From Paracoccus aminovorans (GTDB taxonomy: Bacteria; Pseudomonadota; Alphaproteobacteria; Rhodobacterales; Rhodobacteraceae): a stretch of 64,000 nt of DNA. Below the pieces are notes generated by a model. That model saw nothing but the letters and a program-made list of their open reading frames with translations. It ran no database searches and was not told where the DNA came from. Below are positions 1 through 64,000 of the stretch, in pieces. The DNA lies in the NCBI RefSeq assembly GCF_900005615.1, contig NZ_LN832560.1, positions 121,257 to 185,256 on the forward strand, read 5' to 3'. A program made the position numbers and the translations under genes. Position 1 is the first letter of the stretch. Each line of letters starts with the position of its first letter.

Positions 1-736
1 TCGGCACATGGCGTCGGATCGAAACAGCGAGGGCTGATCCTGCGGCGTTGACGGATGGGATCCACAGCGCCGCAGTTGGCGGCACAAACCCGTCCCCCCG
101 GACAAAGCGGCAAAAGCGCGGGCAACGCCAACCCGCAGCCTTCAGGCGGCAATGCGAAGCCGGGCATGGGCGGCGATTTCTTCGGGCCGAGAGACCCTGC
201 ACGTCTGACCCGCTCACCCCGCGAGACATTGACCGGCTGCTGAAAGCTCTCCGCAACGCGGCACACTGGACAGAAAGCGGGAAGTTCATCCTCGGATCGT
301 TCGCAAGCCCTGTTTTCCAGCCGATCCCGGTCGGGCCCAGAATGATTTTTCAGGAGCCTTTTACCAAGCCGCGAAAAGGATTCTGATAGGGTGCAGAAAT
401 CGTGCTGGAATCGTTGAAGATCGGCCCGTTGGATGTGTCCGGCCGAATTGAAGGGGATTTCTCGGTTTCTGGCCCAGAGTCCCGCGTCGCCGCATGAACT
501 TCTTGAGCAGTCCCTCGCCGCGCTGCCATGACGGTGCGTTTCGACACGGTCTCCACCCCTCGCAGGCAGAACTCGCCTCACCGCCCTCCGTCCGCCCGGG
601 ACCGGCTCCATTCCCGCTCGCGTGGGCGACAGCGCGGACGCAGCGAAAAGGCCGCGACGCCACCGATGATCCGGCGGGAACCGGGCGCGCAGGCTGGCGG
701 TTCGGCATGCAACGCCGTCAGCAAGGACAAGCGCAG
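1..736. other. Region without a recognisable gene
   Basis: No reading frame here has a recognisable domain, a credible ribosome binding site and Paracoccus-like codon use together. Short frames (for example 48-386) read as low-complexity Arg/Pro/Gly protein, typical of chance frames in GC-rich DNA. The stretch from about 290 to 500 is visibly less GC-rich than the rest and may hold the promoter of the downstream phospholipase D-like gene. I see no convincing -35/-10 pair or operator. Confidence 0.5.
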
Positions 737-2260
737 ATGCAGCATCCCGCATTCCAACCCGGCCGCAACTGCTGGCGGGTCGAAACGGCCGAGCGCTTTT
801 CGGTCATCGTCGACGGCGCCGATTATTTCCGGGCGCTGCGGGAATCGCTGCTCAAGGCGCAGCGGCTGGTGATCCTGATCGGCTGGGACTTCGATTTCGA
901 GATCGAGATGCTGCCCGGCGAAAGCGATGCCGAAGGCGATGCTCCGGACGGCCTGCCGAACCGGATCGGCCCCTTCCTCGATGCGCTTGTGGACCGATGC
1001 CCCGGGCTCGACATCTACCTGCTGAAATGGAGCGGCGGCGCCCTGATCGCGCCCGGCGGCATGCTGCCGGCGGTGCGGATCAAGGTGCTGTCGCCGGAAC
1101 AGATCCACCTGGCCTTCGACGGCCGCCATCCCATCGGCGCCTGTCACCACCAGAAGATCGTCGCCATCGACGATTCCCTGGCCTTTTGCGGCGGCATTGA
1201 TGTGACCGCCGGGCGCTGGGACACCCGCGACCACAGCCCCGGCGACCTTTGCCGCCGGCAGGCGGATGGCGAGATCGCCCAGCCCTGGCACGATGTCACC
1301 ACCGTCATGTCCGGCCCCGCCGCCGCGGCGCTCAGCCGGCTGGGCCGGGCGCGCTGGTCCCGCGCCCAGGACGCCGAAATGGACGAGGACTTCCGCCCCG
1401 GCGCCGACCGCTGGCCGGGCAGCGTGCCGGTGGGTTTTCGCGACGCCCGCATCGCCATCGCCCGGACCGAGCCGCCCGAATCCGACCGCGCCGCCGTGGC
1501 CGAGATCGAGCGGCTCTATCTCGACAGCATCGCCGCCGCGCGCGACTGCATCTATCTGGAATCCCAGTATTTCGCCGCCGACAGCATCACGGCGGCCATC
1601 GGCCGGCAGTTGGCCCGGCCCGACGGACCCGACGTGGTGGTGATAAATCCCCGCGCCGCCCAGGGCATGATCGAGGACGAGGCCATGCATGTCACCCGCA
1701 GCCGCATGATCCGGCAGCTGCGGGCGCTGGACCGGCACGACCGCTTCCGCATCCTCCATCCGGTCAATGCGGCGGGCGAGGACATCTATGTCCATGCCAA
1801 GGTCTCGATCATCGACGACCGGCTGCTGCGGGTGGGCTCGGGCAATATCGACCGCCGCTCGATGGGCTTCGACACCGAATGCGACGTGGCGCTGCTGGCC
1901 GAGGACCGCCGCGACCGCGACGCCGTCCGTGCCTTGCGCGACGGCCTGCTGGCCGAGCATCTGGGCCGCGACCCGGCCGAGGTCGCGCGGCGTATCGCCG
2001 AGGAAGGCAGCGTCACCGCCGCCATCGACGCGCTGAACCGCCCGCAAGGCCGCGGTCTGCGCCCGATCCGCCCGCGCAAGGAAAGCCTGCTGGGCAGCGT
2101 TCTGGCCGATACCCGCTTTTTCGACCCGCGCTATCGCCGCAGCGCCCAGGCGCGGCTGGGCATCACCTCGCGCCATGTCATGCTGGGCGGCGCGGCGCTG
2201 GCGGCGGGGGCATGGCTGTGGGCACGCCACCGCCGCGGCAAGTCCCGGCCGCCCGAGTGA
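737..2260 (+). CDS. Phospholipase D-like (HKD) protein
   Basis: About 507 residues with two HKD motifs of the phospholipase D superfamily: HHQKIVAIDD near residue 138 and HAKVSIIDD near residue 353, the second followed by GSGNID. Two HKD halves form one active site that cleaves or transfers phosphodiester bonds, so cardiolipin-synthase-like or phospholipase D activity is likely. The C-terminus carries one hydrophobic segment (about residues 475-490) followed by Arg/Lys-rich residues, which suggests membrane anchoring. The open frame extends upstream to 494, but its first 80 codons look non-coding. I chose the ATG at 737 because AAGGA lies about 9 bases upstream; 707 is an alternative. Substrate is unknown. 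Confidence 0.8.
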   Translation: MQHPAFQPGRNCWRVETAERFSVIVDGADYFRALRESLLKAQRLVILIGWDFDFEIEMLPGESDAEGDAPDGLPNRIGPFLDALVDRCPGLDIYLLKWSGGALIAPGGMLPAVRIKVLSPEQIHLAFDGRHPIGACHHQKIVAIDDSLAFCGGIDVTAGRWDTRDHSPGDLCRRQADGEIAQPWHDVTTVMSGPAAAALSRLGRARWSRAQDAEMDEDFRPGADRWPGSVPVGFRDARIAIARTEPPESDRAAVAEIERLYLDSIAAARDCIYLESQYFAADSITAAIGRQLARPDGPDVVVINPRAAQGMIEDEAMHVTRSRMIRQLRALDRHDRFRILHPVNAAGEDIYVHAKVSIIDDRLLRVGSGNIDRRSMGFDTECDVALLAEDRRDRDAVRALRDGLLAEHLGRDPAEVARRIAEEGSVTAAIDALNRPQGRGLRPIRPRKESLLGSVLADTRFFDPRYRRSAQARLGITSRHVMLGGAALAAGAWLWARHRRGKSRPPE

Positions 2261-2414
2261 CGCGACAAGCCGGGGCCGTCCGCCCCGGCAGGTCCGGGCG
2301 TCTTATCCAATAATTTTACACGGAATTTCGCGACATGCGCGCCTCTGCGCGATTGCGACCCGGGGGAAGGGCGGTATATTCGCCATGAAATTCGGTTTGA
2401 TAAGGAATTGAGAT

Positions 2415-2855
2415 ATGGGTTTCAAAGAAGCCGTCCGCATTTGCATGCAGGAAAAATACGTGACGTTCTCGGGGCGGGCTCCGCGGTCCGAATACTGGTG
2501 GTTCATCCTGTTCACCACGCTGGTCTCGGTCGTCGTGGTCGGGCTGGGCGTCGCCACCCTCAATTTCAGCACGGGCGAGCCGTCGACGCTGTCCTGGATC
2601 TTCTTCGGCCTGATCGGCCTATTCTATCTGGTGGTCGCCCTGCCGATGATCTCGGTCACCGTGCGCCGCTTCCACGACCGCAACCTGTCGGGTTGGTGGT
2701 ACTTGGCCACCATCGTCGTCGGCGCCGTCCCCTATCTCGGCTTTCTGGCCAGCATCGCCGCGCTGATCATCACCATCCTGCGCGGCACCCCGGGCGACAA
2801 CAATTTCGGCCCGGACCCGCTGAACCCGCGGAACAGCGCCGAAGTCTTTGCCTGA
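2415..2855 (+). CDS. DUF805 family inner-membrane protein
   Basis: 146 residues matching the DUF805 (YhaH-like) family: N-terminal FSGRAPRSEYWWF motif, two to four hydrophobic segments, the conserved RRFHDRNLSGWWYL motif and a C-terminal GDNNFGPDP motif. These proteins are small multi-pass inner-membrane proteins of unknown function. AAGGA lies about 8 bases before the ATG. Its stop overlaps the start of the next gene, so it may be the first gene of the MoxR cassette transcript, although DUF805 genes are not a regular part of such cassettes. Confidence 0.85.
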   Translation: MGFKEAVRICMQEKYVTFSGRAPRSEYWWFILFTTLVSVVVVGLGVATLNFSTGEPSTLSWIFFGLIGLFYLVVALPMISVTVRRFHDRNLSGWWYLATIVVGAVPYLGFLASIAALIITILRGTPGDNNFGPDPLNPRNSAEVFA

Positions 2856-3594
2856 GAACCTGATCCGCGCCGGCTGCGCCGCCGTTCTGCTGGCGGCGGC
2901 CGCCATTCCCGCCCATGCGCAGCAGCAGGGCTTCCGGGTGACCGAGCCGCTGGACCCGCCCCTGGCCGAGGATGCCCGGACGCTGCGCGCCCAGGCCCGG
3001 ATCCGCGGGATCGAGACCGAAGTGACCTATGCCGGCGCCATCGAAGGCGACCTGGCCGACGGGCCGGCCATCGAACTGCGCCCGCAGGGGACGGTGCGCC
3101 CGGCGGAACCGCCGCTGCCGGGCTCGGTCCCGGCCATCGCCGTGCTGGCGGCGCTGGCGGTCGGGCTGCTGCTGTGGCTGCGCTTCGGCGGCGCCGGCGC
3201 GCTGCTGGCCCCTGCCCCGCGCCCCGACCGGCCGCGCCCCGCCGCTCCGGCGGGCTGGGCGGTCGAGCCCGGCGACGGCACGGCCGACCCGCAGACCCTG
3301 CTGGCGCAGATCGCGGCCATGCCCGACCGCCGCGCCGCCCTGGTGCGGCTGCTGCATCACTGCCTGCTGGCCGCCGGTCAGGACAGCGACACCCGCTTCG
3401 CCCGCGCCGATACCGAGCGCGACGCCTTCCGCCGCCTGCCCTCCGGCTGGCGCCACCGCACGGCCCTGGGCCGACTGCTGCGCGCGACCGAGCTGGCGCA
3501 TTACGGCGGTCGGGCGGTCGCGGATGCCGATTTCGCCGCCGCGCTGGACACCGGCCGGCGGGTGCTGATGCGGGAAGGGCCGGCCGATGCGTAG
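2848..3594 (+). CDS. DUF4129-like membrane protein (MoxR cassette)
   Basis: 248 residues. A signal peptide (AAVLLAAAAIPAHAQ) is followed by an exported segment, one transmembrane helix near residues 90-110 and a cytoplasmic tail. The tail has the DUF4129 pattern (RFARADTERDAF, then LLRATELAHYGG), a domain common next to MoxR, DUF58 and transglutaminase genes. The start is a TTG at 2848 overlapping the DUF805 stop; I chose it because the signal peptide begins immediately there and no ATG or GTG fits. It overlaps the next gene by 8 bases, so translational coupling is likely. Function is unknown beyond this context. Confidence 0.7.
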   Translation: MPENLIRAGCAAVLLAAAAIPAHAQQQGFRVTEPLDPPLAEDARTLRAQARIRGIETEVTYAGAIEGDLADGPAIELRPQGTVRPAEPPLPGSVPAIAVLAALAVGLLLWLRFGGAGALLAPAPRPDRPRPAAPAGWAVEPGDGTADPQTLLAQIAAMPDRRAALVRLLHHCLLAAGQDSDTRFARADTERDAFRRLPSGWRHRTALGRLLRATELAHYGGRAVADADFAAALDTGRRVLMREGPADA

Positions 3595-4912
3595 CCGCCT
3601 GCCGCTGCTGATCGTCGGCCTTCTGGTGCTGGGCGGGCTGGCGCTGCTGTTCCTGACCGGCCGCAACGCCGAAGAGCGGCGGATCGACGGCTCGGCCGTG
3701 GGCTTTGCACTGCTGGCGCCCTGGCTCGACAGCCAGGGCATCGCCGCCGAACAGGCCAACCCGCGGCTGTCGCCCCAGGTCGAGACCCTGGCGCTGCGGA
3801 TCCTGCCGCTGCACGACATCGACCTGACGCGGCCGATGCGGACCGGCGGCAGTCCGCGCGACCAGTTCTATTCCGGCACCCTGATCGACACCGATCTGGG
3901 CAACCTGCTGTCCAAATACGACGAGATGTCGACGCTGGTGATCCTGCCGAAATGGGTCGCCGGCAGTTTCGCGCGCAAGGTGCTGCACCGCTCGGCGCTG
4001 ATCCCGCAATCGCGCTACCCGACGCTGCTGGAGCAGGTGCTGGGCCGCTCCGGCGCCCGGCTGCTGCGCCCCGGCGACGGCTTTCGCAGCGAGGACAGTG
4101 CCTGGGGCCGGATCGCGCTGTTCCAGCCGCAGGTGCTGGACCCGGACCACCTGCCCGAGGGCTGCCGCAGCCTGCTGGACTTTGCCGGCGGCGCGCTGGT
4201 GCTGGGCTGCGAACATCCCGACATGCCGCCGCTCTATGTCCTCGCGGACCCCGACCTGATGAACAACCACGGCCTGCCGCTGGCCCGGAACGGCAAGGCG
4301 GCGGCGGCACTGCTGCGCAAGATCCTGAACGGCAACACCCGGCCAGTCTATCTGGACCCCTACGATGCCAGCTACATCAATGTCTGGGACGAGGCCGCCG
4401 AGGACGAGCAGCGCCGCGACTACCAGCGCGACGCCGAGGCTTTCGCGCGTTTCTTCGATCCGCCCTTCGACGCGCTCTGGGCGATGATGCTGATCGTGCT
4501 GGGCGTCGCCTTCTGGCGCGGCGCGGTGCGTTTCGGCCCGCTGGGTGCAGCCGATGCCACACCAGCCGAGCAGTCGAAATCCGCCGCCATCGCCACCAAG
4601 GCGCGGCTGCTGCGGCTTTCGGGCCACGACGGCCGCATGGTCGCCGACTATGTCCGCGCCGATCTGGCGCAGCGCGCCCGCCAGACCTTCGGCCCCGGTG
4701 CCGCGCAGGCCGGGCAGGCGCGGCTGTTCGCGCATCTGGCCCGGCGCGACCCTGCCGCGGCCGAGGCGTTGCGCCAGGCCGCCGAGGCACTGACCACCCG
4801 CGCGCCGCACATGCCGTCGGCCGAGCTGGCCCGCACGCTTCACACCTATCGCAGCCTTCTGGAGACCCTGACCCATGGCCATGACCCTGACCGAGTTCCA
4901 AAGCCTCGCTGA
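3587..4912 (+). CDS. DUF4350 domain protein (MoxR cassette)
   Basis: 441 residues: an N-terminal membrane anchor ([17 protein letters not shown]), a large globular DUF4350 region (roughly residues 40-230), a second transmembrane segment near residue 300 ([15 protein letters not shown]) and an alpha-helical tail. DUF4350 proteins have a GATase1/ThuA-like fold and are nearly always encoded with MoxR, DUF58 and DUF4129 partners. The gene overlaps the MoxR ATPase gene by 38 bases, so the two are translated as one unit. A catalytic role has not been established for the family and none is claimed here. Confidence 0.75.
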
Positions 4913-5831
4913 CGCGCTGCGCGGCGAGATCCGCAAGGTCATCGCCGGGCAGGACGCGCTGATCGACCACCTGCTGATCGCGCTGTTCGCGCGCGGCCAC
5001 TGCCTGCTGGAAGGCCCGCCCGGCACCGCCAAGACCCTGCTGGCGCAATGCCTGTCGCAGGTGACGACGCTGGACTTCGGCCGGGTGCAGTTCACCCCCG
5101 ACCTGATGCCGGGCGACGTGCTGGGGGTCAGCCTGTTCAACTTCCAGACCAACGAATTCCGGCTGACGCGCGGCCCGATCTTCACCGACATCCTGCTGGC
5201 GGACGAGATCAACCGCGCCCCGCCCAAGACCCAGTCCGCCCTGCTGCAGGCCATGAACGAGCGCGAAGTGACGATCGACGACAAGACCCATCCGCTGGGC
5301 GCCGAGTTCTTCGTCATCGCCACCCAGAACCCGATCGAGCAGCACGGCACCTATCCGCTGCCCGAGGCGCAGCTGGATCGCTTCCTGTTCAAGCTGGTCG
5401 TCGATTTCCCCGACCGCGCGGCCGAGATCGCCATCCTGGGCCGCGGCACCCTGCGCCCGGTGGGCGAGGGCGCGGCGCCGCTGGCCGCGGTGATGACGCG
5501 CGAGGCGTTGCGCCAGGGCCATGCGCTGGTCGATGCGATCCGGCTGGACGACAGCATCGTCGGCTATATCGTCGACCTGACCCGCGCCACCCGCAGCGAT
5601 GCCGAGCTGCTGCACGGGGTCTCGACCCGGGCGGCCGCGGCGCTGGCGGCGGCGGTGCGGGCGCGGGCGGCGCTGGACGGGCGCGACTATGCCCTGCCCG
5701 ACGACGTGCAGGCGCTGTTCCTGCCGGCCATGCGCCATCGCATCGTCCTGGGCCCCACCGCCGAGATCGACGGCCGCAGCCCCGACGAGGTGCTGACCGC
5801 GATCCTGAACCGCCAGGACGCGCCGCGCTGA
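4875..5831 (+). CDS. MoxR family AAA+ ATPase
   Basis: 318 residues. Walker A is GPPGTAKT near residue 44, Walker B is [14 protein letters not shown] near residue 110, and sensor 1 is [20 protein letters not shown]. This is the classic MoxR (RavA-like) AAA+ core with a C-terminal lid domain. MoxR ATPases act as chaperones that remodel or mature partner proteins carrying vWA domains; the DUF58 protein encoded next is the natural partner. The ATG at 4875 lies inside the 3' end of the DUF4350 gene, and the stop overlaps the next start as TGATG. Confidence 0.92.
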
Positions 5832-7135
5832 TGCGGCCTTCGCCGCGCCTGATCGCGCTGGTGCTGGTGCTGCTGGCGGCCAGCGTGCTGCGCATCGCCG
5901 CCGGCCCCGGCCACGCGCCGGCGCTGCTGCTGATCTGGGGCGCGCTGGTCGCGGTCGCGGGGCTGGACGCGCTGCTGTCGCTGCCCGCGCGCCGCATCCA
6001 GGTCCTGGCCGAGGCGCCGGCCAGCGGCTTTTCCGGGACCGAGGTCGCGCTGCACCTGCAGCTTTCGGCCCGGCCGCGGCTGCCGCCGGTGCTGGACCTG
6101 GTGCTGACCCACGACGCCGGCATCGACAGCCCGCCCGCCATGGGCATCTCCGCCGCGGGCCAGGCGCTGGCGCTGGACCTGCCGCTGCTGCTGCGCCAGC
6201 GCGGCCCGCGCCGCGTCACCCGGCTGTCGCTGCGCTATCCCTCGCGGCTGCGGCTGTTCGAGATCATCGGCAACCGCCCGCTGGACCTGACCATCGCCTG
6301 CCTGCCCAATATCCGCCCCGTCCTGTCGGGCGCGATCCAGGCGCAGATGCTGCCGCTTCTGGACGGGGCCCGGCTGATGCGGACCCGCGGCGAGGGGTCC
6401 GAGTTCCACCAGCTGCGCGACTTCACCCCCGGCATGGACCCGCGCAGCATCGACTGGAAACGCTCGGCGCGCGCCCGCGCCATGGTCGCCCGCGAAACCC
6501 GGGCCGAGCGCAACCACCAGATCATCCTGTGCCTGGACACCGGCCACCTGATGGCCGAGCGGCTGGGCGACCTCAGCAAGCTGGACCATGCCATCAACGC
6601 CAGCCTGGCCCTGGCCTGGGCGGCGGGGCTGGGGGGCGACAACGTCGGCTTCTACAGCTTCGCCGCCCGCCCGCAGCCGTTCCTGCCGCCGCGCCCCGGC
6701 CGCGCCGCCTTCGGCCGCATCCAGGGCGCCTGCGTCGGGCTGGAGCAGCAGGCGGTGGAAAGCAACCACACGCTGGGGCTGACGACGCTGAACGGCAAGC
6801 TCAAGCGCCGCTCGCTGGTGATGGTGTTTTCCGATTTCGTGGACAGCACCACCGCCGAGCTGCTGGTCGAGAACCTGGCCGTCATGCAGCGCCAGCACCT
6901 GATCCTTTACGTCGCGCTGCGCGACCCGGCCCTGCTGGCGCTGACCCGCCCGGCCGAGGACGGGCTTGACGCCATCGCCCGCGCCGTCGCCGCGAACCAG
7001 ATCCTGGCCGAGCGGCAGGCGGTGCTGGACAAGCTGAACCGGCTGGGGATCCTGTGCCTGGACGCCAGCCCCGGCGCGCTGACCCCCGCCCTGCTGTCGC
7101 GCTATATCGAGATCAAGGCCAAGGAGCTGATATGA
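5831..7135 (+). CDS. DUF58 (vWA-like) protein, MoxR partner
   Basis: 434 residues: two N-terminal hydrophobic helices, a beta-rich middle region and the DUF58 signature near residues 190-215 ([15 protein letters not shown], then [12 protein letters not shown]). A vWA-like Rossmann domain follows. In a normal vWA domain the metal site is DxSxS; here the corresponding loop is CLDTGHLM, so both serines are missing. A downstream VFSDF matches a later vWA strand. It starts inside the MoxR stop codon and overlaps the next gene by 4 bases. Likely a membrane-anchored scaffold handled by the MoxR ATPase. Confidence 0.85.
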
Positions 7136-8166
7136 CCGCCGCCGCCCCCTTGCCCCCGGACGCCATCCGCTCGGCCCGCTTCCGCGCCGAGCGCGAGCCG
7201 GGCTGGCGCCGGCTGGAGCAGCTGCTGCACCGGACCGAGCGCGGCGGTGCGCGGGCGCTGAGCTACGACCAGGCGCTGGAACTGGCCAGCCTCTATCGCC
7301 AGGCGATGAATTCGCTGTCGGTGGCGCGGGCGATCTCGATGGACAAGGCGCTGCTGACCTATCTGGAGGCGCTTTGCGCGCGGGCCTATCTGGCGGTCTA
7401 TGCGCCGCAGGAAAGCCTGCGCGGGCTGTTCTCGCAGCTGCTGCGCCAAGGCATCCCGCAGGCGGTGCGGCGCTGCCTGCCGGCGCTGGCCATCGGCTTT
7501 CTGGCCATGCTGCTGGGCGCGGTGCTGGGCTGGGTGCTGGTGCGTCAGGACCCCAGCTGGTTCTACAGCTTCGTGCCCGCCGGCCTGGCCGACGGCCGCA
7601 CGCCGGAAGCCTCGGCCGACTACCTGCGCACGACCCTGTTCGACGGCGCCGGCCAGGGGCAGGACGGCATGACCGCCTTTGCCTCGTTCCTGTTTTCCAA
7701 CAACACCCAGGTCGCGATCCTGACCTTCGCGCTTGGCATCTTCCTTTGCGCACCCAGCTTCGTGCTGACCTTCTACAACGGGCTGGTGCTGGGCGGCTTC
7801 ACCTCGGTCTTCGCCGGCAAGGGGCTGGGCTACGAGGTCGCGGGCTGGCTGTCGATCCATGGCGTGACCGAGATCGCGGCGATCTGCCTGGCCTGCGCCG
7901 GCGGGGCGCAGCTGGGGCTGGCGCTGCTGCTGCCCGGCCGGCAGCCGCGCCGCGCCGCGCTGCGCGACCGCGGCCGCGATGCGGTCAAGCTGATGCTGCT
8001 GGCCGGGCTGATGCTGGTCGTCGCCGCGCTGATCGAGGGCTTCCTGCGCCAGCTGGTCACCTCGACCCCGCTGCGGCTGGCGATCGGCTGGGGGCTGGGC
8101 CTGGGCTGGCTGGCGTGGCTGACGCTCTGCGGCCGCGATCCCCGCCCCGCCGCGGTGCCGGCATGA
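7132..8166 (+). CDS. SpoIIM-like (stage II sporulation protein M family) membrane protein
   Basis: 344 residues. A soluble helical N-terminus (about residues 1-115) is followed by five or so transmembrane segments containing the SpoIIM/DUF95 pattern, including a [17 protein letters not shown] motif near residue 185. The family takes its name from a Bacillus peptidoglycan-remodelling membrane protein, but homologues are common in non-sporulating bacteria beside MoxR, DUF58 and RDD genes. Start ATG at 7132 overlaps the DUF58 stop (ATGA). Role here unknown; an envelope function is an inference from family and neighbours. Confidence 0.82.
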
Positions 8167-9071
8167 GCCGCGCCGCCGCCGCCCCGGCCGCGCCCGGCAA
8201 CCGGCGCCCGCCCCGGCCCGCCGCCCTGCGCCGGCAATGGCAGCAGGTCCCGCCCGAGGGCGTGCCCATCGCCTTCACCATAGCCAGCCTCGGCAGCCGC
8301 TTCGGGGCGCAGCTGCTCGACATCCTGCTGACCTATGGCGGCGCCTTCCTGCTGCTGCTGGCGCTGCTTTGGGCCGGCGCGCTGACCTGGACGGCGCTGG
8401 CCGCCTTCTTCGCGCTGGCCAGCTTCTTCATCCGCGTGCCCTATTACGCGCTGGCCGAGCTGGTCTGGAACGGCCGCACCCTGGGCAAGCGCATCGTCGG
8501 CATCCGGGTGGTCAGCCTGGATGGCCGCCGCCTGACCCCGCACCAGATCGTCGCGCGCAACCTGATGAAAGAGGTCGAGGTCTTTCTGCCCATCGCCACC
8601 ATCTTCGGCGCCGCCGACACCAGGGGGGTGCTGAACCTGCTGCTGCTGGCCTGGTTCATCGGCGTGCTGTTCGTGCCGGTCCTGAACCGCCGCAAGCAGC
8701 GGCTGGGCGACATGCTGGCGGACACCATCGTCGTCGACACGCCGCGCGCCGCGCTGCTGCCCGATCTTTCCACGGTCGAGACCCGGCGCGGCTATGAGTT
8801 CACCGCCGCCCATCTGGACGTCTATGGCCGCTACGAGCTGCAGGTGCTCGAAGAGATCCTGCGCGTGCCGCCGAAATCGGCAGAGGCGCGCGAGAAGGTC
8901 GGCACCATCGCCCAGACCATCCGCCGCCGCATCGGTTATGACGAGGCGGTGCCGCCGGCGCGGGAATGGGATTTCCTGATGGATTTCTATCGCGACCAGC
9001 GCGAATTCCTGGAAAGCCGGCACCTGTTCGGCGACAGCCGCGAGGACAAGTTCTACCCCGGCGACCGCTGA
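8163..9071 (+). CDS. RDD family membrane protein
   Basis: 302 residues. The N-terminal two thirds is an RDD domain: GSRFGAQLLDILLTY (normally R..A...D), LWNGRTLGKRIVGIRVV-type motif near residue 100 and a later LGDMLADTIVV motif. About three transmembrane segments. The C-terminal 100 residues are soluble and charged, with FTAAHLDVYGRYELQVLEEILR and FYRDQREF. RDD proteins are poorly characterised; some act in ion exchange. It is the last gene of the cassette, its ATG overlapping the SpoIIM stop, and is followed by about 300 bases without a gene. Confidence 0.85.
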   Translation: MSRAAAAPAAPGNRRPPRPAALRRQWQQVPPEGVPIAFTIASLGSRFGAQLLDILLTYGGAFLLLLALLWAGALTWTALAAFFALASFFIRVPYYALAELVWNGRTLGKRIVGIRVVSLDGRRLTPHQIVARNLMKEVEVFLPIATIFGAADTRGVLNLLLLAWFIGVLFVPVLNRRKQRLGDMLADTIVVDTPRAALLPDLSTVETRRGYEFTAAHLDVYGRYELQVLEEILRVPPKSAEAREKVGTIAQTIRRRIGYDEAVPPAREWDFLMDFYRDQREFLESRHLFGDSREDKFYPGDR

Positions 9072-9380
9072 CCGCGGCCCCGGCGCGCCGCCGTCGCGCG
9101 CCGCCCGGGACCGTGCTGCGATGCAGCGACTCAATGCCGCAGCTGAACGATCTTGCATCCGTCGGAAAAATTTCGGTGCGTCTCGGCCCCTGCGCGCTAT
9201 CATCTGCCGGACGCTCGCTCCGCGGCCTGCCCGAAGATCCATGAAACTGCTGGATTTTTTGGCACGGAATTCCCGTCAGGAAAACATTTCTCCCAGCGAG
9301 AAAGTTTCTCTTGAAGAAAGAGGCATTCCAGTGAATAAATTTCTTCAGAGCCTTCCATGGACCAGAATGGAGTAGAGAAC
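9072..9380 (+). promoter_or_regulatory. Intergenic promoter region of the mgsABC-gmaS operon
   Basis: About 310 bases without a credible gene. Its 3' half is AT-richer than its surroundings. It holds a perfect inverted repeat TTTCTC-N5-GAGAAA at 9287-9303 and, directly after it, TTTCTCTTGAAGAAA at 9305-9319, which fits the TTTC-N7-GAAA element seen at three other promoters in the window. A GGAG at 9369 serves as ribosome binding site for the ATG at 9381. Confidence 0.5.
9305..9319. promoter_or_regulatory. TTTC-N7-GAAA candidate operator before mgsA
   Basis: TTTCTCTTGAAGAAA, a 5-bp dyad (TTTCT/AGAAA). It matches the spacing of the elements at 26688, 33739 and 45249 in this window. The regulator is not proven; the XRE-cupin protein encoded at 33769 is the leading candidate because it has the same element before its own gene. 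Confidence 0.4.
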
Positions 9381-10268
9381 ATGTGCGGCATCGTTGGCCT
9401 GTTCCTGAAGAACGAGGAACTGCACCCCAAACTTGGGGACCTGTTGACAGACATGCTGATCACCATGACCGACCGCGGCCCCGACAGCGCCGGGATCGCG
9501 ATCTATGGTGACGACAGCAACAAACTGAAGATGACCATCCAGTCGGACACGCCCGAGGAAACCTTCCACGGGCTCGACAGCGCGCTGTCGCTGGCGCTGG
9601 ACGGTCCCGTCAGCATCCGCGTGATCGACACCCACGCCGTGCTGACCCTGCCCGAGGGCAGCGAGGCCCAGGCCCGCGCCTTCATGGCCGAAAAGGGCAT
9701 CCGCGTCATGGGCGCCGGTCATTCGATGGAGATCTTCAAGGAAGTCGGCCTGCCCAAGGACGTGGCCGCCCGCTTCCACGTGCGCGACATGGCCGGCAGC
9801 CACGGCATCGGCCACACCCGCATGGCCACCGAAAGCGCCGTGACCACGCTGGGCGCGCACCCGTTTTCGACCGGGGACGACCAGTGCCTGGTGCATAACG
9901 GCTCGCTCTCGAACCACAACCAGATGCGCCGCATCCTGACCGAGAAGGGCTTCAAGCCGCAGACCCAGAACGACACCGAGGTCGCCGCCTGCTACATCTC
10001 GTCGCGGCTGGCCGAGGGCGCCAACCTGGGCCAGGCGCTGGAAGGCACGCTGGACGACCTGGACGGGTTCTTCACCTTCGTCGTCGGCACCAAGAACGGC
10101 TTCGGCGTCGTGCGCGACCCGATCGCCTGCAAGCCCGCCGTCATGGCGGAAACCGACGACTATGTGGCCTTCGGCAGCGAATACCGCGCCCTGGCCAACC
10201 TTCCCGGCATCGAAAACGCCCGCGTCTGGGAGCCCGAGCCTGCCACCGTCTATTTCTGGGAACGCTGA
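9381..10268 (+). CDS. mgsA: N-methylglutamate synthase subunit A (GlxB-like class II glutamine amidotransferase)
   Basis: 295 residues. The protein begins MCGIVGLF, so Cys2 becomes the N-terminal nucleophile of a class II glutamine amidotransferase after Met removal; this fixes the start at 9381 rather than the in-frame ATG at 9357, and GGAG lies just upstream. The active-site HNGSLSNH motif is near residue 173. The subunit is the glutaminase-like part of the three-part glutamate-synthase-related enzyme (mgsABC, also called glxBCD) that makes N-methylglutamate from methylamine or gamma-glutamylmethylamide. It is followed by mgsB one base after the stop. The neighbouring gmaS supports this role over ordinary glutamate synthesis. 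Confidence 0.85.
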   Translation: MCGIVGLFLKNEELHPKLGDLLTDMLITMTDRGPDSAGIAIYGDDSNKLKMTIQSDTPEETFHGLDSALSLALDGPVSIRVIDTHAVLTLPEGSEAQARAFMAEKGIRVMGAGHSMEIFKEVGLPKDVAARFHVRDMAGSHGIGHTRMATESAVTTLGAHPFSTGDDQCLVHNGSLSNHNQMRRILTEKGFKPQTQNDTEVAACYISSRLAEGANLGQALEGTLDDLDGFFTFVVGTKNGFGVVRDPIACKPAVMAETDDYVAFGSEYRALANLPGIENARVWEPEPATVYFWER

Positions 10269-10269
10269 C

Positions 10270-10953
10270 ATGCAGACTATCGACCTTTCCACCACCCCGC
10301 TCCGCGAGCTGAACCAGGCCCTGCAAGCGCAGGCCGCCCAGACCAACCAGACCGAATGGGTGATCGAGAACCCGAAGGGCGCCCATGCCATCGCCGTCGG
10401 CCTGGACGCGCCGATCGAGGTGACCGTCAAGGGTTCGACCGGCTATTACTGCGCCGGCATGAACAAGCAGGCCACCGTGAAGGTCAAGGGCTCGGCCGGT
10501 CCGGGCGTGGCCGAGAACATGATGTCGGGCACCGTCATCATCGACGGCGATGCCAGCCAATATGCCGGCGCCACCGGCAATGGCGGCCTTCTGGTCATCA
10601 AGGGCAACGCCTCCAGCCGCTGCGGCATCTCGATGAAGGGCATCAACATCGTCGTCTTCGGCAATGTCGGCCACATGTCGGCCTTCATGGCGCAGTCGGG
10701 CAACCTGGTGGTGCTGGGCGATGCCGGCGACGCGCTTGGCGACTCGCTTTACGAGGCGCGGATGTTCGTGCGCGGCTCGGTCAAGTCGCTGGGCGCGGAT
10801 TGCATCGAGAAAGAGATGCGCCCCGAGCATATCGAGATCCTGAAGGACCTGCTCGAGCGTTCCGGCGCCGATGCCAAGCCCGAGGAATTCAAGCGCTACG
10901 GTTCGGCCCGCAAGCTCTACAACTTCAACGTCGATCACGCTGGTGCCTATTGA
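10270..10953 (+). CDS. mgsB: N-methylglutamate synthase subunit B (GltB C-terminal-like, GlxC)
   Basis: 227 residues dominated by the repeated Gly-rich beta-helix of the GltB C-terminal (GXGXG) domain, for example GSAGPGVAENMMSGTVIIDG and GNVGHMSAFM. In full-length glutamate synthase this domain is structural, linking the amidotransferase and FMN domains. Here it is a separate subunit, as in the known N-methylglutamate synthases. It starts one base after the mgsA stop, and its own stop sits 11 bases before mgsC, so the three are co-translated. Confidence 0.85.
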   Translation: MQTIDLSTTPLRELNQALQAQAAQTNQTEWVIENPKGAHAIAVGLDAPIEVTVKGSTGYYCAGMNKQATVKVKGSAGPGVAENMMSGTVIIDGDASQYAGATGNGGLLVIKGNASSRCGISMKGINIVVFGNVGHMSAFMAQSGNLVVLGDAGDALGDSLYEARMFVRGSVKSLGADCIEKEMRPEHIEILKDLLERSGADAKPEEFKRYGSARKLYNFNVDHAGAY

Positions 10954-10964
10954 TGAGGGACATC

Positions 10965-12290
10965 ATGGACAAGACCCCCCAAACCCTGCCGCGCGAGAGC
11001 TATACCTATTCGCCCAGCATCAACTCGGAAATCCGCCGCGCCGCCGACACCGGCATCTATGACATCCGCGGCGGCGGCGCCAAGCGCAAGGTCCCCAGCT
11101 TCGACGACCTGCTGTTCCTGGGCGCCTCGATCAGCCGCTATCCGCTGGAAGGCTATCGCGAGCGCTGCGACACCTCGGTGACGCTCGGCACCCGCTTCGC
11201 CAAGAAGCCGATCGAGCTGAAGATCCCGGTCACCATCGCCGGCATGTCCTTCGGCGCGCTGTCGGGCCCGGCGAAAGAGGCCCTGGGCCGCGGCGCCACC
11301 ATGGCCGGCACCTCGACCACCACCGGCGACGGCGGCATGACCAACGAGGAACGCGGCCATTCCGAGAAGCTGGTCTATCAGTATCTGCCCTCGCGCTACG
11401 GCATGAACCCCGACGACCTGCGCCGCGCCGATGCGATTGAAATCGTGGTCGGCCAGGGTGCGAAACCGGGCGGCGGCGGCATGCTGCTGGGCCAGAAGAT
11501 CACCGAGCGCGTGGCCAAGATGCGCAACCTGCCCATCGGCATCGACCAGCGTTCCGCCTGCCGCCACCCCGACTGGACCGGCCCGGACGACCTGGAGATC
11601 AAGATCCTGGAGATCCGCGAGATCACCAACTGGGAAAAACCGATCTACATCAAGATCGGCGGCGCCCGCCCCTATTACGACACCGCGCTGGCGGTCAAGG
11701 CGGGCGCGGACGTGGTCGTGCTGGACGGCATGCAGGGCGGCACCGCCGCGACCCAGGACGTGTTCATCGAACATGTCGGCCAACCGACGCTGGCCTGCAT
11801 CCGTCCCGCGGTGAAGGCGCTGCAGGACCTGGGCATGCATCGCAAGGTGCAGCTGGTGGTCTCGGGCGGCATCCGCTCGGGCGCGGACGTGGCCAAGGCG
11901 CTGGCGCTTGGCGCCGATGCGGTCGCCATCGGCACCGCGGCGCTGATCGCCCTGGGCGAGAACGACCCGAAATGGGGCGACGCCTATGCCGAGCTCGGCA
12001 CCACCGCCGACGCCTATGACGACTGGCACGAGGGCAAGGACCCGGCCGGCATCACCACCCAGGACCCCGAGCTGATGAAGCGCCTGGACCCGGTGACGGC
12101 GGCGCGGAAACTGCGCAACTTCCTTGCGGTCCTGACGCTGGAATGCCAGACCATCGCCCGAGCCTGCGGCAAGAGCCACGTCCACAACCTGGAGCCCGAG
12201 GATCTGTGCGCCCTGACGCTGGAGGCGGCCGCCATGGCCGGCGTGCCTCTGGCGGGGACCAACTGGATCCCTGGTCAGAGCGGCTTCTGA
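10965..12290 (+). CDS. mgsC: N-methylglutamate synthase subunit C (FMN-binding glutamate synthase domain, GlxD)
   Basis: 441 residues matching the FMN/Fe-S synthase domain of GltB as a stand-alone subunit. Visible motifs: GMSFGALSGPAKEA near residue 90, GGGMLLGQKI, LDGMQGG near 250 and SGGIRSGADVAKALALGADA near 300, which form the TIM-barrel flavin site. Three Cys near residues 390-412 (ECQTIARACGKS and EDLCAL) could hold an iron-sulfur cluster. The ATG at 10965 has GAGGGA 5 bases upstream; a weaker ATG lies at 10953. It catalyses the synthase half reaction of MgsABC. A hairpin with a T run follows the stop. Confidence 0.85.
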   Translation: MDKTPQTLPRESYTYSPSINSEIRRAADTGIYDIRGGGAKRKVPSFDDLLFLGASISRYPLEGYRERCDTSVTLGTRFAKKPIELKIPVTIAGMSFGALSGPAKEALGRGATMAGTSTTTGDGGMTNEERGHSEKLVYQYLPSRYGMNPDDLRRADAIEIVVGQGAKPGGGGMLLGQKITERVAKMRNLPIGIDQRSACRHPDWTGPDDLEIKILEIREITNWEKPIYIKIGGARPYYDTALAVKAGADVVVLDGMQGGTAATQDVFIEHVGQPTLACIRPAVKALQDLGMHRKVQLVVSGGIRSGADVAKALALGADAVAIGTAALIALGENDPKWGDAYAELGTTADAYDDWHEGKDPAGITTQDPELMKRLDPVTAARKLRNFLAVLTLECQTIARACGKSHVHNLEPEDLCALTLEAAAMAGVPLAGTNWIPGQSGF

Positions 12291-12301
12291 CAAGACCAGA
12301 A

Positions 12302-12331
12302 GGGCGGGGCATGCACCCCGCCCCGGCTTTT
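12302..12331 (+). terminator. Hairpin with T run between mgsC and gmaS
   Basis: GGGCGGGG, loop CATGCA, CCCCGCCC, then CGGCTTTT. This looks like an intrinsic terminator, but gmaS starts only about 30 bases on, so it may act as a partial terminator that lowers gmaS expression relative to mgsABC, or as an mRNA-stabilising stem. Confidence 0.6.
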
Positions 12332-12357
12332 CCGTAATTCAACAGGGACCAATCCAA

Positions 12358-13662
12358 ATGACCGATCTTGCCGAATTCGCCCGGGAAAAAGGCGTCAAGT
12401 ATTTCATGGTGTCCTACACCGACCTGGTGGGGGCGCAGCGCGCCAAGCTGGTGCCGACCTACATGATCAACAATGTCGTTTCCGGCGGTGCCGGTTTCGC
12501 AGGTTTCGCGGGCGGTTTCGTGCTGACCCCCGCCCATCCGGACATGCTGGGCATGCCGGATGCGGACACCGTCATTCAGCTGCCCTGGAAGCCCGAGGTG
12601 GCCTGGGTCGCGGCCAACCCCGCGATGTATGACAGCCCGCTGCCGCAGGCGCCGCGCAACGTGCTGCGCAACGTGATCGCCGAGATGGAAAAGGAAGGCC
12701 TGCGGATCAAGACCGGGGTCGAGCCGGAATTCTTCTTCCTGACGCCCGAAGGCGACCGCATCGCCGACACCCGCGACACCGCCGCCAAGCCCTGCTACGA
12801 CCAGCAGGCGATCATGCGCCGCTATGACGTCATCTCGGAAGTCAGCGACTACATGATCGAACTGGGCTGGGAACCCTACCAGAGCGACCACGAGGACGCG
12901 AACGGCCAGTTCGAGATGAACTGGAAATACGACGACTCGCTGGCGACGGCCGACAAGCTGGCCTTCTTCAAGTTCATGATGAAGTCGGTGGCCGAAAAGC
13001 ACGGGCTGCGCGTGACCTTCATGCCGAAGCCGTTCCTGGAGCTGACCGGCTCGGGCATGCACGCCCATATCTCGGGCTGGAGCCTGGACGGCAAGACCAA
13101 TGCCTTCTACGACGGCAACGACGAGCTGGGCCTGTCCGAGGTCGGCCACCACTTCCTGGGCGGCATCATGAAGCACGCCTCGGCGCTGGCCGCGATCACC
13201 AACCCGACCATCAACAGCTACAAGCGCATCAACGCGCCGCGCAGCTCGTCGGGGGCGACCTGGGCGCCGAACTCGGTCACCTGGTCGGGCGACAACCGCA
13301 CCCACCTGGTCCGCGTGCCGGGCAAGGGCCGGATCGAACTGCGCCTGCCGGACGGAGCCTCGAACCCCTACCTGCTGCATGCCGTGATCATGGCCGCCGG
13401 CCTGGACGGCATCCGCCACAAATGCGATCCCGGCAAGCGGCTGGACATCGACATGTATGCCGACGGCCATATGGTGAAGGACGCGCCCAAGCTGCCGCTG
13501 AACCTGCTGGACGCCATCCGCGCCTTTGACCAGAATACCGAGTTGAAGGCGGCGCTTGGCGAGGAGTTCTCGGCATCCTTCATCGAAATGAAGATGAAAG
13601 AGTGGAACGCCTATGCCTCGCACCTGACCCAATGGGAGCGGGATCACACCCTGGACATCTGA
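12358..13662 (+). CDS. gmaS: Gamma-glutamylmethylamide synthetase (glutamine synthetase type III-like)
   Basis: 434 residues with glutamine synthetase catalytic motifs: KTGVEPEFFFL near residue 120, NGQFEMNW near 182, GSGMHAHISG near 224 (the ammonia/ATP-site His region) and RIELRLPDGASNPYL near 325. GmaS ligates methylamine to glutamate with ATP, giving gamma-glutamylmethylamide, the donor for N-methylglutamate synthase. The family is often labelled type III glutamine synthetase (GlnT); the adjacency to mgsABC favours GmaS. An AGGGA ribosome binding site precedes the ATG. Cytoplasmic. Confidence 0.88.
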   Translation: MTDLAEFAREKGVKYFMVSYTDLVGAQRAKLVPTYMINNVVSGGAGFAGFAGGFVLTPAHPDMLGMPDADTVIQLPWKPEVAWVAANPAMYDSPLPQAPRNVLRNVIAEMEKEGLRIKTGVEPEFFFLTPEGDRIADTRDTAAKPCYDQQAIMRRYDVISEVSDYMIELGWEPYQSDHEDANGQFEMNWKYDDSLATADKLAFFKFMMKSVAEKHGLRVTFMPKPFLELTGSGMHAHISGWSLDGKTNAFYDGNDELGLSEVGHHFLGGIMKHASALAAITNPTINSYKRINAPRSSSGATWAPNSVTWSGDNRTHLVRVPGKGRIELRLPDGASNPYLLHAVIMAAGLDGIRHKCDPGKRLDIDMYADGHMVKDAPKLPLNLLDAIRAFDQNTELKAALGEEFSASFIEMKMKEWNAYASHLTQWERDHTLDI

Positions 13663-13694
13663 ACCACGCGGTCCACTTTGCCACGGTGAGGCAG

Positions 13695-13712
13695 AATTGG
13701 CTCAATTGGTTC
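13695..13712. promoter_or_regulatory. Tandem 9-mer repeat in the gntR promoter
   Basis: AATTGGCTC immediately followed by AATTGGTTC. The second copy is identical to an arm of the inverted repeat before tmm (ATTGGTTC at 15868-15875). TTGGT/ACCAA half-sites are typical of FadR-type GntR regulators, so this may be the autoregulatory site of the downstream gene. Confidence 0.45.
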
Positions 13713-13778
13713 CCTTTTGGACTAGCAGACCCCGGATCGACACGCTACAACTGGCGTATTGAAACCGGAGTCTGCATT

Positions 13779-14495
13779 TTGTCATCGCTCCCCCAATCAT
13801 CGCAACCCTCCACGCCCAGCAAGACCGGGCTTGGTTCCACGGTGCAGATGGTGGTGGATGCGCTCAGTGCGCGGCTGGCGGCGGGGGAATACCCGCGGGG
13901 CAGCCGGCTTCCCTCCGAGCGCCAGCTTGCCGCCAGCCTGCAGGTCGCGCGCAATACCCTGCGCGAGGCGCTGGACATCCTGGAGCAGCGCGGGCTGATC
14001 ACCCGCCGCGCCGGCGCCGGCTCCTATGTCGCCGAACCCGAGCATTGGGACAATGCCGTTCCCGTCGCCGCCGCCACCGGGCCGCTGCACCTGCATGTGA
14101 TGCGCGGCATCATGGAACCCGAGATCGCGCGGCTGGCCGTTCTGCACATGTCCTCGGCCGGCATTGAGGCCCTGGCCCGCATTCTGGACGAAATGCGCGC
14201 CACCTCGGACCCGGCGCAGTTCACCCGCTGCGAAGAGGATTTCCAGCAGAAACTGGCCGAAGGAACCTGCAATCCGCTGCTGATCGCCTGCTACAACCTG
14301 GTGGTGAAGGCGCGCCGCCAGCGCCATCGCGCCGCCATGCTGCGGCGGCTGACCACGCCCGAGCGCATGGCCTACCAGCGCCAGGTCCATGCCGCGCTGC
14401 TGAACGCGCTGGTCGGCCGCGACATCGCCGAGGCGACCGAGCTGGTCCAGCAAATGCTGATCGAGGAACAGCGCCTGCTCATGCAGGAGAACTGA
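13779..14495 (+). CDS. GntR family (FCD-type) transcriptional regulator
   Basis: About 238 residues. The N-terminal winged helix contains RGSRLPSERQLAASLQVARN and the recognition helix continues to TLREALDILEQRG. The C-terminal part is an all-helical FCD ligand domain (about residues 95-225). The frame has no suitable ATG; I chose the TTG at 13779 with GGAG 9 bases upstream. Flanked by gmaS and the tmm promoter, it is probably the local repressor of methylamine genes with a methylated amine or intermediate as ligand; both points are inference. Its 3' end overlaps the convergent gene on the other strand by 17 bases. Confidence 0.82.
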   Translation: MSSLPQSSQPSTPSKTGLGSTVQMVVDALSARLAAGEYPRGSRLPSERQLAASLQVARNTLREALDILEQRGLITRRAGAGSYVAEPEHWDNAVPVAAATGPLHLHVMRGIMEPEIARLAVLHMSSAGIEALARILDEMRATSDPAQFTRCEEDFQQKLAEGTCNPLLIACYNLVVKARRQRHRAAMLRRLTTPERMAYQRQVHAALLNALVGRDIAEATELVQQMLIEEQRLLMQEN

Positions 14496-15768
14496 GGTCG
14501 CGGCCGCGCAATTCGGCCCGCTGCTGCCACAGCAGCCCCTGCGCCTCCATTTCGCGCAACAGCAGCGCCTCGTGCCGGTCCAGCCAATCCAGGACCGAGC
14601 CGAAGCCGGCGATCCGCGCGACGCCCTGCATGACCCGCACCACCGGCCAGCTGCCGATCAGGGCGTTGTCGATGCCGAACAGCGCCTCGCCATACCAGCG
14701 CGCGGGGCCGAAGACCTGCATCATCTGCCCGCCCCGCTTCATCGAATCCAGCACGGTCAGCGGCTCGGTGGTGCCGGCGATCTCGACCGCCTGCTGCCAC
14801 AGGTCCAGCGCCGCGGCATATTCCCAGCTGACCGCCGACCAATGGCCCGGGAAACGCTGCTGATAGGCGGCATGAAAGGCGGCGGGCTGGCGAAAGAAGA
14901 AGGCGGTGCCGGCCAGCGCCGGATCGTCGAAATCGGGGAAGTGGAAGATGAAATCCTCCATGAAATCCAGTGAGGTGCGCGCCACTAGCCGGCTGTAGTT
15001 GTCCCCGGTCGCCGACAGGATCGGACCGCGGAAACCGGCGTGGAAGGCGGCCTCGGTCAGGGCATGGACCATATGCGGTTCGGACGAGCCCCAGCACAGC
15101 ACCTGGGGATCGTCCTGCAGCATGGCGGCGACCATGGCCTCGGCGTCGCAGGCATCGCGCGGATAGCGCAGTTCGCGGAGGATCTGCATGTCTTCCGCCT
15201 TGAACGCGGCCCGATAGCTGGCAAGCCCGGGCTGACCCAGCATGTCCTCCTGGCCGCACATGGCCACGCGCTTCAGCTCGGGCCGGGTCGCGGCCAGCCA
15301 CTCCACCCCCGTCACCACATAGATCGGATGCACCTCGGCCGGGGCGATCAGGCTGGGCGTCTCGGGCGACAGGTCGAAGGGCAGCAGCGTCGTCGTCAGC
15401 ACGCGATGCGCCATCAGCCAGGGCAGCGCCGGCGCCAGCGAATCCCCGCCCAGGGTCAGGATCACCTGCGCGCCCGCCCGCTCGACCAGCTCCATCGCCG
15501 CCACCCGCGTCTCGACCGGGCTGATGGCGGCGTCGCGGGCCAGGATCTCGACCCGGCGCCGGCGCGGCCCGACGATCAGCCCGCCCTGTTCGTTCACCCA
15601 GTCCGCCCAGATCAGGCAGCCCTCCAGCCCCGGCTTGCCCCAGGGCGCCGACGGCCCGCTGAGAGGGGCGAGAAAGCCGATTCGCACCGGCGTGGCGGCG
15701 TGATGCAGATTTCGCGGCAGGCTGCCGGCCATCGCCAGCCGCTGTGCCAAAGATATGCTCATGTTCAT
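14479..15768 (-). CDS. Periplasmic-binding-protein-like (AmiC/UrtA type) protein, no signal peptide
   Basis: 429 residues with the type I periplasmic-binding fold of branched-chain amino acid/amide/urea binding proteins: IGFLAPLSGPSAPWG near residue 30, VILTLGGDSLAPALPWL, AMCGQEDMLGQPGLASY near 180 and DNYSRLVARTSLDF. The N-terminus (MNMSISLAQRLAMAGSL) has no hydrophobic core for secretion, and no permease or ATPase gene of an ABC transporter is nearby. It may therefore be a cytoplasmic ligand sensor in the style of AmiC rather than a transporter subunit, or its leader may be missing. It is divergent from tmm and shares a 159-base control region with it. Confidence 0.7.
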   Translation of the reverse strand: MNMSISLAQRLAMAGSLPRNLHHAATPVRIGFLAPLSGPSAPWGKPGLEGCLIWADWVNEQGGLIVGPRRRRVEILARDAAISPVETRVAAMELVERAGAQVILTLGGDSLAPALPWLMAHRVLTTTLLPFDLSPETPSLIAPAEVHPIYVVTGVEWLAATRPELKRVAMCGQEDMLGQPGLASYRAAFKAEDMQILRELRYPRDACDAEAMVAAMLQDDPQVLCWGSSEPHMVHALTEAAFHAGFRGPILSATGDNYSRLVARTSLDFMEDFIFHFPDFDDPALAGTAFFFRQPAAFHAAYQQRFPGHWSAVSWEYAAALDLWQQAVEIAGTTEPLTVLDSMKRGGQMMQVFGPARWYGEALFGIDNALIGSWPVVRVMQGVARIAGFGSVLDWLDRHEALLLREMEAQGLLWQQRAELRGRDLSSPA

Positions 15769-15840
15769 CCCCTATCTGCCCGGATCCTTGCCGACTTCGG
15801 CAAAATTTCAAAGAAGCGTTCTTCTTCACAATAAAAATTC

Positions 15841-15907
15841 TTGACCAACGAGGAACCAATCTCTCTAATTGGTTCATGCCAAATAAAACGGAACCATAAA
15901 TTGGTCC
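15841..15907 (+). promoter_or_regulatory. tmm promoter with GntR-type operator
   Basis: TTGACC at 15841 and TCTAAT at 15864, spaced 17 bases, form a good sigma-70-type promoter reading toward tmm. A perfect 8-bp inverted repeat GAACCAAT-N7-ATTGGTTC (15853-15875) covers the spacer and -10 element. A second, imperfect dyad GGAACCA-N4-TTGGTCC follows at 15890-15907. ACCAAT/ATTGGT half-sites are the FadR-GntR style, and one arm recurs in the gntR promoter, so repression by that regulator is likely. Confidence 0.6.
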
Positions 15908-15927
15908 GGACCGCAGGGAGCAAGACA

Positions 15928-17268
15928 ATGACAAAGCGAGTCGCCGTCATCGGCGCTGGCCCTTCCGGGCTTGCCCAGTTACGGGCCTTCCAATCCGCCG
16001 CCCGCAAGGGCGCCGAAATCCCCGAGATCGTCTGCTTCGAGAAACAGTCGAACTGGGGCGGGCTGTGGAACTACACTTGGCGCACCGGCACCGACGAGCA
16101 CGGCGAGCCGGTGCATGGCTCGATGTATCGCTATCTCTGGACCAACGGTCCCAAGGAGGGGCTCGAGTTCGCCGACTATTCCTTCGAGGAGCATTTCGGC
16201 AAGCAGATCGCATCCTATCCGCCGCGCGCCGTGATGTTCGACTATATCGAGGGCCGGGTGCTGAAGGCCGGGGTCCGCGACTGGATCCGCTTCAACTCGG
16301 TGATCCGCTGGATCGAGTTCGACGCCGACGCCAACGACTTCACCGTCACCGTGCACGACATGAAAAAGGATCATGTCTACAAGGAGCGGTTCGACCACGT
16401 CATCGTCGCCTCGGGGCATTTCTCGTCGCCGAACGTGCCGGAATATCCGGGCTTCGACCAGTTCTACGGCCGCATCACCCATGCCCACGACTTCCGCGAC
16501 GCCCGCGAGTTCGAGGGCCAGGACGTGCTCATCGTCGGCTCCAGCTATTCGGCCGAGGACATCGGCTCGCAATGCTGGAAATACGGCGCGAAATCGGTGA
16601 CTTCCTGCTATCGCTCGGCGCCGATGGGCTTCAAATGGCCCGACAACTGGGAAGAAAAGCCGGCCATGGTGCGGGTCGAGGGCAAGACCGTGTTCTTCAG
16701 CGACGGATCGAGCCGCACGATCGCCATCATCCTCTGCACCGGCTACAAGCACTATTTCCCGTTCCTGCCGGACGATCTGCGGCTGAAGACGGCGAACCGG
16801 CTGGCGACGGCGGACCTCTACAAGGGCGTGGTCTATGCCCACAACCCGCGCATGTTCTATGTCGGCATGCAGGACCAGTGGTTCACCTTCAACATGTTCG
16901 ACGCCCAGGCCTGGTATGTGCGCGACATCATCATGGGCCGCATCGAGGTGCCGCAGGACAAGCAGGTGCTGCTGGCTGACGTGGCCGAGCGCGAGGCCCG
17001 CGAGGAAGCCAGCGACGACGTGAAATACGCGATCAAGTATCAGGGCGACTATGTAAAGGAGCTGATCGCCGAGACCGACTATCCCAGCTTCGACGTCGAT
17101 GGCGCCTGCGCGGCCTTCTACGAATGGAAGCATCACAAGGCCGTCGACATCATGGCCTTCCGCAACCACTGCTATCGCTCGGTCATCACCGGCACCATGG
17201 CGCCGGTGCACCATACGCCCTGGAAAGACGCGCTGGACGACTCGATGGAAGTCTATCTCCAGAACTGA
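15928..17268 (+). CDS. tmm: Trimethylamine monooxygenase (flavin-containing monooxygenase)
   Basis: 446 residues of the class B flavin monooxygenase family: FAD Rossmann motif [10 protein letters not shown] at residues 7-16, NADPH motif VGSSYSAED near 205, a [10 protein letters not shown] motif near 47 and the FMO signature [13 protein letters not shown] near 272. Length and motifs match bacterial Tmm, which oxidises trimethylamine to TMAO with NADPH and O2. Neighbouring tdm, dmm and gmaS genes complete the pathway. The frame opens earlier, but ATG 15928 with GGGAG upstream fits the family N-terminus. A strong intrinsic terminator follows. Confidence 0.92.
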
Positions 17269-17279
17269 CCCCCCCGACT

Positions 17280-17311
17280 GGGGCGGTGTTCGTCACCGCC
17301 CCGTCTTTTTT
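17280..17311 (+). terminator. Intrinsic terminator after tmm
   Basis: GGGGCGGTG, loop TTCGT, CACCGCCCC, followed by GTCTTTTTT. A 9-bp perfect stem and a T run. tdm begins 18 bases later, so tdm needs readthrough or a promoter close by. Confidence 0.8.
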
Positions 17312-17328
17312 CGGCAATGGAGGCTCGC

Positions 17329-19692
17329 ATGAGCACCATCACCTATCCCACTCTGATCCGGCCCGGGCCGCCCCGACCCAGCGGGTTGCGGGTCGCTTCG
17401 GCCGTGGGGCACGCGCCCGCACGCGAACGCCATACCGTCGCGGGCGGCGGCGCACTGCTGGTGCCGCTGGCCCGGAACGACCGCGTCACCATCGTCAACG
17501 CCGAGGGCGGTCAGCGCGCGGAACTGGTCGCCGTGGACATGACCGCCCGCCCCGGCCTGCTGGGCCCGGCCGGCGAGGAGCCGCACGGGCTGCGCCGCGC
17601 CCTGTCCTCGGGCGAGGAAAGCCTGGCCCGGCTGGCGCGCGGGATCGCCGCCCGGGGCATCGACCTGTCGCGCCCCTGCGCCATCACGCTGTTCGGCGAG
17701 GCCAGCCCCGCCGGCGACAGCGCCGAATTCACCGCCTTGGATGCGGGCTGGCTGATCGTGGCCGCGCCCGCCGATCCGATGGACCCCGAGACCGGCGCCA
17801 CCGCCACGCCGCTGACGCTGCTGATCGACCGCGCGAGCCCTCGCGCCAAGCAGGGGTTCGAGCTGCCCGACCCGCTGGCCGATCCGATCCTGGACATCCG
17901 GGTGAAATCCGCCACGGCCCAGGCCTATCTGGTCCGGGCCGGCGAATATATCCAGATCCTGGACGTGGATGGCCGGCAGTGCACGGATTTCCAGTGTTTC
18001 GACGCCCGCAAGCTGGATCGCGGCGTCCAGAACCCGCTGGACGTCACCACGACCCGCACCATCCTGGGCCACAGCTACGCCATGCCCGGCCTGCATGCGA
18101 AATATTTCGACCAGGACATGGAGCCGCTGATCGAGGTGGTGCAGGACACCTGCGGCCGCCACGACGCCTTTGCCATGGCCTGCTCGTCGAAATATTACGA
18201 CGACATCGGCTATCCCGGCCATGCCAACTGCTCGGACAATTTCAACGGTGCGCTGGCTGAATACGGCGTCGATCCGCGCAAGGGCTGGATGGCGGCGAAT
18301 TTCTTCTTCAACACCTGGATCGACGACCATGGCGTCCTGATGACGGACGAGCCCTGGTCGCGGCCGGGCGATTACGTTCTGCTGCGGGCGTTGACCGACG
18401 TGGTCTGCGTCAGCTCCGCCTGCCCCGACGACACCACCGCCGCCAATGGCTGGCATCTCTCGGACATCCACGTCCGCAGCTATGCCGCCAGCGAACGCTT
18501 CCAGCGTGCCGTCGCCTGGCGGCCGCTGCCAGAATCAGAGCCGATCATGACCCGCCAGACCGCCTTCCACGACAGTTTCGCCGCGCTGACCCGCGACTTC
18601 ATCGAATACAAGGGGTTCTGGCTGCCGAACACCTTCCCAAATTCCTCGCCCGAAGAGGAATACCGCGCCTGCCGGACCGGCGTGGCGGTCATGGACCTGT
18701 CGGCGCTGCGCAAGTTCGAGGTCACCGGCCCGGACAGCGAGGCGCTGATGCAATGGGTGCTGACCCGCGACGTCAAGAAGCTGGGCGTGGGCCAGGTGGT
18801 CTATTCCTCGATGTGCTATCCGCATGGCGGCATGATCGACGACGGCACGTTGTTCCGCATGGGGCCGGACCGCTTCCGCTGGATCGGCGGCACCGATTAC
18901 GGCGGCGAATGGATGCGCGAGCAGGCCGAGGCGCTGGGGCTGAACGTGATGATCCGCTCCTCGACCGACCAGCTGCACAACCTGGCCGTCCAGGGGCCGA
19001 AAAGCCGCGAGGTGATGAACGCGGCGATCTGGACCGCGCCGCACCAGACCGCGATCCCGGAGCTGGGCTGGTTCCGCTGGACCGTCGGCCGGACGGGCGG
19101 CCCGAACGGCGCCCCGGTCGTGGTTTCGCGCACCGGCTACACCGGCGAGCTGGGCTATGAGATCTTCTGCCACCCGAAGGACGGGGCCGAGGTCTTTGCC
19201 GCCGTGGCCGAAGCCGGCGCGCCCCATGGCATCAGGCCGATGGGCCTGGCGGCGCTGGACCTGTTGCGCATCGAGGCCGGGCTGGTCTTCGCCGATTACG
19301 AGTTCACCGACCAGACCGACCCGTTCGAGGCCGGCGTCGGCTTCACCGTGCCGCTGAAGACCAAGACCGACGACTTCGTCGGCCGCGAGGCGCTGATCCG
19401 GCGCAAGGAGAGCCCGCGCTGGAAGCTGGTGGGGATCGAGATCGACAGCCGCATCCCGGCGCATCACGGCGATTGCCTGCATATCGGCCGGGCGCAGATC
19501 GGAGAGATCACCTCGGCCATGTGGTCGCCGCTTCTGGACAAGCAGATCGCCCTGGCCCGCGTGGACGTGACCCATGCGGACGAGGGCACTGAAATCGAGG
19601 TCGGCAAGCTCGACGGGCAGCAGAAGCGCCTGCCCGCGCGCATCACCGCCTTCCCGCATTACGACCCGAAGAAAGAACGACCGCGGTCCTGA
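17329..19692 (+). CDS. tdm: Trimethylamine N-oxide demethylase (DUF1989-GcvT fusion)
   Basis: 787 residues. The N-terminal half is DUF1989-like, with cysteines near residues 218 (DGRQCTDFQCFD), 275 and 285 (DTCGRHDAFAMACSSKYYDD) and 360/365 that can bind zinc, as in the characterised Tdm family. From about residue 407 it is a GcvT-like, tetrahydrofolate-binding domain (for example RTGYTGELGYEIFCHP). Tdm splits TMAO into dimethylamine and formaldehyde, and the GcvT part can capture the C1 unit on tetrahydrofolate. Start at 17329 has GGAGG upstream; 17317 is in frame but lacks one. Neighbours tmm upstream and dmm downstream fit. Confidence 0.88.
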   Translation: MSTITYPTLIRPGPPRPSGLRVASAVGHAPARERHTVAGGGALLVPLARNDRVTIVNAEGGQRAELVAVDMTARPGLLGPAGEEPHGLRRALSSGEESLARLARGIAARGIDLSRPCAITLFGEASPAGDSAEFTALDAGWLIVAAPADPMDPETGATATPLTLLIDRASPRAKQGFELPDPLADPILDIRVKSATAQAYLVRAGEYIQILDVDGRQCTDFQCFDARKLDRGVQNPLDVTTTRTILGHSYAMPGLHAKYFDQDMEPLIEVVQDTCGRHDAFAMACSSKYYDDIGYPGHANCSDNFNGALAEYGVDPRKGWMAANFFFNTWIDDHGVLMTDEPWSRPGDYVLLRALTDVVCVSSACPDDTTAANGWHLSDIHVRSYAASERFQRAVAWRPLPESEPIMTRQTAFHDSFAALTRDFIEYKGFWLPNTFPNSSPEEEYRACRTGVAVMDLSALRKFEVTGPDSEALMQWVLTRDVKKLGVGQVVYSSMCYPHGGMIDDGTLFRMGPDRFRWIGGTDYGGEWMREQAEALGLNVMIRSSTDQLHNLAVQGPKSREVMNAAIWTAPHQTAIPELGWFRWTVGRTGGPNGAPVVVSRTGYTGELGYEIFCHPKDGAEVFAAVAEAGAPHGIRPMGLAALDLLRIEAGLVFADYEFTDQTDPFEAGVGFTVPLKTKTDDFVGREALIRRKESPRWKLVGIEIDSRIPAHHGDCLHIGRAQIGEITSAMWSPLLDKQIALARVDVTHADEGTEIEVGKLDGQQKRLPARITAFPHYDPKKERPRS

Positions 19693-19722
19693 AACCGCGG
19701 CGCCATCACAGGGAGGTTCGAC

Positions 19723-19977
19723 ATGATTGCAGCCAGACGTCGCCACGACGTCGGCCGGCGCCGAAACATCACGCCCCGCGCGTGGTTGGCGACCGGCACC
19801 AGGACAGGCCGTTCCCGGCATCGGGAAGGGAATCGCCCTGGGTTGTTCTGCCGGACCCGCACTCTTTCGCCGGGGCATGGGAGGTGCCCCGGCGAGGTCA
19901 AACCCAAGCCAGTCCCGCCAGGACAGCATCGGGGTCCGAGGACGGCTTGTCCAAGAGGGAAATGCGACAATGGTTGA
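19723..19977 (+). CDS. Possible small Arg-rich leader ORF before the permease
   Basis: An 84-codon frame with a strong ribosome binding site (AGGGAGG, 7-8 bases before the ATG) that ends 8 bases inside the permease gene, an arrangement that allows translational coupling. The product is basic and low in complexity, with no recognised domain. It spans a 10-bp perfect hairpin at 19868-19894. It may be a leader peptide or a chance frame; the second is quite possible. Confidence 0.2.
   Translation: MIAARRRHDVGRRRNITPRAWLATGTRTGRSRHREGNRPGLFCRTRTLSPGHGRCPGEVKPKPVPPGQHRGPRTACPRGKCDNG
19868..19894 (+). promoter_or_regulatory. Strong hairpin upstream of the permease
   Basis: CGCCGGGGCA, 7-base loop TGGGAGG, TGCCCCGGCG: a perfect 10-bp stem with no T run, 75 bases before the permease start. 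The loop contains a Shine-Dalgarno-like GGGAGG. Candidate attenuator or mRNA-stability element. Confidence 0.45.
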
Positions 19978-21781
19978 ACACTCAACGTCCAGTTCGCTGG
20001 CCGGGACGGACGCGGCAGACGGGGCAGTCAGGCAGGGATCGCTGCATCGCACGCTTGACTGGCGCGGCGCTTTCTGGGTGGCGGCGGGCGTGCCGCCGCT
20101 GGTGCTGTTCTCGATCGGGGGCATCGCGGGCGTCGCCGGCAAGGCGGCCTTCGTCGTCTGGATGCTGTCCATGTGCATGGGCTTCCTGCAAAGCTTCACC
20201 TATGCCGAGATGGCGGGCATGTTCGGCAACAAGTCGGGCGGGGCCTCGGTCTATGGCGCCACGGCCTGGCTGCGCTATTCCAAGCTGATCGCGCCGCTGT
20301 CGGTCTGGTGCAACTGGTTCGCCTGGTCGCCGGTGCTGTCCTTGGGCTGCGCTATCGCCGCCGGCTATATCCTGAACTCGCTGTTCCCGATCCCGCTGGC
20401 CAGCAGCCAGCCGGTGATGGAGTGGGTGACGGCGAATATCGCCAGTTACACCGCGCAGACGCAGGCGGTGATCGACTATATCGCCGCCAATCCCGGCACC
20501 GCCACGGACGCGGCGATCCAGGCCGTGGCCCAGGCCGACGGCGTGGCCGCGCTGACGCCCGCCTTCCGCACCTGGGAAGCCCTGGCGCTGAAGATCCCGG
20601 GCCTCGGCACGCTGCATTTCAACGCCACCTTCGTCATCGGCGTGATCCTGATGCTGATCATCTTCGCGATCCAGCATCGGGGCATCTCGTCGACCGCCAA
20701 GGCGCAGCGCGTCATGGCGATCATCGTGCTGGTGCCGCTGCTGCTGGTCGGGCTGGTGCCGCTGCTGAACGGCTCGATCAACAGCATGAACGTCACCGGC
20801 ATCGTGCCGCCGGCGGCCGCCTATTCGCCGCTGGACGGGGCCTGGAACATCGGCGGCTGGACCCTGTTCCTGGGCGCGATGTACATCGCCGCCTGGTCCA
20901 CCTACGGTTTCGAGACCGCGGTCTGCTATACCGCCGAGTTCAAGAACCCCGAGACCGACACCTTCAAGGCCATCTTCTTCTCGGGCCTGCTGTGCATCGT
21001 CTTCTTCTTCCTGATCCCCTTCGCCTTCCAGGGCGTGCTGGGCCATGAAGGGATGCTGGCGCCCGAGATCGTGGACGGCACCGGCGTCGGCGCGGCCCTG
21101 GCCGGGCTGGTCAAGGGCGGGGCGGTCATCACCCAGATCCTGGTGATCCTGATGATCCTGGCGCTGTTCCTGGCCATCATGACCGCCATGGCTGGCTCTT
21201 CGCGTACGCTCTACCAGGGCTCGCGCGACGGCTGGCTGCCGCGCTTCCTGGGCCATGTGAACGAACATGGCGCACCCACCAACGCGATGTGGACCGACCT
21301 GGGCTTCAACGTCTTCCTGCTGGCGCTGGCCTCGGACGCGACGGGCTATTTCTACGTCCTCGCCATCTCGAACGTGGGCTACCTGACCTTCAACTTCATG
21401 AACCTGAACGCCGGCTGGATCCACCGCATCGACAGCCCGCACCTGAAACGGCCGTGGAAGGCGCCGACCTTCCTGATCGGGCTGAACACCTGCCTGGCCT
21501 TCGTCAACGCCATGTTCCTGGGCGCCGGCGCCAAGGTCTGGGGCTATTCCGGCGCGCTGTGGTCGGGGCTGATCTTCGCCAGCTTCATCCTGCCGGTGTT
21601 CTGGTTCCGCCATTATGTCCAGGACAAGGGCCATTTCCCGCGCGAGGCGATGGAGGACCTGGGCCTGACCGACCATGGCGACCTGGGCCCGCGCCGCGCC
21701 GGCATCCTGCCCTATCTGGCACTGATCGCGGGCGCCTGCGTGGTGCTGTTCAGCAACTGGTTCTTCCAGCTGCCCGAATGA
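19970..21781 (+). CDS. APC superfamily amino acid/amine permease
   Basis: 603 residues and roughly 12 transmembrane helices. Early GVPPLVLFSIGGIAGVAG and later WSTYGFETAVCYTAEFKNP motifs are typical of the amino acid-polyamine-organocation superfamily. A soluble insertion lies near residues 145-210. Position between tdm and the dimethylamine monooxygenase genes suggests uptake of a methylated amine, TMAO or an amino-acid intermediate such as N-methylglutamate; the sequence does not settle which. Start ATG 19970 has GAGGG about 12 bases upstream. A hairpin follows the stop. Confidence 0.8.
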   Translation: MVEHSTSSSLAGTDAADGAVRQGSLHRTLDWRGAFWVAAGVPPLVLFSIGGIAGVAGKAAFVVWMLSMCMGFLQSFTYAEMAGMFGNKSGGASVYGATAWLRYSKLIAPLSVWCNWFAWSPVLSLGCAIAAGYILNSLFPIPLASSQPVMEWVTANIASYTAQTQAVIDYIAANPGTATDAAIQAVAQADGVAALTPAFRTWEALALKIPGLGTLHFNATFVIGVILMLIIFAIQHRGISSTAKAQRVMAIIVLVPLLLVGLVPLLNGSINSMNVTGIVPPAAAYSPLDGAWNIGGWTLFLGAMYIAAWSTYGFETAVCYTAEFKNPETDTFKAIFFSGLLCIVFFFLIPFAFQGVLGHEGMLAPEIVDGTGVGAALAGLVKGGAVITQILVILMILALFLAIMTAMAGSSRTLYQGSRDGWLPRFLGHVNEHGAPTNAMWTDLGFNVFLLALASDATGYFYVLAISNVGYLTFNFMNLNAGWIHRIDSPHLKRPWKAPTFLIGLNTCLAFVNAMFLGAGAKVWGYSGALWSGLIFASFILPVFWFRHYVQDKGHFPREAMEDLGLTDHGDLGPRRAGILPYLALIAGACVVLFSNWFFQLPE

Positions 21782-21790
21782 TCCGAAACC

Positions 21791-21817
21791 CGGCGGGACC
21801 GTCTGCCGGTCCCGCCG
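21791..21817 (+). terminator. GC-rich hairpin after the permease
   Basis: CGGCGGGACC, 7-base loop, GGTCCCGCCG: perfect 10-bp stem without a T run, 10 bases after the stop. Likely a 3'-end stabiliser or weak terminator; the next gene follows at once. Confidence 0.5.
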
Positions 21818-21844
21818 CAAACGACTGAAAACTGGAGAGAAGAC

Positions 21845-22984
21845 ATGACGAATTCCTGGCGTTTCTCGATGCTCGCCGACCGCCACCGCGCCCTGGGCTC
21901 CCAGCTCGAGGACTGGAACGGCATGGGCACCGCCTGGTCCTATACCTCGGGCGACCCGGATACCGAATACATGGCGATCCGCACCAAAGCCGGGTTGATG
22001 GATGTCTCGGGCCTGAAGAAGCTGCACCTGGTCGGCTCGGCCGCCAGCCATGTGATCGAGCGCGCCACCACGCGCAACGTGGAAAAGCTGATGCCGGGCC
22101 GCTCGGTCTATGCCTGCATGCTGAACGACGGCGGCAAGTTCATCGACGACTGCGTGATCTATCGCACCGGGCCGAACGCCTTCATGGTGGTCCACGGCGC
22201 CGGCGCCGGCCATGAGCAGCTGGCCGCCTATACCAACGGCCGCGACGTGGCGATGCGCACCGACGACAACCTGCACGACCTGTCGCTGCAGGGCCCGCTG
22301 GCCGTCGACTATCTGGCAAAGCATGTGCCCGGCATCCGCGACCTGCCCTATTTCGCGCATATGCAGACCTCGCTTTTCGGCAAGCCGGTGATGATCTCGC
22401 GCACCGGCTACACCGGCGAGCGCGGCTACGAGATCTTCGTGCGCGGCCAGGACGCCGGCGAGGTCTGGGACCGCATCCTGGAAGAGGGCAAGGAGATGGG
22501 CATCATCCCCTGCCGCTTCACCACGCTGGACCTGCTGCGGACCGAAAGCTACCTGCTGTTCTATCCCTACGACAACTCGGACGCCTATCCGTTCGACGAC
22601 CAGCCGGGCGGGGATACGCTGTGGGAACTGGGGCTGGACTTCACCGTCTCGCCCGGCAAGACCGGCTTCCGCGGCGCGGACGAGCACTATCGGCTGAAGG
22701 GCAAGGAGCGCTTCAAGATCTGGGGCCTGAAGCTGGAAGGCGACAAGGTGCCCGGCAACGGCGCCCCGGTGATGCGCGACGGCAAGCAGGTCGGCGTGGT
22801 CACGCAGGCCATGTATTCGCCGCTGAACAAGTGGAACGTCGCCATCGCCCGCCTGCCGGTCGATTGCGCGAACGAGGGCACCAAGCTGACCGTGAACTGC
22901 GCCACCCATGGCGAGATCGCGGCCACCACGGCGCCGATGCCCTTCTTCGACCCGGACAAGAAGCGCCGCACCGCCAAGGGCTGA
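21845..22984 (+). CDS. dmmD: GcvT-like tetrahydrofolate-binding protein of the dimethylamine monooxygenase locus
   Basis: 379 residues of the aminomethyltransferase (GcvT) family: LMDVSGLKKLHLVG near residue 54, ISRTGYTGERGYEIFV near 185 and a C-terminal beta-barrel (VGVVTQAMYSPLNKWNVAIA). Such proteins transfer C1 groups to tetrahydrofolate. The gene stands 74 bases before the DmmA gene, the arrangement in which DmmD accompanies DmmABC, so it probably takes formaldehyde from dimethylamine oxidation into methylene-THF. GGAGAGAAG precedes the ATG. The dmmD label rests on context as much as on sequence. Confidence 0.75.
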   Translation: MTNSWRFSMLADRHRALGSQLEDWNGMGTAWSYTSGDPDTEYMAIRTKAGLMDVSGLKKLHLVGSAASHVIERATTRNVEKLMPGRSVYACMLNDGGKFIDDCVIYRTGPNAFMVVHGAGAGHEQLAAYTNGRDVAMRTDDNLHDLSLQGPLAVDYLAKHVPGIRDLPYFAHMQTSLFGKPVMISRTGYTGERGYEIFVRGQDAGEVWDRILEEGKEMGIIPCRFTTLDLLRTESYLLFYPYDNSDAYPFDDQPGGDTLWELGLDFTVSPGKTGFRGADEHYRLKGKERFKIWGLKLEGDKVPGNGAPVMRDGKQVGVVTQAMYSPLNKWNVAIARLPVDCANEGTKLTVNCATHGEIAATTAPMPFFDPDKKRRTAKG

Positions 22985-23004
22985 CGCGCGCGCCGCAAGC
23001 AACC

Positions 23005-23026
23005 CGGGGGCGGCCGACCGCCCCCG
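23005..23026 (+). terminator. GC-rich hairpin between dmmD and dmmA
   Basis: CGGGGGCGG, loop CCGA, CCGCCCCCG: perfect 9-bp stem, no T run. Same class of intercistronic hairpin as those after mgsC and the permease. Confidence 0.5.
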
Positions 23027-23058
23027 CACCTTAGCTGAACCTGCCAGGGACCAACGGA

Positions 23059-23658
23059 ATGACTTCGCCGCCGACAACCCCCTATACCAGCCGTCCGGTC
23101 TATGCGCCGCTGGAACCGCGTCCCTGCCGCAGCGCCGTGATGATCGTCGATGACGCGGGCGCGGCGGCGCTGGTCGCCCTTGCCGAAAAGGCGCCGGAGC
23201 TGATGCCCAAGGCCACCGTGCTGCATGTGCAGGACGGGTTTTCGATGGCCCCGGCGCTGCGCGCGCTGAATCCGGCCAGCCTGGTCGAGATCGCCTCGAC
23301 CGCCGCGCTATCCCCCGCCCTGGGCCAGGTCCTGGCCCGGGCCGAGATGGGGCTGCAAGCCTTTCTCGCCGGCTCCGAGGGGCTGATCGGACAGGCGCAG
23401 GCGCAGCTTCTGGCCGCCGGCCTGCCGCTGGGCGCCATCCAGGGCGAGCATCGCGGCACCGCCGCGCGCCGGATGCAATGCGTCCATTGCAAGACCATCG
23501 CCGAGGACGTGACCGTGGACCCCTATACCTGTCCCGGCTGCGGCCGCGCGCTGTATGTGCGCGACCATTTCTCGCGCCGGCTGGGGGCCTTCCAAGGCGT
23601 CTGCATCGACGCCGAAACCCCCGGCGACGTGCCCGAACCCGTGGAGATCCGCCTGTAA
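23059..23658 (+). CDS. dmmA: Dimethylamine monooxygenase subunit DmmA (zinc-ribbon protein)
   Basis: 199 residues. The N-terminal region is alpha/beta without obvious motifs. The C-terminal region has two CxxC pairs (MQCVHCKT near residue 138 and YTCPGCGRAL near 158) that form a zinc-ribbon or rubredoxin-like metal site. This matches the DmmA family, a small subunit of the three-component dimethylamine monooxygenase that converts dimethylamine to methylamine and formaldehyde. The stop overlaps the dmmB start (TAATG), so the two are coupled. Confidence 0.8.
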   Translation: MTSPPTTPYTSRPVYAPLEPRPCRSAVMIVDDAGAAALVALAEKAPELMPKATVLHVQDGFSMAPALRALNPASLVEIASTAALSPALGQVLARAEMGLQAFLAGSEGLIGQAQAQLLAAGLPLGAIQGEHRGTAARRMQCVHCKTIAEDVTVDPYTCPGCGRALYVRDHFSRRLGAFQGVCIDAETPGDVPEPVEIRL

Positions 23659-24587
23659 TGCAACCGCTGAAACTGACTGCCAAGGAAGCGCTTTCGCCCC
23701 GGATCACCCGCTTCCGCTTCGAACATCCCGAGGGCGCGCGGCTGCCGCTGTTTTCCGGCGGCGCCCATGTCATGGTCGAGATGCAGGACGGCGACATCCT
23801 GCGCCGCAACGCCTATTCGCTGATCTCGGACCCCGAGGACGGCTCGGGCTACGAAATCGCCGTGCAGCGCGAGGACCAGGGCCGGGGCGGCTCGCTGTTC
23901 ATGCACGAGCAGGCGCAGCCGGGCATGGTGATGAACATCGGCAATCCGGTGAACCTGTTCGGGCTGAACCTGATGGCCCGCAAGCACCTGCTGATCGCCG
24001 GGGGCGTCGGCATCACCCCCTTCCTGGCCCAGATCCGCGAACTGACCCGGCTGGGCGCCGCCTACGAGCTGCATTACGCCGTGCGCGAGCGCGACGAGCT
24101 GGCCGCGCTGCCGCTGCTGCCCGAGGGCGTCCATGCCCATGTCAGCGCCGAGGGCTCGCGCCTGGACCTGGACGCGCTGCTGTCCTCGCAGCCGCTGGGC
24201 ACGCATCTTTACGTCTGCGCCTCGGACCGGATGATCACCACGGTGCTGGACAGCGCCGCCTCGCTGGGCTGGCCCAGGGATGCGCTGCATTCCGAGGAAT
24301 TCCTGGCCCCCGCCCCCGGCGAGCCCTTCGAGGTGCATTGCGCGCGCTCCCACCGCACCCTGACCGTCGGCGCGCATGAAAGCCTGCTGGAAGCCCTTGA
24401 AAACGCCGGCATCGACGCGCCCTGGCTGTGCCGGGGCGGCGCCTGCGGGCAATGCGAAACCGATGTGGTCGCCTGCGACGGCACCATCGACCACCACGAC
24501 CACTGGCTGGAACCCGAGGAGCGGGATCGCAAGATCATGCCCTGCGTCTCGCGTTTCCGGGGCAAGCTTCTGACCATCGACCGATAG
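23658..24587 (+). CDS. dmmB: Dimethylamine monooxygenase reductase subunit DmmB (PDR/VanB-type ferredoxin reductase)
   Basis: 309 residues in the phthalate dioxygenase reductase order: flavin domain with RRNAYSLISDP near residue 47, NAD domain with AGGVGITPFLAQI near 113, and a C-terminal plant-type [2Fe-2S] ferredoxin with CRGGACGQCETD near 255 and the fourth Cys in MPCVSR. It passes electrons from NAD(P)H to the haem-containing DmmC. Starts within the dmmA stop codon; dmmC follows 9 bases after its stop with GGAGG between. Confidence 0.87.
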   Translation: MQPLKLTAKEALSPRITRFRFEHPEGARLPLFSGGAHVMVEMQDGDILRRNAYSLISDPEDGSGYEIAVQREDQGRGGSLFMHEQAQPGMVMNIGNPVNLFGLNLMARKHLLIAGGVGITPFLAQIRELTRLGAAYELHYAVRERDELAALPLLPEGVHAHVSAEGSRLDLDALLSSQPLGTHLYVCASDRMITTVLDSAASLGWPRDALHSEEFLAPAPGEPFEVHCARSHRTLTVGAHESLLEALENAGIDAPWLCRGGACGQCETDVVACDGTIDHHDHWLEPEERDRKIMPCVSRFRGKLLTIDR

Positions 24588-24596
24588 GAGGACCCG

Positions 24597-25640
24597 ATGA
24601 CCATTTCCTTCAACAAGGAAACCTTCCGCGGCGACTACAGCTATCACAATTCGCCCGCCGCGATCCGCCGCTTTCCCTTCCCCTTCGACCGCGACGAATA
24701 CATGTATTCGGTCAATATGGAGCCGCATCGCGCCGCCGGCCCCGACCACAGCGTGTTCCAGAGCCGTTTCGACGTGGACGAACACTATGTGTCCGAGATG
24801 GAGGATCGTGCCATCACCCTGTCCCGCGACCCCGGCCGCTGCCAGTCGCTGCCGCACATGACGCTTGCGGGCTGGGACGTGCTGGAACTGATCATGGTCT
24901 CGAAATCCGAGGATTACCCGGACCTGTTCGAGCTGCACCGCGACGGCGACCGCTGGCGCTGGGTGAACAAGCCGCTGGGCATCGACGACACGTTTACCTT
25001 TCTTGACGAAAGCACCCTGCCCTATGGGCCGCTGGAATACATCACCCGCCAGACCCAGGGCGATTTCGCCGTGCTGGACCAGCGCGAGAACAACCTGTGG
25101 ATGGATGCCGGCATGGTGACCTCGCAGGCCGACTGGAGCCTGGATTTCGACATCGGCATGAACTTCTTCGAATGGCACGCGCCGGTGCCGCGCGCGGCCG
25201 AGATGGGGATCTTCCAGCGCGCGCTGAAATTCCTGCTGAACGTCCAGCAGGACAGCCCGGCGCGCCGGCTGAACTGGACCATGACCGTGAACCCGCGCCT
25301 GGACACCAGCCCCGAGACCTATCCCGAATGGGGCCCGGAAAAGCGGACGCTGACGCCGGAAAACGTGGGCGAGAAGCAGTTCCTGCGCGTCGAGTTGCAG
25401 ACCTTCTTCCGGTTGCCGCGCTCGAACGGGCTGCTGTTCCCGATCCGCTGCTATCTCTGCGCGCTGCAGGACATCGTGACGGTGCCGAAATGGGGCCGCC
25501 GGCTGCATCGGGTGATCCGCGACGTGCCGGACGACCTGGCGACCTACAAGGGTTTCCTGGTCAACAAGCCGCTGATCGTCGAATACCTGTCGAAATTCGA
25601 CGACGGCGCCCCGACCTCGCCCGGCATCTACCCGGACTGA
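24597..25640 (+). CDS. dmmC: Haem-dependent oxidative N-demethylase subunit DmmC (DUF3445)
   Basis: 347 residues matching the DUF3445 / haem-dependent oxidative demethylase family: DHSVFQSRFDVDEHYVSEM near residue 45, VNKPLGIDDTFTFLD near 125 and FFRLPRSNGLLFPIRCY near 270. This is the catalytic subunit of dimethylamine monooxygenase, where O2 activation and N-demethylation occur. GGAGG lies 5 bases before the ATG. It ends 13 bases inside the convergent AraC-type regulator gene. Confidence 0.85.
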   Translation: MTISFNKETFRGDYSYHNSPAAIRRFPFPFDRDEYMYSVNMEPHRAAGPDHSVFQSRFDVDEHYVSEMEDRAITLSRDPGRCQSLPHMTLAGWDVLELIMVSKSEDYPDLFELHRDGDRWRWVNKPLGIDDTFTFLDESTLPYGPLEYITRQTQGDFAVLDQRENNLWMDAGMVTSQADWSLDFDIGMNFFEWHAPVPRAAEMGIFQRALKFLLNVQQDSPARRLNWTMTVNPRLDTSPETYPEWGPEKRTLTPENVGEKQFLRVELQTFFRLPRSNGLLFPIRCYLCALQDIVTVPKWGRRLHRVIRDVPDDLATYKGFLVNKPLIVEYLSKFDDGAPTSPGIYPD

Positions 25641-26596
25641 TCCCGCCGCCGGGCGGCCTGCCTGCGGCGCGTCGGGGGCATCCCGAACCGCGCCGCATAG
25701 GACCGCGAGAAATGGGCGGCGCTGGCGAACCCCGTCACCAGCGCCACGTCCAGCATGGACAGCGCCGTCTGCTGAACCAGCTCATCCGCCTTGCGCAACC
25801 GCATCTCGCGATAGAATTCCATCATCGAGGACCCCAGTTGATCGTTGAACAACCTCTGCAACTGCCGCGGGCTGCAGCCGACCTGCGCCGCGATCTGCTC
25901 GGGCGAGAGCGGGTCGGCCAGGTGGCTGAACATCAGGTCCACGGCCTGGGCCAGCAGAGGGTGGCGCAGGTCGAAGCGTTCGGCAACCGGGGATTGCTGG
26001 GGTTCGTCGGCATTGCGGGCGCGCGGGTGGATGAACCATTCGGCGACCTGCCGGGCGAAACCCGCGCCATGGTCGCGGGCGATCAGCGCGCACATCATGT
26101 CCAGCGCCGCGACCCCGCCGGCGCAGCTGTAGCGGTCGCGGTCGATGACGTAGAGCGCGCGCTCGATCAGCAGGTCCGGCCGATGCTCGGCCAGTGCATC
26201 GATATGGGCCCAGTGCAGGGTGAAGCGCCGGCCCTCCATCAGCCCCAGCCGCGCCAGGATCGCGGCCCCGCCCGAGATGCCGCCCAGCCGGACCTTGCGC
26301 GCCTGCAGCGCCCGCAGCCCCCGCGCCAGCGCCGGGTCGTCATAGCGCAGCGGGTTGCCGCCGGCGACGACCAGCGCCAGGTCCAGGCCCGCGGGCTCGG
26401 GCAGGGTGGCGGTGTCGAACCCGCCGCCCGAGGTCGAGGCGGCAAAGCCCCCCGGCACCGAATGATAGCTGGGCCGATACAGCGTCCGGCCTGCCAGCTG
26501 GTTCGCGGCCCGCAGCGGTTCGACCGCCGCGGTCAGCGACATCAGGGAATATTCCGGCGTCAGGATGAAGCCGATTCGCAGCGGTTCGTCTTGCAT
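25628..26596 (-). CDS. GlxA/CdhR-type AraC family regulator
   Basis: 322 residues: an N-terminal DJ-1/PfpI-like (class I glutamine amidotransferase-fold) domain (IGFILTPEYSLMSLTAAVEP at residues 8-27, GGISGGAAILARLG near 120) and a C-terminal AraC double helix-turn-helix (PEQIAAQVGCSPRQLQRLF near 240, FASAAHFSRSYAARFG near 290). Regulators of this layout control carnitine, glycine betaine and related methylated-amine genes. The ATG at 26596 has GAGGA upstream. It diverges from mgdABCD and is convergent with dmmC, so either operon may be its target. Confidence 0.85.
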   Translation of the reverse strand: MQDEPLRIGFILTPEYSLMSLTAAVEPLRAANQLAGRTLYRPSYHSVPGGFAASTSGGGFDTATLPEPAGLDLALVVAGGNPLRYDDPALARGLRALQARKVRLGGISGGAAILARLGLMEGRRFTLHWAHIDALAEHRPDLLIERALYVIDRDRYSCAGGVAALDMMCALIARDHGAGFARQVAEWFIHPRARNADEPQQSPVAERFDLRHPLLAQAVDLMFSHLADPLSPEQIAAQVGCSPRQLQRLFNDQLGSSMMEFYREMRLRKADELVQQTALSMLDVALVTGFASAAHFSRSYAARFGMPPTRRRQAARRRDQSG

Positions 26597-26645
26597 GGGG
26601 TCCTCTTGCCACAAAATTATCGTCACTGTCCCGTAAAGGCAATAA

Positions 26646-26703
26646 TTTGTCCTTCCAAGACAAATGTGGCGCAAAATCCAGCGTATCTTTCCTGTGAGGA
26701 AAG
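26646..26703. promoter_or_regulatory. Operators in the divergent AraC regulator / mgdA control region
   Basis: Two dyads in a 128-base divergent intergenic region. TTTGTC-N7-GACAAA at 26646-26664 is a candidate site for the adjacent AraC-type regulator. CTTTCCT-GTG-AGGAAAG at 26687-26703 is a perfect 7-bp dyad with the same arms as the dyad before the XRE-cupin gene (CTTTCCT-CGC-AGGAAAG at 33738-33754). Confidence 0.55.
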
Positions 26704-26724
26704 ACGAATCGGAGTGCTGACACC

Positions 26725-27975
26725 GTGAGATATTCGGGTTTTCGCGTCATCAAGGAGGCCCTGACGGGCCATAAGGGCTGGAAGCCGATCTGGCGCAATC
26801 CCGATCCCCAGCCCGCTTATGACTATGTCATCGTGGGCGGCGGAGGGCATGGCCTCGCAACGGCCTATTACCTGGCCACCACCTTCAAGAAGGCCCGCAT
26901 CGCGGTGCTTGAGAAAAGCTGGCTCGGCTCGGGCAACATCGGGCGCAACACCACCATCATCCGCTCGAACTACATGCTGCCGGGCAACGAGCCGTTCTAT
27001 GAATTCTCGATGAAGCTCTGGGAGAACCTGGAGCAGGAATTCAACTTCAACGCCATGGTCAGCCAGCGCGGCATCCTGAACCTGTGCCACACCGACGCGC
27101 AGCGCGACGCCTTCCGCCGCCGCGGCAACGCCATGATCTTCGCCGGGGCCGATGCGGAACTCTTGGACCGCGAAGGCGTGCGGCGCATGTATCCCTGGCT
27201 GAACTTCGACAATGCGCGCTTCCCGATCAAGGGTGGGCTGCTGCAGCGCCGGGCCGGGACGGCGCGCCACGACGGCGTCGCCTGGGGCTATGCCCGCGGC
27301 GCCGACCTGGCCGGCGTGGACCTGATCCAGAACTGCGAAGTCACCGGCTTCCGCATCGAGGGCGGCAAGATCCGCGGCGTCGAGACCTCGCGCGGCTATA
27401 TCGCCGCCGGCAAGGTCGGCGTGGCGGTGGCGGGCTCGTCGGGCCGGGTCATGGCCCAGGCGGGCATGCGCCTGCCGATCGAAAGCCACGTGCTGCAAGC
27501 CTTCGTCTCCGAGGGGCTGAAGCCGACCATCGACGGCGTCATCACCTTCGGCGCCGGGCATTTCTACGTCAGCCAGTCCGACAAGGGCGGGTTGGTCTTC
27601 GGCGGCGACATCGACGGCTACAACTCCTATGCCCAACGCGGCAACATGGCGGTGATCGAGGACGTGGCCCAGGGCGGCATGGCCCTGATGCCGGCCATCG
27701 GCCGGGCGCGGCTGCTGCGGGTCTGGGGCGGCATCATGGACATGTCCATGGACGGCTCGCCCATCATCGACAAGACGCCTGTCGAGGGCCTGTATCTGAA
27801 TGCCGGCTGGTGCTACGGCGGCTTCAAGGCCACGCCCGCCAGCGGCTATGCCTTCGCGCATCTTCTGGCCACCGACACGCCGCACGACACCGCCAAGGCC
27901 TATCGGCTGGACCGGTTCGCGCGCGGCTATCCCATCGACGAAAAAGGCATGGGCGCCACGCCCAATCTGCATTGA
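26725..27975 (+). CDS. mgdA: N-methylglutamate dehydrogenase / sarcosine oxidase beta-type subunit
   Basis: 416 residues, GTG start. FAD Rossmann motif VIVGGGGHGLATAYYLA at residues 35-51. RHDGVAWGYARGA places a His near residue 182, the position that binds FMN covalently in sarcosine oxidase beta subunits. Heterotetrameric sarcosine oxidases and N-methylglutamate dehydrogenases share this fold. The linked mgsABC/gmaS and the Zn-less delta subunit favour N-methylglutamate as substrate, releasing glutamate and a C1 unit. First gene of mgdA-B-C-D-folD (equivalent to soxBDAG). Sarcosine as substrate cannot be excluded. Confidence 0.82.
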   Translation: MRYSGFRVIKEALTGHKGWKPIWRNPDPQPAYDYVIVGGGGHGLATAYYLATTFKKARIAVLEKSWLGSGNIGRNTTIIRSNYMLPGNEPFYEFSMKLWENLEQEFNFNAMVSQRGILNLCHTDAQRDAFRRRGNAMIFAGADAELLDREGVRRMYPWLNFDNARFPIKGGLLQRRAGTARHDGVAWGYARGADLAGVDLIQNCEVTGFRIEGGKIRGVETSRGYIAAGKVGVAVAGSSGRVMAQAGMRLPIESHVLQAFVSEGLKPTIDGVITFGAGHFYVSQSDKGGLVFGGDIDGYNSYAQRGNMAVIEDVAQGGMALMPAIGRARLLRVWGGIMDMSMDGSPIIDKTPVEGLYLNAGWCYGGFKATPASGYAFAHLLATDTPHDTAKAYRLDRFARGYPIDEKGMGATPNLH

Positions 27976-27985
27976 GGGCCATGAC

Positions 27986-28279
27986 ATGCTGATCCCCCAT
28001 CCCCTGCTTGGCCTGCGCGACTCGGAAGAGTTCTCGTATCTCGGCGATGCCACCCTGCTGGAGCGTCCCGACGGCATGGCCGCCGACGCGCCGCAGCGCT
28101 TCTATGAATACCAGCACCTGCGCGACAACCCGGCCGGCGTCCACCGCGAGCTGTGGTTCCACGAACAGGGCGACCGCAGCTGGCTGGTCGTCACCCGCAA
28201 CACCGTCACGCACGAGATCCTGGGCGCCGAACTGGCCCGCGACGTGAAGCTGGCGATGGCGAAAGGCGGTGCGGCATGA
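27986..28279 (+). CDS. mgdB: N-methylglutamate dehydrogenase / sarcosine oxidase delta-type subunit, lacking Zn cysteines
   Basis: 97 residues of the SoxD family (FYEYQHLRDNPAGVHREL, then WLVVTRNTVTHEI). Canonical SoxD begins with a CPxCG motif and has a later His/Cys pair that together bind zinc. Here the N-terminus is MLIPHPLLGLRDSEEF and the later Cys position reads HEQGDRSW, so there is no cysteine in the whole protein. The structural zinc site must be absent. Its stop overlaps the next start (ATGA). Confidence 0.82.
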   Translation: MLIPHPLLGLRDSEEFSYLGDATLLERPDGMAADAPQRFYEYQHLRDNPAGVHRELWFHEQGDRSWLVVTRNTVTHEILGAELARDVKLAMAKGGAA

Positions 28280-31206
28280 CCCGGCTTTCCGGCGGTCTGA
28301 TCGACCGCAACCGCAGCCTGAACTTCACCTTCGACGGCAAGTCCTATACCGGTCATGCCGGCGACACGCTGGCCTCGGCCCTGCTCGCCAACGATGTCCG
28401 GCTGATGGGCCGCGGCTTCAAGTATCACCGCCCGCGCGGCGTCTTCTCGGCCGGCTCGGAAGAGCCGAACGCGCTTGTCGAACTGCGCCAGGGCAACCGG
28501 CAGGAGCCGAACACCCGCGCCCCGGTGATCGAGCTGTTCGAGGGGCTGGACGCCCGCAGCCAGAACCACGTCGGCTCGCTGGGCTTCGACCTGCTGGCGG
28601 TGAACGACCTGCTGTCGCCCTTCTTCGCGGCGGGGTTCTATTACAAGACCTTCATGTGGCCGCGCGCCTTCTGGGAAAAATTCTACGAGCCGGCGATCCG
28701 CCGCGCGGCGGGGCTGGGCAGCCTGTCGATGCAGGCCGATCCCGATGCCTATGACTCGGGCTTCCTGCATTGCGACCTGCTGGTGATCGGCGGCGGCGCG
28801 GCCGGGATCGCGGCGGCGCTGACCGCGGCGCGGGCCGGGGCGCAGGTCATCCTGGCGGACGAGGATTTCCGCCTGGGTGGCCGGTTGCTGTCGGAAAGCG
28901 CGCCGCTGGACCGGCCGGCGGCCGAATGGATCGCCGAGGTCGAGGCCGAGTTCGCCAGCCTGCCGAACCTGCGCGTCATGCGCCGCACCACGGTCTGGGG
29001 CGCCTTCGACCACGGCATCTATGGCGCGCTGGAACGCATCTCGGACCACCTGCCCACCCCGGGCAACCGGGTGCGGCAGACGCTGTGGCGCATCACCTCG
29101 AAACGCGCGATCCTGGCCGCCGGCGCGACCGAGCGCCACATCCCCTTCGCCAACAACGACCGGCCCGGCGTGATGCTGTCGGGCGCGATGCGGGCCTATG
29201 CCAACCGCTGGGCGGTCAGCCCGGCCAAGCGGGTCGCGATCTTTACCAACAACGACGACGGCCACCGCACCGCGCAGGACCTGGCCGCCAAGGGGGTCGA
29301 GATCGCGGCGGTGGTGGATTCGCGCAGCGGCGGCCAGTCGCTGGGCAGCTACCGCACCATCGCCGGCGGCCGTGTCACCGACAGCAAGGGCCGGCTGGGC
29401 CTGACCAAGATCGAGGTGACGCAGAACGGCCGCGCGGAATGGATCGACTGCGGCGCGCTCGGCGTCTCGGGCGGCTGGAACCCGAACCTGCACATCGCCT
29501 CGCACCATCGCGGCCGGCCGGTCTGGAACGAGGCCGCGCAGGCCTTCCTGGCCGAGGACGGCAATGTCGCGGGCCTGTCCATCGCCGGCGCCGCAGCCGG
29601 CAAGGGCTCGACCGCGCAGGCGCTGGCCTCGGGGGCCCAGGCGGCGGTGGCGGCGCTGGCCGACATCGGCATCTCGGCGCATCTGCCCGACCTGCCGCGG
29701 GGCGAGGACGCGGGGCTGAACCTGCAACCCCTGTGGCATGTGCCCGGCAAGGGCCGCGCCTGGGTCGATTTCCAGAACGACGTGACCGTCAAGGACGTGA
29801 AGCTGGCCTATGTGGAAAACCTGCGCCCGGTCGAGCATCTGAAGCGCTGGACCACGCTCGGGATGGCGACCGACCAGGGCAAGACCGCGAACGTGACCGC
29901 GCTTGCCGTGATGGCCGAGCTGACCGGCCAGTCGATCAACCAGACCGGCACCACCATCTTCCGCCCGCCCTATACGCCGGTCGCGATGTCGGCCCTGGGC
30001 GGCGGCGACACCGGCGCGCATTTCCGTCCCCGCCGGCTGACGCCCACGCATGAATGGGCGAAATCGCAGGGCGCGGTCTTCGTCGAGGTCGGGCAATGGA
30101 TGCGGGCGCAATACTTCCCCCGCAAGGGCGAGACCGAGTGGCGCCAGACCGTGGACCGCGAAGTCCTGGCCACCCGCGCGGGCGTCGGCATCTGCGACGT
30201 GACCACGCTGGGCAAGGTCGACGTGCAGGGCGCCGATGCCGGCGAGTTCCTGGACAGGGTCTATGCCAATGCGATGAAGTCGCTGAAGGTCGGCATGGTC
30301 CGCTATGGGCTGATGCTGCGCGAGGACGGCTTCGCCTGGGACGACGGCACCTGCGCCCGGCTGGCCGAGGACCAGTATGTGGTGACCACCACCACCGCCA
30401 ACGCCGGCACCATCTATCGCCATATGGAGTTCTGCCGGCAATGCCTCTGGCCCGAGCTGGACGTGCAGCTGATCTCGACCACCGACGCCTGGGCACAGAT
30501 GTCGGTCGCGGGTCCGAATGCGCGCAAGCTGCTGGAACGCGTCGTGGACGGGTTCGACCTGTCGAACGAGGCCTTCCCCTTCATGGCCTGCGCCAACCTG
30601 ACGGTTTGCGGCGGTCTGCGGGCGCGGCTGTTCCGCATCAGCTTCTCGGGCGAACTGGCCTATGAGATCGCGGTGCCGGCGCGCTATGGCAATGCGCTGA
30701 TGCAGCGGATGATGCAGCAGGGGGCCGACCTGGGCGCGACCCCCTACGGCACCGAGGCGCTCGGGGTGCTGCGCATCGAGAAAGGCCACGCCGCCGGCAA
30801 CGAGCTGAACGGCCAGACCACCGCGCAGATGCTGGGCATGGGCAAGATGGTCTCGACCAAGAAGGACTCGATCGGCGCGGTGCTGTCGCGGCGCGAGGGC
30901 ATGGTGGCGGATCAGCGGGTGCTGGTCGGTTTCCAGCCGGTCAACGCCTCGGATCCCGTGGTCGCCGGCGCGCATCTCTTTGCCGAGGGCGCGGTCCAGG
31001 ACACCTGGAACGACCAGGGCTGGATCACTTCGGCCTGCTTCTCGCCCCATGTCGGCAGCGGCATCGGGCTGGGCTATCTGGTGAACGGCGCCGCCCGCAT
31101 GGGCCAGGTGGTCGTCGCCGCCAACCCGCTGCAAGGTCAGTCCGTGCGCCTGCGCGTGGTCTCGGCCCATTTCGTTGACCCCGAAGGAGGACGCCTTCGT
31201 GACTGA
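28276..31206 (+). CDS. mgdC: N-methylglutamate dehydrogenase / sarcosine oxidase alpha-type subunit
   Basis: 976 residues. N-terminal ferredoxin-like domain without cluster cysteines, then a dinucleotide-binding region (LLVIGGGAAGIAAALTAARA near residue 170), and a C-terminal GcvT-like tetrahydrofolate domain from about residue 595 (GVGICDVTTLGKVDVQG, later FSGELAYEIAV). The alpha subunit passes the methyl-derived formaldehyde through the complex to tetrahydrofolate, giving 5,10-methylene-THF for FolD. Starts inside mgdB and overlaps mgdD by 8 bases. Confidence 0.87.
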   Translation: MTRLSGGLIDRNRSLNFTFDGKSYTGHAGDTLASALLANDVRLMGRGFKYHRPRGVFSAGSEEPNALVELRQGNRQEPNTRAPVIELFEGLDARSQNHVGSLGFDLLAVNDLLSPFFAAGFYYKTFMWPRAFWEKFYEPAIRRAAGLGSLSMQADPDAYDSGFLHCDLLVIGGGAAGIAAALTAARAGAQVILADEDFRLGGRLLSESAPLDRPAAEWIAEVEAEFASLPNLRVMRRTTVWGAFDHGIYGALERISDHLPTPGNRVRQTLWRITSKRAILAAGATERHIPFANNDRPGVMLSGAMRAYANRWAVSPAKRVAIFTNNDDGHRTAQDLAAKGVEIAAVVDSRSGGQSLGSYRTIAGGRVTDSKGRLGLTKIEVTQNGRAEWIDCGALGVSGGWNPNLHIASHHRGRPVWNEAAQAFLAEDGNVAGLSIAGAAAGKGSTAQALASGAQAAVAALADIGISAHLPDLPRGEDAGLNLQPLWHVPGKGRAWVDFQNDVTVKDVKLAYVENLRPVEHLKRWTTLGMATDQGKTANVTALAVMAELTGQSINQTGTTIFRPPYTPVAMSALGGGDTGAHFRPRRLTPTHEWAKSQGAVFVEVGQWMRAQYFPRKGETEWRQTVDREVLATRAGVGICDVTTLGKVDVQGADAGEFLDRVYANAMKSLKVGMVRYGLMLREDGFAWDDGTCARLAEDQYVVTTTTANAGTIYRHMEFCRQCLWPELDVQLISTTDAWAQMSVAGPNARKLLERVVDGFDLSNEAFPFMACANLTVCGGLRARLFRISFSGELAYEIAVPARYGNALMQRMMQQGADLGATPYGTEALGVLRIEKGHAAGNELNGQTTAQMLGMGKMVSTKKDSIGAVLSRREGMVADQRVLVGFQPVNASDPVVAGAHLFAEGAVQDTWNDQGWITSACFSPHVGSGIGLGYLVNGAARMGQVVVAANPLQGQSVRLRVVSAHFVDPEGGRLRD

Positions 31207-31747
31207 TCTCACGCCAATCTGCGCCCTGGGCGCGGCGGTGCCGCAATCCCGCCGGATCGGGGCCGTGACCCTGACCGAGAACGCCGAGCTGGGCCTGGCC
31301 TCGCTGGCCCTGCGCCGGGGCGGCACCGCGCCCGACCTGGGCCTGGCCCTGCCCGGCCCTGGCGGCTGGGCCGAGGGCGGCGGCATCGCCGCCTTCTGGA
31401 CCGGGCCGGACCAGTGGATGGTCGAATTCCCGGGCCGCGCCGCCGAGGACGTGGCGGCGCTTCTCGCCGCGCCCGGCTGCTCGGTGACCGAGCAGACCGA
31501 CGGTTTCGTCGCCTTCGAGATCCAGGCGCCCGAGCCCGCGCTGCTGGCGCTGCTGTCGAAGCTGGTCAACGTCGATCCGGCGCGCTTCGGACCCGGCGCG
31601 GCCACCCGCACCGGGTTTCACCACATGAGCGTCTTCGTCATCCGCCGCGCGGCGGACCGGCTTGCGCTGCTGGGCATGCGCTCGGCCGCCGGCACCATCT
31701 GGCACGCCTTGGTCGAGGCCGCCGAACGCCAAGAGGAAATGGCATGA
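31199..31747 (+). CDS. mgdD: N-methylglutamate dehydrogenase / sarcosine oxidase gamma-type subunit
   Basis: 182 residues of the SoxG family, which has a GcvT-barrel-like fold ([14 protein letters not shown] near residue 67, [16 protein letters not shown] near 137). I chose the GTG at 31199 because GGAGG lies 8 bases upstream; a TTG 24 bases earlier has none. It overlaps mgdC by 8 bases and folD by 4, so all five genes of the operon are coupled. Confidence 0.82.
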
Positions 31748-32643
31748 GCGATATCATTGACGGGAAGTTGTTTTCGTCTGGGGTTCGGGGCCGTGTTGCG
31801 GCTTCGGTTTCGGAGCTGAAGGCGCGGGGGATCGTTCCCGGGCTTGCGGTGGTTCTGGTGGGCGAGGATCCGGCGAGCCAGGTCTATGTCAGGAACAAGG
31901 GCATCCAGACCCGCGAGGCCGGCATGGAAAGCTTCGAGCACAAGCTCGACGCCTCTGTCTCGCAAGAGGAACTGCTGGCGCTGGTCGCCAGGCTCAATGC
32001 CGACCCGGCCGTGCACGGCATCCTGGTGCAGCTGCCGCTGCCCGGCCACATGGACGCCGAGGCGGTCATCAACGCCATCGACCCCCAGAAGGACGTGGAC
32101 GGGTTCCACATCCTGAACGTCGGCCTCTTGGGCACCGGGCAGAAGAGCATGGTGCCCTGCACGCCGCTGGGCTGCCTGCTGATGCTCAAGGACCGGCTGG
32201 GCGATCTGGCGGGGCTGAACGCGGTGGTCGTGGGACGCTCGAACATCGTCGGCAAGCCGATGGCGCAACTGCTGCTGAAGGAAAGCTGCACCGTCACCAT
32301 CGCGCACAGCCGCACCAAGGACCTGGCCGCGGTCTGCCGCGGCGCCGACATCCTGGTCGCCGCCGTCGGCCGGCCGCGGATGATCCCCGGCGACTGGGTC
32401 AAGCCCGGCGCCACGGTGATCGACGTCGGCATCAACCGCATCGAGGAAGGCGGCAAGACCCGGCTGGTCGGCGATGTCGACTACGACAGCGCCGCCCAGG
32501 TCGCCGGTGCCATCACCCCGGTGCCGGGCGGCGTCGGGCCGATGACCATCGCCTGCCTGCTGGCCAATACGCTGACCGCCTGCTGCCGGGCCAACGGCCT
32601 GCCCGACCCCGAGCTGGTGGGCACCGAGGAAACCGTCGCCTGA
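31744..32643 (+). CDS. folD: Methylene-THF dehydrogenase / methenyl-THF cyclohydrolase FolD
   Basis: 299 residues with FolD signatures: [14 protein letters not shown] near residue 39, [14 protein letters not shown] near 95, [10 protein letters not shown] and [10 protein letters not shown] near 260. FolD oxidises methylene-THF to methenyl-THF with NADP and hydrolyses it to 10-formyl-THF, fed here by the Mgd complex. The first 36 or so codons use T- and G-ending codons (five GTT, TCT, GCT, TTG, TTT) unlike the rest of the gene, which suggests a recombination joint. Its ATG overlaps the mgdD stop. Confidence 0.93.
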
Positions 32644-32660
32644 GACCTGCCGGGGGGCCC

Positions 32661-32711
32661 GGGGGCTCCGCCCCCACGCGGCTGCGGCCCCTCGATGGGG
32701 CCGCAGCCGCG
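32661..32711. repeat. GC-rich hairpin pair between folD and purU
   Basis: GGGGGC-TCC-GCCCCC at 32661-32675 is followed by a perfect 15-bp stem CGCGGCTGCGGCCCC / GGGGCCGCAGCCGCG (32677-32691 and 32697-32711) around a 5-base loop. Downstream is CCCCCGGGATATTTG and a short A-rich tract. The layout resembles intergenic repeated elements seen in Rhodobacterales genomes, but copy number cannot be judged from one window. It may terminate the mgd-folD transcript. Confidence 0.55.
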
Positions 32712-32774
32712 TTCCCCCGGGATATTTGTGCACAAAAGAAGCCGGGCCCGGTGCCCGGGACAGTGGAGAAAGCA

Positions 32775-33701
32775 ATGACCAAATACTGCCTGACCGTCGC
32801 CTGCGCCACCAAGCGCGGCATCGTCGCCGCCATCTCGGGCTATCTGGCCGAGAAGGGCTGCAACATCACCGATTCCAGCCAGTTCGACGACATGGAGAAC
32901 GACCAGTTCTTCATGCGCGTCAGCTTCCTCTCCGAAGAGGGCGTGGGGCTGGAGGAGCTGCGCCGGGACTTCGCCGAGATCTCGGAAAGCTTCGACATGG
33001 TCTCGTCCTTCCATGACGAGACCGAGAAGATGAAGGTCGTGATCATGGTCAGCCGCTTCGGCCACTGCCTGAACGACCTGCTGTACCGCTGGCGCATCGG
33101 CGCGCTGCCGATCGACATCGTGGCGGTGATCAGCAACCACATGGACTATCAGAAGGTGGTGGTGAACCACGACCTGCCGTTCCATTGCATCAAGGTCACC
33201 AAGGAGAACAAGCCCCAGGCCGAGGCCGAGCAGCTGCGCATCGTGCGCGACAGCGGCGCCGAGCTGATCGTGCTGGCGCGCTACATGCAGGTTCTGTCGG
33301 ACCAGATGTGCAAGGAGATGTCGGGGCGGATCATCAACATCCACCACTCGTTCCTGCCGTCGTTCAAGGGCGCCAACCCCTACAAGCAGGCCTTCGAGCG
33401 CGGTGTGAAGCTGATCGGCGCCACCAGCCATTACGTGACCGCCGACCTGGACGAGGGCCCGATCATCGAGCAGGACATCATCCGCGTCACCCACGCCCAG
33501 TCGCCCGAGGACTACGTCTCGCTGGGCCGCGACGTGGAAAGCCAGGTCCTGGCCCGCGCCATCCACGCCCATATCCACCGCCGCGTCTTCCTCAACGGCA
33601 ACAAGACCGTCGTCTTCCCCCCTCCCCGGGCTCCTACGCCTCCGAGCGCATGGGGTGAAAAGAAACTTTTCCGGCACAGGGACCAGTCATTCGGAAGCTG
33701 A
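32775..33701 (+). CDS. purU: Formyltetrahydrofolate deformylase PurU with shifted C-terminus
   Basis: Read as is, 308 residues: an ACT domain (VACATKRGIVAAISGYLAEK) and a formyltransferase domain with INIHHSFLPSFKG near residue 195 and a late KTVVFPP. PurU hydrolyses 10-formyl-THF to formate and THF, freeing folate during C1 oxidation. After VVFPP the frame gives PRAPTPPSAWG, while the next frame reads SPGSYASERMG and stops at 33656-33658, as expected for the family. One missing C in the six-C run at 33617-33622 explains this; restoring it gives exactly 294 residues. Start ATG 32775 has TGGAG upstream. Confidence 0.88.
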   Translation: MTKYCLTVACATKRGIVAAISGYLAEKGCNITDSSQFDDMENDQFFMRVSFLSEEGVGLEELRRDFAEISESFDMVSSFHDETEKMKVVIMVSRFGHCLNDLLYRWRIGALPIDIVAVISNHMDYQKVVVNHDLPFHCIKVTKENKPQAEAEQLRIVRDSGAELIVLARYMQVLSDQMCKEMSGRIINIHHSFLPSFKGANPYKQAFERGVKLIGATSHYVTADLDEGPIIEQDIIRVTHAQSPEDYVSLGRDVESQVLARAIHAHIHRRVFLNGNKTVVFPPPRAPTPPSAWGEKKLFRHRDQSFGS

Positions 33702-33754
33702 GGATTGCAATTCGGCGCAATCCTCAGCAGAGTCCGGCTTTCCTCGCAGGAAAG
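33697..33754. promoter_or_regulatory. Terminator-like hairpin and TTTC-N7-GAAA operator before the XRE gene
   Basis: GCTGAGGATTGC / GCAATCCTCAGC (33697-33728) is a perfect 12-bp stem with an 8-base loop and no T run, probably ending the purU transcript. CTTTCCT-CGC-AGGAAAG at 33738-33754 is a perfect 7-bp dyad 15 bases before the XRE start, with arms identical to the dyad before mgdA. It overlaps the leader of the regulator gene, as expected for autoregulation. Confidence 0.6.
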
Positions 33755-33768
33755 GGACTAGGTCGGAG

Positions 33769-34413
33769 ATGGCCAGGAAATCGGTCAGCCAGATGAAGCT
33801 GTCGCAGGACCCTCATGCCCTGCGCGACATTTCGGAAAAGAACCTCGAGGTGGCCATCGGTCGGGCGGTGCGCGAATTGCGCAAGCGGCAGCGCATGACC
33901 GGGGCCGACCTGGCGGCGCAGACCGGGCTGTCGGTCGGCATGCTGTCCAAGATCGAGAACGGGGTGATCTCGTCGTCGCTGGGCACCCTGCAGGCGCTGG
34001 CCAATGCCTTGCGCGTGCCGCTGATCCAGCTGTTCTCGAGCTATGCCGAGCCGCGCGGGGCCATGCATGTCAAATCCGGCCAGGGCGTCGAGATCGAGCG
34101 CGCGGGCACCCGCGCCGGGCACCAGTATCACCTGCTGGGCCATATCGGCTCGAACAACTCGGGGGTGGTGGTCGAACCCTACATGATCGTGCTGACGACC
34201 GAGAGCGACCGCTTCCAGACCTTCCAGCACGAGGGGATCGAGCTGCTCTACATGCTCGAGGGCGTCGTCACCTATCGCCACGCCGACCAGGCTTATCGGC
34301 TGGAGCCGGGCGATACGCTGCTGTTCGACGCCGATGCGCCGCACGGACCGGTCGAGCTGAACGAATTGCCGGCGCGCTATCTGTCGATCATCACCTATCC
34401 GCAGAGCAAGTGA
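33769..34413 (+). CDS. XRE family regulator with cupin domain
   Basis: 214 residues. The helix-turn-helix is GADLAAQTGLSVGMLSKIEN near residues 45-64, followed by a linker and a C-terminal cupin sensor (ELLYMLEGVVTYRHADQAY, then LEPGDTLLFDADAPHGP, near residues 160-195). XRE-cupin proteins sense small metabolites. It lies between the amine-oxidation and serine-cycle blocks, and a dyad before it matches those before mgdA and mclA, so it is the best candidate for a shared C1 regulator. The start is uncertain: 33769 is preferred, and the open frame reaches 33655. Confidence 0.82.
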   Translation: MARKSVSQMKLSQDPHALRDISEKNLEVAIGRAVRELRKRQRMTGADLAAQTGLSVGMLSKIENGVISSSLGTLQALANALRVPLIQLFSSYAEPRGAMHVKSGQGVEIERAGTRAGHQYHLLGHIGSNNSGVVVEPYMIVLTTESDRFQTFQHEGIELLYMLEGVVTYRHADQAYRLEPGDTLLFDADAPHGPVELNELPARYLSIITYPQSK

Positions 34414-34450
34414 GGCCGGGCGCACTGCCCGGCCCCGGCCTGAGGGCCCC

Positions 34451-35842
34451 CTAGCCGGCGGTCCTGGCCGCGGCGCCGGCCGGCACGGGCGCGGCATGGC
34501 CCACGGGTCCGGCCTGCACCGCCGCGCCGGCATAGGTGCCGTCGCCCAGCCGATAGCCGACCTCGCCGTGTTCCGAGGTGTCGAGTCCGTCGAACTCGGC
34601 CTCTTCGTCGACGCGCAACCCGACCAGGGCGCCGGCGATCTTCAGCGCGATCCAGGTGGTGGCCAGCGACACCAGGATGCTGAAGCCCATGATCGCCAGC
34701 TGCGGCAGCATCTGGGTCATCAGGCTGCGGCCCTCGGGGTAGCCGAGGCCGCCCAGCACCGGCGAGGCGAAGACCACCGTCAGCACGCCGCCGACCGCCG
34801 CGCCGACGCCATGCACGCCGAAGACGTCGAAACTGTCGTCATAGCCGAAGCGGCGCTTGACCCCCTCGACAGCGAAGACGCAGGCCGGCGCGGTCAGGAA
34901 GCCCACCGCCACCGCCCCGGCCGGTCCGACGAAGCCGCAAGCCGGGGTGATCGCGACCAGCCCGCCGATGGCGCCCGAAAGCAGGCCGAAGGTGCTGGCC
35001 CGGCCGCGATGCAGCCATTCCGCCGCCATCCAGCCAAGCGCACCGCCGGCGCCGCCCAGCATGGTGTTCAGCATCACCAGCGCCGAGAACCCGTTCGCCG
35101 CCAGCGCGCAGCCGCCGCAGAAGGCCAGCCAGCCGACCCAGAGCATGGCGCCGCCGGTATAGGTCATGGTCATGTTGTGCGGCGCCATCATCGTGGTGCC
35201 GTAGCCCCGGCGCGGCCCCAGCACCAGCGCGCAGACCAGCGCCGCCATCCCGGCGTTCAGGTGCACGACATTGCCGCCGGCGAAGTCCTGCACGCCGATG
35301 TCGAAGACCCAGCCGCCGCCCCAGGCCATATGTGCCATCGGGACATAGTTGATCGTCAGCCAGACCGCCATGAACACCAGCACGGCGGCGAATTTCATCC
35401 GCTCGGCAAAGGCACCGACGATGATCGGGGGCGTGATCGCCGCGAACATCAGCATGAACAGCACATAGAGGTATTCGGGGATGGTGCCGACCATGCTGTC
35501 CGGCGTGACTCCGGCCAGGAACAGTTTGCCCGTCCCGCCGATCACCGCGTTCAGCCCGCCCTCGTCGAAGCTGAGCGAATAGCCGTATGCCATCCACAGC
35601 ACCGCGATCAGCGCGACCGAAGCGAAAATATGCGTCAGCACCGACAGCACGTTCTTCGACCGCGCCATGCCGGCATAGAACAGCCCGAGCCCGGGCAACA
35701 TCATCAGCATCACCACCAGCGCACAGGTGGCGACGAAGGCGGTGTCCCCGGCGCTCGGCGCGGGCGCGACCTCCTGCGCGCGGGCAAGGGCGGGAAGCAG
35801 GGCGACGGGCAGAGCCGCCGGCAGGGATTTCTTCAGTGTCAT
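34451..35842 (-). CDS. amt: Ammonium transporter (Amt family)
   Basis: 463 residues. A signal peptide ends ALARAQ, followed by 11 transmembrane segments. Conserved Amt features: GLGLFYAGMARSKN near residue 55, FAGGNVVHLNAG near 190 with the pore His, and the second pore His in DVFGVHGVGAAVGGV near 340. The hydrophilic C-terminal tail of about 55 residues is Ala/Gly/Pro-rich. It imports or recaptures ammonium, useful because amine oxidation releases nitrogen. No glnK gene is adjacent, which is unusual for amt. Start choice between 35842 and 35854 is open. Confidence 0.9.
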   Translation of the reverse strand: MTLKKSLPAALPVALLPALARAQEVAPAPSAGDTAFVATCALVVMLMMLPGLGLFYAGMARSKNVLSVLTHIFASVALIAVLWMAYGYSLSFDEGGLNAVIGGTGKLFLAGVTPDSMVGTIPEYLYVLFMLMFAAITPPIIVGAFAERMKFAAVLVFMAVWLTINYVPMAHMAWGGGWVFDIGVQDFAGGNVVHLNAGMAALVCALVLGPRRGYGTTMMAPHNMTMTYTGGAMLWVGWLAFCGGCALAANGFSALVMLNTMLGGAGGALGWMAAEWLHRGRASTFGLLSGAIGGLVAITPACGFVGPAGAVAVGFLTAPACVFAVEGVKRRFGYDDSFDVFGVHGVGAAVGGVLTVVFASPVLGGLGYPEGRSLMTQMLPQLAIMGFSILVSLATTWIALKIAGALVGLRVDEEAEFDGLDTSEHGEVGYRLGDGTYAGAAVQAGPVGHAAPVPAGAAARTAG

Positions 35843-35849
35843 GGCGATT

Positions 35850-35883
35850 CCCATCATGGCAATGTGCGTTGCCCCATGATGGG
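35850..35883 (-). promoter_or_regulatory. Hairpin over the amt translation start
   Basis: CCCATCATGG (35850-35859) and CCATGATGGG (35874-35883) are a perfect 10-bp dyad, with a nested GGCAA/TTGCC dyad inside. In the amt mRNA this stem covers the region just before and including the candidate start codons and would limit ribosome access. Confidence 0.45.
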
Positions 35884-36009
35884 CGTGCGGGCGCGATGGG
35901 AAAGTTTCCTGCCGATGAATTTGCGGTCCTGGAAAGAATAGCGCCGCTCTGCCTTTCAGCGCGCCACGCTGCCCTTTCCCAGGGCAATCTGCGGCCGGCC
36001 TCGACGCGA

Positions 36010-36037
36010 AACGCCGGCCCCTTTGGGGGCCGGCGTT
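36010..36037 (-). terminator. Terminator after glyA
   Basis: AACGCCGGCCCC / GGGGCCGGCGTT, 12-bp perfect stem with a 4-base loop, 30 bases after the glyA stop on the minus strand. Only a short T stretch follows. It probably ends the sgaA-mtkA-mtkB-hprA-ppc-glyA transcript. Confidence 0.7.
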
Positions 36038-36066
36038 ATGGTGCGTCCTGCCGTGGGCAGGCGCGA

Positions 36067-37359
<1,293 letters not shown>

Positions 37360-37372
37360 GCTGTCTCTCTCC

Positions 37373-40039
37373 TCATCCTGTCCAGCCGAGCGCGGCGGAA
37401 ATGCAATTCATCGTCTGCATCAGCGCAACGGGGACGCCCTGTCCGGTCTGGTCGCGATTGTCGCGGTTGTCGCGCAGCAGCCGGATCTGCAGGTCGTGCA
37501 CGCGGTCCAGGTCGGCCCGAACCCGGTCGAAGCGGGTCGCCATGATCGGGAAGCGCGCGCCGATCGGGCTGCCGCCGTTCAGGAACGTCACCGCGGCGCA
37601 GCTGTCCTCGTATTCCTGGCGGATGCGGCCGAAGATGTCGTCGCCCACCGCGCCGTCGCCGACCAGCGCCCGGTATTGCGCCGCCACCGCCATGTCGGCG
37701 TGGAACAGCGATTTCTCGGTCTCGTCCACGATCAGGCGGAAGACGCCGGAGTCCTGGACCATGCGGCGCAAGAGCTTGTCGCCCTCGGCCCGGTGGAAGC
37801 GGCGGAAGGTGGCGATGGCCGAGCCGAAGCCGTACCAGCCCGAGATCAGGTGCCGGTTCTGCGACCAGGCAAAGACCCAGGGGATCGCGCGCAGGTCGTC
37901 CAGGCTTTGCGCGCCGAAGCGGCGGGCCGGGCGCGAGCCCATCTTCAGCATGGTCAATTCCTCGACCGGGCTGGCCTGGTTGAAATAGTCGATGAAGCCC
38001 GGCCGATTCAGCAGCCCGCGATAGGTGGTGCAGCTGAGATCCGACAGCGCTTCGAGCGTATCGTTGAACTCGGGGCGCACCGGCTCGACCGCCGTGGCCA
38101 GCGACTGCGCCATGACCGACGAGGCCAAGAGCTCAAGCTCATATTGCGCGGTGCCGCGGTTGGCGTATTTCGAGGACACCACCTCGCCCTGTTCGGTGGT
38201 GCGCAGCCGGCCGTTGATGGTGCCGGCGGGCTGGGCGGCGATGGCGCGTTCGGTGGGCGCCTGCCCGCGGCTGACCGAGCCGCCCCGGCCGTGGAAGAAG
38301 ATCGGCTGCAGACCGTGACCGGCCAGCACGCGGGTGATGCTGCGCTGCGCCTTTTCCAGCTCGCGGCTGGCGCAAAGGAAGCCGCCGTCCTTGTTGCTGT
38401 CGGAATAGCCCAGCATGATCTCGATGCGGCGACCCTCGATCTCCAGGCTGCGGCGGGCGACGGGCACCCGCAACAGCTCGTCGAGGATCACCGGGGCGGC
38501 CCGCAGGTCGCCGATGGTCTCGAACAGCGGCACGACGCGCAGGTCCAGCCGTTCCGGGCCGAAGCCGGCATAGCGCGCCAGCAGGAACACGCCCAGGAGG
38601 TCGTCGCAGGACCGGGTCATCGACAGGATGAACGGGCCGATGCCCAGCGGGTCGACGCCGAAGCGGGTGGTCCGCATCAGGTCCAGCAGGCTGAGCAATT
38701 CGACCGTCTCGGCCGAAAGCGCGGCCGGGTCCAGGGCCGGCAGCTCTTCCTGCACGATCTCGGCCCGCAGGCGCTGCGACCATTCCGGCGTGCCGTATTC
38801 CGGCGTTTCGGGTCCCCAGATCGAGGCCAGCGCCCGGGTGGTGACCGAGGAATTCTGCCGCACGTCCAGCGTCACCGTACGGAAGCCGAAGACCTCGGCC
38901 TGCCAGCGCAGCGGCCGGATCAGCCGTTCGGCCAGCCCGTCGGCGTCGATCGCCATCAGCGCGTCCTCGACCCGCCGCAGCTCGGCGATATAGTCGCGCA
39001 CATGCGCATAGGCCGGGCCGGCGCCCGCCGCGGTCGCGGCGATGCGGCGTCCGATGGCGCTGATCGCCTGGCGGAACAGCTCGCCGGGATTGCGGTGCTG
39101 CTGGCCCTCGGGCGGCGGGGCGGCGTCGATCACCGCCTTCAGCAGCGCGCGCGCCTCGTCGGGCAGCTGCGCGATGGCGCTGCTGATGCTGAGCTGCCGT
39201 GCGGCCAGGTCCAGGCCCTGCCGGCAGCGGTCCAGCGCCGCCGCGCGGCCCAGTTCCAGCGCGGTGCGGGTGGTTTCGGTGGTGACATGCGGATTGCCGT
39301 CGCGGTCGCCGCCGATCCAGGAGTGGAACCGCAAGAGCGGCCCGGCCTCTTCGGCGCTGCCGTATTCCGGGCCGACCGCGTCGCGGAAGCGGCGCACCAT
39401 GTTCGGCACCGCATCGAACAGGCTGTCGCGGAAGAACTGCAGGCCCCATTCAATTTCGTCGACCGGGGTCGGACGCTGGCGGCGCAATTCGCCGGTCAGC
39501 CACAAGAGGTCGATCTCGCTTTCCAGATCGGCGAAGAGCTGCGCCCTTTCGCGCGGCGTCCAGCGGTCGGTTTCCAGCGCGACCAGCCCGCGATAGATGC
39601 GGCGGTGGATTTCCAGCACGGTGACGCGCTTGGCCTCGGTCGGATGCGCCGTCAGCGTCGGGCCGACGTTGAGGTCCTGCACGTTGCGCCAGAAACTTTC
39701 CGGCGGCATCTGCGGGCTATGCGCCAGCACCCGGGCGAAACTGCCTTCCACGGCGGCGGGTCCCTCGCGGGTCTCGACCATGCGGCGGGCGCGGGTGGCG
39801 ACGTTTTCGTCGATGATCTTCAGCAGCTGGAACCAGATGTTCAGCGCCTGCAGGCAGGCGGTGGCATCCGCGCCCTGCGGCAGCGCGACCGTCTCGCCCG
39901 AGAGCAGCGGCAGGATCCCCGGCGCGCGGCGGTCGATGACATTGCCCCACAATTCCCGCAGTTCGGACCGCAGCCTTTCGGCATAGGCGTCCACGGTCTC
40001 GTCCGACGGGCGCGGCCCGATGCGATGAAGCCCCTGCAT
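37373..40039 (-). CDS. ppc: Phosphoenolpyruvate carboxylase
   Basis: 888 residues, typical length. Catalytic His in [10 protein letters not shown] near residue 130, [11 protein letters not shown] near 230, active-site loop [11 protein letters not shown] near 545 and [11 protein letters not shown] near 585. It carboxylates PEP to oxaloacetate, the CO2-fixing step of the serine cycle. The C-terminus ends in GWTG rather than the common NTG. The ATG overlaps the hprA stop (ATGA) and the stop lies 13 bases before glyA. Confidence 0.95.
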
Positions 40040-41010
40040 CAGTTCACCCTGTCGCGGGGGTCGCGTCCTGCAAAGAAGTCCTCGAGATTGTCCAGGACGC
40101 GGAAGCCCATCGCCTCGCGCGCCTCGCGGGTGGCGCTGCCCAGATGCGGCAGCATCACCAGCCGGCCGCTGTTCTTCAGCGTGGGATTGATGTTCGGCTC
40201 TCCGTCGAAGACGTCCAGCGCGGCGCCGCCGATGGATTCGAAGGACAGCGCATGCGACAGCGCCATCTCGTCGATGACCTCGCCGCGGGCGGTGTTGATC
40301 AGATAGGCGTTCGGCCGCATCAGGTTCAGCCGGTGCGCGTTGATCAGGTGGCGGTTGGCCTCGCCCCCCGGGCAGTGCAGCGACACGAAATCGCATTGCG
40401 GCAGCAGTTCGTCGATGCTGTCGACCTGGGTGGCGTCGCAGCGGGCCAGGACCTCGGGCGCGACCGGGTGCAGGTTGTAGGCCAGGATGCGCATCCCGAA
40501 GCCGTGATGCGCGCGCTTGGCCATTTCCTGGCCGATGCGGCCATAGCCGACGATGCCCAGCGTCTTGCCGGTGACCTTGGTGCCGACCAGATGCGTCGGC
40601 CGCCAGCCGGTCCAGCGGCCGGCGCGCAGCTCGCGCTCGCCCTCGCCGGCGCGGCGGGCCACCATCAGCATCAGCGTCATCGCCAGGTCGGCGGTGCATT
40701 CGCTGAGCACGTCGGGGGTATTGGTCACGACGATGCCTTGCCGCCCCGCCTGTTCCAGGTCGATGTGGCTGTAGCCCACGCCGTAGTTGGCCAGAATCCG
40801 CGTTTGCGGCTTGTCCACCTCCAGCGCGGGCGCGCCGATCTTGTCGGTGACGGTGGGCAGGATTGCGTCGTATTTCCGCAATGCTGCCCGCAGATCCTCG
40901 GGTGCCAGCGGCTTGTCGGAAAGATTCAGCTGTGCGTCGAACTGTTCGGACAGCCGCGCCTCGACCGCTGCGGGCCAGCGGCGCGTGACAAGAACCCGAG
41001 GTTTCACCAT
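40039..41010 (-). CDS. hprA: Hydroxypyruvate reductase (D-2-hydroxyacid dehydrogenase)
   Basis: 323 residues of the D-isomer 2-hydroxyacid dehydrogenase family: NAD motif LGIVGYGRIGQEMAKRA near residue 150, the Arg in NTARGEVIDEMAL near 240, Glu in DVFDGEPNINP near 268 and catalytic His in LPHLGSATREARE near 288. Position between ppc and mtkBA identifies it as the hydroxypyruvate-to-glycerate step of the serine cycle; by sequence alone glyoxylate reductase is equally possible. Confidence 0.88.
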   Translation of the reverse strand: MVKPRVLVTRRWPAAVEARLSEQFDAQLNLSDKPLAPEDLRAALRKYDAILPTVTDKIGAPALEVDKPQTRILANYGVGYSHIDLEQAGRQGIVVTNTPDVLSECTADLAMTLMLMVARRAGEGERELRAGRWTGWRPTHLVGTKVTGKTLGIVGYGRIGQEMAKRAHHGFGMRILAYNLHPVAPEVLARCDATQVDSIDELLPQCDFVSLHCPGGEANRHLINAHRLNLMRPNAYLINTARGEVIDEMALSHALSFESIGGAALDVFDGEPNINPTLKNSGRLVMLPHLGSATREAREAMGFRVLDNLEDFFAGRDPRDRVN

Positions 41011-41022
41011 CTGTGCCTCCGT

Positions 41023-41904
41023 TTACTGCAGGACGCGGGCGATGGTCTGGCCGATCACCGCCGGGTTTTCGGCCATGGTGATGCCGGCCGCCGACAGGAT
41101 CTCGACCTTTTCCGAAGCGCTTTCCCCGAAGGCCGAGATGATCGCGCCGGCATGGCCCATGGTGCGGCCCTTGGGCGCGGTCAGGCCGGCGATATAGGCC
41201 ACGACCGGCTTGGTCACATGCTCGCGGATGTAGTCGGCGGCCTCGGCTTCCTGCGGCCCGCCGATCTCGCCGATCAGGCAGATGGCATGGGTGTCGTCGT
41301 CGTTCTGGAAATGCTCCAGCACGTCGCGGAAGGACGAGCCGTTGATCGGGTCGCCGCCGATGCCGACCGAGGTCGAGACCCCCAGCCCCAGCTCTTTCAG
41401 CTGCGCCGCCGCCTCATAGCCCAGCGTGCCCGAGCGGCCGATGATTCCGATATGGCCCTGCATATAGATGTGGCCGGGCATGATCCCCAGCATGGCCTTG
41501 CCGGGGCTGATGGTGCCGGCGCAGTTCGGGCCGGTCAGGATCATGCGGCGCTCTTTCGGATAGCGGTACATGTAGCGCTTGACGCGGATCATGTCCTGGG
41601 CCGGGATGCCGTCGGTGATGCAGACGCAGTAGTTGATGCCGGCGTCCGCGGCCTCCATGATGCTGTCGGCGGCAGCCGGCGGCGGCACGAAGACCAGCGA
41701 GGCCTGAGCCCCGGTCGCCTCGACCGCTTCCTTGACGGTGTTGAAGACCGGCACGCCCTCGCAGGTCTCGCCGCCCTTGCCGGGCACGACGCCGCCCACG
41801 ACATTGGTGCCGTAGTCGATCATCTCCTTGGTGTGGAAGCGGGCCATCTTGCCGGTGATGCCCTGAACGATGACGCGGGTTTCGCGATCCAGAAAAATGC
41901 TCAT
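41023..41904 (-). CDS. mtkB: Malate-CoA ligase subunit (SucD-like), malate thiokinase
   Basis: 293 residues of the succinyl-CoA synthetase alpha family: CoA-binding VIVQGITGKMARFHT at residues 12-26, LTGPNCAGTISPGKA near 120, and the phosphorylated His in GRTMGHAGAII near 250. In this operon, next to mclA, hprA and ppc, the pair is malate thiokinase, making malyl-CoA with ATP, rather than the TCA succinyl-CoA synthetase. Starts with ATGA overlap of mtkA. Confidence 0.88.
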   Translation of the reverse strand: MSIFLDRETRVIVQGITGKMARFHTKEMIDYGTNVVGGVVPGKGGETCEGVPVFNTVKEAVEATGAQASLVFVPPPAAADSIMEAADAGINYCVCITDGIPAQDMIRVKRYMYRYPKERRMILTGPNCAGTISPGKAMLGIMPGHIYMQGHIGIIGRSGTLGYEAAAQLKELGLGVSTSVGIGGDPINGSSFRDVLEHFQNDDDTHAICLIGEIGGPQEAEAADYIREHVTKPVVAYIAGLTAPKGRTMGHAGAIISAFGESASEKVEILSAAGITMAENPAVIGQTIARVLQ

Positions 41905-43100
41905 CAGACGGCCCTCAGGTTCGAGTTCTTCTTGACGTCGGCCTGCCATGCGGCGACGGCGCGTTCGGCGGCCTCCATCAGGGTGGTGGCGCGGATCAGG
42001 GGCAGGCCGGACTGGGCCAGGATCTTTTGCCCCTCTTCGACATTGGTGCCGGCCAGGCGGACGATGACCGGCACGTCCACCGGATCGTCGCGCAGCGCCT
42101 TGACGACGCCCTCGGCCACCCAGTCGCAGCGGTTGATACCGGCGAAGATGTTGACCAGGATCGCCTGCACGTTCTTGTCCGACAGCACCAGGCGGAAGGC
42201 CTTGGACACCCGCTCGGGCGTGGCGCCGCCGCCGATGTCGAGGAAGTTCGCGGGCTCGCCACCGGCCAGCTTGATCGTGTCCATGGTCGCCATGGCTAGG
42301 CCGGCGCCGTTCACGATGCAGCCGATGTTGCCCTCCAGCCCGACATAGGACAGGCCGCGGTCGGCGGCGCGGGATTCGCGCGGGTCCTCTTGCGACTTGT
42401 CGCGCAGCTCGCTGATCTGCGGGTGCCGGAACAGGGCGTTGTTGTCGAAGGTCATCTTGGCGTCCAGCGCCAGGATGCGGTCGTCCGAGGTCACCACCAG
42501 CGGGTTGATTTCCACCATGGTCGCATCGAGGTCGCGGAAGGCGCGGTAGCAGCCCATCAGCGTGCGCACCATCTGCTGGATCAGCGCCGGCTTGATGCCA
42601 AGCGCGAAGGCGATCTCGCGGGCCTGGAATTCGCGCAGGCCGACCGCCGGTTCGATCGCGGCGCGGACGATGCTGTCGGGCTTGTCGGCCGAGATCTCCT
42701 CGATCTCCATCCCCCCCTCGCCCGAGGCGACGATCATCACCCGCTGGCTGGCGCGGTCCAGGACGAAGCCCAGATAGATCTCGCGCAGAATCGGCACCGC
42801 GGCCTCGACATAGACGCGGTAGATGCCCTTGCCCTCGGGCCCGGTCTGATGCGTCACCAGCTTCTGACCGAACATGTTCTCGGTCACGTCCTGGATTTCG
42901 CTGTCGCTGCTGCAGACCTTGACGCCGCCGGCCTTGCCGCGGCCGCCGGCATGGACCTGGGCCTTGACCACCCAGCGGTCACCGCCCATCTCGCGCGCCC
43001 GGTAGGCAGCCTGTTCCGGGCTATAGGCCAATGCGCCGGTGGGAATGCCCACCCCGAACTTGCTGAGCAGTTCCTTGGCCTGATATTCGTGGATATCCAT
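41904..43100 (-). CDS. mtkA: Malate-CoA ligase subunit (SucC-like), malate thiokinase
   Basis: 398 residues: ATP-grasp N-terminus ([36 protein letters not shown]) and a C-terminal ligase domain ([31 protein letters not shown]). Same family as succinyl-CoA synthetase beta; the serine-cycle context and gene order mtkA-mtkB support malate-CoA ligase. GGAGG lies upstream of the ATG. The operon gap to the aminotransferase gene is 27 bases. Confidence 0.88.
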
Positions 43101-43127
43101 AAGTTCTCCTCCCTCCCCGTTACGGCC

Positions 43128-44375
43128 TTATTCGGCGGCAACCGCGGTGTCGTAGTGTTTCTGCAGGTTCTTCAGGACCGCGTCGGTGTCGACCTCGGCG
43201 CCGAAGTCCTTCAGGGCCTGGGCGAAGCGGGTGACGATGTCGGTGATCGACTGCTGGTTCAGCAGGTTCAGGATGCCGATGCGGACCTGGACCGGCTCGG
43301 ACAGCGTCGGCCAGATGCCGAAGCCCTTGGCGCGGCAGGCCTGCACCAGCTCGGCCTCGCGGCCCGCCAGCGCGCCGGGCAGGTTCAGCACCACCAGCGA
43401 GGTCATGTTCGAGGTGACCTCGCAGCCCATGGCGGTGACGGCATCGCGCAGCGCCGCCTCGTGGAACGCATAAGACTTGGCGCGGCCGGCGACCGTCTGT
43501 TGCAGCAGGATGCGCAGCGCCTCGTGGAAGGCGGCGACGGCATAGGCGCTGTGGGTGCGGTGATAGGTGCCCTTTTCCACGTCCTTGCCGTCGATGATGC
43601 CCCAGTGCCGGGCTTCGAGGATCGGGTGATGGACAAAGGTCCGGGTGCCGGTCTTGCGCAGGCTGTCGATATAGCGGTCGTTGAACGACACCGGCGCATA
43701 GGTCAGCGGCAGGCAGCAGATGCCCTTCTGCGGGCACGAGGCCCAGCCGGCCACGCCCGGATAGTCGTCGATGCGGAAGTCCTCGACCCCCAGCGACGAC
43801 ACCGCGTCGATCAGGCCCATCACGTCATGCTTCTGGCAGGCTTCCGAGAAGCCCTGGATGTCGTTGATGCGGCCCGAACCGGTTTCCCAATGCGCCATCA
43901 TCGCCCATTTCGGCTTGTGCTCGGCCAGCGCCGCCTCGACGATCTCGCCGGTGACGGATTGGCCGTGCGGCACGTTGACCACGACGACCGAGGCCGGTTT
44001 CGGGTCCAGCGGCGATGCCGCCAGTTCCTCGGCCGTGGCGGCCTTCATGCGCAGCGTCAGCCCGTCGATGCCCGAGAAGGTGCCGTTGACGAAGGCCACC
44101 ACCTTGTCGCCGGGCTGGACGGCGCTGAACAGGACGTCGAGCCCGCTCCAGCCGGTGCCGGCGACGCCGAAGGTGTAGACGTTCTTGGTCCCCATCACCT
44201 CGCGCAGCATCAGCTTGGCCTCGATCATGCCCCGCAGGACATCGGGCTGCATGTGGTCCGCCACCCCGGCGCTGGCAAAGCGCTGCAGCACGCGCGGGTC
44301 GGTATTGCCGGGTCCCGGGCCTGCTGCCAATGTGTTGGGGATTTCCAGCTGCGGAAAGATCGTCGCTTCGGTCAT
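43128..44375 (-). CDS. sgaA: Class V aminotransferase, predicted serine-glyoxylate aminotransferase
   Basis: 415 residues of the alanine-glyoxylate/serine-glyoxylate aminotransferase group: PGPGNTDPRVLQRF near residue 20, AHWETGSGRINDIQGF near 160, IDAVSSLGVEDFRIDD near 185 and the PLP lysine in CPQKGICCLP near 213. The usual PLP context in serine-glyoxylate transaminases is SGSQKG; here Cys replaces Gly-Ser and two more Cys follow. As first gene of the serine-cycle operon it most likely converts serine and glyoxylate to hydroxypyruvate and glycine. I chose ATG 44375 with GAAGGAAA upstream over the TTG at 44381. Confidence 0.75.
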   Translation of the reverse strand: MTEATIFPQLEIPNTLAAGPGPGNTDPRVLQRFASAGVADHMQPDVLRGMIEAKLMLREVMGTKNVYTFGVAGTGWSGLDVLFSAVQPGDKVVAFVNGTFSGIDGLTLRMKAATAEELAASPLDPKPASVVVVNVPHGQSVTGEIVEAALAEHKPKWAMMAHWETGSGRINDIQGFSEACQKHDVMGLIDAVSSLGVEDFRIDDYPGVAGWASCPQKGICCLPLTYAPVSFNDRYIDSLRKTGTRTFVHHPILEARHWGIIDGKDVEKGTYHRTHSAYAVAAFHEALRILLQQTVAGRAKSYAFHEAALRDAVTAMGCEVTSNMTSLVVLNLPGALAGREAELVQACRAKGFGIWPTLSEPVQVRIGILNLLNQQSITDIVTRFAQALKDFGAEVDTDAVLKNLQKHYDTAVAAE

Positions 44376-44414
44376 GCGCAATTTCCTTCAGTGCAAGTTT
44401 GTTTAACGGAACGA

Positions 44415-44496
44415 AACATGTTCTGGACATGTCTCACAACGTAAGATTATGCTGCATTGAGGTATCCATTCGGGCGGGGCAAAACCTACCCGAATG
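44415..44496. promoter_or_regulatory. Divergent control region between the serine-cycle operon and the LuxR-type gene
   Basis: Two 8-bp palindromes, AACATGTT (44415-44422) and GACATGTC (44426-44433), have centres 11 bases apart, one helix turn, as expected for a dimeric or paired LuxR-type regulator. CATTCGGG-N14-CCCGAATG (44467-44496) is a further perfect dyad close to the regulator start. Both are candidate sites for the adjacent regulator controlling itself and the serine-cycle operon. Confidence 0.5.
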
Positions 44497-44512
44497 TATA
44501 GGGAGGAAGAAT

Positions 44513-45208
44513 ATGGGCCAGCATTTGCCGCCCCAGGGCGCCGGTTCGGGTCTGGACCGGCCGATGCGGACCGTGCGCAGCACCGAAACCGCAATTCCGG
44601 TGATTCTGGCCGACAGCAATCCGCTGGTCCTGTCCGCCATGTCCGAGGTGTTCGAGCGCGACGCGCGGTTCTCGCTGCTGGCGACATCCGCCACCGCCGA
44701 GGGCTTCCTGACCACCGCCCGCCGCGTGCCCGCCCGGGTCGGCATCGTCGACTGGGACCTGCCGGAAATGGGCGGCGCCCGGCTGATGGAACAGCTGCGC
44801 GAACAGGAGGACGCGCCCCGCATCATCGTCTATGCCCGCGAATCCAGCCAGGGCCACATCTCGGCCATGGGCGCGGGCGCGGCGGGCTTCGTCTCGCGCC
44901 ATGGACCGGTCGAGGCGCTGCTGGACACCTGCGTCGCCGTCGCCGCCGGGCGGATGGTGTTTCCCTTTCTCGACGTGCGCGAATTGCAAAGGAACCCGCT
45001 GCATTCGCTGTCCCGGCGCGAGACCGACATGCTGTCCGCCCTGGCCCGAGGCATGACCAACCGCGAAATGTCAAAAGAGCTGGGAATTTCCCCCAATACG
45101 GTGAAGTTCCATTTGTCGAACCTTTATGACAAGCTGGCGGTGAAAAGCCGGGCTCAGGCGATCGCCTTTTTCTACTCGCAGCAACAGGGGGGGAATGCGC
45201 GGGGATAG
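44513..45208 (+). CDS. LuxR/NarL-type response regulator
   Basis: 231 residues: an N-terminal extension of 30, a receiver-like domain (IPVILADSNPLVLSAM near residue 30; phosphoacceptor region VGIVDWDLPEMGG near 80) and a C-terminal LuxR helix-turn-helix (LSRRETDMLSALARGMTNRE near 165, GISPNTVKFHLSNLYDKL near 190). The usual acidic pair is reduced to one Asp, and the conserved Lys after GAxGF is replaced (GFVSRHG), so phosphorylation may not work normally. No histidine kinase gene is adjacent. GGGAGG precedes the ATG. Placed to control the serine-cycle genes on both sides. Confidence 0.82.
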   Translation: MGQHLPPQGAGSGLDRPMRTVRSTETAIPVILADSNPLVLSAMSEVFERDARFSLLATSATAEGFLTTARRVPARVGIVDWDLPEMGGARLMEQLREQEDAPRIIVYARESSQGHISAMGAGAAGFVSRHGPVEALLDTCVAVAAGRMVFPFLDVRELQRNPLHSLSRRETDMLSALARGMTNREMSKELGISPNTVKFHLSNLYDKLAVKSRAQAIAFFYSQQQGGNARG

Positions 45209-45209
45209 G

Positions 45210-45280
45210 AGACGTCGTCTAGGACTTTTCTCCTTGTCAGAAATTTTATTTCTTGACAGGAAATAGAAATATTCTTTCCT
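45210..45280 (+). promoter_or_regulatory. mclA promoter region with TTTC-N7-GAAA element
   Basis: AT-rich stretch. TTTCTTGACAGGAAA at 45249-45263 differs at one arm base from the dyads before mgdA and the XRE gene, and includes TTGACA, a possible -35. A related TTGTCAGAAA lies just upstream in inverted orientation (45234-45243), CTTTCCT recurs at 45274-45280, and AGACG-T-CGTCT is a small palindrome at 45210-45220. Confidence 0.5.
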
Positions 45281-45316
45281 TTGCGCGAACTTTACCCGGA
45301 TAGGAGGCATCTTGCC

Positions 45317-46287
45317 ATGAGTTTCTTTCCCATCGACCCCGCCCCGGCTCGTCTGAACCGCAGCGAGTTGGCGGTTCCCGGCAGCCAGCCGAACATGTTT
45401 GAAAAGGCTGCACAATCCGATGCAGACGTCGTGTTCCTCGACCTCGAGGACGCGGTGGCGCCGGACGAAAAGCCGCAGGCGCGCAAGAACATCATCAAGG
45501 CCCTGAACGAGCTCGACTGGGGCAAGAAGACCATGTCGCTGCGAATCAACGGGCTCGACACCCATTACATGTATCGCGACGTCGTCGACGTGGTCGAACA
45601 GGCCGGCGAGCGGCTGGACCTGATCATGATCCCGAAGGTCGGCACCGCCGCCGACGTCTATGCCGTCGACATGCTGGTGACCCAGATCGAGGACGCCAAG
45701 GGCTATAAAAAGCGCATCGGCTTCGAGCATATCATCGAGACCGCGCTGGGGATGCAGAACATCAACGAGATCGCCGCGGCCTCGAAACGCAACGAGAGCC
45801 TGCATTTCGGCGTCGCCGATTACGCCGCCTCGACCCGCGCCCGCACCACGGTGATCGGCGGCGTGAACGAGCATTACTCGGTGCTGACCGACAAGCTGGC
45901 CGACGGCTCGCGCCAGGTCCATTGGGGCGACATGTGGCATTACGCGCTGTCGCGCATGGTGGTGGCGGCCCGCGCCAACGGGCTGCGGCCGGTGGACGGC
46001 CCCTTCGGCGACTTCTCGGATCCCGATGGCTACAAGGCGGCCGCCTATCGCGCCGCGGTGCTGGGCTGCGAGGGCAAATGGGCGATCCACCCCAGCCAGA
46101 TCGCGCTGGCGAACGAGGTGATGAGCCCCTCGGCCGCCGAGGTCGAGCGCGCACAGCGCATCCTCGACGCCATGGCCAAGGCCGAGGCCGAGGGCAAGGG
46201 CGCGGTGTCGCTGGACGGCCGGCTGATCGACTATGCCTCGATCCGCCAGGCCGAGGTGCTGGTCGCCAAAGCCCGGCAGATCGCGGC

Positions 46288-46291
<4 letters not shown>
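45317..46291 (+). CDS. mclA: Malyl-CoA lyase (serine-cycle type)
   Basis: 324 residues of the CitE/HpcH family: RSELAVPGSQPNMFEKA near residue 16, DVVFLDLEDAVAPDEKPQA with the metal-binding acid residues near 38, MIPKVGTAADVYAVD near 105, FGVADYAASTRARTT near 163 and KWAIHPSQI near 255. The wording SELAVPGS and ASTRART resembles malyl-CoA lyases of serine-cycle methylotrophs more than the Rhodobacter Mcl1 pattern. It splits malyl-CoA into acetyl-CoA and glyoxylate. GGAGG lies 11 bases before the ATG. The stop overlaps gckA (GTGA). Confidence 0.9.
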
Positions 46292-47544
<1,253 letters not shown>

Positions 47545-47589
47545 TCGCCCGGCATTGCACCGACGGCCCGGGGTGCTTCCCGGCCCGCC

Positions 47590-48105
47590 GGCGCAATGCC
47601 GAAGCGGATCATTCCCGTCGCGGCGAAAACCGCCATACTCGCCGAAGAGCGCGATCATGCCGTCGGCGAAGGTGCCGCGCCCCACCCAGTCGTCGTGGCC
47701 GCCGGCATATTTGCGCCAGTCCGCCGCCTAGCCCTTGATGCGCAGCATGTCGCGCAGGATACGCGACGCTTCCAGGATGCCCGCCAAGTCGCAGCGCCCG
47801 GTCTCGCACAGGCCGGCGGCCAGAAACAAGCGGATCGGCAGCCGCTCGCGTCGGGCGACCTGCTGCACGACCCAAGGCATGCGTCGCGGGCGACCCCCTT
47901 GGGCGCCCACCAGAACGGCCCCGGCATGGACAGCACGTTGCCGAAAGCGTCCGGGCGGCGCGCGGCCACCGTCGCGGCGGCCAGCCGGCCGTAGCTGGCA
48001 CCGGCGGCCCGCACCGTGCGCGACAGGTCGGGCCGGATGCCCAGCCGCGCCGCCACCTGCGGCAACAGTTTATCGGCCAGCGCATCGGCGCGGGCCCTGT
48101 TTACA
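47590..48105 (-). pseudogene. Decayed Fes/IroE-like esterase (C-terminal half)
   Basis: Minus-strand conceptual translation in three frames gives one continuous alpha/beta-hydrolase tail. From about 48070 down: PQVAARLGIRPDLSRT and AGASYGRLAAATVAARRPDAFG then NVLSMPGPFWWAPKG. A shifted frame near 47910-47728 gives LPIRLFLAAGLCETG and ILRDMLRIKG with a stop, and another shift gives YAGGHDDWVGRGTFADGMIALFG near 47660. The nucleophile elbow reads GASYG. No start codon and several frame breaks, so it is not functional. The N-terminal half is missing. Family: enterochelin-esterase-like. Confidence 0.75.
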
Positions 48106-48159
48106 CGGCCGCCGCCTGCAGCCGCCGACCTGTGGCCGGTGCGGCGACGAGGGCGCGGG

Positions 48160-48642
48160 CTAGAAACTCAGCGCGAAATGCTCGCCCATGTCGGGCTTGG
48201 CGCCGGTGACCTTGGACTTCGCGATCTCGTAGAGGAAGCGCATGCTGCCGCCGGTCAGCCAGATCTCGGCCCCGGCCAGGTCCAGCCGCATCAGCTGCAA
48301 GTCCGGGTCCTGCTTGCCTTCCTCGAACCAGGCCGAGGCGACGGAGTTCCACAGCTCGTCCAGCTTTGCGCGGTCGTCGGACAGCGCCAGCGTGCCGTCC
48401 AGCCGCGCGAACAGCCCGCCGGATTCGTCAGCGACCGCATGCAGTGCCGGTTTCCCGCCGCCCGCCACCGCCTGGACCAGATCGGTGCCCTTGGCGGTGA
48501 TGAACCACAGTGCGCGGCCTTCGCGGTCGGCATAATGCGACATCGGCACCAGCCGCGGCGCCTCGACCAGGCCCAGCATGCCGGAATTCACCTTTTCCAG
48601 CCGGTCCCAGAACCGGTCGGCCTGTTCTTCGTGATCGGTCAT
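48160..48642 (-). CDS. Pyridoxamine 5'-phosphate oxidase-fold protein (general stress protein 26-like)
   Basis: 160 residues with the split-barrel flavin fold of the general stress protein family: RFWDRLEKVNSGMLGLVEAP at the start, PMSHYADREGRALWFIT near residue 35 and VASAWFEEGKQDPDL near 105. Such small proteins bind FMN or FAD and are induced by stress; the reaction is not known. The ATG has GGAGG 5 bases upstream. It stands alone, divergent from the DNA repair pair. Confidence 0.85.
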   Translation of the reverse strand: MTDHEEQADRFWDRLEKVNSGMLGLVEAPRLVPMSHYADREGRALWFITAKGTDLVQAVAGGGKPALHAVADESGGLFARLDGTLALSDDRAKLDELWNSVASAWFEEGKQDPDLQLMRLDLAGAEIWLTGGSMRFLYEIAKSKVTGAKPDMGEHFALSF

Positions 48643-48739
48643 CGCGACCTCCTTTCGTTGCCGGCTCAACGGGCGGCGAAGGCGGCGGTTCCTTGGCGCG
48701 GATTTAGCATTTGTTTAGCGACGCGGCGACACGCTTGAC

Positions 48740-48754
48740 GAACAAAATGGGAAC
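48740..48754. promoter_or_regulatory. LexA (SOS) box, GAAC-N7-GAAC
   Basis: GAACAAAATGGGAAC is a perfect match to the alphaproteobacterial LexA direct-repeat site (GTTC-N7-GTTC on the other strand). It lies directly before two predicted DNA repair genes and overlaps a TTGACG that could be a -35 element. Confidence 0.65.
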
Positions 48755-48769
48755 ATGGAAGCTGGCGGC

Positions 48770-50002
48770 ATGGCCCCACGCATCTTGCAAGACAAGCTCG
48801 CCATCCTGGCGGACGCCGCGAAATACGACGCCTCCTGCGCATCGAGCGGCGGGCAACGCCGGGATGCGCGCCGGGGCGGGCTGGGCTCGTCGGGGGGCAG
48901 CGGCATCTGCCACGCCTATACGCCGGACGGGCGCTGCATCTCGCTGCTGAAGATATTGCTGACGAATTTCTGCATCTTCGACTGCGCCTATTGCATCAAC
49001 CGTGTCTCCTCCAACGTCGAGCGGGCACGGTTCACGCCCGAGGAGGTGGTCTCGCTGACGCTGGAATTCTATCGCCGCAACTATATCGAGGGGCTGTTTC
49101 TGTCCTCGGGCATCGTCCGCTCGGCCGACCAGACCATGGCCGAGATGGTCCGCATCGCCCGCAGCCTGCGGCAGGACCACGGCTTTCACGGCTATATCCA
49201 CCTCAAGACCATCCCCGAGGCGTCGCCCGAACTGATCCGCGAAGCGGGGCTTCATGCCGACCGGCTGTCGATCAACGTCGAGCTGCCGCAGGACGCCAGC
49301 CTGCGCCGCCTTGCCCCCGAAAAGCGGCCGCAGACCATCCGCACCGCCATGGCGCAGGTGCGGCTGGAGACCGAGGCGGCCGGCGACCGGACCCATACCG
49401 GCCGCAAGCCCCCGCGCTTTGCCCCGGCGGGCCAAAGCACGCAGATGATCGTCGGCGCGGATGGCGCGGACGACGTGGCGATCCTGGACAGCGCCAGCCG
49501 GCTTTACAGCGGCTATCGGCTGCGGCGGGTCTATTATTCCGGCTTCAGCCCGATCCCCGACGCCTCGGCCGCGCTGCCGCTGGTCAAGCCGCCGCTGATG
49601 CGCGAACACCGGCTGTATCAGGCCGACTGGCTGCTTCGCTTCTATGGCTTCACGGCCGAGGACATCGGCACCGCCGCGCCGGGCGGACACCTGGACCTGC
49701 AACTGGATCCGAAACTGGCCTGGGCGCTGCAGAACCGCGCGCTGTTCCCGGTCGCGGTGAACGCCGCCCCGCGCGAGATGCTGCTGCGGGTGCCGGGCTT
49801 CGGCATCCGCATCGTCGAGCGCATCCTGGCCGCGCGGCGGGACCGGGCGCTGCGGGTCGAGGACCTGGCGTGGATGGGGGCGCTGGTCAGGAAGGCCCGG
49901 CCCTTCATCATGGTCCCCGGCTGGTCGCCCGGCGCGCTGACGGACGCCGCCGATCTGCGGGCGCGCTTCGCGCCGCCGCCGCGGCAGCTGGCGCTGCTGT
50001 GA
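48770..50002 (+). CDS. Putative DNA modification/repair radical SAM protein
   Basis: About 410 residues. Radical SAM core with the CxxxCxxC motif in NFCIFDCAYCINR near residue 68, followed by an HhH-like end (LRVPGFGIRIVERILAARR near 350). The opening LQDKLAILADAAKYDASCASSGG is the hallmark of this family, which is almost always paired with a UdgX-type glycosylase gene, as here. The chemistry is unknown. I prefer ATG 48770; ATG 48755 is also in frame, but the SOS box ends one base before it. The stop overlaps the next start (GTGA). Confidence 0.85.
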   Translation: MAPRILQDKLAILADAAKYDASCASSGGQRRDARRGGLGSSGGSGICHAYTPDGRCISLLKILLTNFCIFDCAYCINRVSSNVERARFTPEEVVSLTLEFYRRNYIEGLFLSSGIVRSADQTMAEMVRIARSLRQDHGFHGYIHLKTIPEASPELIREAGLHADRLSINVELPQDASLRRLAPEKRPQTIRTAMAQVRLETEAAGDRTHTGRKPPRFAPAGQSTQMIVGADGADDVAILDSASRLYSGYRLRRVYYSGFSPIPDASAALPLVKPPLMREHRLYQADWLLRFYGFTAEDIGTAAPGGHLDLQLDPKLAWALQNRALFPVAVNAAPREMLLRVPGFGIRIVERILAARRDRALRVEDLAWMGALVRKARPFIMVPGWSPGALTDAADLRARFAPPPRQLALL

Positions 50003-51492
50003 CCTATGCCGTCGCCCTGCCCGAGCGCGGCAGTTTCGAGGCCTGGCGTGCCGCCGCCCGCTGCGCCATCGGCCACGGCATCGCGCCCGAGCGGATCGAC
50101 TGGGCCGGCAACACCGGGCTGTTCGCCGCCCCGCCCCTGCCCGATTACAACGGTCCGCCGCCTCGGGTGCCCGCGGGTTTCCCGGCGCTGGCCCGCAGCG
50201 TTTCCTGGCACGCGGCGCCGCAGCGCTTCGCCCTGCTCTACCAGGCGCTCTGGCGGCTGCACCGGGGCGATGGCAATCCGCTGTCCCATGCCGATCCCTT
50301 GGGGCGGCGGCTGCAGCTGATGGCCAAGGCGGTCGGGCGCGACATCCACAAGATGCACGCCTTCCTGCGCTTTCGCGAACTGCCCGCGCCCGGCCCCCGC
50401 CGCAGCTTCGCCGCCTGGTTCGAGCCCGAGCACGACACGCTGGAGCCGGCGAGCCCGTTCTTCGCACGCCGCTTCGCCGATATGGACTGGCTGATCGTCA
50501 CGCCGCGGCTCAGCGCCCGCTTTCGCGACGGCGCGCTGGTCTTCGGCCCCGGCGGCGACCGCCCCGACCTGCCGGAAGATGCCGCCGAACCGCTTTGGGC
50601 GACCTATTTCGCCAATATCTTCAATCCGGCCCGGATCAAGCTGGCGGCGATGCGGTCCGAGATGCCGCGGAAATACTGGAAGAACCTGCCCGAGACCCGG
50701 CTGATCCCGCAGATGCTGGCCGGGGCCGAGGCGCGGGTGCAGCGCATGCATGCGGCCGGCGCCGCCGCGCCCCGCCCCGGCGCCGCCCCGGTCCTGGCCC
50801 GCTATCGCGCCGCCATGCCGCAGGCGCCGGATTGCCCCCAGACTCTGGACGAGGCGCGGGCCGCCGCGCTGCAATGCCGCCGCTGCGGGCTGTGCGAGGC
50901 CGCGACGCAGACCGTCTGGGGCGAGGGGCCGGCCGATGCCCCCCTGATGATCGTGGGCGAGCAGCCCGGCGACCACGAGGACCTGGCCGGCCGCCCCTTC
51001 GTCGGTCCCGCGGGCCGGCTGCTGCGTCAGGTCATGGCCGAGGCCGGTCTGGACCCCGGCCGCGCCTGGCTGACCAATGCCGTCAAGCATTTCAAGTTCG
51101 CGCCCCGCGGCAAGCGCCGGCTGCACCGCAATCCCGATGCGACCGAGATCCGGCATTGCCGCTGGTGGCTGGGGCTGGAACTGGCATTGGTGCGGCCCCG
51201 CGTCACGCTGGCGCTCGGCGCCTCGGCCGCGCTGGCGCTGACCGGTGACGACAGCCCGCTGGCCGGGCGCCGCGGCCGGGTCGAAACCGGGCTGCACGGC
51301 GGGCCGGTGCTGCCGTCCTGGCATCCGGCCTATGTGCTGCGCCTGCCCGATCCGGATCAGGCGGCGCAGGCACGGGCCCAGCTTGCCGCGGATCTGGCCG
51401 CCGCCCTGCGCCTGGCCGCGCTGGAACAAACCCGCCCGGCCGACGTTGCCCCCGCAGCCCGGGCACAGACGCCCGCCCCTCCCCACCTTTGA
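49999..51492 (+). CDS. UdgX family uracil-DNA glycosylase with N-terminal DUF4130 domain
   Basis: 497 residues, GTG start. Residues 1-260 match the DUF4130 / TIGR03915 type domain (FALLYQALWRLHRG, MAKAVGRDIHKMHAFLRF). The C-terminal part is a family 4-like uracil-DNA glycosylase: Fe-S cysteines in CRRCGLCEAA near 295, motif A GEQPGDHEDLAGRPFVGPAG near 320, and KRRLH near 374. The KRRxH insertion loop is diagnostic of UdgX, in which the His attaches covalently to the abasic site after uracil removal. Encoded with the radical SAM protein behind an SOS box. Confidence 0.9.
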   Translation: MTYAVALPERGSFEAWRAAARCAIGHGIAPERIDWAGNTGLFAAPPLPDYNGPPPRVPAGFPALARSVSWHAAPQRFALLYQALWRLHRGDGNPLSHADPLGRRLQLMAKAVGRDIHKMHAFLRFRELPAPGPRRSFAAWFEPEHDTLEPASPFFARRFADMDWLIVTPRLSARFRDGALVFGPGGDRPDLPEDAAEPLWATYFANIFNPARIKLAAMRSEMPRKYWKNLPETRLIPQMLAGAEARVQRMHAAGAAAPRPGAAPVLARYRAAMPQAPDCPQTLDEARAAALQCRRCGLCEAATQTVWGEGPADAPLMIVGEQPGDHEDLAGRPFVGPAGRLLRQVMAEAGLDPGRAWLTNAVKHFKFAPRGKRRLHRNPDATEIRHCRWWLGLELALVRPRVTLALGASAALALTGDDSPLAGRRGRVETGLHGGPVLPSWHPAYVLRLPDPDQAAQARAQLAADLAAALRLAALEQTRPADVAPAARAQTPAPPHL

Positions 51493-51506
51493 AGAAGGCA
51501 GGCAAG

Positions 51507-53555
<2,049 letters not shown>

Positions 53556-53577
53556 CCGTCCCTGGTCCTGCGGGCCG

Positions 53578-54789
53578 TCAGGCCCGCAGTTCCTTGCGCT
53601 GGCACAGCAGCATCGGCGCGTGCTCCAGGCAGAACAGGCCGAAGGCCAGCACCCAGGCGGCCCCCGCCAGCCGGATCAGCAGGTCGTAGTCGCCGAACTC
53701 CGCCAGCGGCCGCAGCAGCGCCGCCGCCCAGATCGCGACATAGCTGAGCGTCGTCAGGCGCGAGGCGGTCAGGTCGCGGCCGGTATGGCCGCGGGTGGCC
53801 CGGGTCATCACCGCCAGCATCTCGCCGCCGATGGCACCGATGGCCAGGACATGCAGCGCCGCGCCCGTGGTCAGCAGGCCGAAGCCCGCCAGCCCGATGG
53901 CGGCGAAGCCCAGGACCAGCATCAGATAGCCGCCATGCAGCGCCAGCACCAGCGGCTCGGCCGCGGTGCGCCAGCCGCGCCAGCGGGCCAGCCGGACCAG
54001 GTTCAGCACCGCCGCAGCCAGGGCCGCCAGGGCCACGGCCCGCGCCTCGGGGGCAAGGATCCAGCCGGCCAGAGCGGCGGCCGACAGGCAGGCGGTCGCG
54101 CTGTCGAACCGGCCATAGGGCGCCGGCAGCGGTCCCGGCCCGCGCCGCGCCAGCCAGTTGCGGGTGAAGCTGGGGGTGATGCGGCCGCCGATGATGACGA
54201 TCAGCAGCACATAGGCCGAGACCGCCAGCCGCGCCGCCATGGCCGGATCGCCGTCGCGCAGCACGGACAGGTGAAAGACGATATTGGCCAGCGCCAGGGC
54301 CGAGACCATGCCGACCACCTTCAGGTCGCGCCATTTGCGACCGGCGACGATCTCGACGGTAAAGACCGCAGCCATCACCGGCAGGAACAGCGCGTCGATC
54401 GCGACCGCCGCCAAAAGCGCCCCGGCCGGCGCGAAGGTCAGGGCCAGCCGGCCGGCCAGCCACAGCCCGGCCAGCGCCATCAGCGGCCTGCCCGACAGCG
54501 GCATGCGGCCGGTCCAGTTCGGGATCGCCGTCATCAGGAACCCGGCGAGCACCGCCGAGGCGAAGCCGAACAGCATCTCGTGCATGTGCCAGTGGCTGGC
54601 GCCATAGGCGCCGCCGGGGGCGCCGTGACCGGCCAGAGCCGCCACCCACATCAGCATCGCCAGCACCGCCCACAGCGCGCCGCCCAGGAAGAACGGCCGG
54701 AAGCCGTAGGAGAACAGCACCGGCCCGGTCCGGGACAGGCCGCGCGGGATGCCGCCCTCGGGTCGCTTGATATTCGCGGTCTTGCCCAT
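53578..54789 (-). CDS. nnrS: NnrS family haem-copper membrane protein
   Basis: 403 residues with about 12 transmembrane segments and the NnrS motifs FSYGFRPFFLGGALWA near residue 27, HWHMHEMLFGFASAVLAGFL near 62 and GGRITPSFTRNWL near 175. NnrS is a haem- and copper-containing inner-membrane protein, usually controlled by NNR-type regulators, that lowers nitrosative stress from nitric oxide. Next to pseudoazurin, nnrR and nor genes. GAGG precedes the ATG at 54789. Confidence 0.9.
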   Translation of the reverse strand: MGKTANIKRPEGGIPRGLSRTGPVLFSYGFRPFFLGGALWAVLAMLMWVAALAGHGAPGGAYGASHWHMHEMLFGFASAVLAGFLMTAIPNWTGRMPLSGRPLMALAGLWLAGRLALTFAPAGALLAAVAIDALFLPVMAAVFTVEIVAGRKWRDLKVVGMVSALALANIVFHLSVLRDGDPAMAARLAVSAYVLLIVIIGGRITPSFTRNWLARRGPGPLPAPYGRFDSATACLSAAALAGWILAPEARAVALAALAAAVLNLVRLARWRGWRTAAEPLVLALHGGYLMLVLGFAAIGLAGFGLLTTGAALHVLAIGAIGGEMLAVMTRATRGHTGRDLTASRLTTLSYVAIWAAALLRPLAEFGDYDLLIRLAGAAWVLAFGLFCLEHAPMLLCQRKELRA

Positions 54790-54810
54790 GGCAACCTCGC
54801 CAGGTGAAAA

Positions 54811-54840
54811 CGCCCGCCGCCGAAAGACCGGACGGCGGGC
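54811..54840 (-). terminator. Terminator after pseudoazurin
   Basis: Stem GCCCGCCG / CGGCGGGC with a 13-base loop that pairs further inside, followed on the minus strand by GTTTTC. It lies between the pseudoazurin stop and nnrS, so nnrS probably has reduced or separate transcription. Confidence 0.6.
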
Positions 54841-54867
54841 CCAGGGTATCACGGCAGGGGCGCCGGG

Positions 54868-55302
54868 TCAGCGCGTGACCTGCGCCAGCGCGGCGTCCAT
54901 CCGCTCGCGCGCCTTCTTGGGCAGCTTGCCCTCGGCCAGCGCGTCGTAGTTCGAGGCATCGCCGCCGACCTGGATCAGCGCCACCATGCCCATCGGGAAA
55001 TGCGGCTTGCATTTCACGCCGTAAAGGCCGGGGGTCTCGACGGTCAGCACATATTCCTCGTTCAGCTTCGATTCGAACTCGGCCACGCCTTCGGGAAGCA
55101 TGTCGGGCAGCGAGACCACGTCATGGCCCTTGGCCGTGGGCACGAAGGTGACGGTGTCGCCGACCTCGGCCTGGACGAAGGCCGGCTCGAACACCATCGC
55201 GCCCGCCTCGCCCTTGTTCAGCATCTGCACCTGGTGATCGGCGGCAAAGGCCGGAAAGGCCAGCGCGGTCATCACGGCGGCCATGGTCAGAGAGCGTTTC
55301 AT
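54868..55302 (-). CDS. pazS: Pseudoazurin (periplasmic blue copper protein)
   Basis: 144 residues. The signal peptide [20 protein letters not shown] is followed by a mature cupredoxin of about 123 residues. Copper ligands are visible: His in AKGHDV near precursor residue 60, and Cys, His and Met in [11 protein letters not shown] near 98-106. [16 protein letters not shown] is typical of Paracoccus pseudoazurin. It carries electrons in the periplasm to nitrite reductase and other denitrification enzymes. An NNR-type box lies about 70 bases upstream of the start. Confidence 0.95.
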
Positions 55303-55370
55303 ATCCTGATCTCCTAGCGGAAGAATGGTCTTTCCGGGGTTCTGGATAGCGGGCCGGTTCCGGCGCGACT

Positions 55371-55384
55371 TTGCGCTGGCTCAA
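55371..55384 (-). promoter_or_regulatory. FNR/NNR-type box upstream of pazS
   Basis: TTGCGCTGGCTCAA on the plus strand, TTGAGCCAGCGCAA on the minus strand: TTG-N8-CAA, the core of FNR/NNR sites. The centre is about 75 bases before the pazS start codon, compatible with activation from -41.5. Likely bound by the adjacent NnrR. Confidence 0.55.
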
Positions 55385-55401
55385 ATTGCAGAGAATTCAT
55401 G

Positions 55402-56094
55402 TCAGGATTGCGTCTGCGCGATGGCGGACAGCGCCGCGGCATCGGCGATGATGACCTTGCGGCGGGCACGCAGCAGGATGCCCCCGGTTTCCCAGGCGGC
55501 CATGATCCGCGACACGGTATGCAGGGTATTGCCGCTCATGTCGGCGATGTCCTGGCGGGTCAGCGGAAAGGGAATCTCGACCGGGCCGCGGTCCGGGGGC
55601 GCGGCGCCGTTGCCCTGCCGCGCCAGGCGCAGCAGCAGGTGGGCGATGCGGCGGCCGGCCTCTTCGGTGCTCATCTCGCGCAGGCGGATATGCGCCTCGT
55701 CCAGCTTGCGGCCCACGGCCTGGATCGCCGAGAAGGCCAGCGAGGGCGCGGCGCCGATCAGCGGTTCCCACCGCGACCGCGGCCAGGCCAGCAGGCGGCT
55801 GTCCACCATCGCCTCGGCGCTGCCCGGATAATGGCTGCGGCCGAGCGCGGGCGCAAAGCCGCAAAGCTCGCCCGGATGGACGATGCGGACGATGAATTGC
55901 TGGCCGTCCTCGGTGACCTGGGTGACCTTCAGCCGCCCCTCGATCAGCACGAAGAAGCGGGCCGCGGCATCGGCCTGCAGGAACAGCGACTCGCCCTGCG
56001 CCAGCGCCTGGCGGATCATGCCCTGGCGCACCTCGTCCAGCTGGGCGGGGCTGAGGCCGGCGAAAAGCGGCAGGTCGGAAAGGTTCTCGGACAT
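55402..56094 (-). CDS. nnrR: NnrR-type Crp/Fnr regulator of nitric oxide metabolism
   Basis: 230 residues: a cyclic-nucleotide-like sensor domain (FLQADAAARFFVLIEGRLKV near residue 37, IVHPGELCGFAPALG near 70) and a C-terminal winged helix (LTRQDIADMSGNTLHTVSRI near 180). It has a single Cys and lacks the N-terminal cysteine cluster of FNR, so it is of the NNR/DNR type that senses nitric oxide. Flanked by nnrS, pseudoazurin and nor genes. The 8 residues at the C-terminus are poorly conserved in appearance. Confidence 0.87.
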   Translation of the reverse strand: MSENLSDLPLFAGLSPAQLDEVRQGMIRQALAQGESLFLQADAAARFFVLIEGRLKVTQVTEDGQQFIVRIVHPGELCGFAPALGRSHYPGSAEAMVDSRLLAWPRSRWEPLIGAAPSLAFSAIQAVGRKLDEAHIRLREMSTEEAGRRIAHLLLRLARQGNGAAPPDRGPVEIPFPLTRQDIADMSGNTLHTVSRIMAAWETGGILLRARRKVIIADAAALSAIAQTQS

Positions 56095-56160
56095 CGGATC
56101 CCTGCGGATGGCGGCGGGGGCAGGACCGGGCTAGCACAACCGGCGCCGGGGTGCAGCCCG

Positions 56161-56388
56161 CTATTCCGCCTGATCCAGCAGATGGCGCGCCCAACGCCCC
56201 GCCGCCCAGGCGGCCGGCACGCCCAGCGGTCCCGACAGCGCCAGCACCGCATGGGGCGACAGCGCCGGCAGGCCGACCGACTGGCCGAGGAGCCCCAGCA
56301 TGAACAGGTTGATCGCCACCGCGCCGGCCGCGAAGACGTAAAGCAGCAGCGCCAGTTTCCAGACCGGCCAGATCGCGTCTCGGCTCAT
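56161..56388 (-). CDS. Small two-helix membrane protein of the nor region
   Basis: 75 residues, not recognised. Two hydrophobic segments (LALLLYVFAAGAVAINLFML near residue 13 and a second at 38-62), ending in WARHLLDQAE. GGAGG lies 6 bases before the ATG, a strong ribosome binding site, so it is probably translated. It lies between nnrR and norC on the nnrR strand. Small hydrophobic proteins such as NorF accompany nor operons, but I see no clear similarity to NorF. Confidence 0.6.
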   Translation of the reverse strand: MSRDAIWPVWKLALLLYVFAAGAVAINLFMLGLLGQSVGLPALSPHAVLALSGPLGVPAAWAAGRWARHLLDQAE

Positions 56389-56441
56389 CGGCAGCCTCCT
56401 TCGCCTGGGGCAGGATCTGGCATCTTCATTTCCGGCCAGCC

Positions 56442-56455
56442 TTGACTTTGGTTAA
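56442..56455 (+). promoter_or_regulatory. NNR-type box upstream of norC
   Basis: TTGACTTTGGTTAA, a near-palindrome (TTGAC-N4-GTTAA) close to the known nor and nir NNR boxes. Its centre is about 70 bases before the norC start, which allows activation at -41.5. It lies in the divergent region, so it could also affect the small membrane protein gene. Confidence 0.65.
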
Positions 56456-56517
56456 GGATCGGTCCGGGGGGCTGGGGCATATCCGGAGGGATGCCAACCG
56501 CTCCCGGAGTGCTCGCC

Positions 56518-56970
56518 ATGCGCGAAGTTCTGACGAAGAGCATGGCCCGAAACATCTTCTATGGCGGGTCTCTGTTCTTCATTCTCGTATTCATCGGGCT
56601 GTTCGCCCAAAGTCACTGGTACATCGTCAACGTCTCGACCGACAAGGCCGGCCTGACCGACGAGGTCGCGGCCGGCAAGCATGTCTGGGAACGCAAGGCC
56701 TGCATCAACTGCCACACCATCCTGGGCGAAGGCGCCTATTTCGCGCCCGAACTCGGCAACGTCATGAAGCGCTGGGGCGTGCAGGACGATCCCGAAGCCG
56801 CCTTCGAGGTGCTGAAGGGCTGGATGGAGGCGCAGCCGACCGGCATCGAGGGCCGGCGCCAGATGCCGCAGTTCAACCTCAGCGACGACGAAATCCGCGA
56901 ACTGACCGAGTTCCTGCTGTGGACCGGCCGGATCAACACCCAGAACTGGCCGCCGAACGATGCCGGCTGA
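56518..56970 (+). CDS. norC: Nitric oxide reductase subunit C (membrane cytochrome c)
   Basis: 150 residues, the usual length. One N-terminal membrane anchor (NIFYGGSLFFILVFIGLF), one haem c site in KACINCHTILGEGAYFAP near residue 52, an axial Met in RRQMPQF near 112 and the conserved ending INTQNWPPNDAG. NorC passes electrons from periplasmic donors such as pseudoazurin to NorB. ATG 56518 has GGAG upstream; an ATG at 56491 directly abuts its own GGAGGG and is less likely. An NNR-type box precedes the gene. Confidence 0.95.
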   Translation: MREVLTKSMARNIFYGGSLFFILVFIGLFAQSHWYIVNVSTDKAGLTDEVAAGKHVWERKACINCHTILGEGAYFAPELGNVMKRWGVQDDPEAAFEVLKGWMEAQPTGIEGRRQMPQFNLSDDEIRELTEFLLWTGRINTQNWPPNDAG

Positions 56971-56982
56971 AGGATCGAAGCG

Positions 56983-58353
56983 ATGAAATATCAGACCCAG
57001 AAAATCGCGCTGGCCTATATCTACGTGGCGCTCGCGCTGTTCGCCGTCCAGGTCCTGATGGGCCTGATCCTCGGCTATATCTACGTCAATCCCAACTTCC
57101 TGTCCGAGACCCTGCCCTTCAACATCGCCCGGATGCTGCATTCCAACGCGCTGATCGTCTGGCTGCTGACGGGGTTCTTCGGCGCCGCCTATTTCCTGAT
57201 CCCGGAAGAGGCGGAACGCGAGATCCATTCGCCGACCCTGGCCTATGTCCAGCTGGCGATCCTGGTCGTCGGCACGGCGGGCGTGGTGGTGACCTATCTC
57301 TTCAACCTGTTCGAGGGCAATTTCCTGCTGGGCAAGCAGGGGCGCGAATTCCTGGAGCAGCCGACCTGGGTCAAGATCGGCATCGTCGTCGCGGCGCTGA
57401 TCTTTCTCTACAACGTCTCGCTGACGGTGCTGAAGGGGCGCAAGACGGTGATCTCGACCATCCTGCTGCTGGGCCTCTGGGGGCTGGCGCTGCTGTTCCT
57501 GTTCGCCTTCTACAACCCCTCGAACCTGGCGCTGGACAAGCAGTACTGGTGGAACGTCGTGCACCTGTGGGTGGAGGGCGTGTGGGAGCTGATCATGGCC
57601 TCGATCCTGGGCTTCCTGATGCTGAAGCTGACCGGCGTCGACCGCGAGGTGGTCGAGAAATGGCTGTACGTCATCGTCGCCTCGGCGCTGTTCTCGGGCA
57701 TCCTGGGGACCGGGCACCATTATTTCTGGATCGGGATGCCCGCCTATTGGCAATGGCTCGGCTCGATCTTCTCGAGTTTCGAGGTGGTGCCGTTCTTTGC
57801 CATGATGGCCTTCGCCTTCGTCATGGTCTGGAAGGGCAAGCGCGACCACCCGAACAAGGCGGCGCTGCTGTGGAGCCTGGGCTGCGCGGTGCTGGCCTTC
57901 TTCGGCGCCGGGGTGTGGGGCTTTCTGCACACGCTGCACGGGGTCAACTATTACACCCACGGCACGCAGGTCACGGCGGCGCACGGGCACCTGTCCTTCT
58001 TCGGCGCCTATGTCTGCCTGAACTTGGCGCTGTTCACCTATGCCATGCCGATCCTGCGCGGCCGCGACCCCTATAACCAGGTGCTGCTGATGGTCTCGTT
58101 CTGGCTGATGGCGGGCGGGATGGTGTTCATGACCTTCGTGCTGACCTTTGCCGGGGTGATCCAGACCCACCTCCAGCGCGTCATGGGCATCAACTACATG
58201 GAGGTGCAGGACCAGATCGGCCTGTTCTACTGGATGCGCTTCGGCGCCGGCGTGCCGGTGCTGCTGGGGGTGATCCTGTTCATCTGGGCCACGCTGGTTC
58301 CCCGCCGCGAGGTGATCCAGCCCGGCCCGGTGATCGAGCATGCCGCGGAGTAA
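56983..58353 (+). CDS. norB: Nitric oxide reductase subunit B (catalytic)
   Basis: 456 residues, 12 transmembrane helices, haem-copper oxidase superfamily. Ligand regions: [20 protein letters not shown] near residue 46 with the haem b His, [14 protein letters not shown] near 192 with the FeB His and Glu, [12 protein letters not shown] near 243 and [10 protein letters not shown] near 330. It reduces two NO to N2O at the haem b3-FeB centre in the inner membrane. Follows norC by 12 bases. Confidence 0.96.
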
Positions 58354-58360
58354 GAACGCC

Positions 58361-59167
58361 ATGGACGGAACATTGCATCATATCGAGGGGGGCACCGCCC
58401 CCTTCTACCTGCCCCAGGCCGACGAATGCGACATCTTCGCCGCCGCATTCGCCCACCGGCTGCCGCTGCTGCTGAAAGGCCCGACCGGCTGCGGCAAGAC
58501 CCGCTTCGTCGCCCATATGGCGGCGCGGCTGGGACGGCCGCTCTACACCGTCTCGTGCCACGACGACCTCTCGGCCGCCGACCTGATCGGCCGCTACCTG
58601 CTGAAGGGCGGCGAGACGGCCTGGGTGGACGGCCCCCTGACCCGCGCCGTGCGCGAGGGCGCGATCTGCTATCTGGACGAGGTGGTCGAGGCCAGAAAGG
58701 ACGTGGCCGTGGTCCTGCACCCGCTGACCGACGACCGCCGCATCCTGCCCATCGACCGCACCGGCGAGGAATTGCAGGCACCCCCGGGCTTCATGCTGGT
58801 GGCAAGCTACAACCCCGGTTACCAGAACATCCTGAAGACGCTGAAGCCCTCGACCCGGCAGCGCTTCCTGTCGATCGAGTTCGGCTTCCCGCCGCCCGAG
58901 CACGAATTGCCGGTGGTCTGCGGCGAAAGCGGACTGGACGAAAGCCGCGCGGCGCTGCTGATCCGCATCGCGAACAAGCTGCGCGGGCTCAAGGGCCAGG
59001 ACCTGGAGGAAGGCGTCTCGACCCGGCTGGTGATCTATGCCGCGACGCTGATCGCCGGCGGCATGAACTTCGACCGCGCGGTCGAGGCGGCGATGATCGA
59101 GCCCCTGACCGACGACGCCGAGGTGAAGCGCGGCCTGGCCGATCTGGTCACGGCGCTGGCGGGCTGA
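58361..59167 (+). CDS. norQ: NorQ, MoxR-type AAA+ ATPase for NO reductase maturation
   Basis: 268 residues. Walker [11 protein letters not shown] near residue 41, Walker [15 protein letters not shown] near 102 and the sensor region [20 protein letters not shown] near 145. CbbQ/NirQ/NorQ branch of MoxR ATPases. With NorD it inserts non-haem iron (FeB) into NorB. ATG 58361 lies 7 bases after the norB stop. Confidence 0.94.
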
Positions 59168-59168
59168 C

Positions 59169-61052
59169 ATGGCGCATGACCTCGCCCCCTGGGAGCCGGA
59201 GGAGACGGTCGGCAAGCTGTGGCACCGTCTGGCCGGGCGGCTGGACGCGGCCCCGGATTTCAGCGACGCCGCGGCGACTCTGGAGCAGATGCGGCCGCGG
59301 CTTGCGGTGCTGTTCCGGGGCCTGGGCGGCGGCGGCTCGGTCGAGATCCGGGCCGTTGCCGAAGAGGAAAGCCGGCACCGCCTGCGGCTACGCCGCCGCC
59401 TGGCGACCCCGGTCGAGCACGTGGCGCGGGCCAGTTTCGACGGCGAGGCGCTGCGGCTGCCGGCCCGTCTGGCCGAGTTCCCGGACGCAGGGGACAACCG
59501 CGACCTCTACCTGTGGCTGGCCGCCTGCGCCGCACATGCGCCCGCCGTGCCGCCGGCCGACGACCCGCTTCAGGCCGACCTTGCCGCCATTGCCGCGTCG
59601 CGCGCCATGGTCGCGGCGACGCTGGAGGATGCGCCGGGGCTGCGGGTGCCGTGGCAGCGGCTGGTGCGCGCCCACCTGACCCTGCGCCCCCGCGCCGGCG
59701 GCGGCGTCGAGGGCGCTGTCGAGGCGCTGGTCCGCGCCGCCTTGCAGGACGGCGAGGCGCCGGTGCCGACCGGCCCTGCTCCGCGCGGTTATCGCCCGTT
59801 CCGCCCGGTCCCGATGTGGCCGCAGCTGCGGATCCCCGCCGCCTCGGCCCGCAACGAGGATGCCGAGCCCGCCGGCGCCGGGTCGCGCGACGAGAGCGAG
59901 GACGGCCCTGCCCGCAAGGCCCGCCGCAACAAGGCCGACCAGGCCGAGCGCAAGGACAGCATCATCCTCTACAAGTTCGAGGCCATGCTGAGCTGGGCGC
60001 AATTCCTGAACCTGAACCGTCGGGTCGAGGACGACGACCCCGAAAACGCCCGCAAGGCCGCCGACGACCAGGATGAGATCGCCTTGGGCCAGATATCCAA
60101 GGCACCGGCGACCAAGCTGAAGCTGCATCTGGACCTGGCGCCCGAGGATGCCGACCACGAACGGCTGTCGGCGCAGCATGTCTATCCCGAATGGGATGCC
60201 CGCCGCGGTGCCTATCTGCCCGATCACTGCCGGGTGCTGGCGACGACGGTCGAAGCCGACCCCGCCCATGCCGTGACGCCGGACCCGGCCGCGCGCCGGC
60301 GCATCCGCGCCGTGCGGCAACGCTTCCAGGCCCTGCGCCCGGCGCGGATCATGCGCCCCGGCCAGCCCGACGGCGAGGAACTGGACCTGGACGCCGCGCT
60401 GCGCTCGGCCGCCGACCTGCGCGCCACCGGCCAGGGCAGCGACCGCATCTGGCGCCAGTCCCGGCCCGAGCGGCGCGACCTTGCCGTCTCGATCCTGCTG
60501 GACGTGTCACGCTCGACCGAAAGCGCGGTCGCGGGCCGTGCCGTCATCGACATCGCGCGCGAGGCGCTGATCGCCCTGGCCTGGGGACTGGACGCCTGCG
60601 GCGACCGCTTCGCCATCCAGGGCTTTTCGTCGCTGCGGCGCGACCGCGTGTTCCTGCACGATTGCAAGGGCTTCGATGAGCCGATGACCGCCGAGATCGA
60701 GGCCCGCATCGCCGCGCTGCGGCCCGGTTTCTATACGCGGCTGGGCGCGGCGATGCGCCATGCCTCGGCCGGGCTGGCGACGCAGCCGCGGGCGCGGCGG
60801 CTGCTGCTGGTGCTGACCGACGGCAAGCCGAACGACCTGGACCATTACGAGGGCCGCCACGGCATCGAGGACAGCGCCATGGCCGTGCGCGAGGCCCGCC
60901 GCAGCGGACAGGCGGTGTTCGGCATCACCATCGACAAGCAGGCGCAGGCCTGGTTCCCGCGCATCTTCGGGCGCGGCGGCTTTGCGGTGATCGGCAATCC
61001 CGACCGGCTGACCGACGCCCTGCCCGAGATCTATCGCCAGCTGACGCTGTAG
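59169..61052 (+). CDS. norD: NorD, vWA-domain protein for NO reductase maturation
   Basis: 627 residues. A long, charged N-terminal region is followed by a C-terminal vWA domain with an intact MIDAS, ILLDVSRSTES near residue 440, and LVLTDGKPNDLDHYEGRHG near 545. NorD is the partner of the NorQ ATPase. It starts one base after the norQ stop. No norE or norF follows; instead a convergent gene begins at the very next base. Confidence 0.93.
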   Translation: MAHDLAPWEPEETVGKLWHRLAGRLDAAPDFSDAAATLEQMRPRLAVLFRGLGGGGSVEIRAVAEEESRHRLRLRRRLATPVEHVARASFDGEALRLPARLAEFPDAGDNRDLYLWLAACAAHAPAVPPADDPLQADLAAIAASRAMVAATLEDAPGLRVPWQRLVRAHLTLRPRAGGGVEGAVEALVRAALQDGEAPVPTGPAPRGYRPFRPVPMWPQLRIPAASARNEDAEPAGAGSRDESEDGPARKARRNKADQAERKDSIILYKFEAMLSWAQFLNLNRRVEDDDPENARKAADDQDEIALGQISKAPATKLKLHLDLAPEDADHERLSAQHVYPEWDARRGAYLPDHCRVLATTVEADPAHAVTPDPAARRRIRAVRQRFQALRPARIMRPGQPDGEELDLDAALRSAADLRATGQGSDRIWRQSRPERRDLAVSILLDVSRSTESAVAGRAVIDIAREALIALAWGLDACGDRFAIQGFSSLRRDRVFLHDCKGFDEPMTAEIEARIAALRPGFYTRLGAAMRHASAGLATQPRARRLLLVLTDGKPNDLDHYEGRHGIEDSAMAVREARRSGQAVFGITIDKQAQAWFPRIFGRGGFAVIGNPDRLTDALPEIYRQLTL

Positions 61053-61766
61053 TCAGACCTCGCCCGGATCGCCCTCGACCATGTCGCGCAGCGCCGCGAC
61101 CGAGCCGATCTGGGCCCGGGTCTGGTCGATGCGTACGCCATGGTCGCGCAACCGCGCGAAGGCGCGGCTAAGGCTTTCCGGCTTCATCCCCAGCGCGCCG
61201 GCGATCAGCGCCTTGTCATAGGGCAGCGTGACCTCGACCGATCCCTCGGCATCGGGCGGACAGAGCTCCAGCAGGAATCCGGCGACGCGCTGCGTGCCCG
61301 AGCGCGCCTTCAGCTGTTCGATCTGTTCGACCAAACCCTGCAGGTGCTGGAAGGTCGAGGCGATGACCGAGATCGCCGCCTCGGGCCGCGATTTCAGCGC
61401 CGAGAGCAGCGCGTCCGCCGGCAGCGCGATCAGCCGGCAATCGGTCGAGGCCGCGGCCGAGACCGGATAGGGCGCGCGCCGCAGCGCGATGGGCTCGCCG
61501 AAGCTTTGGCCGCGCTTCATCGTGCCGACGACCGCCTCGGTGCCGCCGGGCGTCAGGCGGTAAAGCTTGACCCAGCCCTCGGCCACGATATGCAGCGCCT
61601 GGGCGGTGTCGCCCTGGTGAAAGATCGGCGCCCCGCGCTGATAGCGCGCCACCCGCGCCCGATCCAGCAGCAGTTCCGCCAACTCCGCGGGCATGGTGGA
61701 CAGCAGGCGCGATTGCAGCGCGACGGCGCGCAATTCCGGGCTGAGGCGGGCCGAGGGCGACGCCAT
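61053..61766 (-). CDS. Crp/Fnr family regulator (Dnr-like)
   Basis: 237 residues: effector domain with APIFHQGDTAQALHIVAEGW near residue 45 and FGEPIALRRAPYPVSAAAST near 90, and a C-terminal winged helix (IAGALGMKPESLSRAFARLR near 195). No N-terminal Fe-S cysteines. It resembles DNR-type regulators of nitric oxide metabolism. It is the third gene of the hmp transcript (ATGA overlap with the preceding gene), so it is probably induced through NsrR. Its stop abuts the norD stop with no spacer. Confidence 0.82.
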   Translation of the reverse strand: MASPSARLSPELRAVALQSRLLSTMPAELAELLLDRARVARYQRGAPIFHQGDTAQALHIVAEGWVKLYRLTPGGTEAVVGTMKRGQSFGEPIALRRAPYPVSAAASTDCRLIALPADALLSALKSRPEAAISVIASTFQHLQGLVEQIEQLKARSGTQRVAGFLLELCPPDAEGSVEVTLPYDKALIAGALGMKPESLSRAFARLRDHGVRIDQTRAQIGSVAALRDMVEGDPGEV

Positions 61767-62230
61767 CAGAACAGCCCGTGACTGCCGCCCACCGCCCCGA
61801 CCACGGCGACGAGCGAGCTCAGGATCAGCAGCCAATGCATCCGCGCCAGCCGGGCAAAGTCCCGCGCCGGCTTCGCGGAAGAGGCCATGCGCCGGTGCAG
61901 GAACAGCGGCTCGATCACGAACAGCATCGCGGCAAAGATCAGCCAGACCATCAGCATCGCATGCATCCACCAGAACTGCGCATCCTGGAAACGATCCCAC
62001 ATCTGGCCGCGCCAGACCATCCAGAATCCGCTGAGCCCGGCCAGCGCCACCCACAACCGGGCCTGGGCCGCGAAACGCCCCTCGAAACGATGGAAGGCGG
62101 CAAGGCGCTCGGCCGGGGGATGCAGCGCCCGGATCGCCGGGATCACCACCAGGGTGACGAACCCGACGCCGCCGATCCACATCACGACCGCGACGACATG
62201 AAGAATGCGCGCGATGGTGAAATCGTCCAT
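61766..62230 (-). CDS. Four-helix membrane protein (DUF2269/CopD-like)
   Basis: 154 residues with four transmembrane segments: ILHVVAVVMWIGGVGFVTLV near residue 9, then helices near 52, 80 and 125. Conserved His (ILHVVAV, FHRFEGRF, WWMHAML, MHWLL) suggest possible haem or metal binding, as in related CopD/HemJ-like small proteins. Sits between hmp and a Crp-like regulator with 1-4 base overlaps on both sides, so a role in nitric oxide response is inferred from context. Confidence 0.72.
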   Translation of the reverse strand: MDDFTIARILHVVAVVMWIGGVGFVTLVVIPAIRALHPPAERLAAFHRFEGRFAAQARLWVALAGLSGFWMVWRGQMWDRFQDAQFWWMHAMLMVWLIFAAMLFVIEPLFLHRRMASSAKPARDFARLARMHWLLILSSLVAVVGAVGGSHGLF

Positions 62231-63438
62231 CAGGCCGCCAGAAGCTCGTCGGCGGGACCGAAGAACTCGTAATGGATGCGCGCCGACGCCACCCCGGCCA
62301 GCGACAGGGCCGAGACCGCCGCCCGCAGGAACGGCCGAGGACCGCAGATATAGTAATCCGCCTCGGCGGCCGGGGTATTGGCCAGCAGCCATTCCTCGGT
62401 GATCAGCCCGGCCAGGTCGTAGTCGCGGCCCGCGACCTCGTCCGGCAGCGGCGTCTGATGGAAATCGGTGACCTTGACATCATGGCCGCGCGCCGCCAGC
62501 GCCCGCACATGGTCGCGCATGGCATGGGTGTCGCGGTCATGCGTGCCATGGATGTATTGCACCGGCACCTGCGCCCCCTGCCCCACCAGCGATTCCAGCA
62601 TCGCGACCATCGGCGTCAGCCCGACCCCGCCCGACAGCAGGACGACCGGACGCGAAGGCTGTTCGTCCAGAAAGAACTCGCCCGCCGGTGCCGCGACCTT
62701 CAGCACCGTCCCGGCCGGCTGGTCGTGCAGCCAGCCCGAGGCCAGTCCCAACGGCTCGCGCTTGACGCTGATGCGATAGGTTTCCCCGTTCGGTGCCGCC
62801 GAGACCGAGTAATTCCGCTTGGCCGGCGGATGGCCGGGAATGTCGAACCAGAAGGTCAGATATTGGCCTGGCTTGTGCGCCATCACCGGCCCGCCGTCGA
62901 CCGGACGCAGCACGAAGGACTTGATGACGCTGCTTTCCGGAATCACCGCGTCGATGCGGAATTCGCGCCAGCCGTTCCAGCCGCCGGTCGAATCGACCTG
63001 GGCTTGGTAAAGCCGCTTTTCGCGCGCGATCAGGATATCGGCGAGGAACCAATAGGCTTCGCCCCAGGCGGCCAGGATTTCCTCGGTCGCGGCCTCGCCC
63101 AGCACATGCGAGATCGCGCCCAGCAGCGCCTCGGCAACATGCGGATAATGGTCGGGCTGGATCTGCAGGCCGACATGCTTTTGCGCGATGCGTTCGACCG
63201 CTGGTGCCAAGGCGGCAAGGTTCTCGATATTGCTGGCATAGGCCAGGATCGCGCCGGTCAGAGCCCGGGGCTGAGCGGCGTCGCCCCCCTGGTGCGACTG
63301 GTTGAACAGGTCGCGGATCGCCGGGTCGCGGAACATGCGGCTGTACATCTCATGCACGATGTCGAGGCCGCTGGCCTCGAGCGCGGGAACGGTGGCCTTG
63401 ACCAGTTCGATGGTCCGAGGGTTCAGGGTGCGGGTCAT
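62230..63438 (-). CDS. hmp: Flavohaemoglobin / nitric oxide dioxygenase
   Basis: 402 residues: globin domain (1-140) with the proximal His in AQKHVGLQIQPDHY near residue 85, FAD domain with KRNYSVSAAPNGETYRISVK near 208 and NAD domain with LLSGGVGLTPMVAML near 272 and YYICGPRPFLRA near 370. Hmp oxidises nitric oxide to nitrate with NAD(P)H and oxygen in the cytoplasm. ATG 63438 has GGAGG; the longer open frame would cross the NsrR sites. Divergent from nsrR. Confidence 0.95.
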   Translation of the reverse strand: MTRTLNPRTIELVKATVPALEASGLDIVHEMYSRMFRDPAIRDLFNQSHQGGDAAQPRALTGAILAYASNIENLAALAPAVERIAQKHVGLQIQPDHYPHVAEALLGAISHVLGEAATEEILAAWGEAYWFLADILIAREKRLYQAQVDSTGGWNGWREFRIDAVIPESSVIKSFVLRPVDGGPVMAHKPGQYLTFWFDIPGHPPAKRNYSVSAAPNGETYRISVKREPLGLASGWLHDQPAGTVLKVAAPAGEFFLDEQPSRPVVLLSGGVGLTPMVAMLESLVGQGAQVPVQYIHGTHDRDTHAMRDHVRALAARGHDVKVTDFHQTPLPDEVAGRDYDLAGLITEEWLLANTPAAEADYYICGPRPFLRAAVSALSLAGVASARIHYEFFGPADELLAA

Positions 63439-63477
63439 GGTTCCTCCTTGCAAGGCGTGGCGCCGGCTGGTTGTCAA

Positions 63478-63500
63478 TTCATGCATTTGCGATACATCTA
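63478..63500. promoter_or_regulatory. NsrR-type operator 1 (hmp-proximal)
   Basis: TTCATGCATTTGCGATACATCTA has the layout of the NsrR consensus, two ATGYATTT-type half-sites in inverted orientation over 23 bases. Located about 40 bases before the hmp start. Confidence 0.6.
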
Positions 63501-63514
63501 TACCGGCGATAGAA

Positions 63515-63537
63515 ATCATGCAATTCCTATGCATCTT
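63515..63537. promoter_or_regulatory. NsrR-type operator 2 (nsrR-proximal)
   Basis: ATCATGCAATT, one base, then CTATGCATCTT: the right half is a perfect NsrR half-site and the left differs by a few bases. Located 14 bases before the nsrR start, suggesting autoregulation. Centres of the two sites are about 37 bases apart. Confidence 0.6.
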
Positions 63538-63550
63538 ATTGGAAACGACG

Positions 63551-64000
63551 ATGCGGCTGACGCGATACAGTGATTATGCGATGCGGGTGCTGCTTTATCT
63601 GGGGCGGCAGCCCGACCGGCTGTGCTCGATCGCCGAGATCGCAAGAGCTTATGGAATCTCGCAAAATCACCTGATGAAGGTGATCAACGACCTCGTGAAC
63701 GCCGGCTGGCTGGCTAGCGTGCGCGGCCGGGGTGGCGGTGTACGGCTGGCGCGTCCCGCGGATGAAATCAGCGTGGGTGCGATCATTCGCCACACCGAGG
63801 ACGGGTTCGATCTGGTCGGCTGCGGCGATTGCATCATCTCGCCTGCCTGCGGGCTGACTTCTGTGTTGGACGAAGCGCTGGCCGCGTTTCTGGCTGTGCT
63901 GGACGGCTATACGCTGGCGGATGTGCTGGCGCGTCGCGGAGACTTTCTACCCCTTTTGCGGCCTCTGGAGCCCAGGGTAGCGGCCAAGGACAAGCCTTAG
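63551..64000 (+). CDS. nsrR: NsrR, Rrf2 family nitric oxide-sensing repressor
   Basis: 149 residues. Rrf2 winged helix MRLTRYSDYAMRVLLYLG at the start, ISQNHLMKVINDLVNAGWL near residue 36 as recognition region, and RGRGGGVRLARP wing. Three Cys in VGCGDCIISPACGL near residues 91-102 hold the NO-sensitive Fe-S cluster. The gene is complete and its stop is the last codon of the window. It lies divergent from hmp with two operator-like sites between. Confidence 0.93.
   Translation: MRLTRYSDYAMRVLLYLGRQPDRLCSIAEIARAYGISQNHLMKVINDLVNAGWLASVRGRGGGVRLARPADEISVGAIIRHTEDGFDLVGCGDCIISPACGLTSVLDEALAAFLAVLDGYTLADVLARRGDFLPLLRPLEPRVAAKDKP

Follow-up and report, generated by a model that had tools for sequence, protein, structure and literature searches.

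The N-methylglutamate pathway is one of the main ways in which methylamine is used in soil and sea. In the literature we searched, action on its genes had been shown only for TmaR and, at tmm, for TmoR, both in a single marine species. TmaR was described in Ruegeria as the master activator of methylamine genes, in a study that could not identify the MMA-derived catabolite being sensed and whose main text contains no word starting with XRE, cupin or motif (PMC13390433). In Rhodobacteraceae methylamine clusters, regulators of the XRE, GlxA and FadR families recur; the accessible part of that source gives no function, target or operator for the XRE gene (PMC7574528), which is presumably the one studied here. 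The Pseudomonas XRE-cupin proteins PauR, PsdR and ErfA are local repressors with palindromic sites and small local regulons, for which autoregulation is suspected. PauR targets amine genes, among them a gamma-glutamylation pathway, and the consensus sequences of these proteins are said to differ among themselves (PMC7901475). Our literature searches, which covered main texts and largely openly available journals, returned no role or operator for the XRE-cupin protein described below; an atlas of XRE motifs published in 2025 (PMC12565409) may contain its putative motif.

Palindromic sites in the window and the genome

We analysed a 64-kb stretch of the Paracoccus aminovorans genome (hereafter the window), whose relevant features are collected in Table 1. 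The sequence-only reading had proposed that a TTTC-N7-GAAA dyad precedes mgsA, mgdA, the XRE-cupin gene (xre) and mclA. This was borne out, these four sites being the only matches in the window, with a mean of 0.14 in 100 shuffles, none of which reached four. The arms at mgdA and xre were indeed identical over 7 bp (CTTTCCT/AGGAAAG), with the centres GTG and CGC, respectively.

Table 1. Genes and candidate regulatory sites in the window (mm, mismatches to TTTCYT-N3-ARGAAA)
Feature	Position	Strand	Basis or remark
Weaker site before mgsA	9269..9283	+	2 mm, window scan
TTTC-N9-GAAA variant between both mgsA sites	9288..9304	+	sequence
Putative operator before mgsA	9305..9319	+	TTTC-N7-GAAA match
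mgsA, heading the mgs-gmaS run	9381..10268	+	class II amidotransferase-type matches, all below curated cut-offs; name from gene order
gmaS	12358..13662	+	TIGR03105 (type III glutamate-ammonia ligase) above cut-off; name from context
Candidate weak site before tmm	15821..15835	+	2 mm, window scan
AraC-type regulator, divergent from mgdA	25628..26674	-	HTH_18; GbdR-like below cut-off
Paired TGTCY-N5-RGRCA boxes, 21 bp apart, separate from the XRE operator	26627..26662	+	conserved in mgdA promoters
Putative operator before mgdA	26688..26702	+	exact TTTCYT-N3-ARGAAA; 22 nt from assumed GTG start
mgdA (SoxB-like)	26725..27975	+	TIGR01373 above cut-off
Putative operator before xre	33739..33753	+	exact TTTCYT-N3-ARGAAA; 15 nt from ATG
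xre, XRE-cupin regulator, 214 aa, proposed binder	33769..34413	+	HTH_3 and Cupin_2 matches
Weaker site upstream of the mclA operator	45229..45243	+	2 mm, window scan
Putative operator before mclA	45249..45263	+	exact TTTCYT-N3-ARGAAA; overlaps -35-like TTGACA
mclA, malyl-CoA lyase-like	45317..46291	+	CitE/malyl-CoA lyase-type matches, all below curated cut-offs; name by resemblance

The whole-genome scan that the same reading had called for gave a different picture for each form of the motif. The loose TTTC-N7-GAAA form was not rare (45 sites versus 26 for the backwards control), whereas the stricter TTTCYT-N3-ARGAAA matched exactly at four places in the 4.04-Mb genome, three of them before mgdA, xre and mclA and the sole match outside the window lying inside a glutaredoxin ORF. 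The mgsA site was one mismatch away from the strict form. Outside the window, 13 sites had at most one mismatch; 11 of these were inspected, 8 of which fell inside ORFs (called by codon-position GC) and 3 were intergenic or in doubtful ORFs. When up to two mismatches were allowed in the window, we obtained 11 matches, compared to 2 for the backwards control, both with one mismatch. Seven of the 11 preceded mgsA (2), tmm, mgdA, xre and mclA (2), and the remaining ones were at 26648 (the other mgdA box) and, elsewhere, at 2440, 57321 and 59356. A sigma-70-like promoter scan of all four site regions found none.

The site is conserved and co-occurs with the xre gene

The xre product has the domain layout of the XRE-cupin class, with an N-terminal HTH_3 (residues 34-85) and a C-terminal Cupin_2 (residues 149-207), both above the Pfam cut-off. 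Its best solved relative, both by sequence and by Foldseek of the predicted model, was 1y9q; the model (mean pLDDT 70, pTM 0.49) supports the domain layout alone. The best Foldseek matches, 1y9q and HppE-type folds, superposed with an rmsd of about 15 A, and we deduced no ligand from them. The recognition-helix region was nearly invariant across 81 sequences, and matches to mgs, gmaS, mgd or dmm were present at 75 of the 80 XRE-related loci.

In a set of 80 contigs carrying relatives of this gene (the XRE-relative set, 1,404,523 bp), we recovered 5 exact and 45 one-mismatch sites, compared to 0 and 7 for the backwards control. For 47 of these 50 sites, the start of mgsA (26), xre (11), dmmD (7) or tmm (3) lay no more than 250 bp away. 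Among 125 Paracoccus genomes, the XRE-cupin protein was found in 32 and MgsA in 31, with both in 30. Of the 33 XRE-bearing genomes in an alphaproteobacterial sample, 16 had a site with no more than one mismatch at mgsA and 17 lacked it, whereas 1 of the 18 genomes without XRE had it (Fisher p 0.0018; the sampled genomes are related, so that this and the other p-value given here overstate independence). In related bacteria, the site recurred chiefly where the XRE-cupin gene was present.

The mgsA promoter carried a site with at most one mismatch in 14/30 Paracoccus and in 22/62 promoters of the XRE-relative set, and 13 of the 16 Paracoccus promoters without it had a two-mismatch form. N-methylglutamate synthesis probably belongs, as had been predicted, to the regulon. 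The putative mgsA operator was often double, its two sites being offset by 20 bp. When 124 mgsA upstream regions were searched for 4-bp mirror repeats without prior guidance, GAAA-N5-TTTC (40) and TTTC-N7-GAAA (37) ranked on top, which corresponds to the site and its 20-bp repeat. At xre, no paired site was found. Closer Paracoccus orthologues of xre standing apart from mgsA had their own site in 10/14 cases, with the arms kept and the centres varied; a site with at most one mismatch was found in 0/12 Paracoccus xre genes directly upstream of mgsA (within 60 bp), in 0/6 more distant Paracoccus orthologues (about 63-65% identity) and in 11/80 of the XRE-relative set. The comparative results are in agreement with the central idea of one operator and a self-regulating XRE-cupin binder, and this protein is very probably the one that binds TTTCYT-N3-ARGAAA.

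N-methylglutamate oxidation, which had also been proposed as a shared part of the regulon, did not hold up as such. The exact site occurred in 4/30 Paracoccus mgdA promoters, a fifth genome (G043) having a one-mismatch site at a different place, and all 45 mgdA promoters of the XRE-relative set lacked the site at up to one mismatch. We thus rejected mgdA as a core target, and its site is, judging from these promoters, a local addition to the predicted regulon. The TGTCY-N5-RGRCA box, a form picked after inspection of the same promoters, was present with at most one mismatch in 28/30 Paracoccus mgdA promoters (backwards control 0/30), and the pair probably serves the AraC-type protein. The latter, encoded beside mgd like TmaR, is TmaR-like by family and position. 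A window search for further targets with TGTCC-N5-GGACA (up to two mismatches) gave some 60 matches, most of them outside promoters, and was dropped.

In relatives, the regulon would include dmmD and tmm, the tmm site having one mismatch in 3/5 of them. Outside the window, one of the three sites that were intergenic or in doubtful ORFs, at C1:2786934, proved to be a 20-bp pair before an unlinked permease operon on contig 1. This operon was present in 14/125 Paracoccus genomes, all 14 of which carry XRE; it adjoined xre or mgsA in 4/14 and was preceded by the site in 5/14, and it probably belongs to the regulon in the P. aminovorans genome. Its permease is only distantly related to the TMAO-permease-like protein of the window (22% over 241 residues).

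Competing explanations

The inclusion of malyl-CoA cleavage in the regulon stood in part. The full mclA site (at most one mismatch) was found in 14/21 XRE-bearing and 0/7 XRE-lacking genomes (p 0.0058; one of the seven, L204, has masked bases), and in the window a second, weaker site lies 20 bp upstream. Genomes lacking XRE nevertheless retain TTGAC in their mclA promoters, and across mclA promoters the 20-bp offset was no more prominent than others. The mclA site could thus be a mere -35 element with chance flanks, outside the regulon, which would be compatible with an XRE operator elsewhere; we consider this rather unlikely given the distribution, and the site is, from its occurrence, lineage-limited. 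The second, nearly identical mcl gene on contig 4 had no site; by eye, it comes after what looks like the end of folD.

As to the binder, the AraC-type protein could be preferred to the XRE-cupin one because a TmaR-family gene adjoins mgdA in the window, and because R. pomeroyi TmaR binds the tmm, tdm, dmm, gmaS-mgs, mgd and its own promoters (PMC13390433). However, the palindrome precedes xre in most closer orthologues with their own promoter and tracks XRE presence, and most mgdA promoters lack it although TmaR strongly controls mgd. Moreover, the conserved box at mgdA is a different one, which often recurs at a distance of about 21 bp, as is typical of sites for AraC proteins. Binding of the palindrome by the AraC-type protein is thus very improbable. 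Alternatively, the XRE-cupin protein could bind the site and activate mgsA and mclA while repressing only its own gene: in mgsA upstream regions, 37/38 TTTC-N7-GAAA sites begin 58-124 bp before the start codon, distant enough for an activator, and the TTGACA overlap at mclA is compatible with activation or repression. The studied Pseudomonas XRE-cupin proteins are inhibitors (PMC7901475), and the proximity of the xre and mgdA sites to the start codon (15-22 nt) also makes activation improbable, though less so than AraC binding. Finally, short AT-rich mirror repeats could arise by chance in AT-rich promoters, as the genome counts of the loose form and its backwards control (45 versus 26) would allow; this is contradicted by the comparative counts (47/50 sites near starts, 16/33 versus 1/18 at mgsA, 10/14 at xre) and is hardly credible.

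Proposed role and comparison with known systems

We consider it likely that the XRE-cupin protein acts as a local repressor of both the N-methylglutamate pathway and its own gene, and that a pathway metabolite lifts this repression. The short distance of 15-22 nt between site and start codon at xre and mgdA suggests repression, as for the Pseudomonas proteins (PMC7901475). One dimer would bind one 15-bp palindrome and, at mgsA, two sites 20 bp apart would place two dimers, possibly cooperative, on the same DNA face. The protein would repress xre itself along with the mgs operon, joined in P. aminovorans by mgdA, mclA and probably the unlinked permease operon; dmmD and tmm would be further targets in relatives. 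The cupin domain would bind a methylamine-route metabolite, for which our best guess is gamma-glutamylmethylamide or N-methylglutamate, and the protein would then come off the DNA. More tentatively, and with real doubt, we propose a third, so far undescribed regulator of the N-methylglutamate route beside mgsA across Alphaproteobacteria. It would sense an intermediate of gamma-glutamyl or N-methyl type, act on DNA by way of a two-dimer operator with 20-bp spacing and be extended, in some Paracoccus, to malyl-CoA lyase and an unlinked ethanolamine-permease-like operon. In that case the permease operon would serve to take up amines, their uptake and oxidation would be linked to one-carbon assimilation, and the XRE-cupin protein could provide the sensing of an MMA-derived catabolite missing from the TmaR study. 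The site very probably marks a little-studied control circuit for methylamine use. With a sequence-defined putative operator, a candidate protein and a list of target promoters, that of the distant permease operon among them, the idea of a third regulator can be put to a direct test. The inducer question left by the TmaR work also becomes approachable with this protein, which is small and belongs to a well-behaved family.

PuuR of E. coli is an XRE-cupin protein associated with a glutamine-synthetase-like enzyme that gamma-glutamylates amines, and the present protein resembles it in both respects, although identity with PuuR was rejected (NF007408, 52.5 bits versus a cut-off of 211). Regulators of the ScfR/RamB type are long proteins. 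Their sites consist of two nearly identical boxes separated by 18 bp (PMC10370305), and an operator of this type was ruled out, the protein having 214 residues and the palindrome being single at xre and mgdA. PauR, PsdR and ErfA (PMC7901475) have the same two domains as the present protein but belong to Pseudomonas, whereas its presumed targets are alphaproteobacterial methylamine genes. In Ruegeria pomeroyi, the genes of this pathway are under the control of TmaR and TmoR, which belong to other protein families (PMC13390433); an AraC-type and a GntR-FCD gene are encoded in the window too.

Occurrence of the site in the window and in the genome

Among the genes of the window were mgsA, an mgsB/C-like ORF, gmaS, a GntR-FCD gene, a binding-protein gene and tmm- and tdm-like genes. 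We also found dmm-like genes, the mgd genes with an AraC-type gene oriented divergently from mgdA, folD, purU, the XRE-cupin gene (xre), an ammonium transporter and a TMAO-permease gene that exceeded the NF053774 cut-off. Genes of serine-cycle type were glyA, malate-CoA ligase, mclA and an ORF resembling phosphoenolpyruvate carboxylase that scored below cut-off. The methylamine gene names were based on families and gene order, on parts of PMC4543880 and PMC13390433, and partly on general background. mgsB and mgsC apparently lay within one 644-aa open frame, with separate matching pieces in some relatives. The GntR-FCD gene, close to tmm, was TmoR-like by family and position, and a response-regulator gene with a LuxR-type DNA-binding domain stood between the serine-cycle-type genes and mclA.

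The sequence-only reading had placed TTTC-N7-GAAA sites before mgsA, mgdA, xre and mclA; a pattern search recovered all four at the same positions and no other match in the window, and shuffled windows gave a mean of 0.14 matches and never four (100 shuffles). The 7-bp arms reported as common to the mgdA and xre copies were confirmed in sequence. In the proposed genome scan, the loose form was not rare, with 45 sites versus 26 for the backwards control (the pattern read in reverse in the same DNA), and the strict 15-bp form, TTTCYT-N3-ARGAAA, was rare, with four exact sites in 4.04 Mb, three preceding mgdA, xre and mclA and the fourth within a glutaredoxin ORF. Allowing one mismatch, the strict pattern had 17 sites versus 10 backwards, four in the window and 13 outside; among 11 of the latter inspected, with ORFs called by codon-position GC, eight were inside ORFs and three were intergenic or in doubtful ORFs (loci L009, L133, L136).

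Coordinates of sites and genes, in the window unless a locus or contig is named (G000, the window's own genome)
Feature	Position	Strand	Remark
Site before mgsA	9305
mgsB/C-like open frame	10356-12290
GntR-FCD gene	13602-14495
AraC-type gene	25628..26674	-
Two TGTCC-type boxes, 21 bp apart	26627-26662		5' of mgdA; conserved in Paracoccus; candidate AraC-type operator
Site before mgdA	26688
Site before xre	33739
xre	33769..34413	+	214 aa
Response-regulator gene	44330-45208
Paired sites before mclA	45229 and 45249		20 bp apart, one member weak
mcl copy in the window	45317-46291
Second mcl copy	L227 (G000:C4:695475-696446)
Paired TTTC-N7-GAAA before permease operon	C1:2786934		20 bp apart
Paired sites and permease operon	L295:1535-4569 (G000:C1)

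Co-occurrence of the site and the XRE gene

Searches of 385 alphaproteobacterial genomes for MgsA (E up to 1e-80) and for XRE (E up to 1e-55) gave 52 and 44 positive genomes, respectively. We compared all 51 mgsA upstream regions other than the window's, one of them just 127 bp long. The site (at most one mismatch) was present in 14 of the 25 genomes in which XRE adjoined mgsA (two via local search only), in two of the eight with XRE elsewhere, and in one of the 18 in which XRE was not found. This exception, G475, is an assembly of 440 contigs, and XRE was present in the same-genus genomes G302 and G398. At mgsA, the comparison of orthologous promoters that the sequence-only reading had suggested came out in its favour, the site tracking XRE (16/33 with XRE versus 1/18 without; Fisher p 0.0018, uncorrected for relatedness). 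The backwards pattern occurred at the same threshold in 1/49 mgsA regions and in 0/2 added regions.

Within Paracoccus, XRE was present in 32/125 genomes and MgsA in 31/125; 30 had both, two XRE alone (G022, G113) and one MgsA without XRE (G063, 170 contigs). Of 30 mgsA promoters read, 14 carried the site (one mismatch or none) and another 13 a form with two mismatches. Taking the main xre copy per genome (32 genes), we found the site (one mismatch or none) no more than 60 bp from the start in 10/14 closer orthologues apart from mgsA, with arms unchanged and centres differing. It was found in 0/12 Paracoccus genomes with xre directly upstream of mgsA and, within 200 bp, in 0/6 more distant orthologues (about 63-65% identity). 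Two layouts were seen (loci L016-L041): xre standing alone, mostly with its own site, or immediately 5' of mgsA and without one.

For mclA, one promoter of the close mcl type was compared from each of 28 genomes; with few exceptions these promoters retained TTGAC. The site (at most one mismatch) occurred in 14/21 XRE-bearing versus 0/7 XRE-lacking genomes (p 0.0058, uncorrected for relatedness; L204, one of the seven, has masked bases). The second mcl copy, whose protein is 99% like that of the window, had no site upstream; it is preceded by an apparent end of folD.

We also examined the best 80 of 586 contigs encoding an XRE relative (1,404,523 bp), of which 75 matched mgs, gmaS, mgd or dmm proteins and 40 had xre at most 500 bp upstream of mgsA. 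The strict pattern gave five exact and 45 one-mismatch sites (backwards, 0 and 7), 47 of these 50 lying less than 250 bp from a mapped start (mgsA 26, xre 11, dmmD 7, tmm 3) and three elsewhere; because these contigs were selected for carrying the XRE gene, such counts show site placement in these clusters, not frequency elsewhere in those genomes. One-mismatch sites away from mapped gene starts included L079:4328 and L099:18638. In the same 80 contigs, a match within 150 bp was found at 11/80 xre, 22/62 mgsA (two exact), 7/17 dmmD and 3/5 tmm promoters, and at 0/45 mgdA, 0/52 gmaS, 0/6 tdm and 0/6 purU promoters.

Operator form and further candidate targets

Without reference to the motif, we searched 124 mgsA upstream regions from genomes with XRE, a set in which some species appear twice, for any mirror repeat with 4-bp arms; GAAA-N5-TTTC (40) and TTTC-N7-GAAA (37) ranked highest, shuffled regions giving at most 5. 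Together these two repeats amount to a pair of 15-bp sites offset by 20 bp. This offset stood out, with a matching score of 8.11 of 12 versus 3.46 (sd 1.10) in 27 Paracoccus mgsA promoters and 6.24 versus 3.28 (sd 0.86) in 46 others; at mclA it was not distinct (6.06, other offsets being equally high). Offset scoring found no pair at xre promoters; the lone site there indicates a unit of one 15-bp palindrome. The set of sites at the window's mgsA was less regular.

One of the sites outside the window, C1:2786934, proved to be a pair, 98 and 78 bp 5' of an operon. This operon encodes two small proteins without a known family and a transporter resembling ethanolamine permease (187.7 bits, below the cut-off of 381.75). 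Its first small protein occurred in 14/125 Paracoccus genomes, all with XRE, and the operon was divergent from xre in G010, G055 and G056 and from mgsA in G012. Its promoter carried the site (at most one mismatch) in 5/14 genomes (backwards 0/14), four of the five with a second TTTC-N7-GAAA 20 bp on. We regard the operon as a fifth candidate target of the XRE-cupin protein.

Among 30 Paracoccus mgdA promoters, the site was exact at -37 in four (G000, G013, G120, G012) and had one mismatch at -127 in G043; neither was seen in the four XRE-lacking genomes. Another box, TGTCY-N5-RGRCA, was present in 28/30 (at most one mismatch; backwards 0/30), frequently double with a spacing of about 21 bp. 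TmaR of Ruegeria, whose gene lies next to mgd, is an AraC-type activator of mgd according to parts of PMC13390433, and we therefore propose that this box is TmaR's.

The XRE-cupin protein and its proposed mode of action

The protein combines an HTH with a cupin domain. In 81 sequences, residues 55-65 around the recognition helix were nearly invariant, save position 56, as were cupin residues including H154, E158 and H192. An XRE-family gene is among the regulators recurrent in Rhodobacteraceae methylamine clusters (PMC7574528, in part), and our search of the open-licence literature found no publication assigning a role or site to it. Pseudomonas XRE-cupin proteins are local inhibitors with palindromic sites, according to parts of PMC7901475; this precedent and the self-sites near the start codon favour a model in which the protein would repress and a metabolite, whose identity can be guessed from the pathway, would relieve repression.
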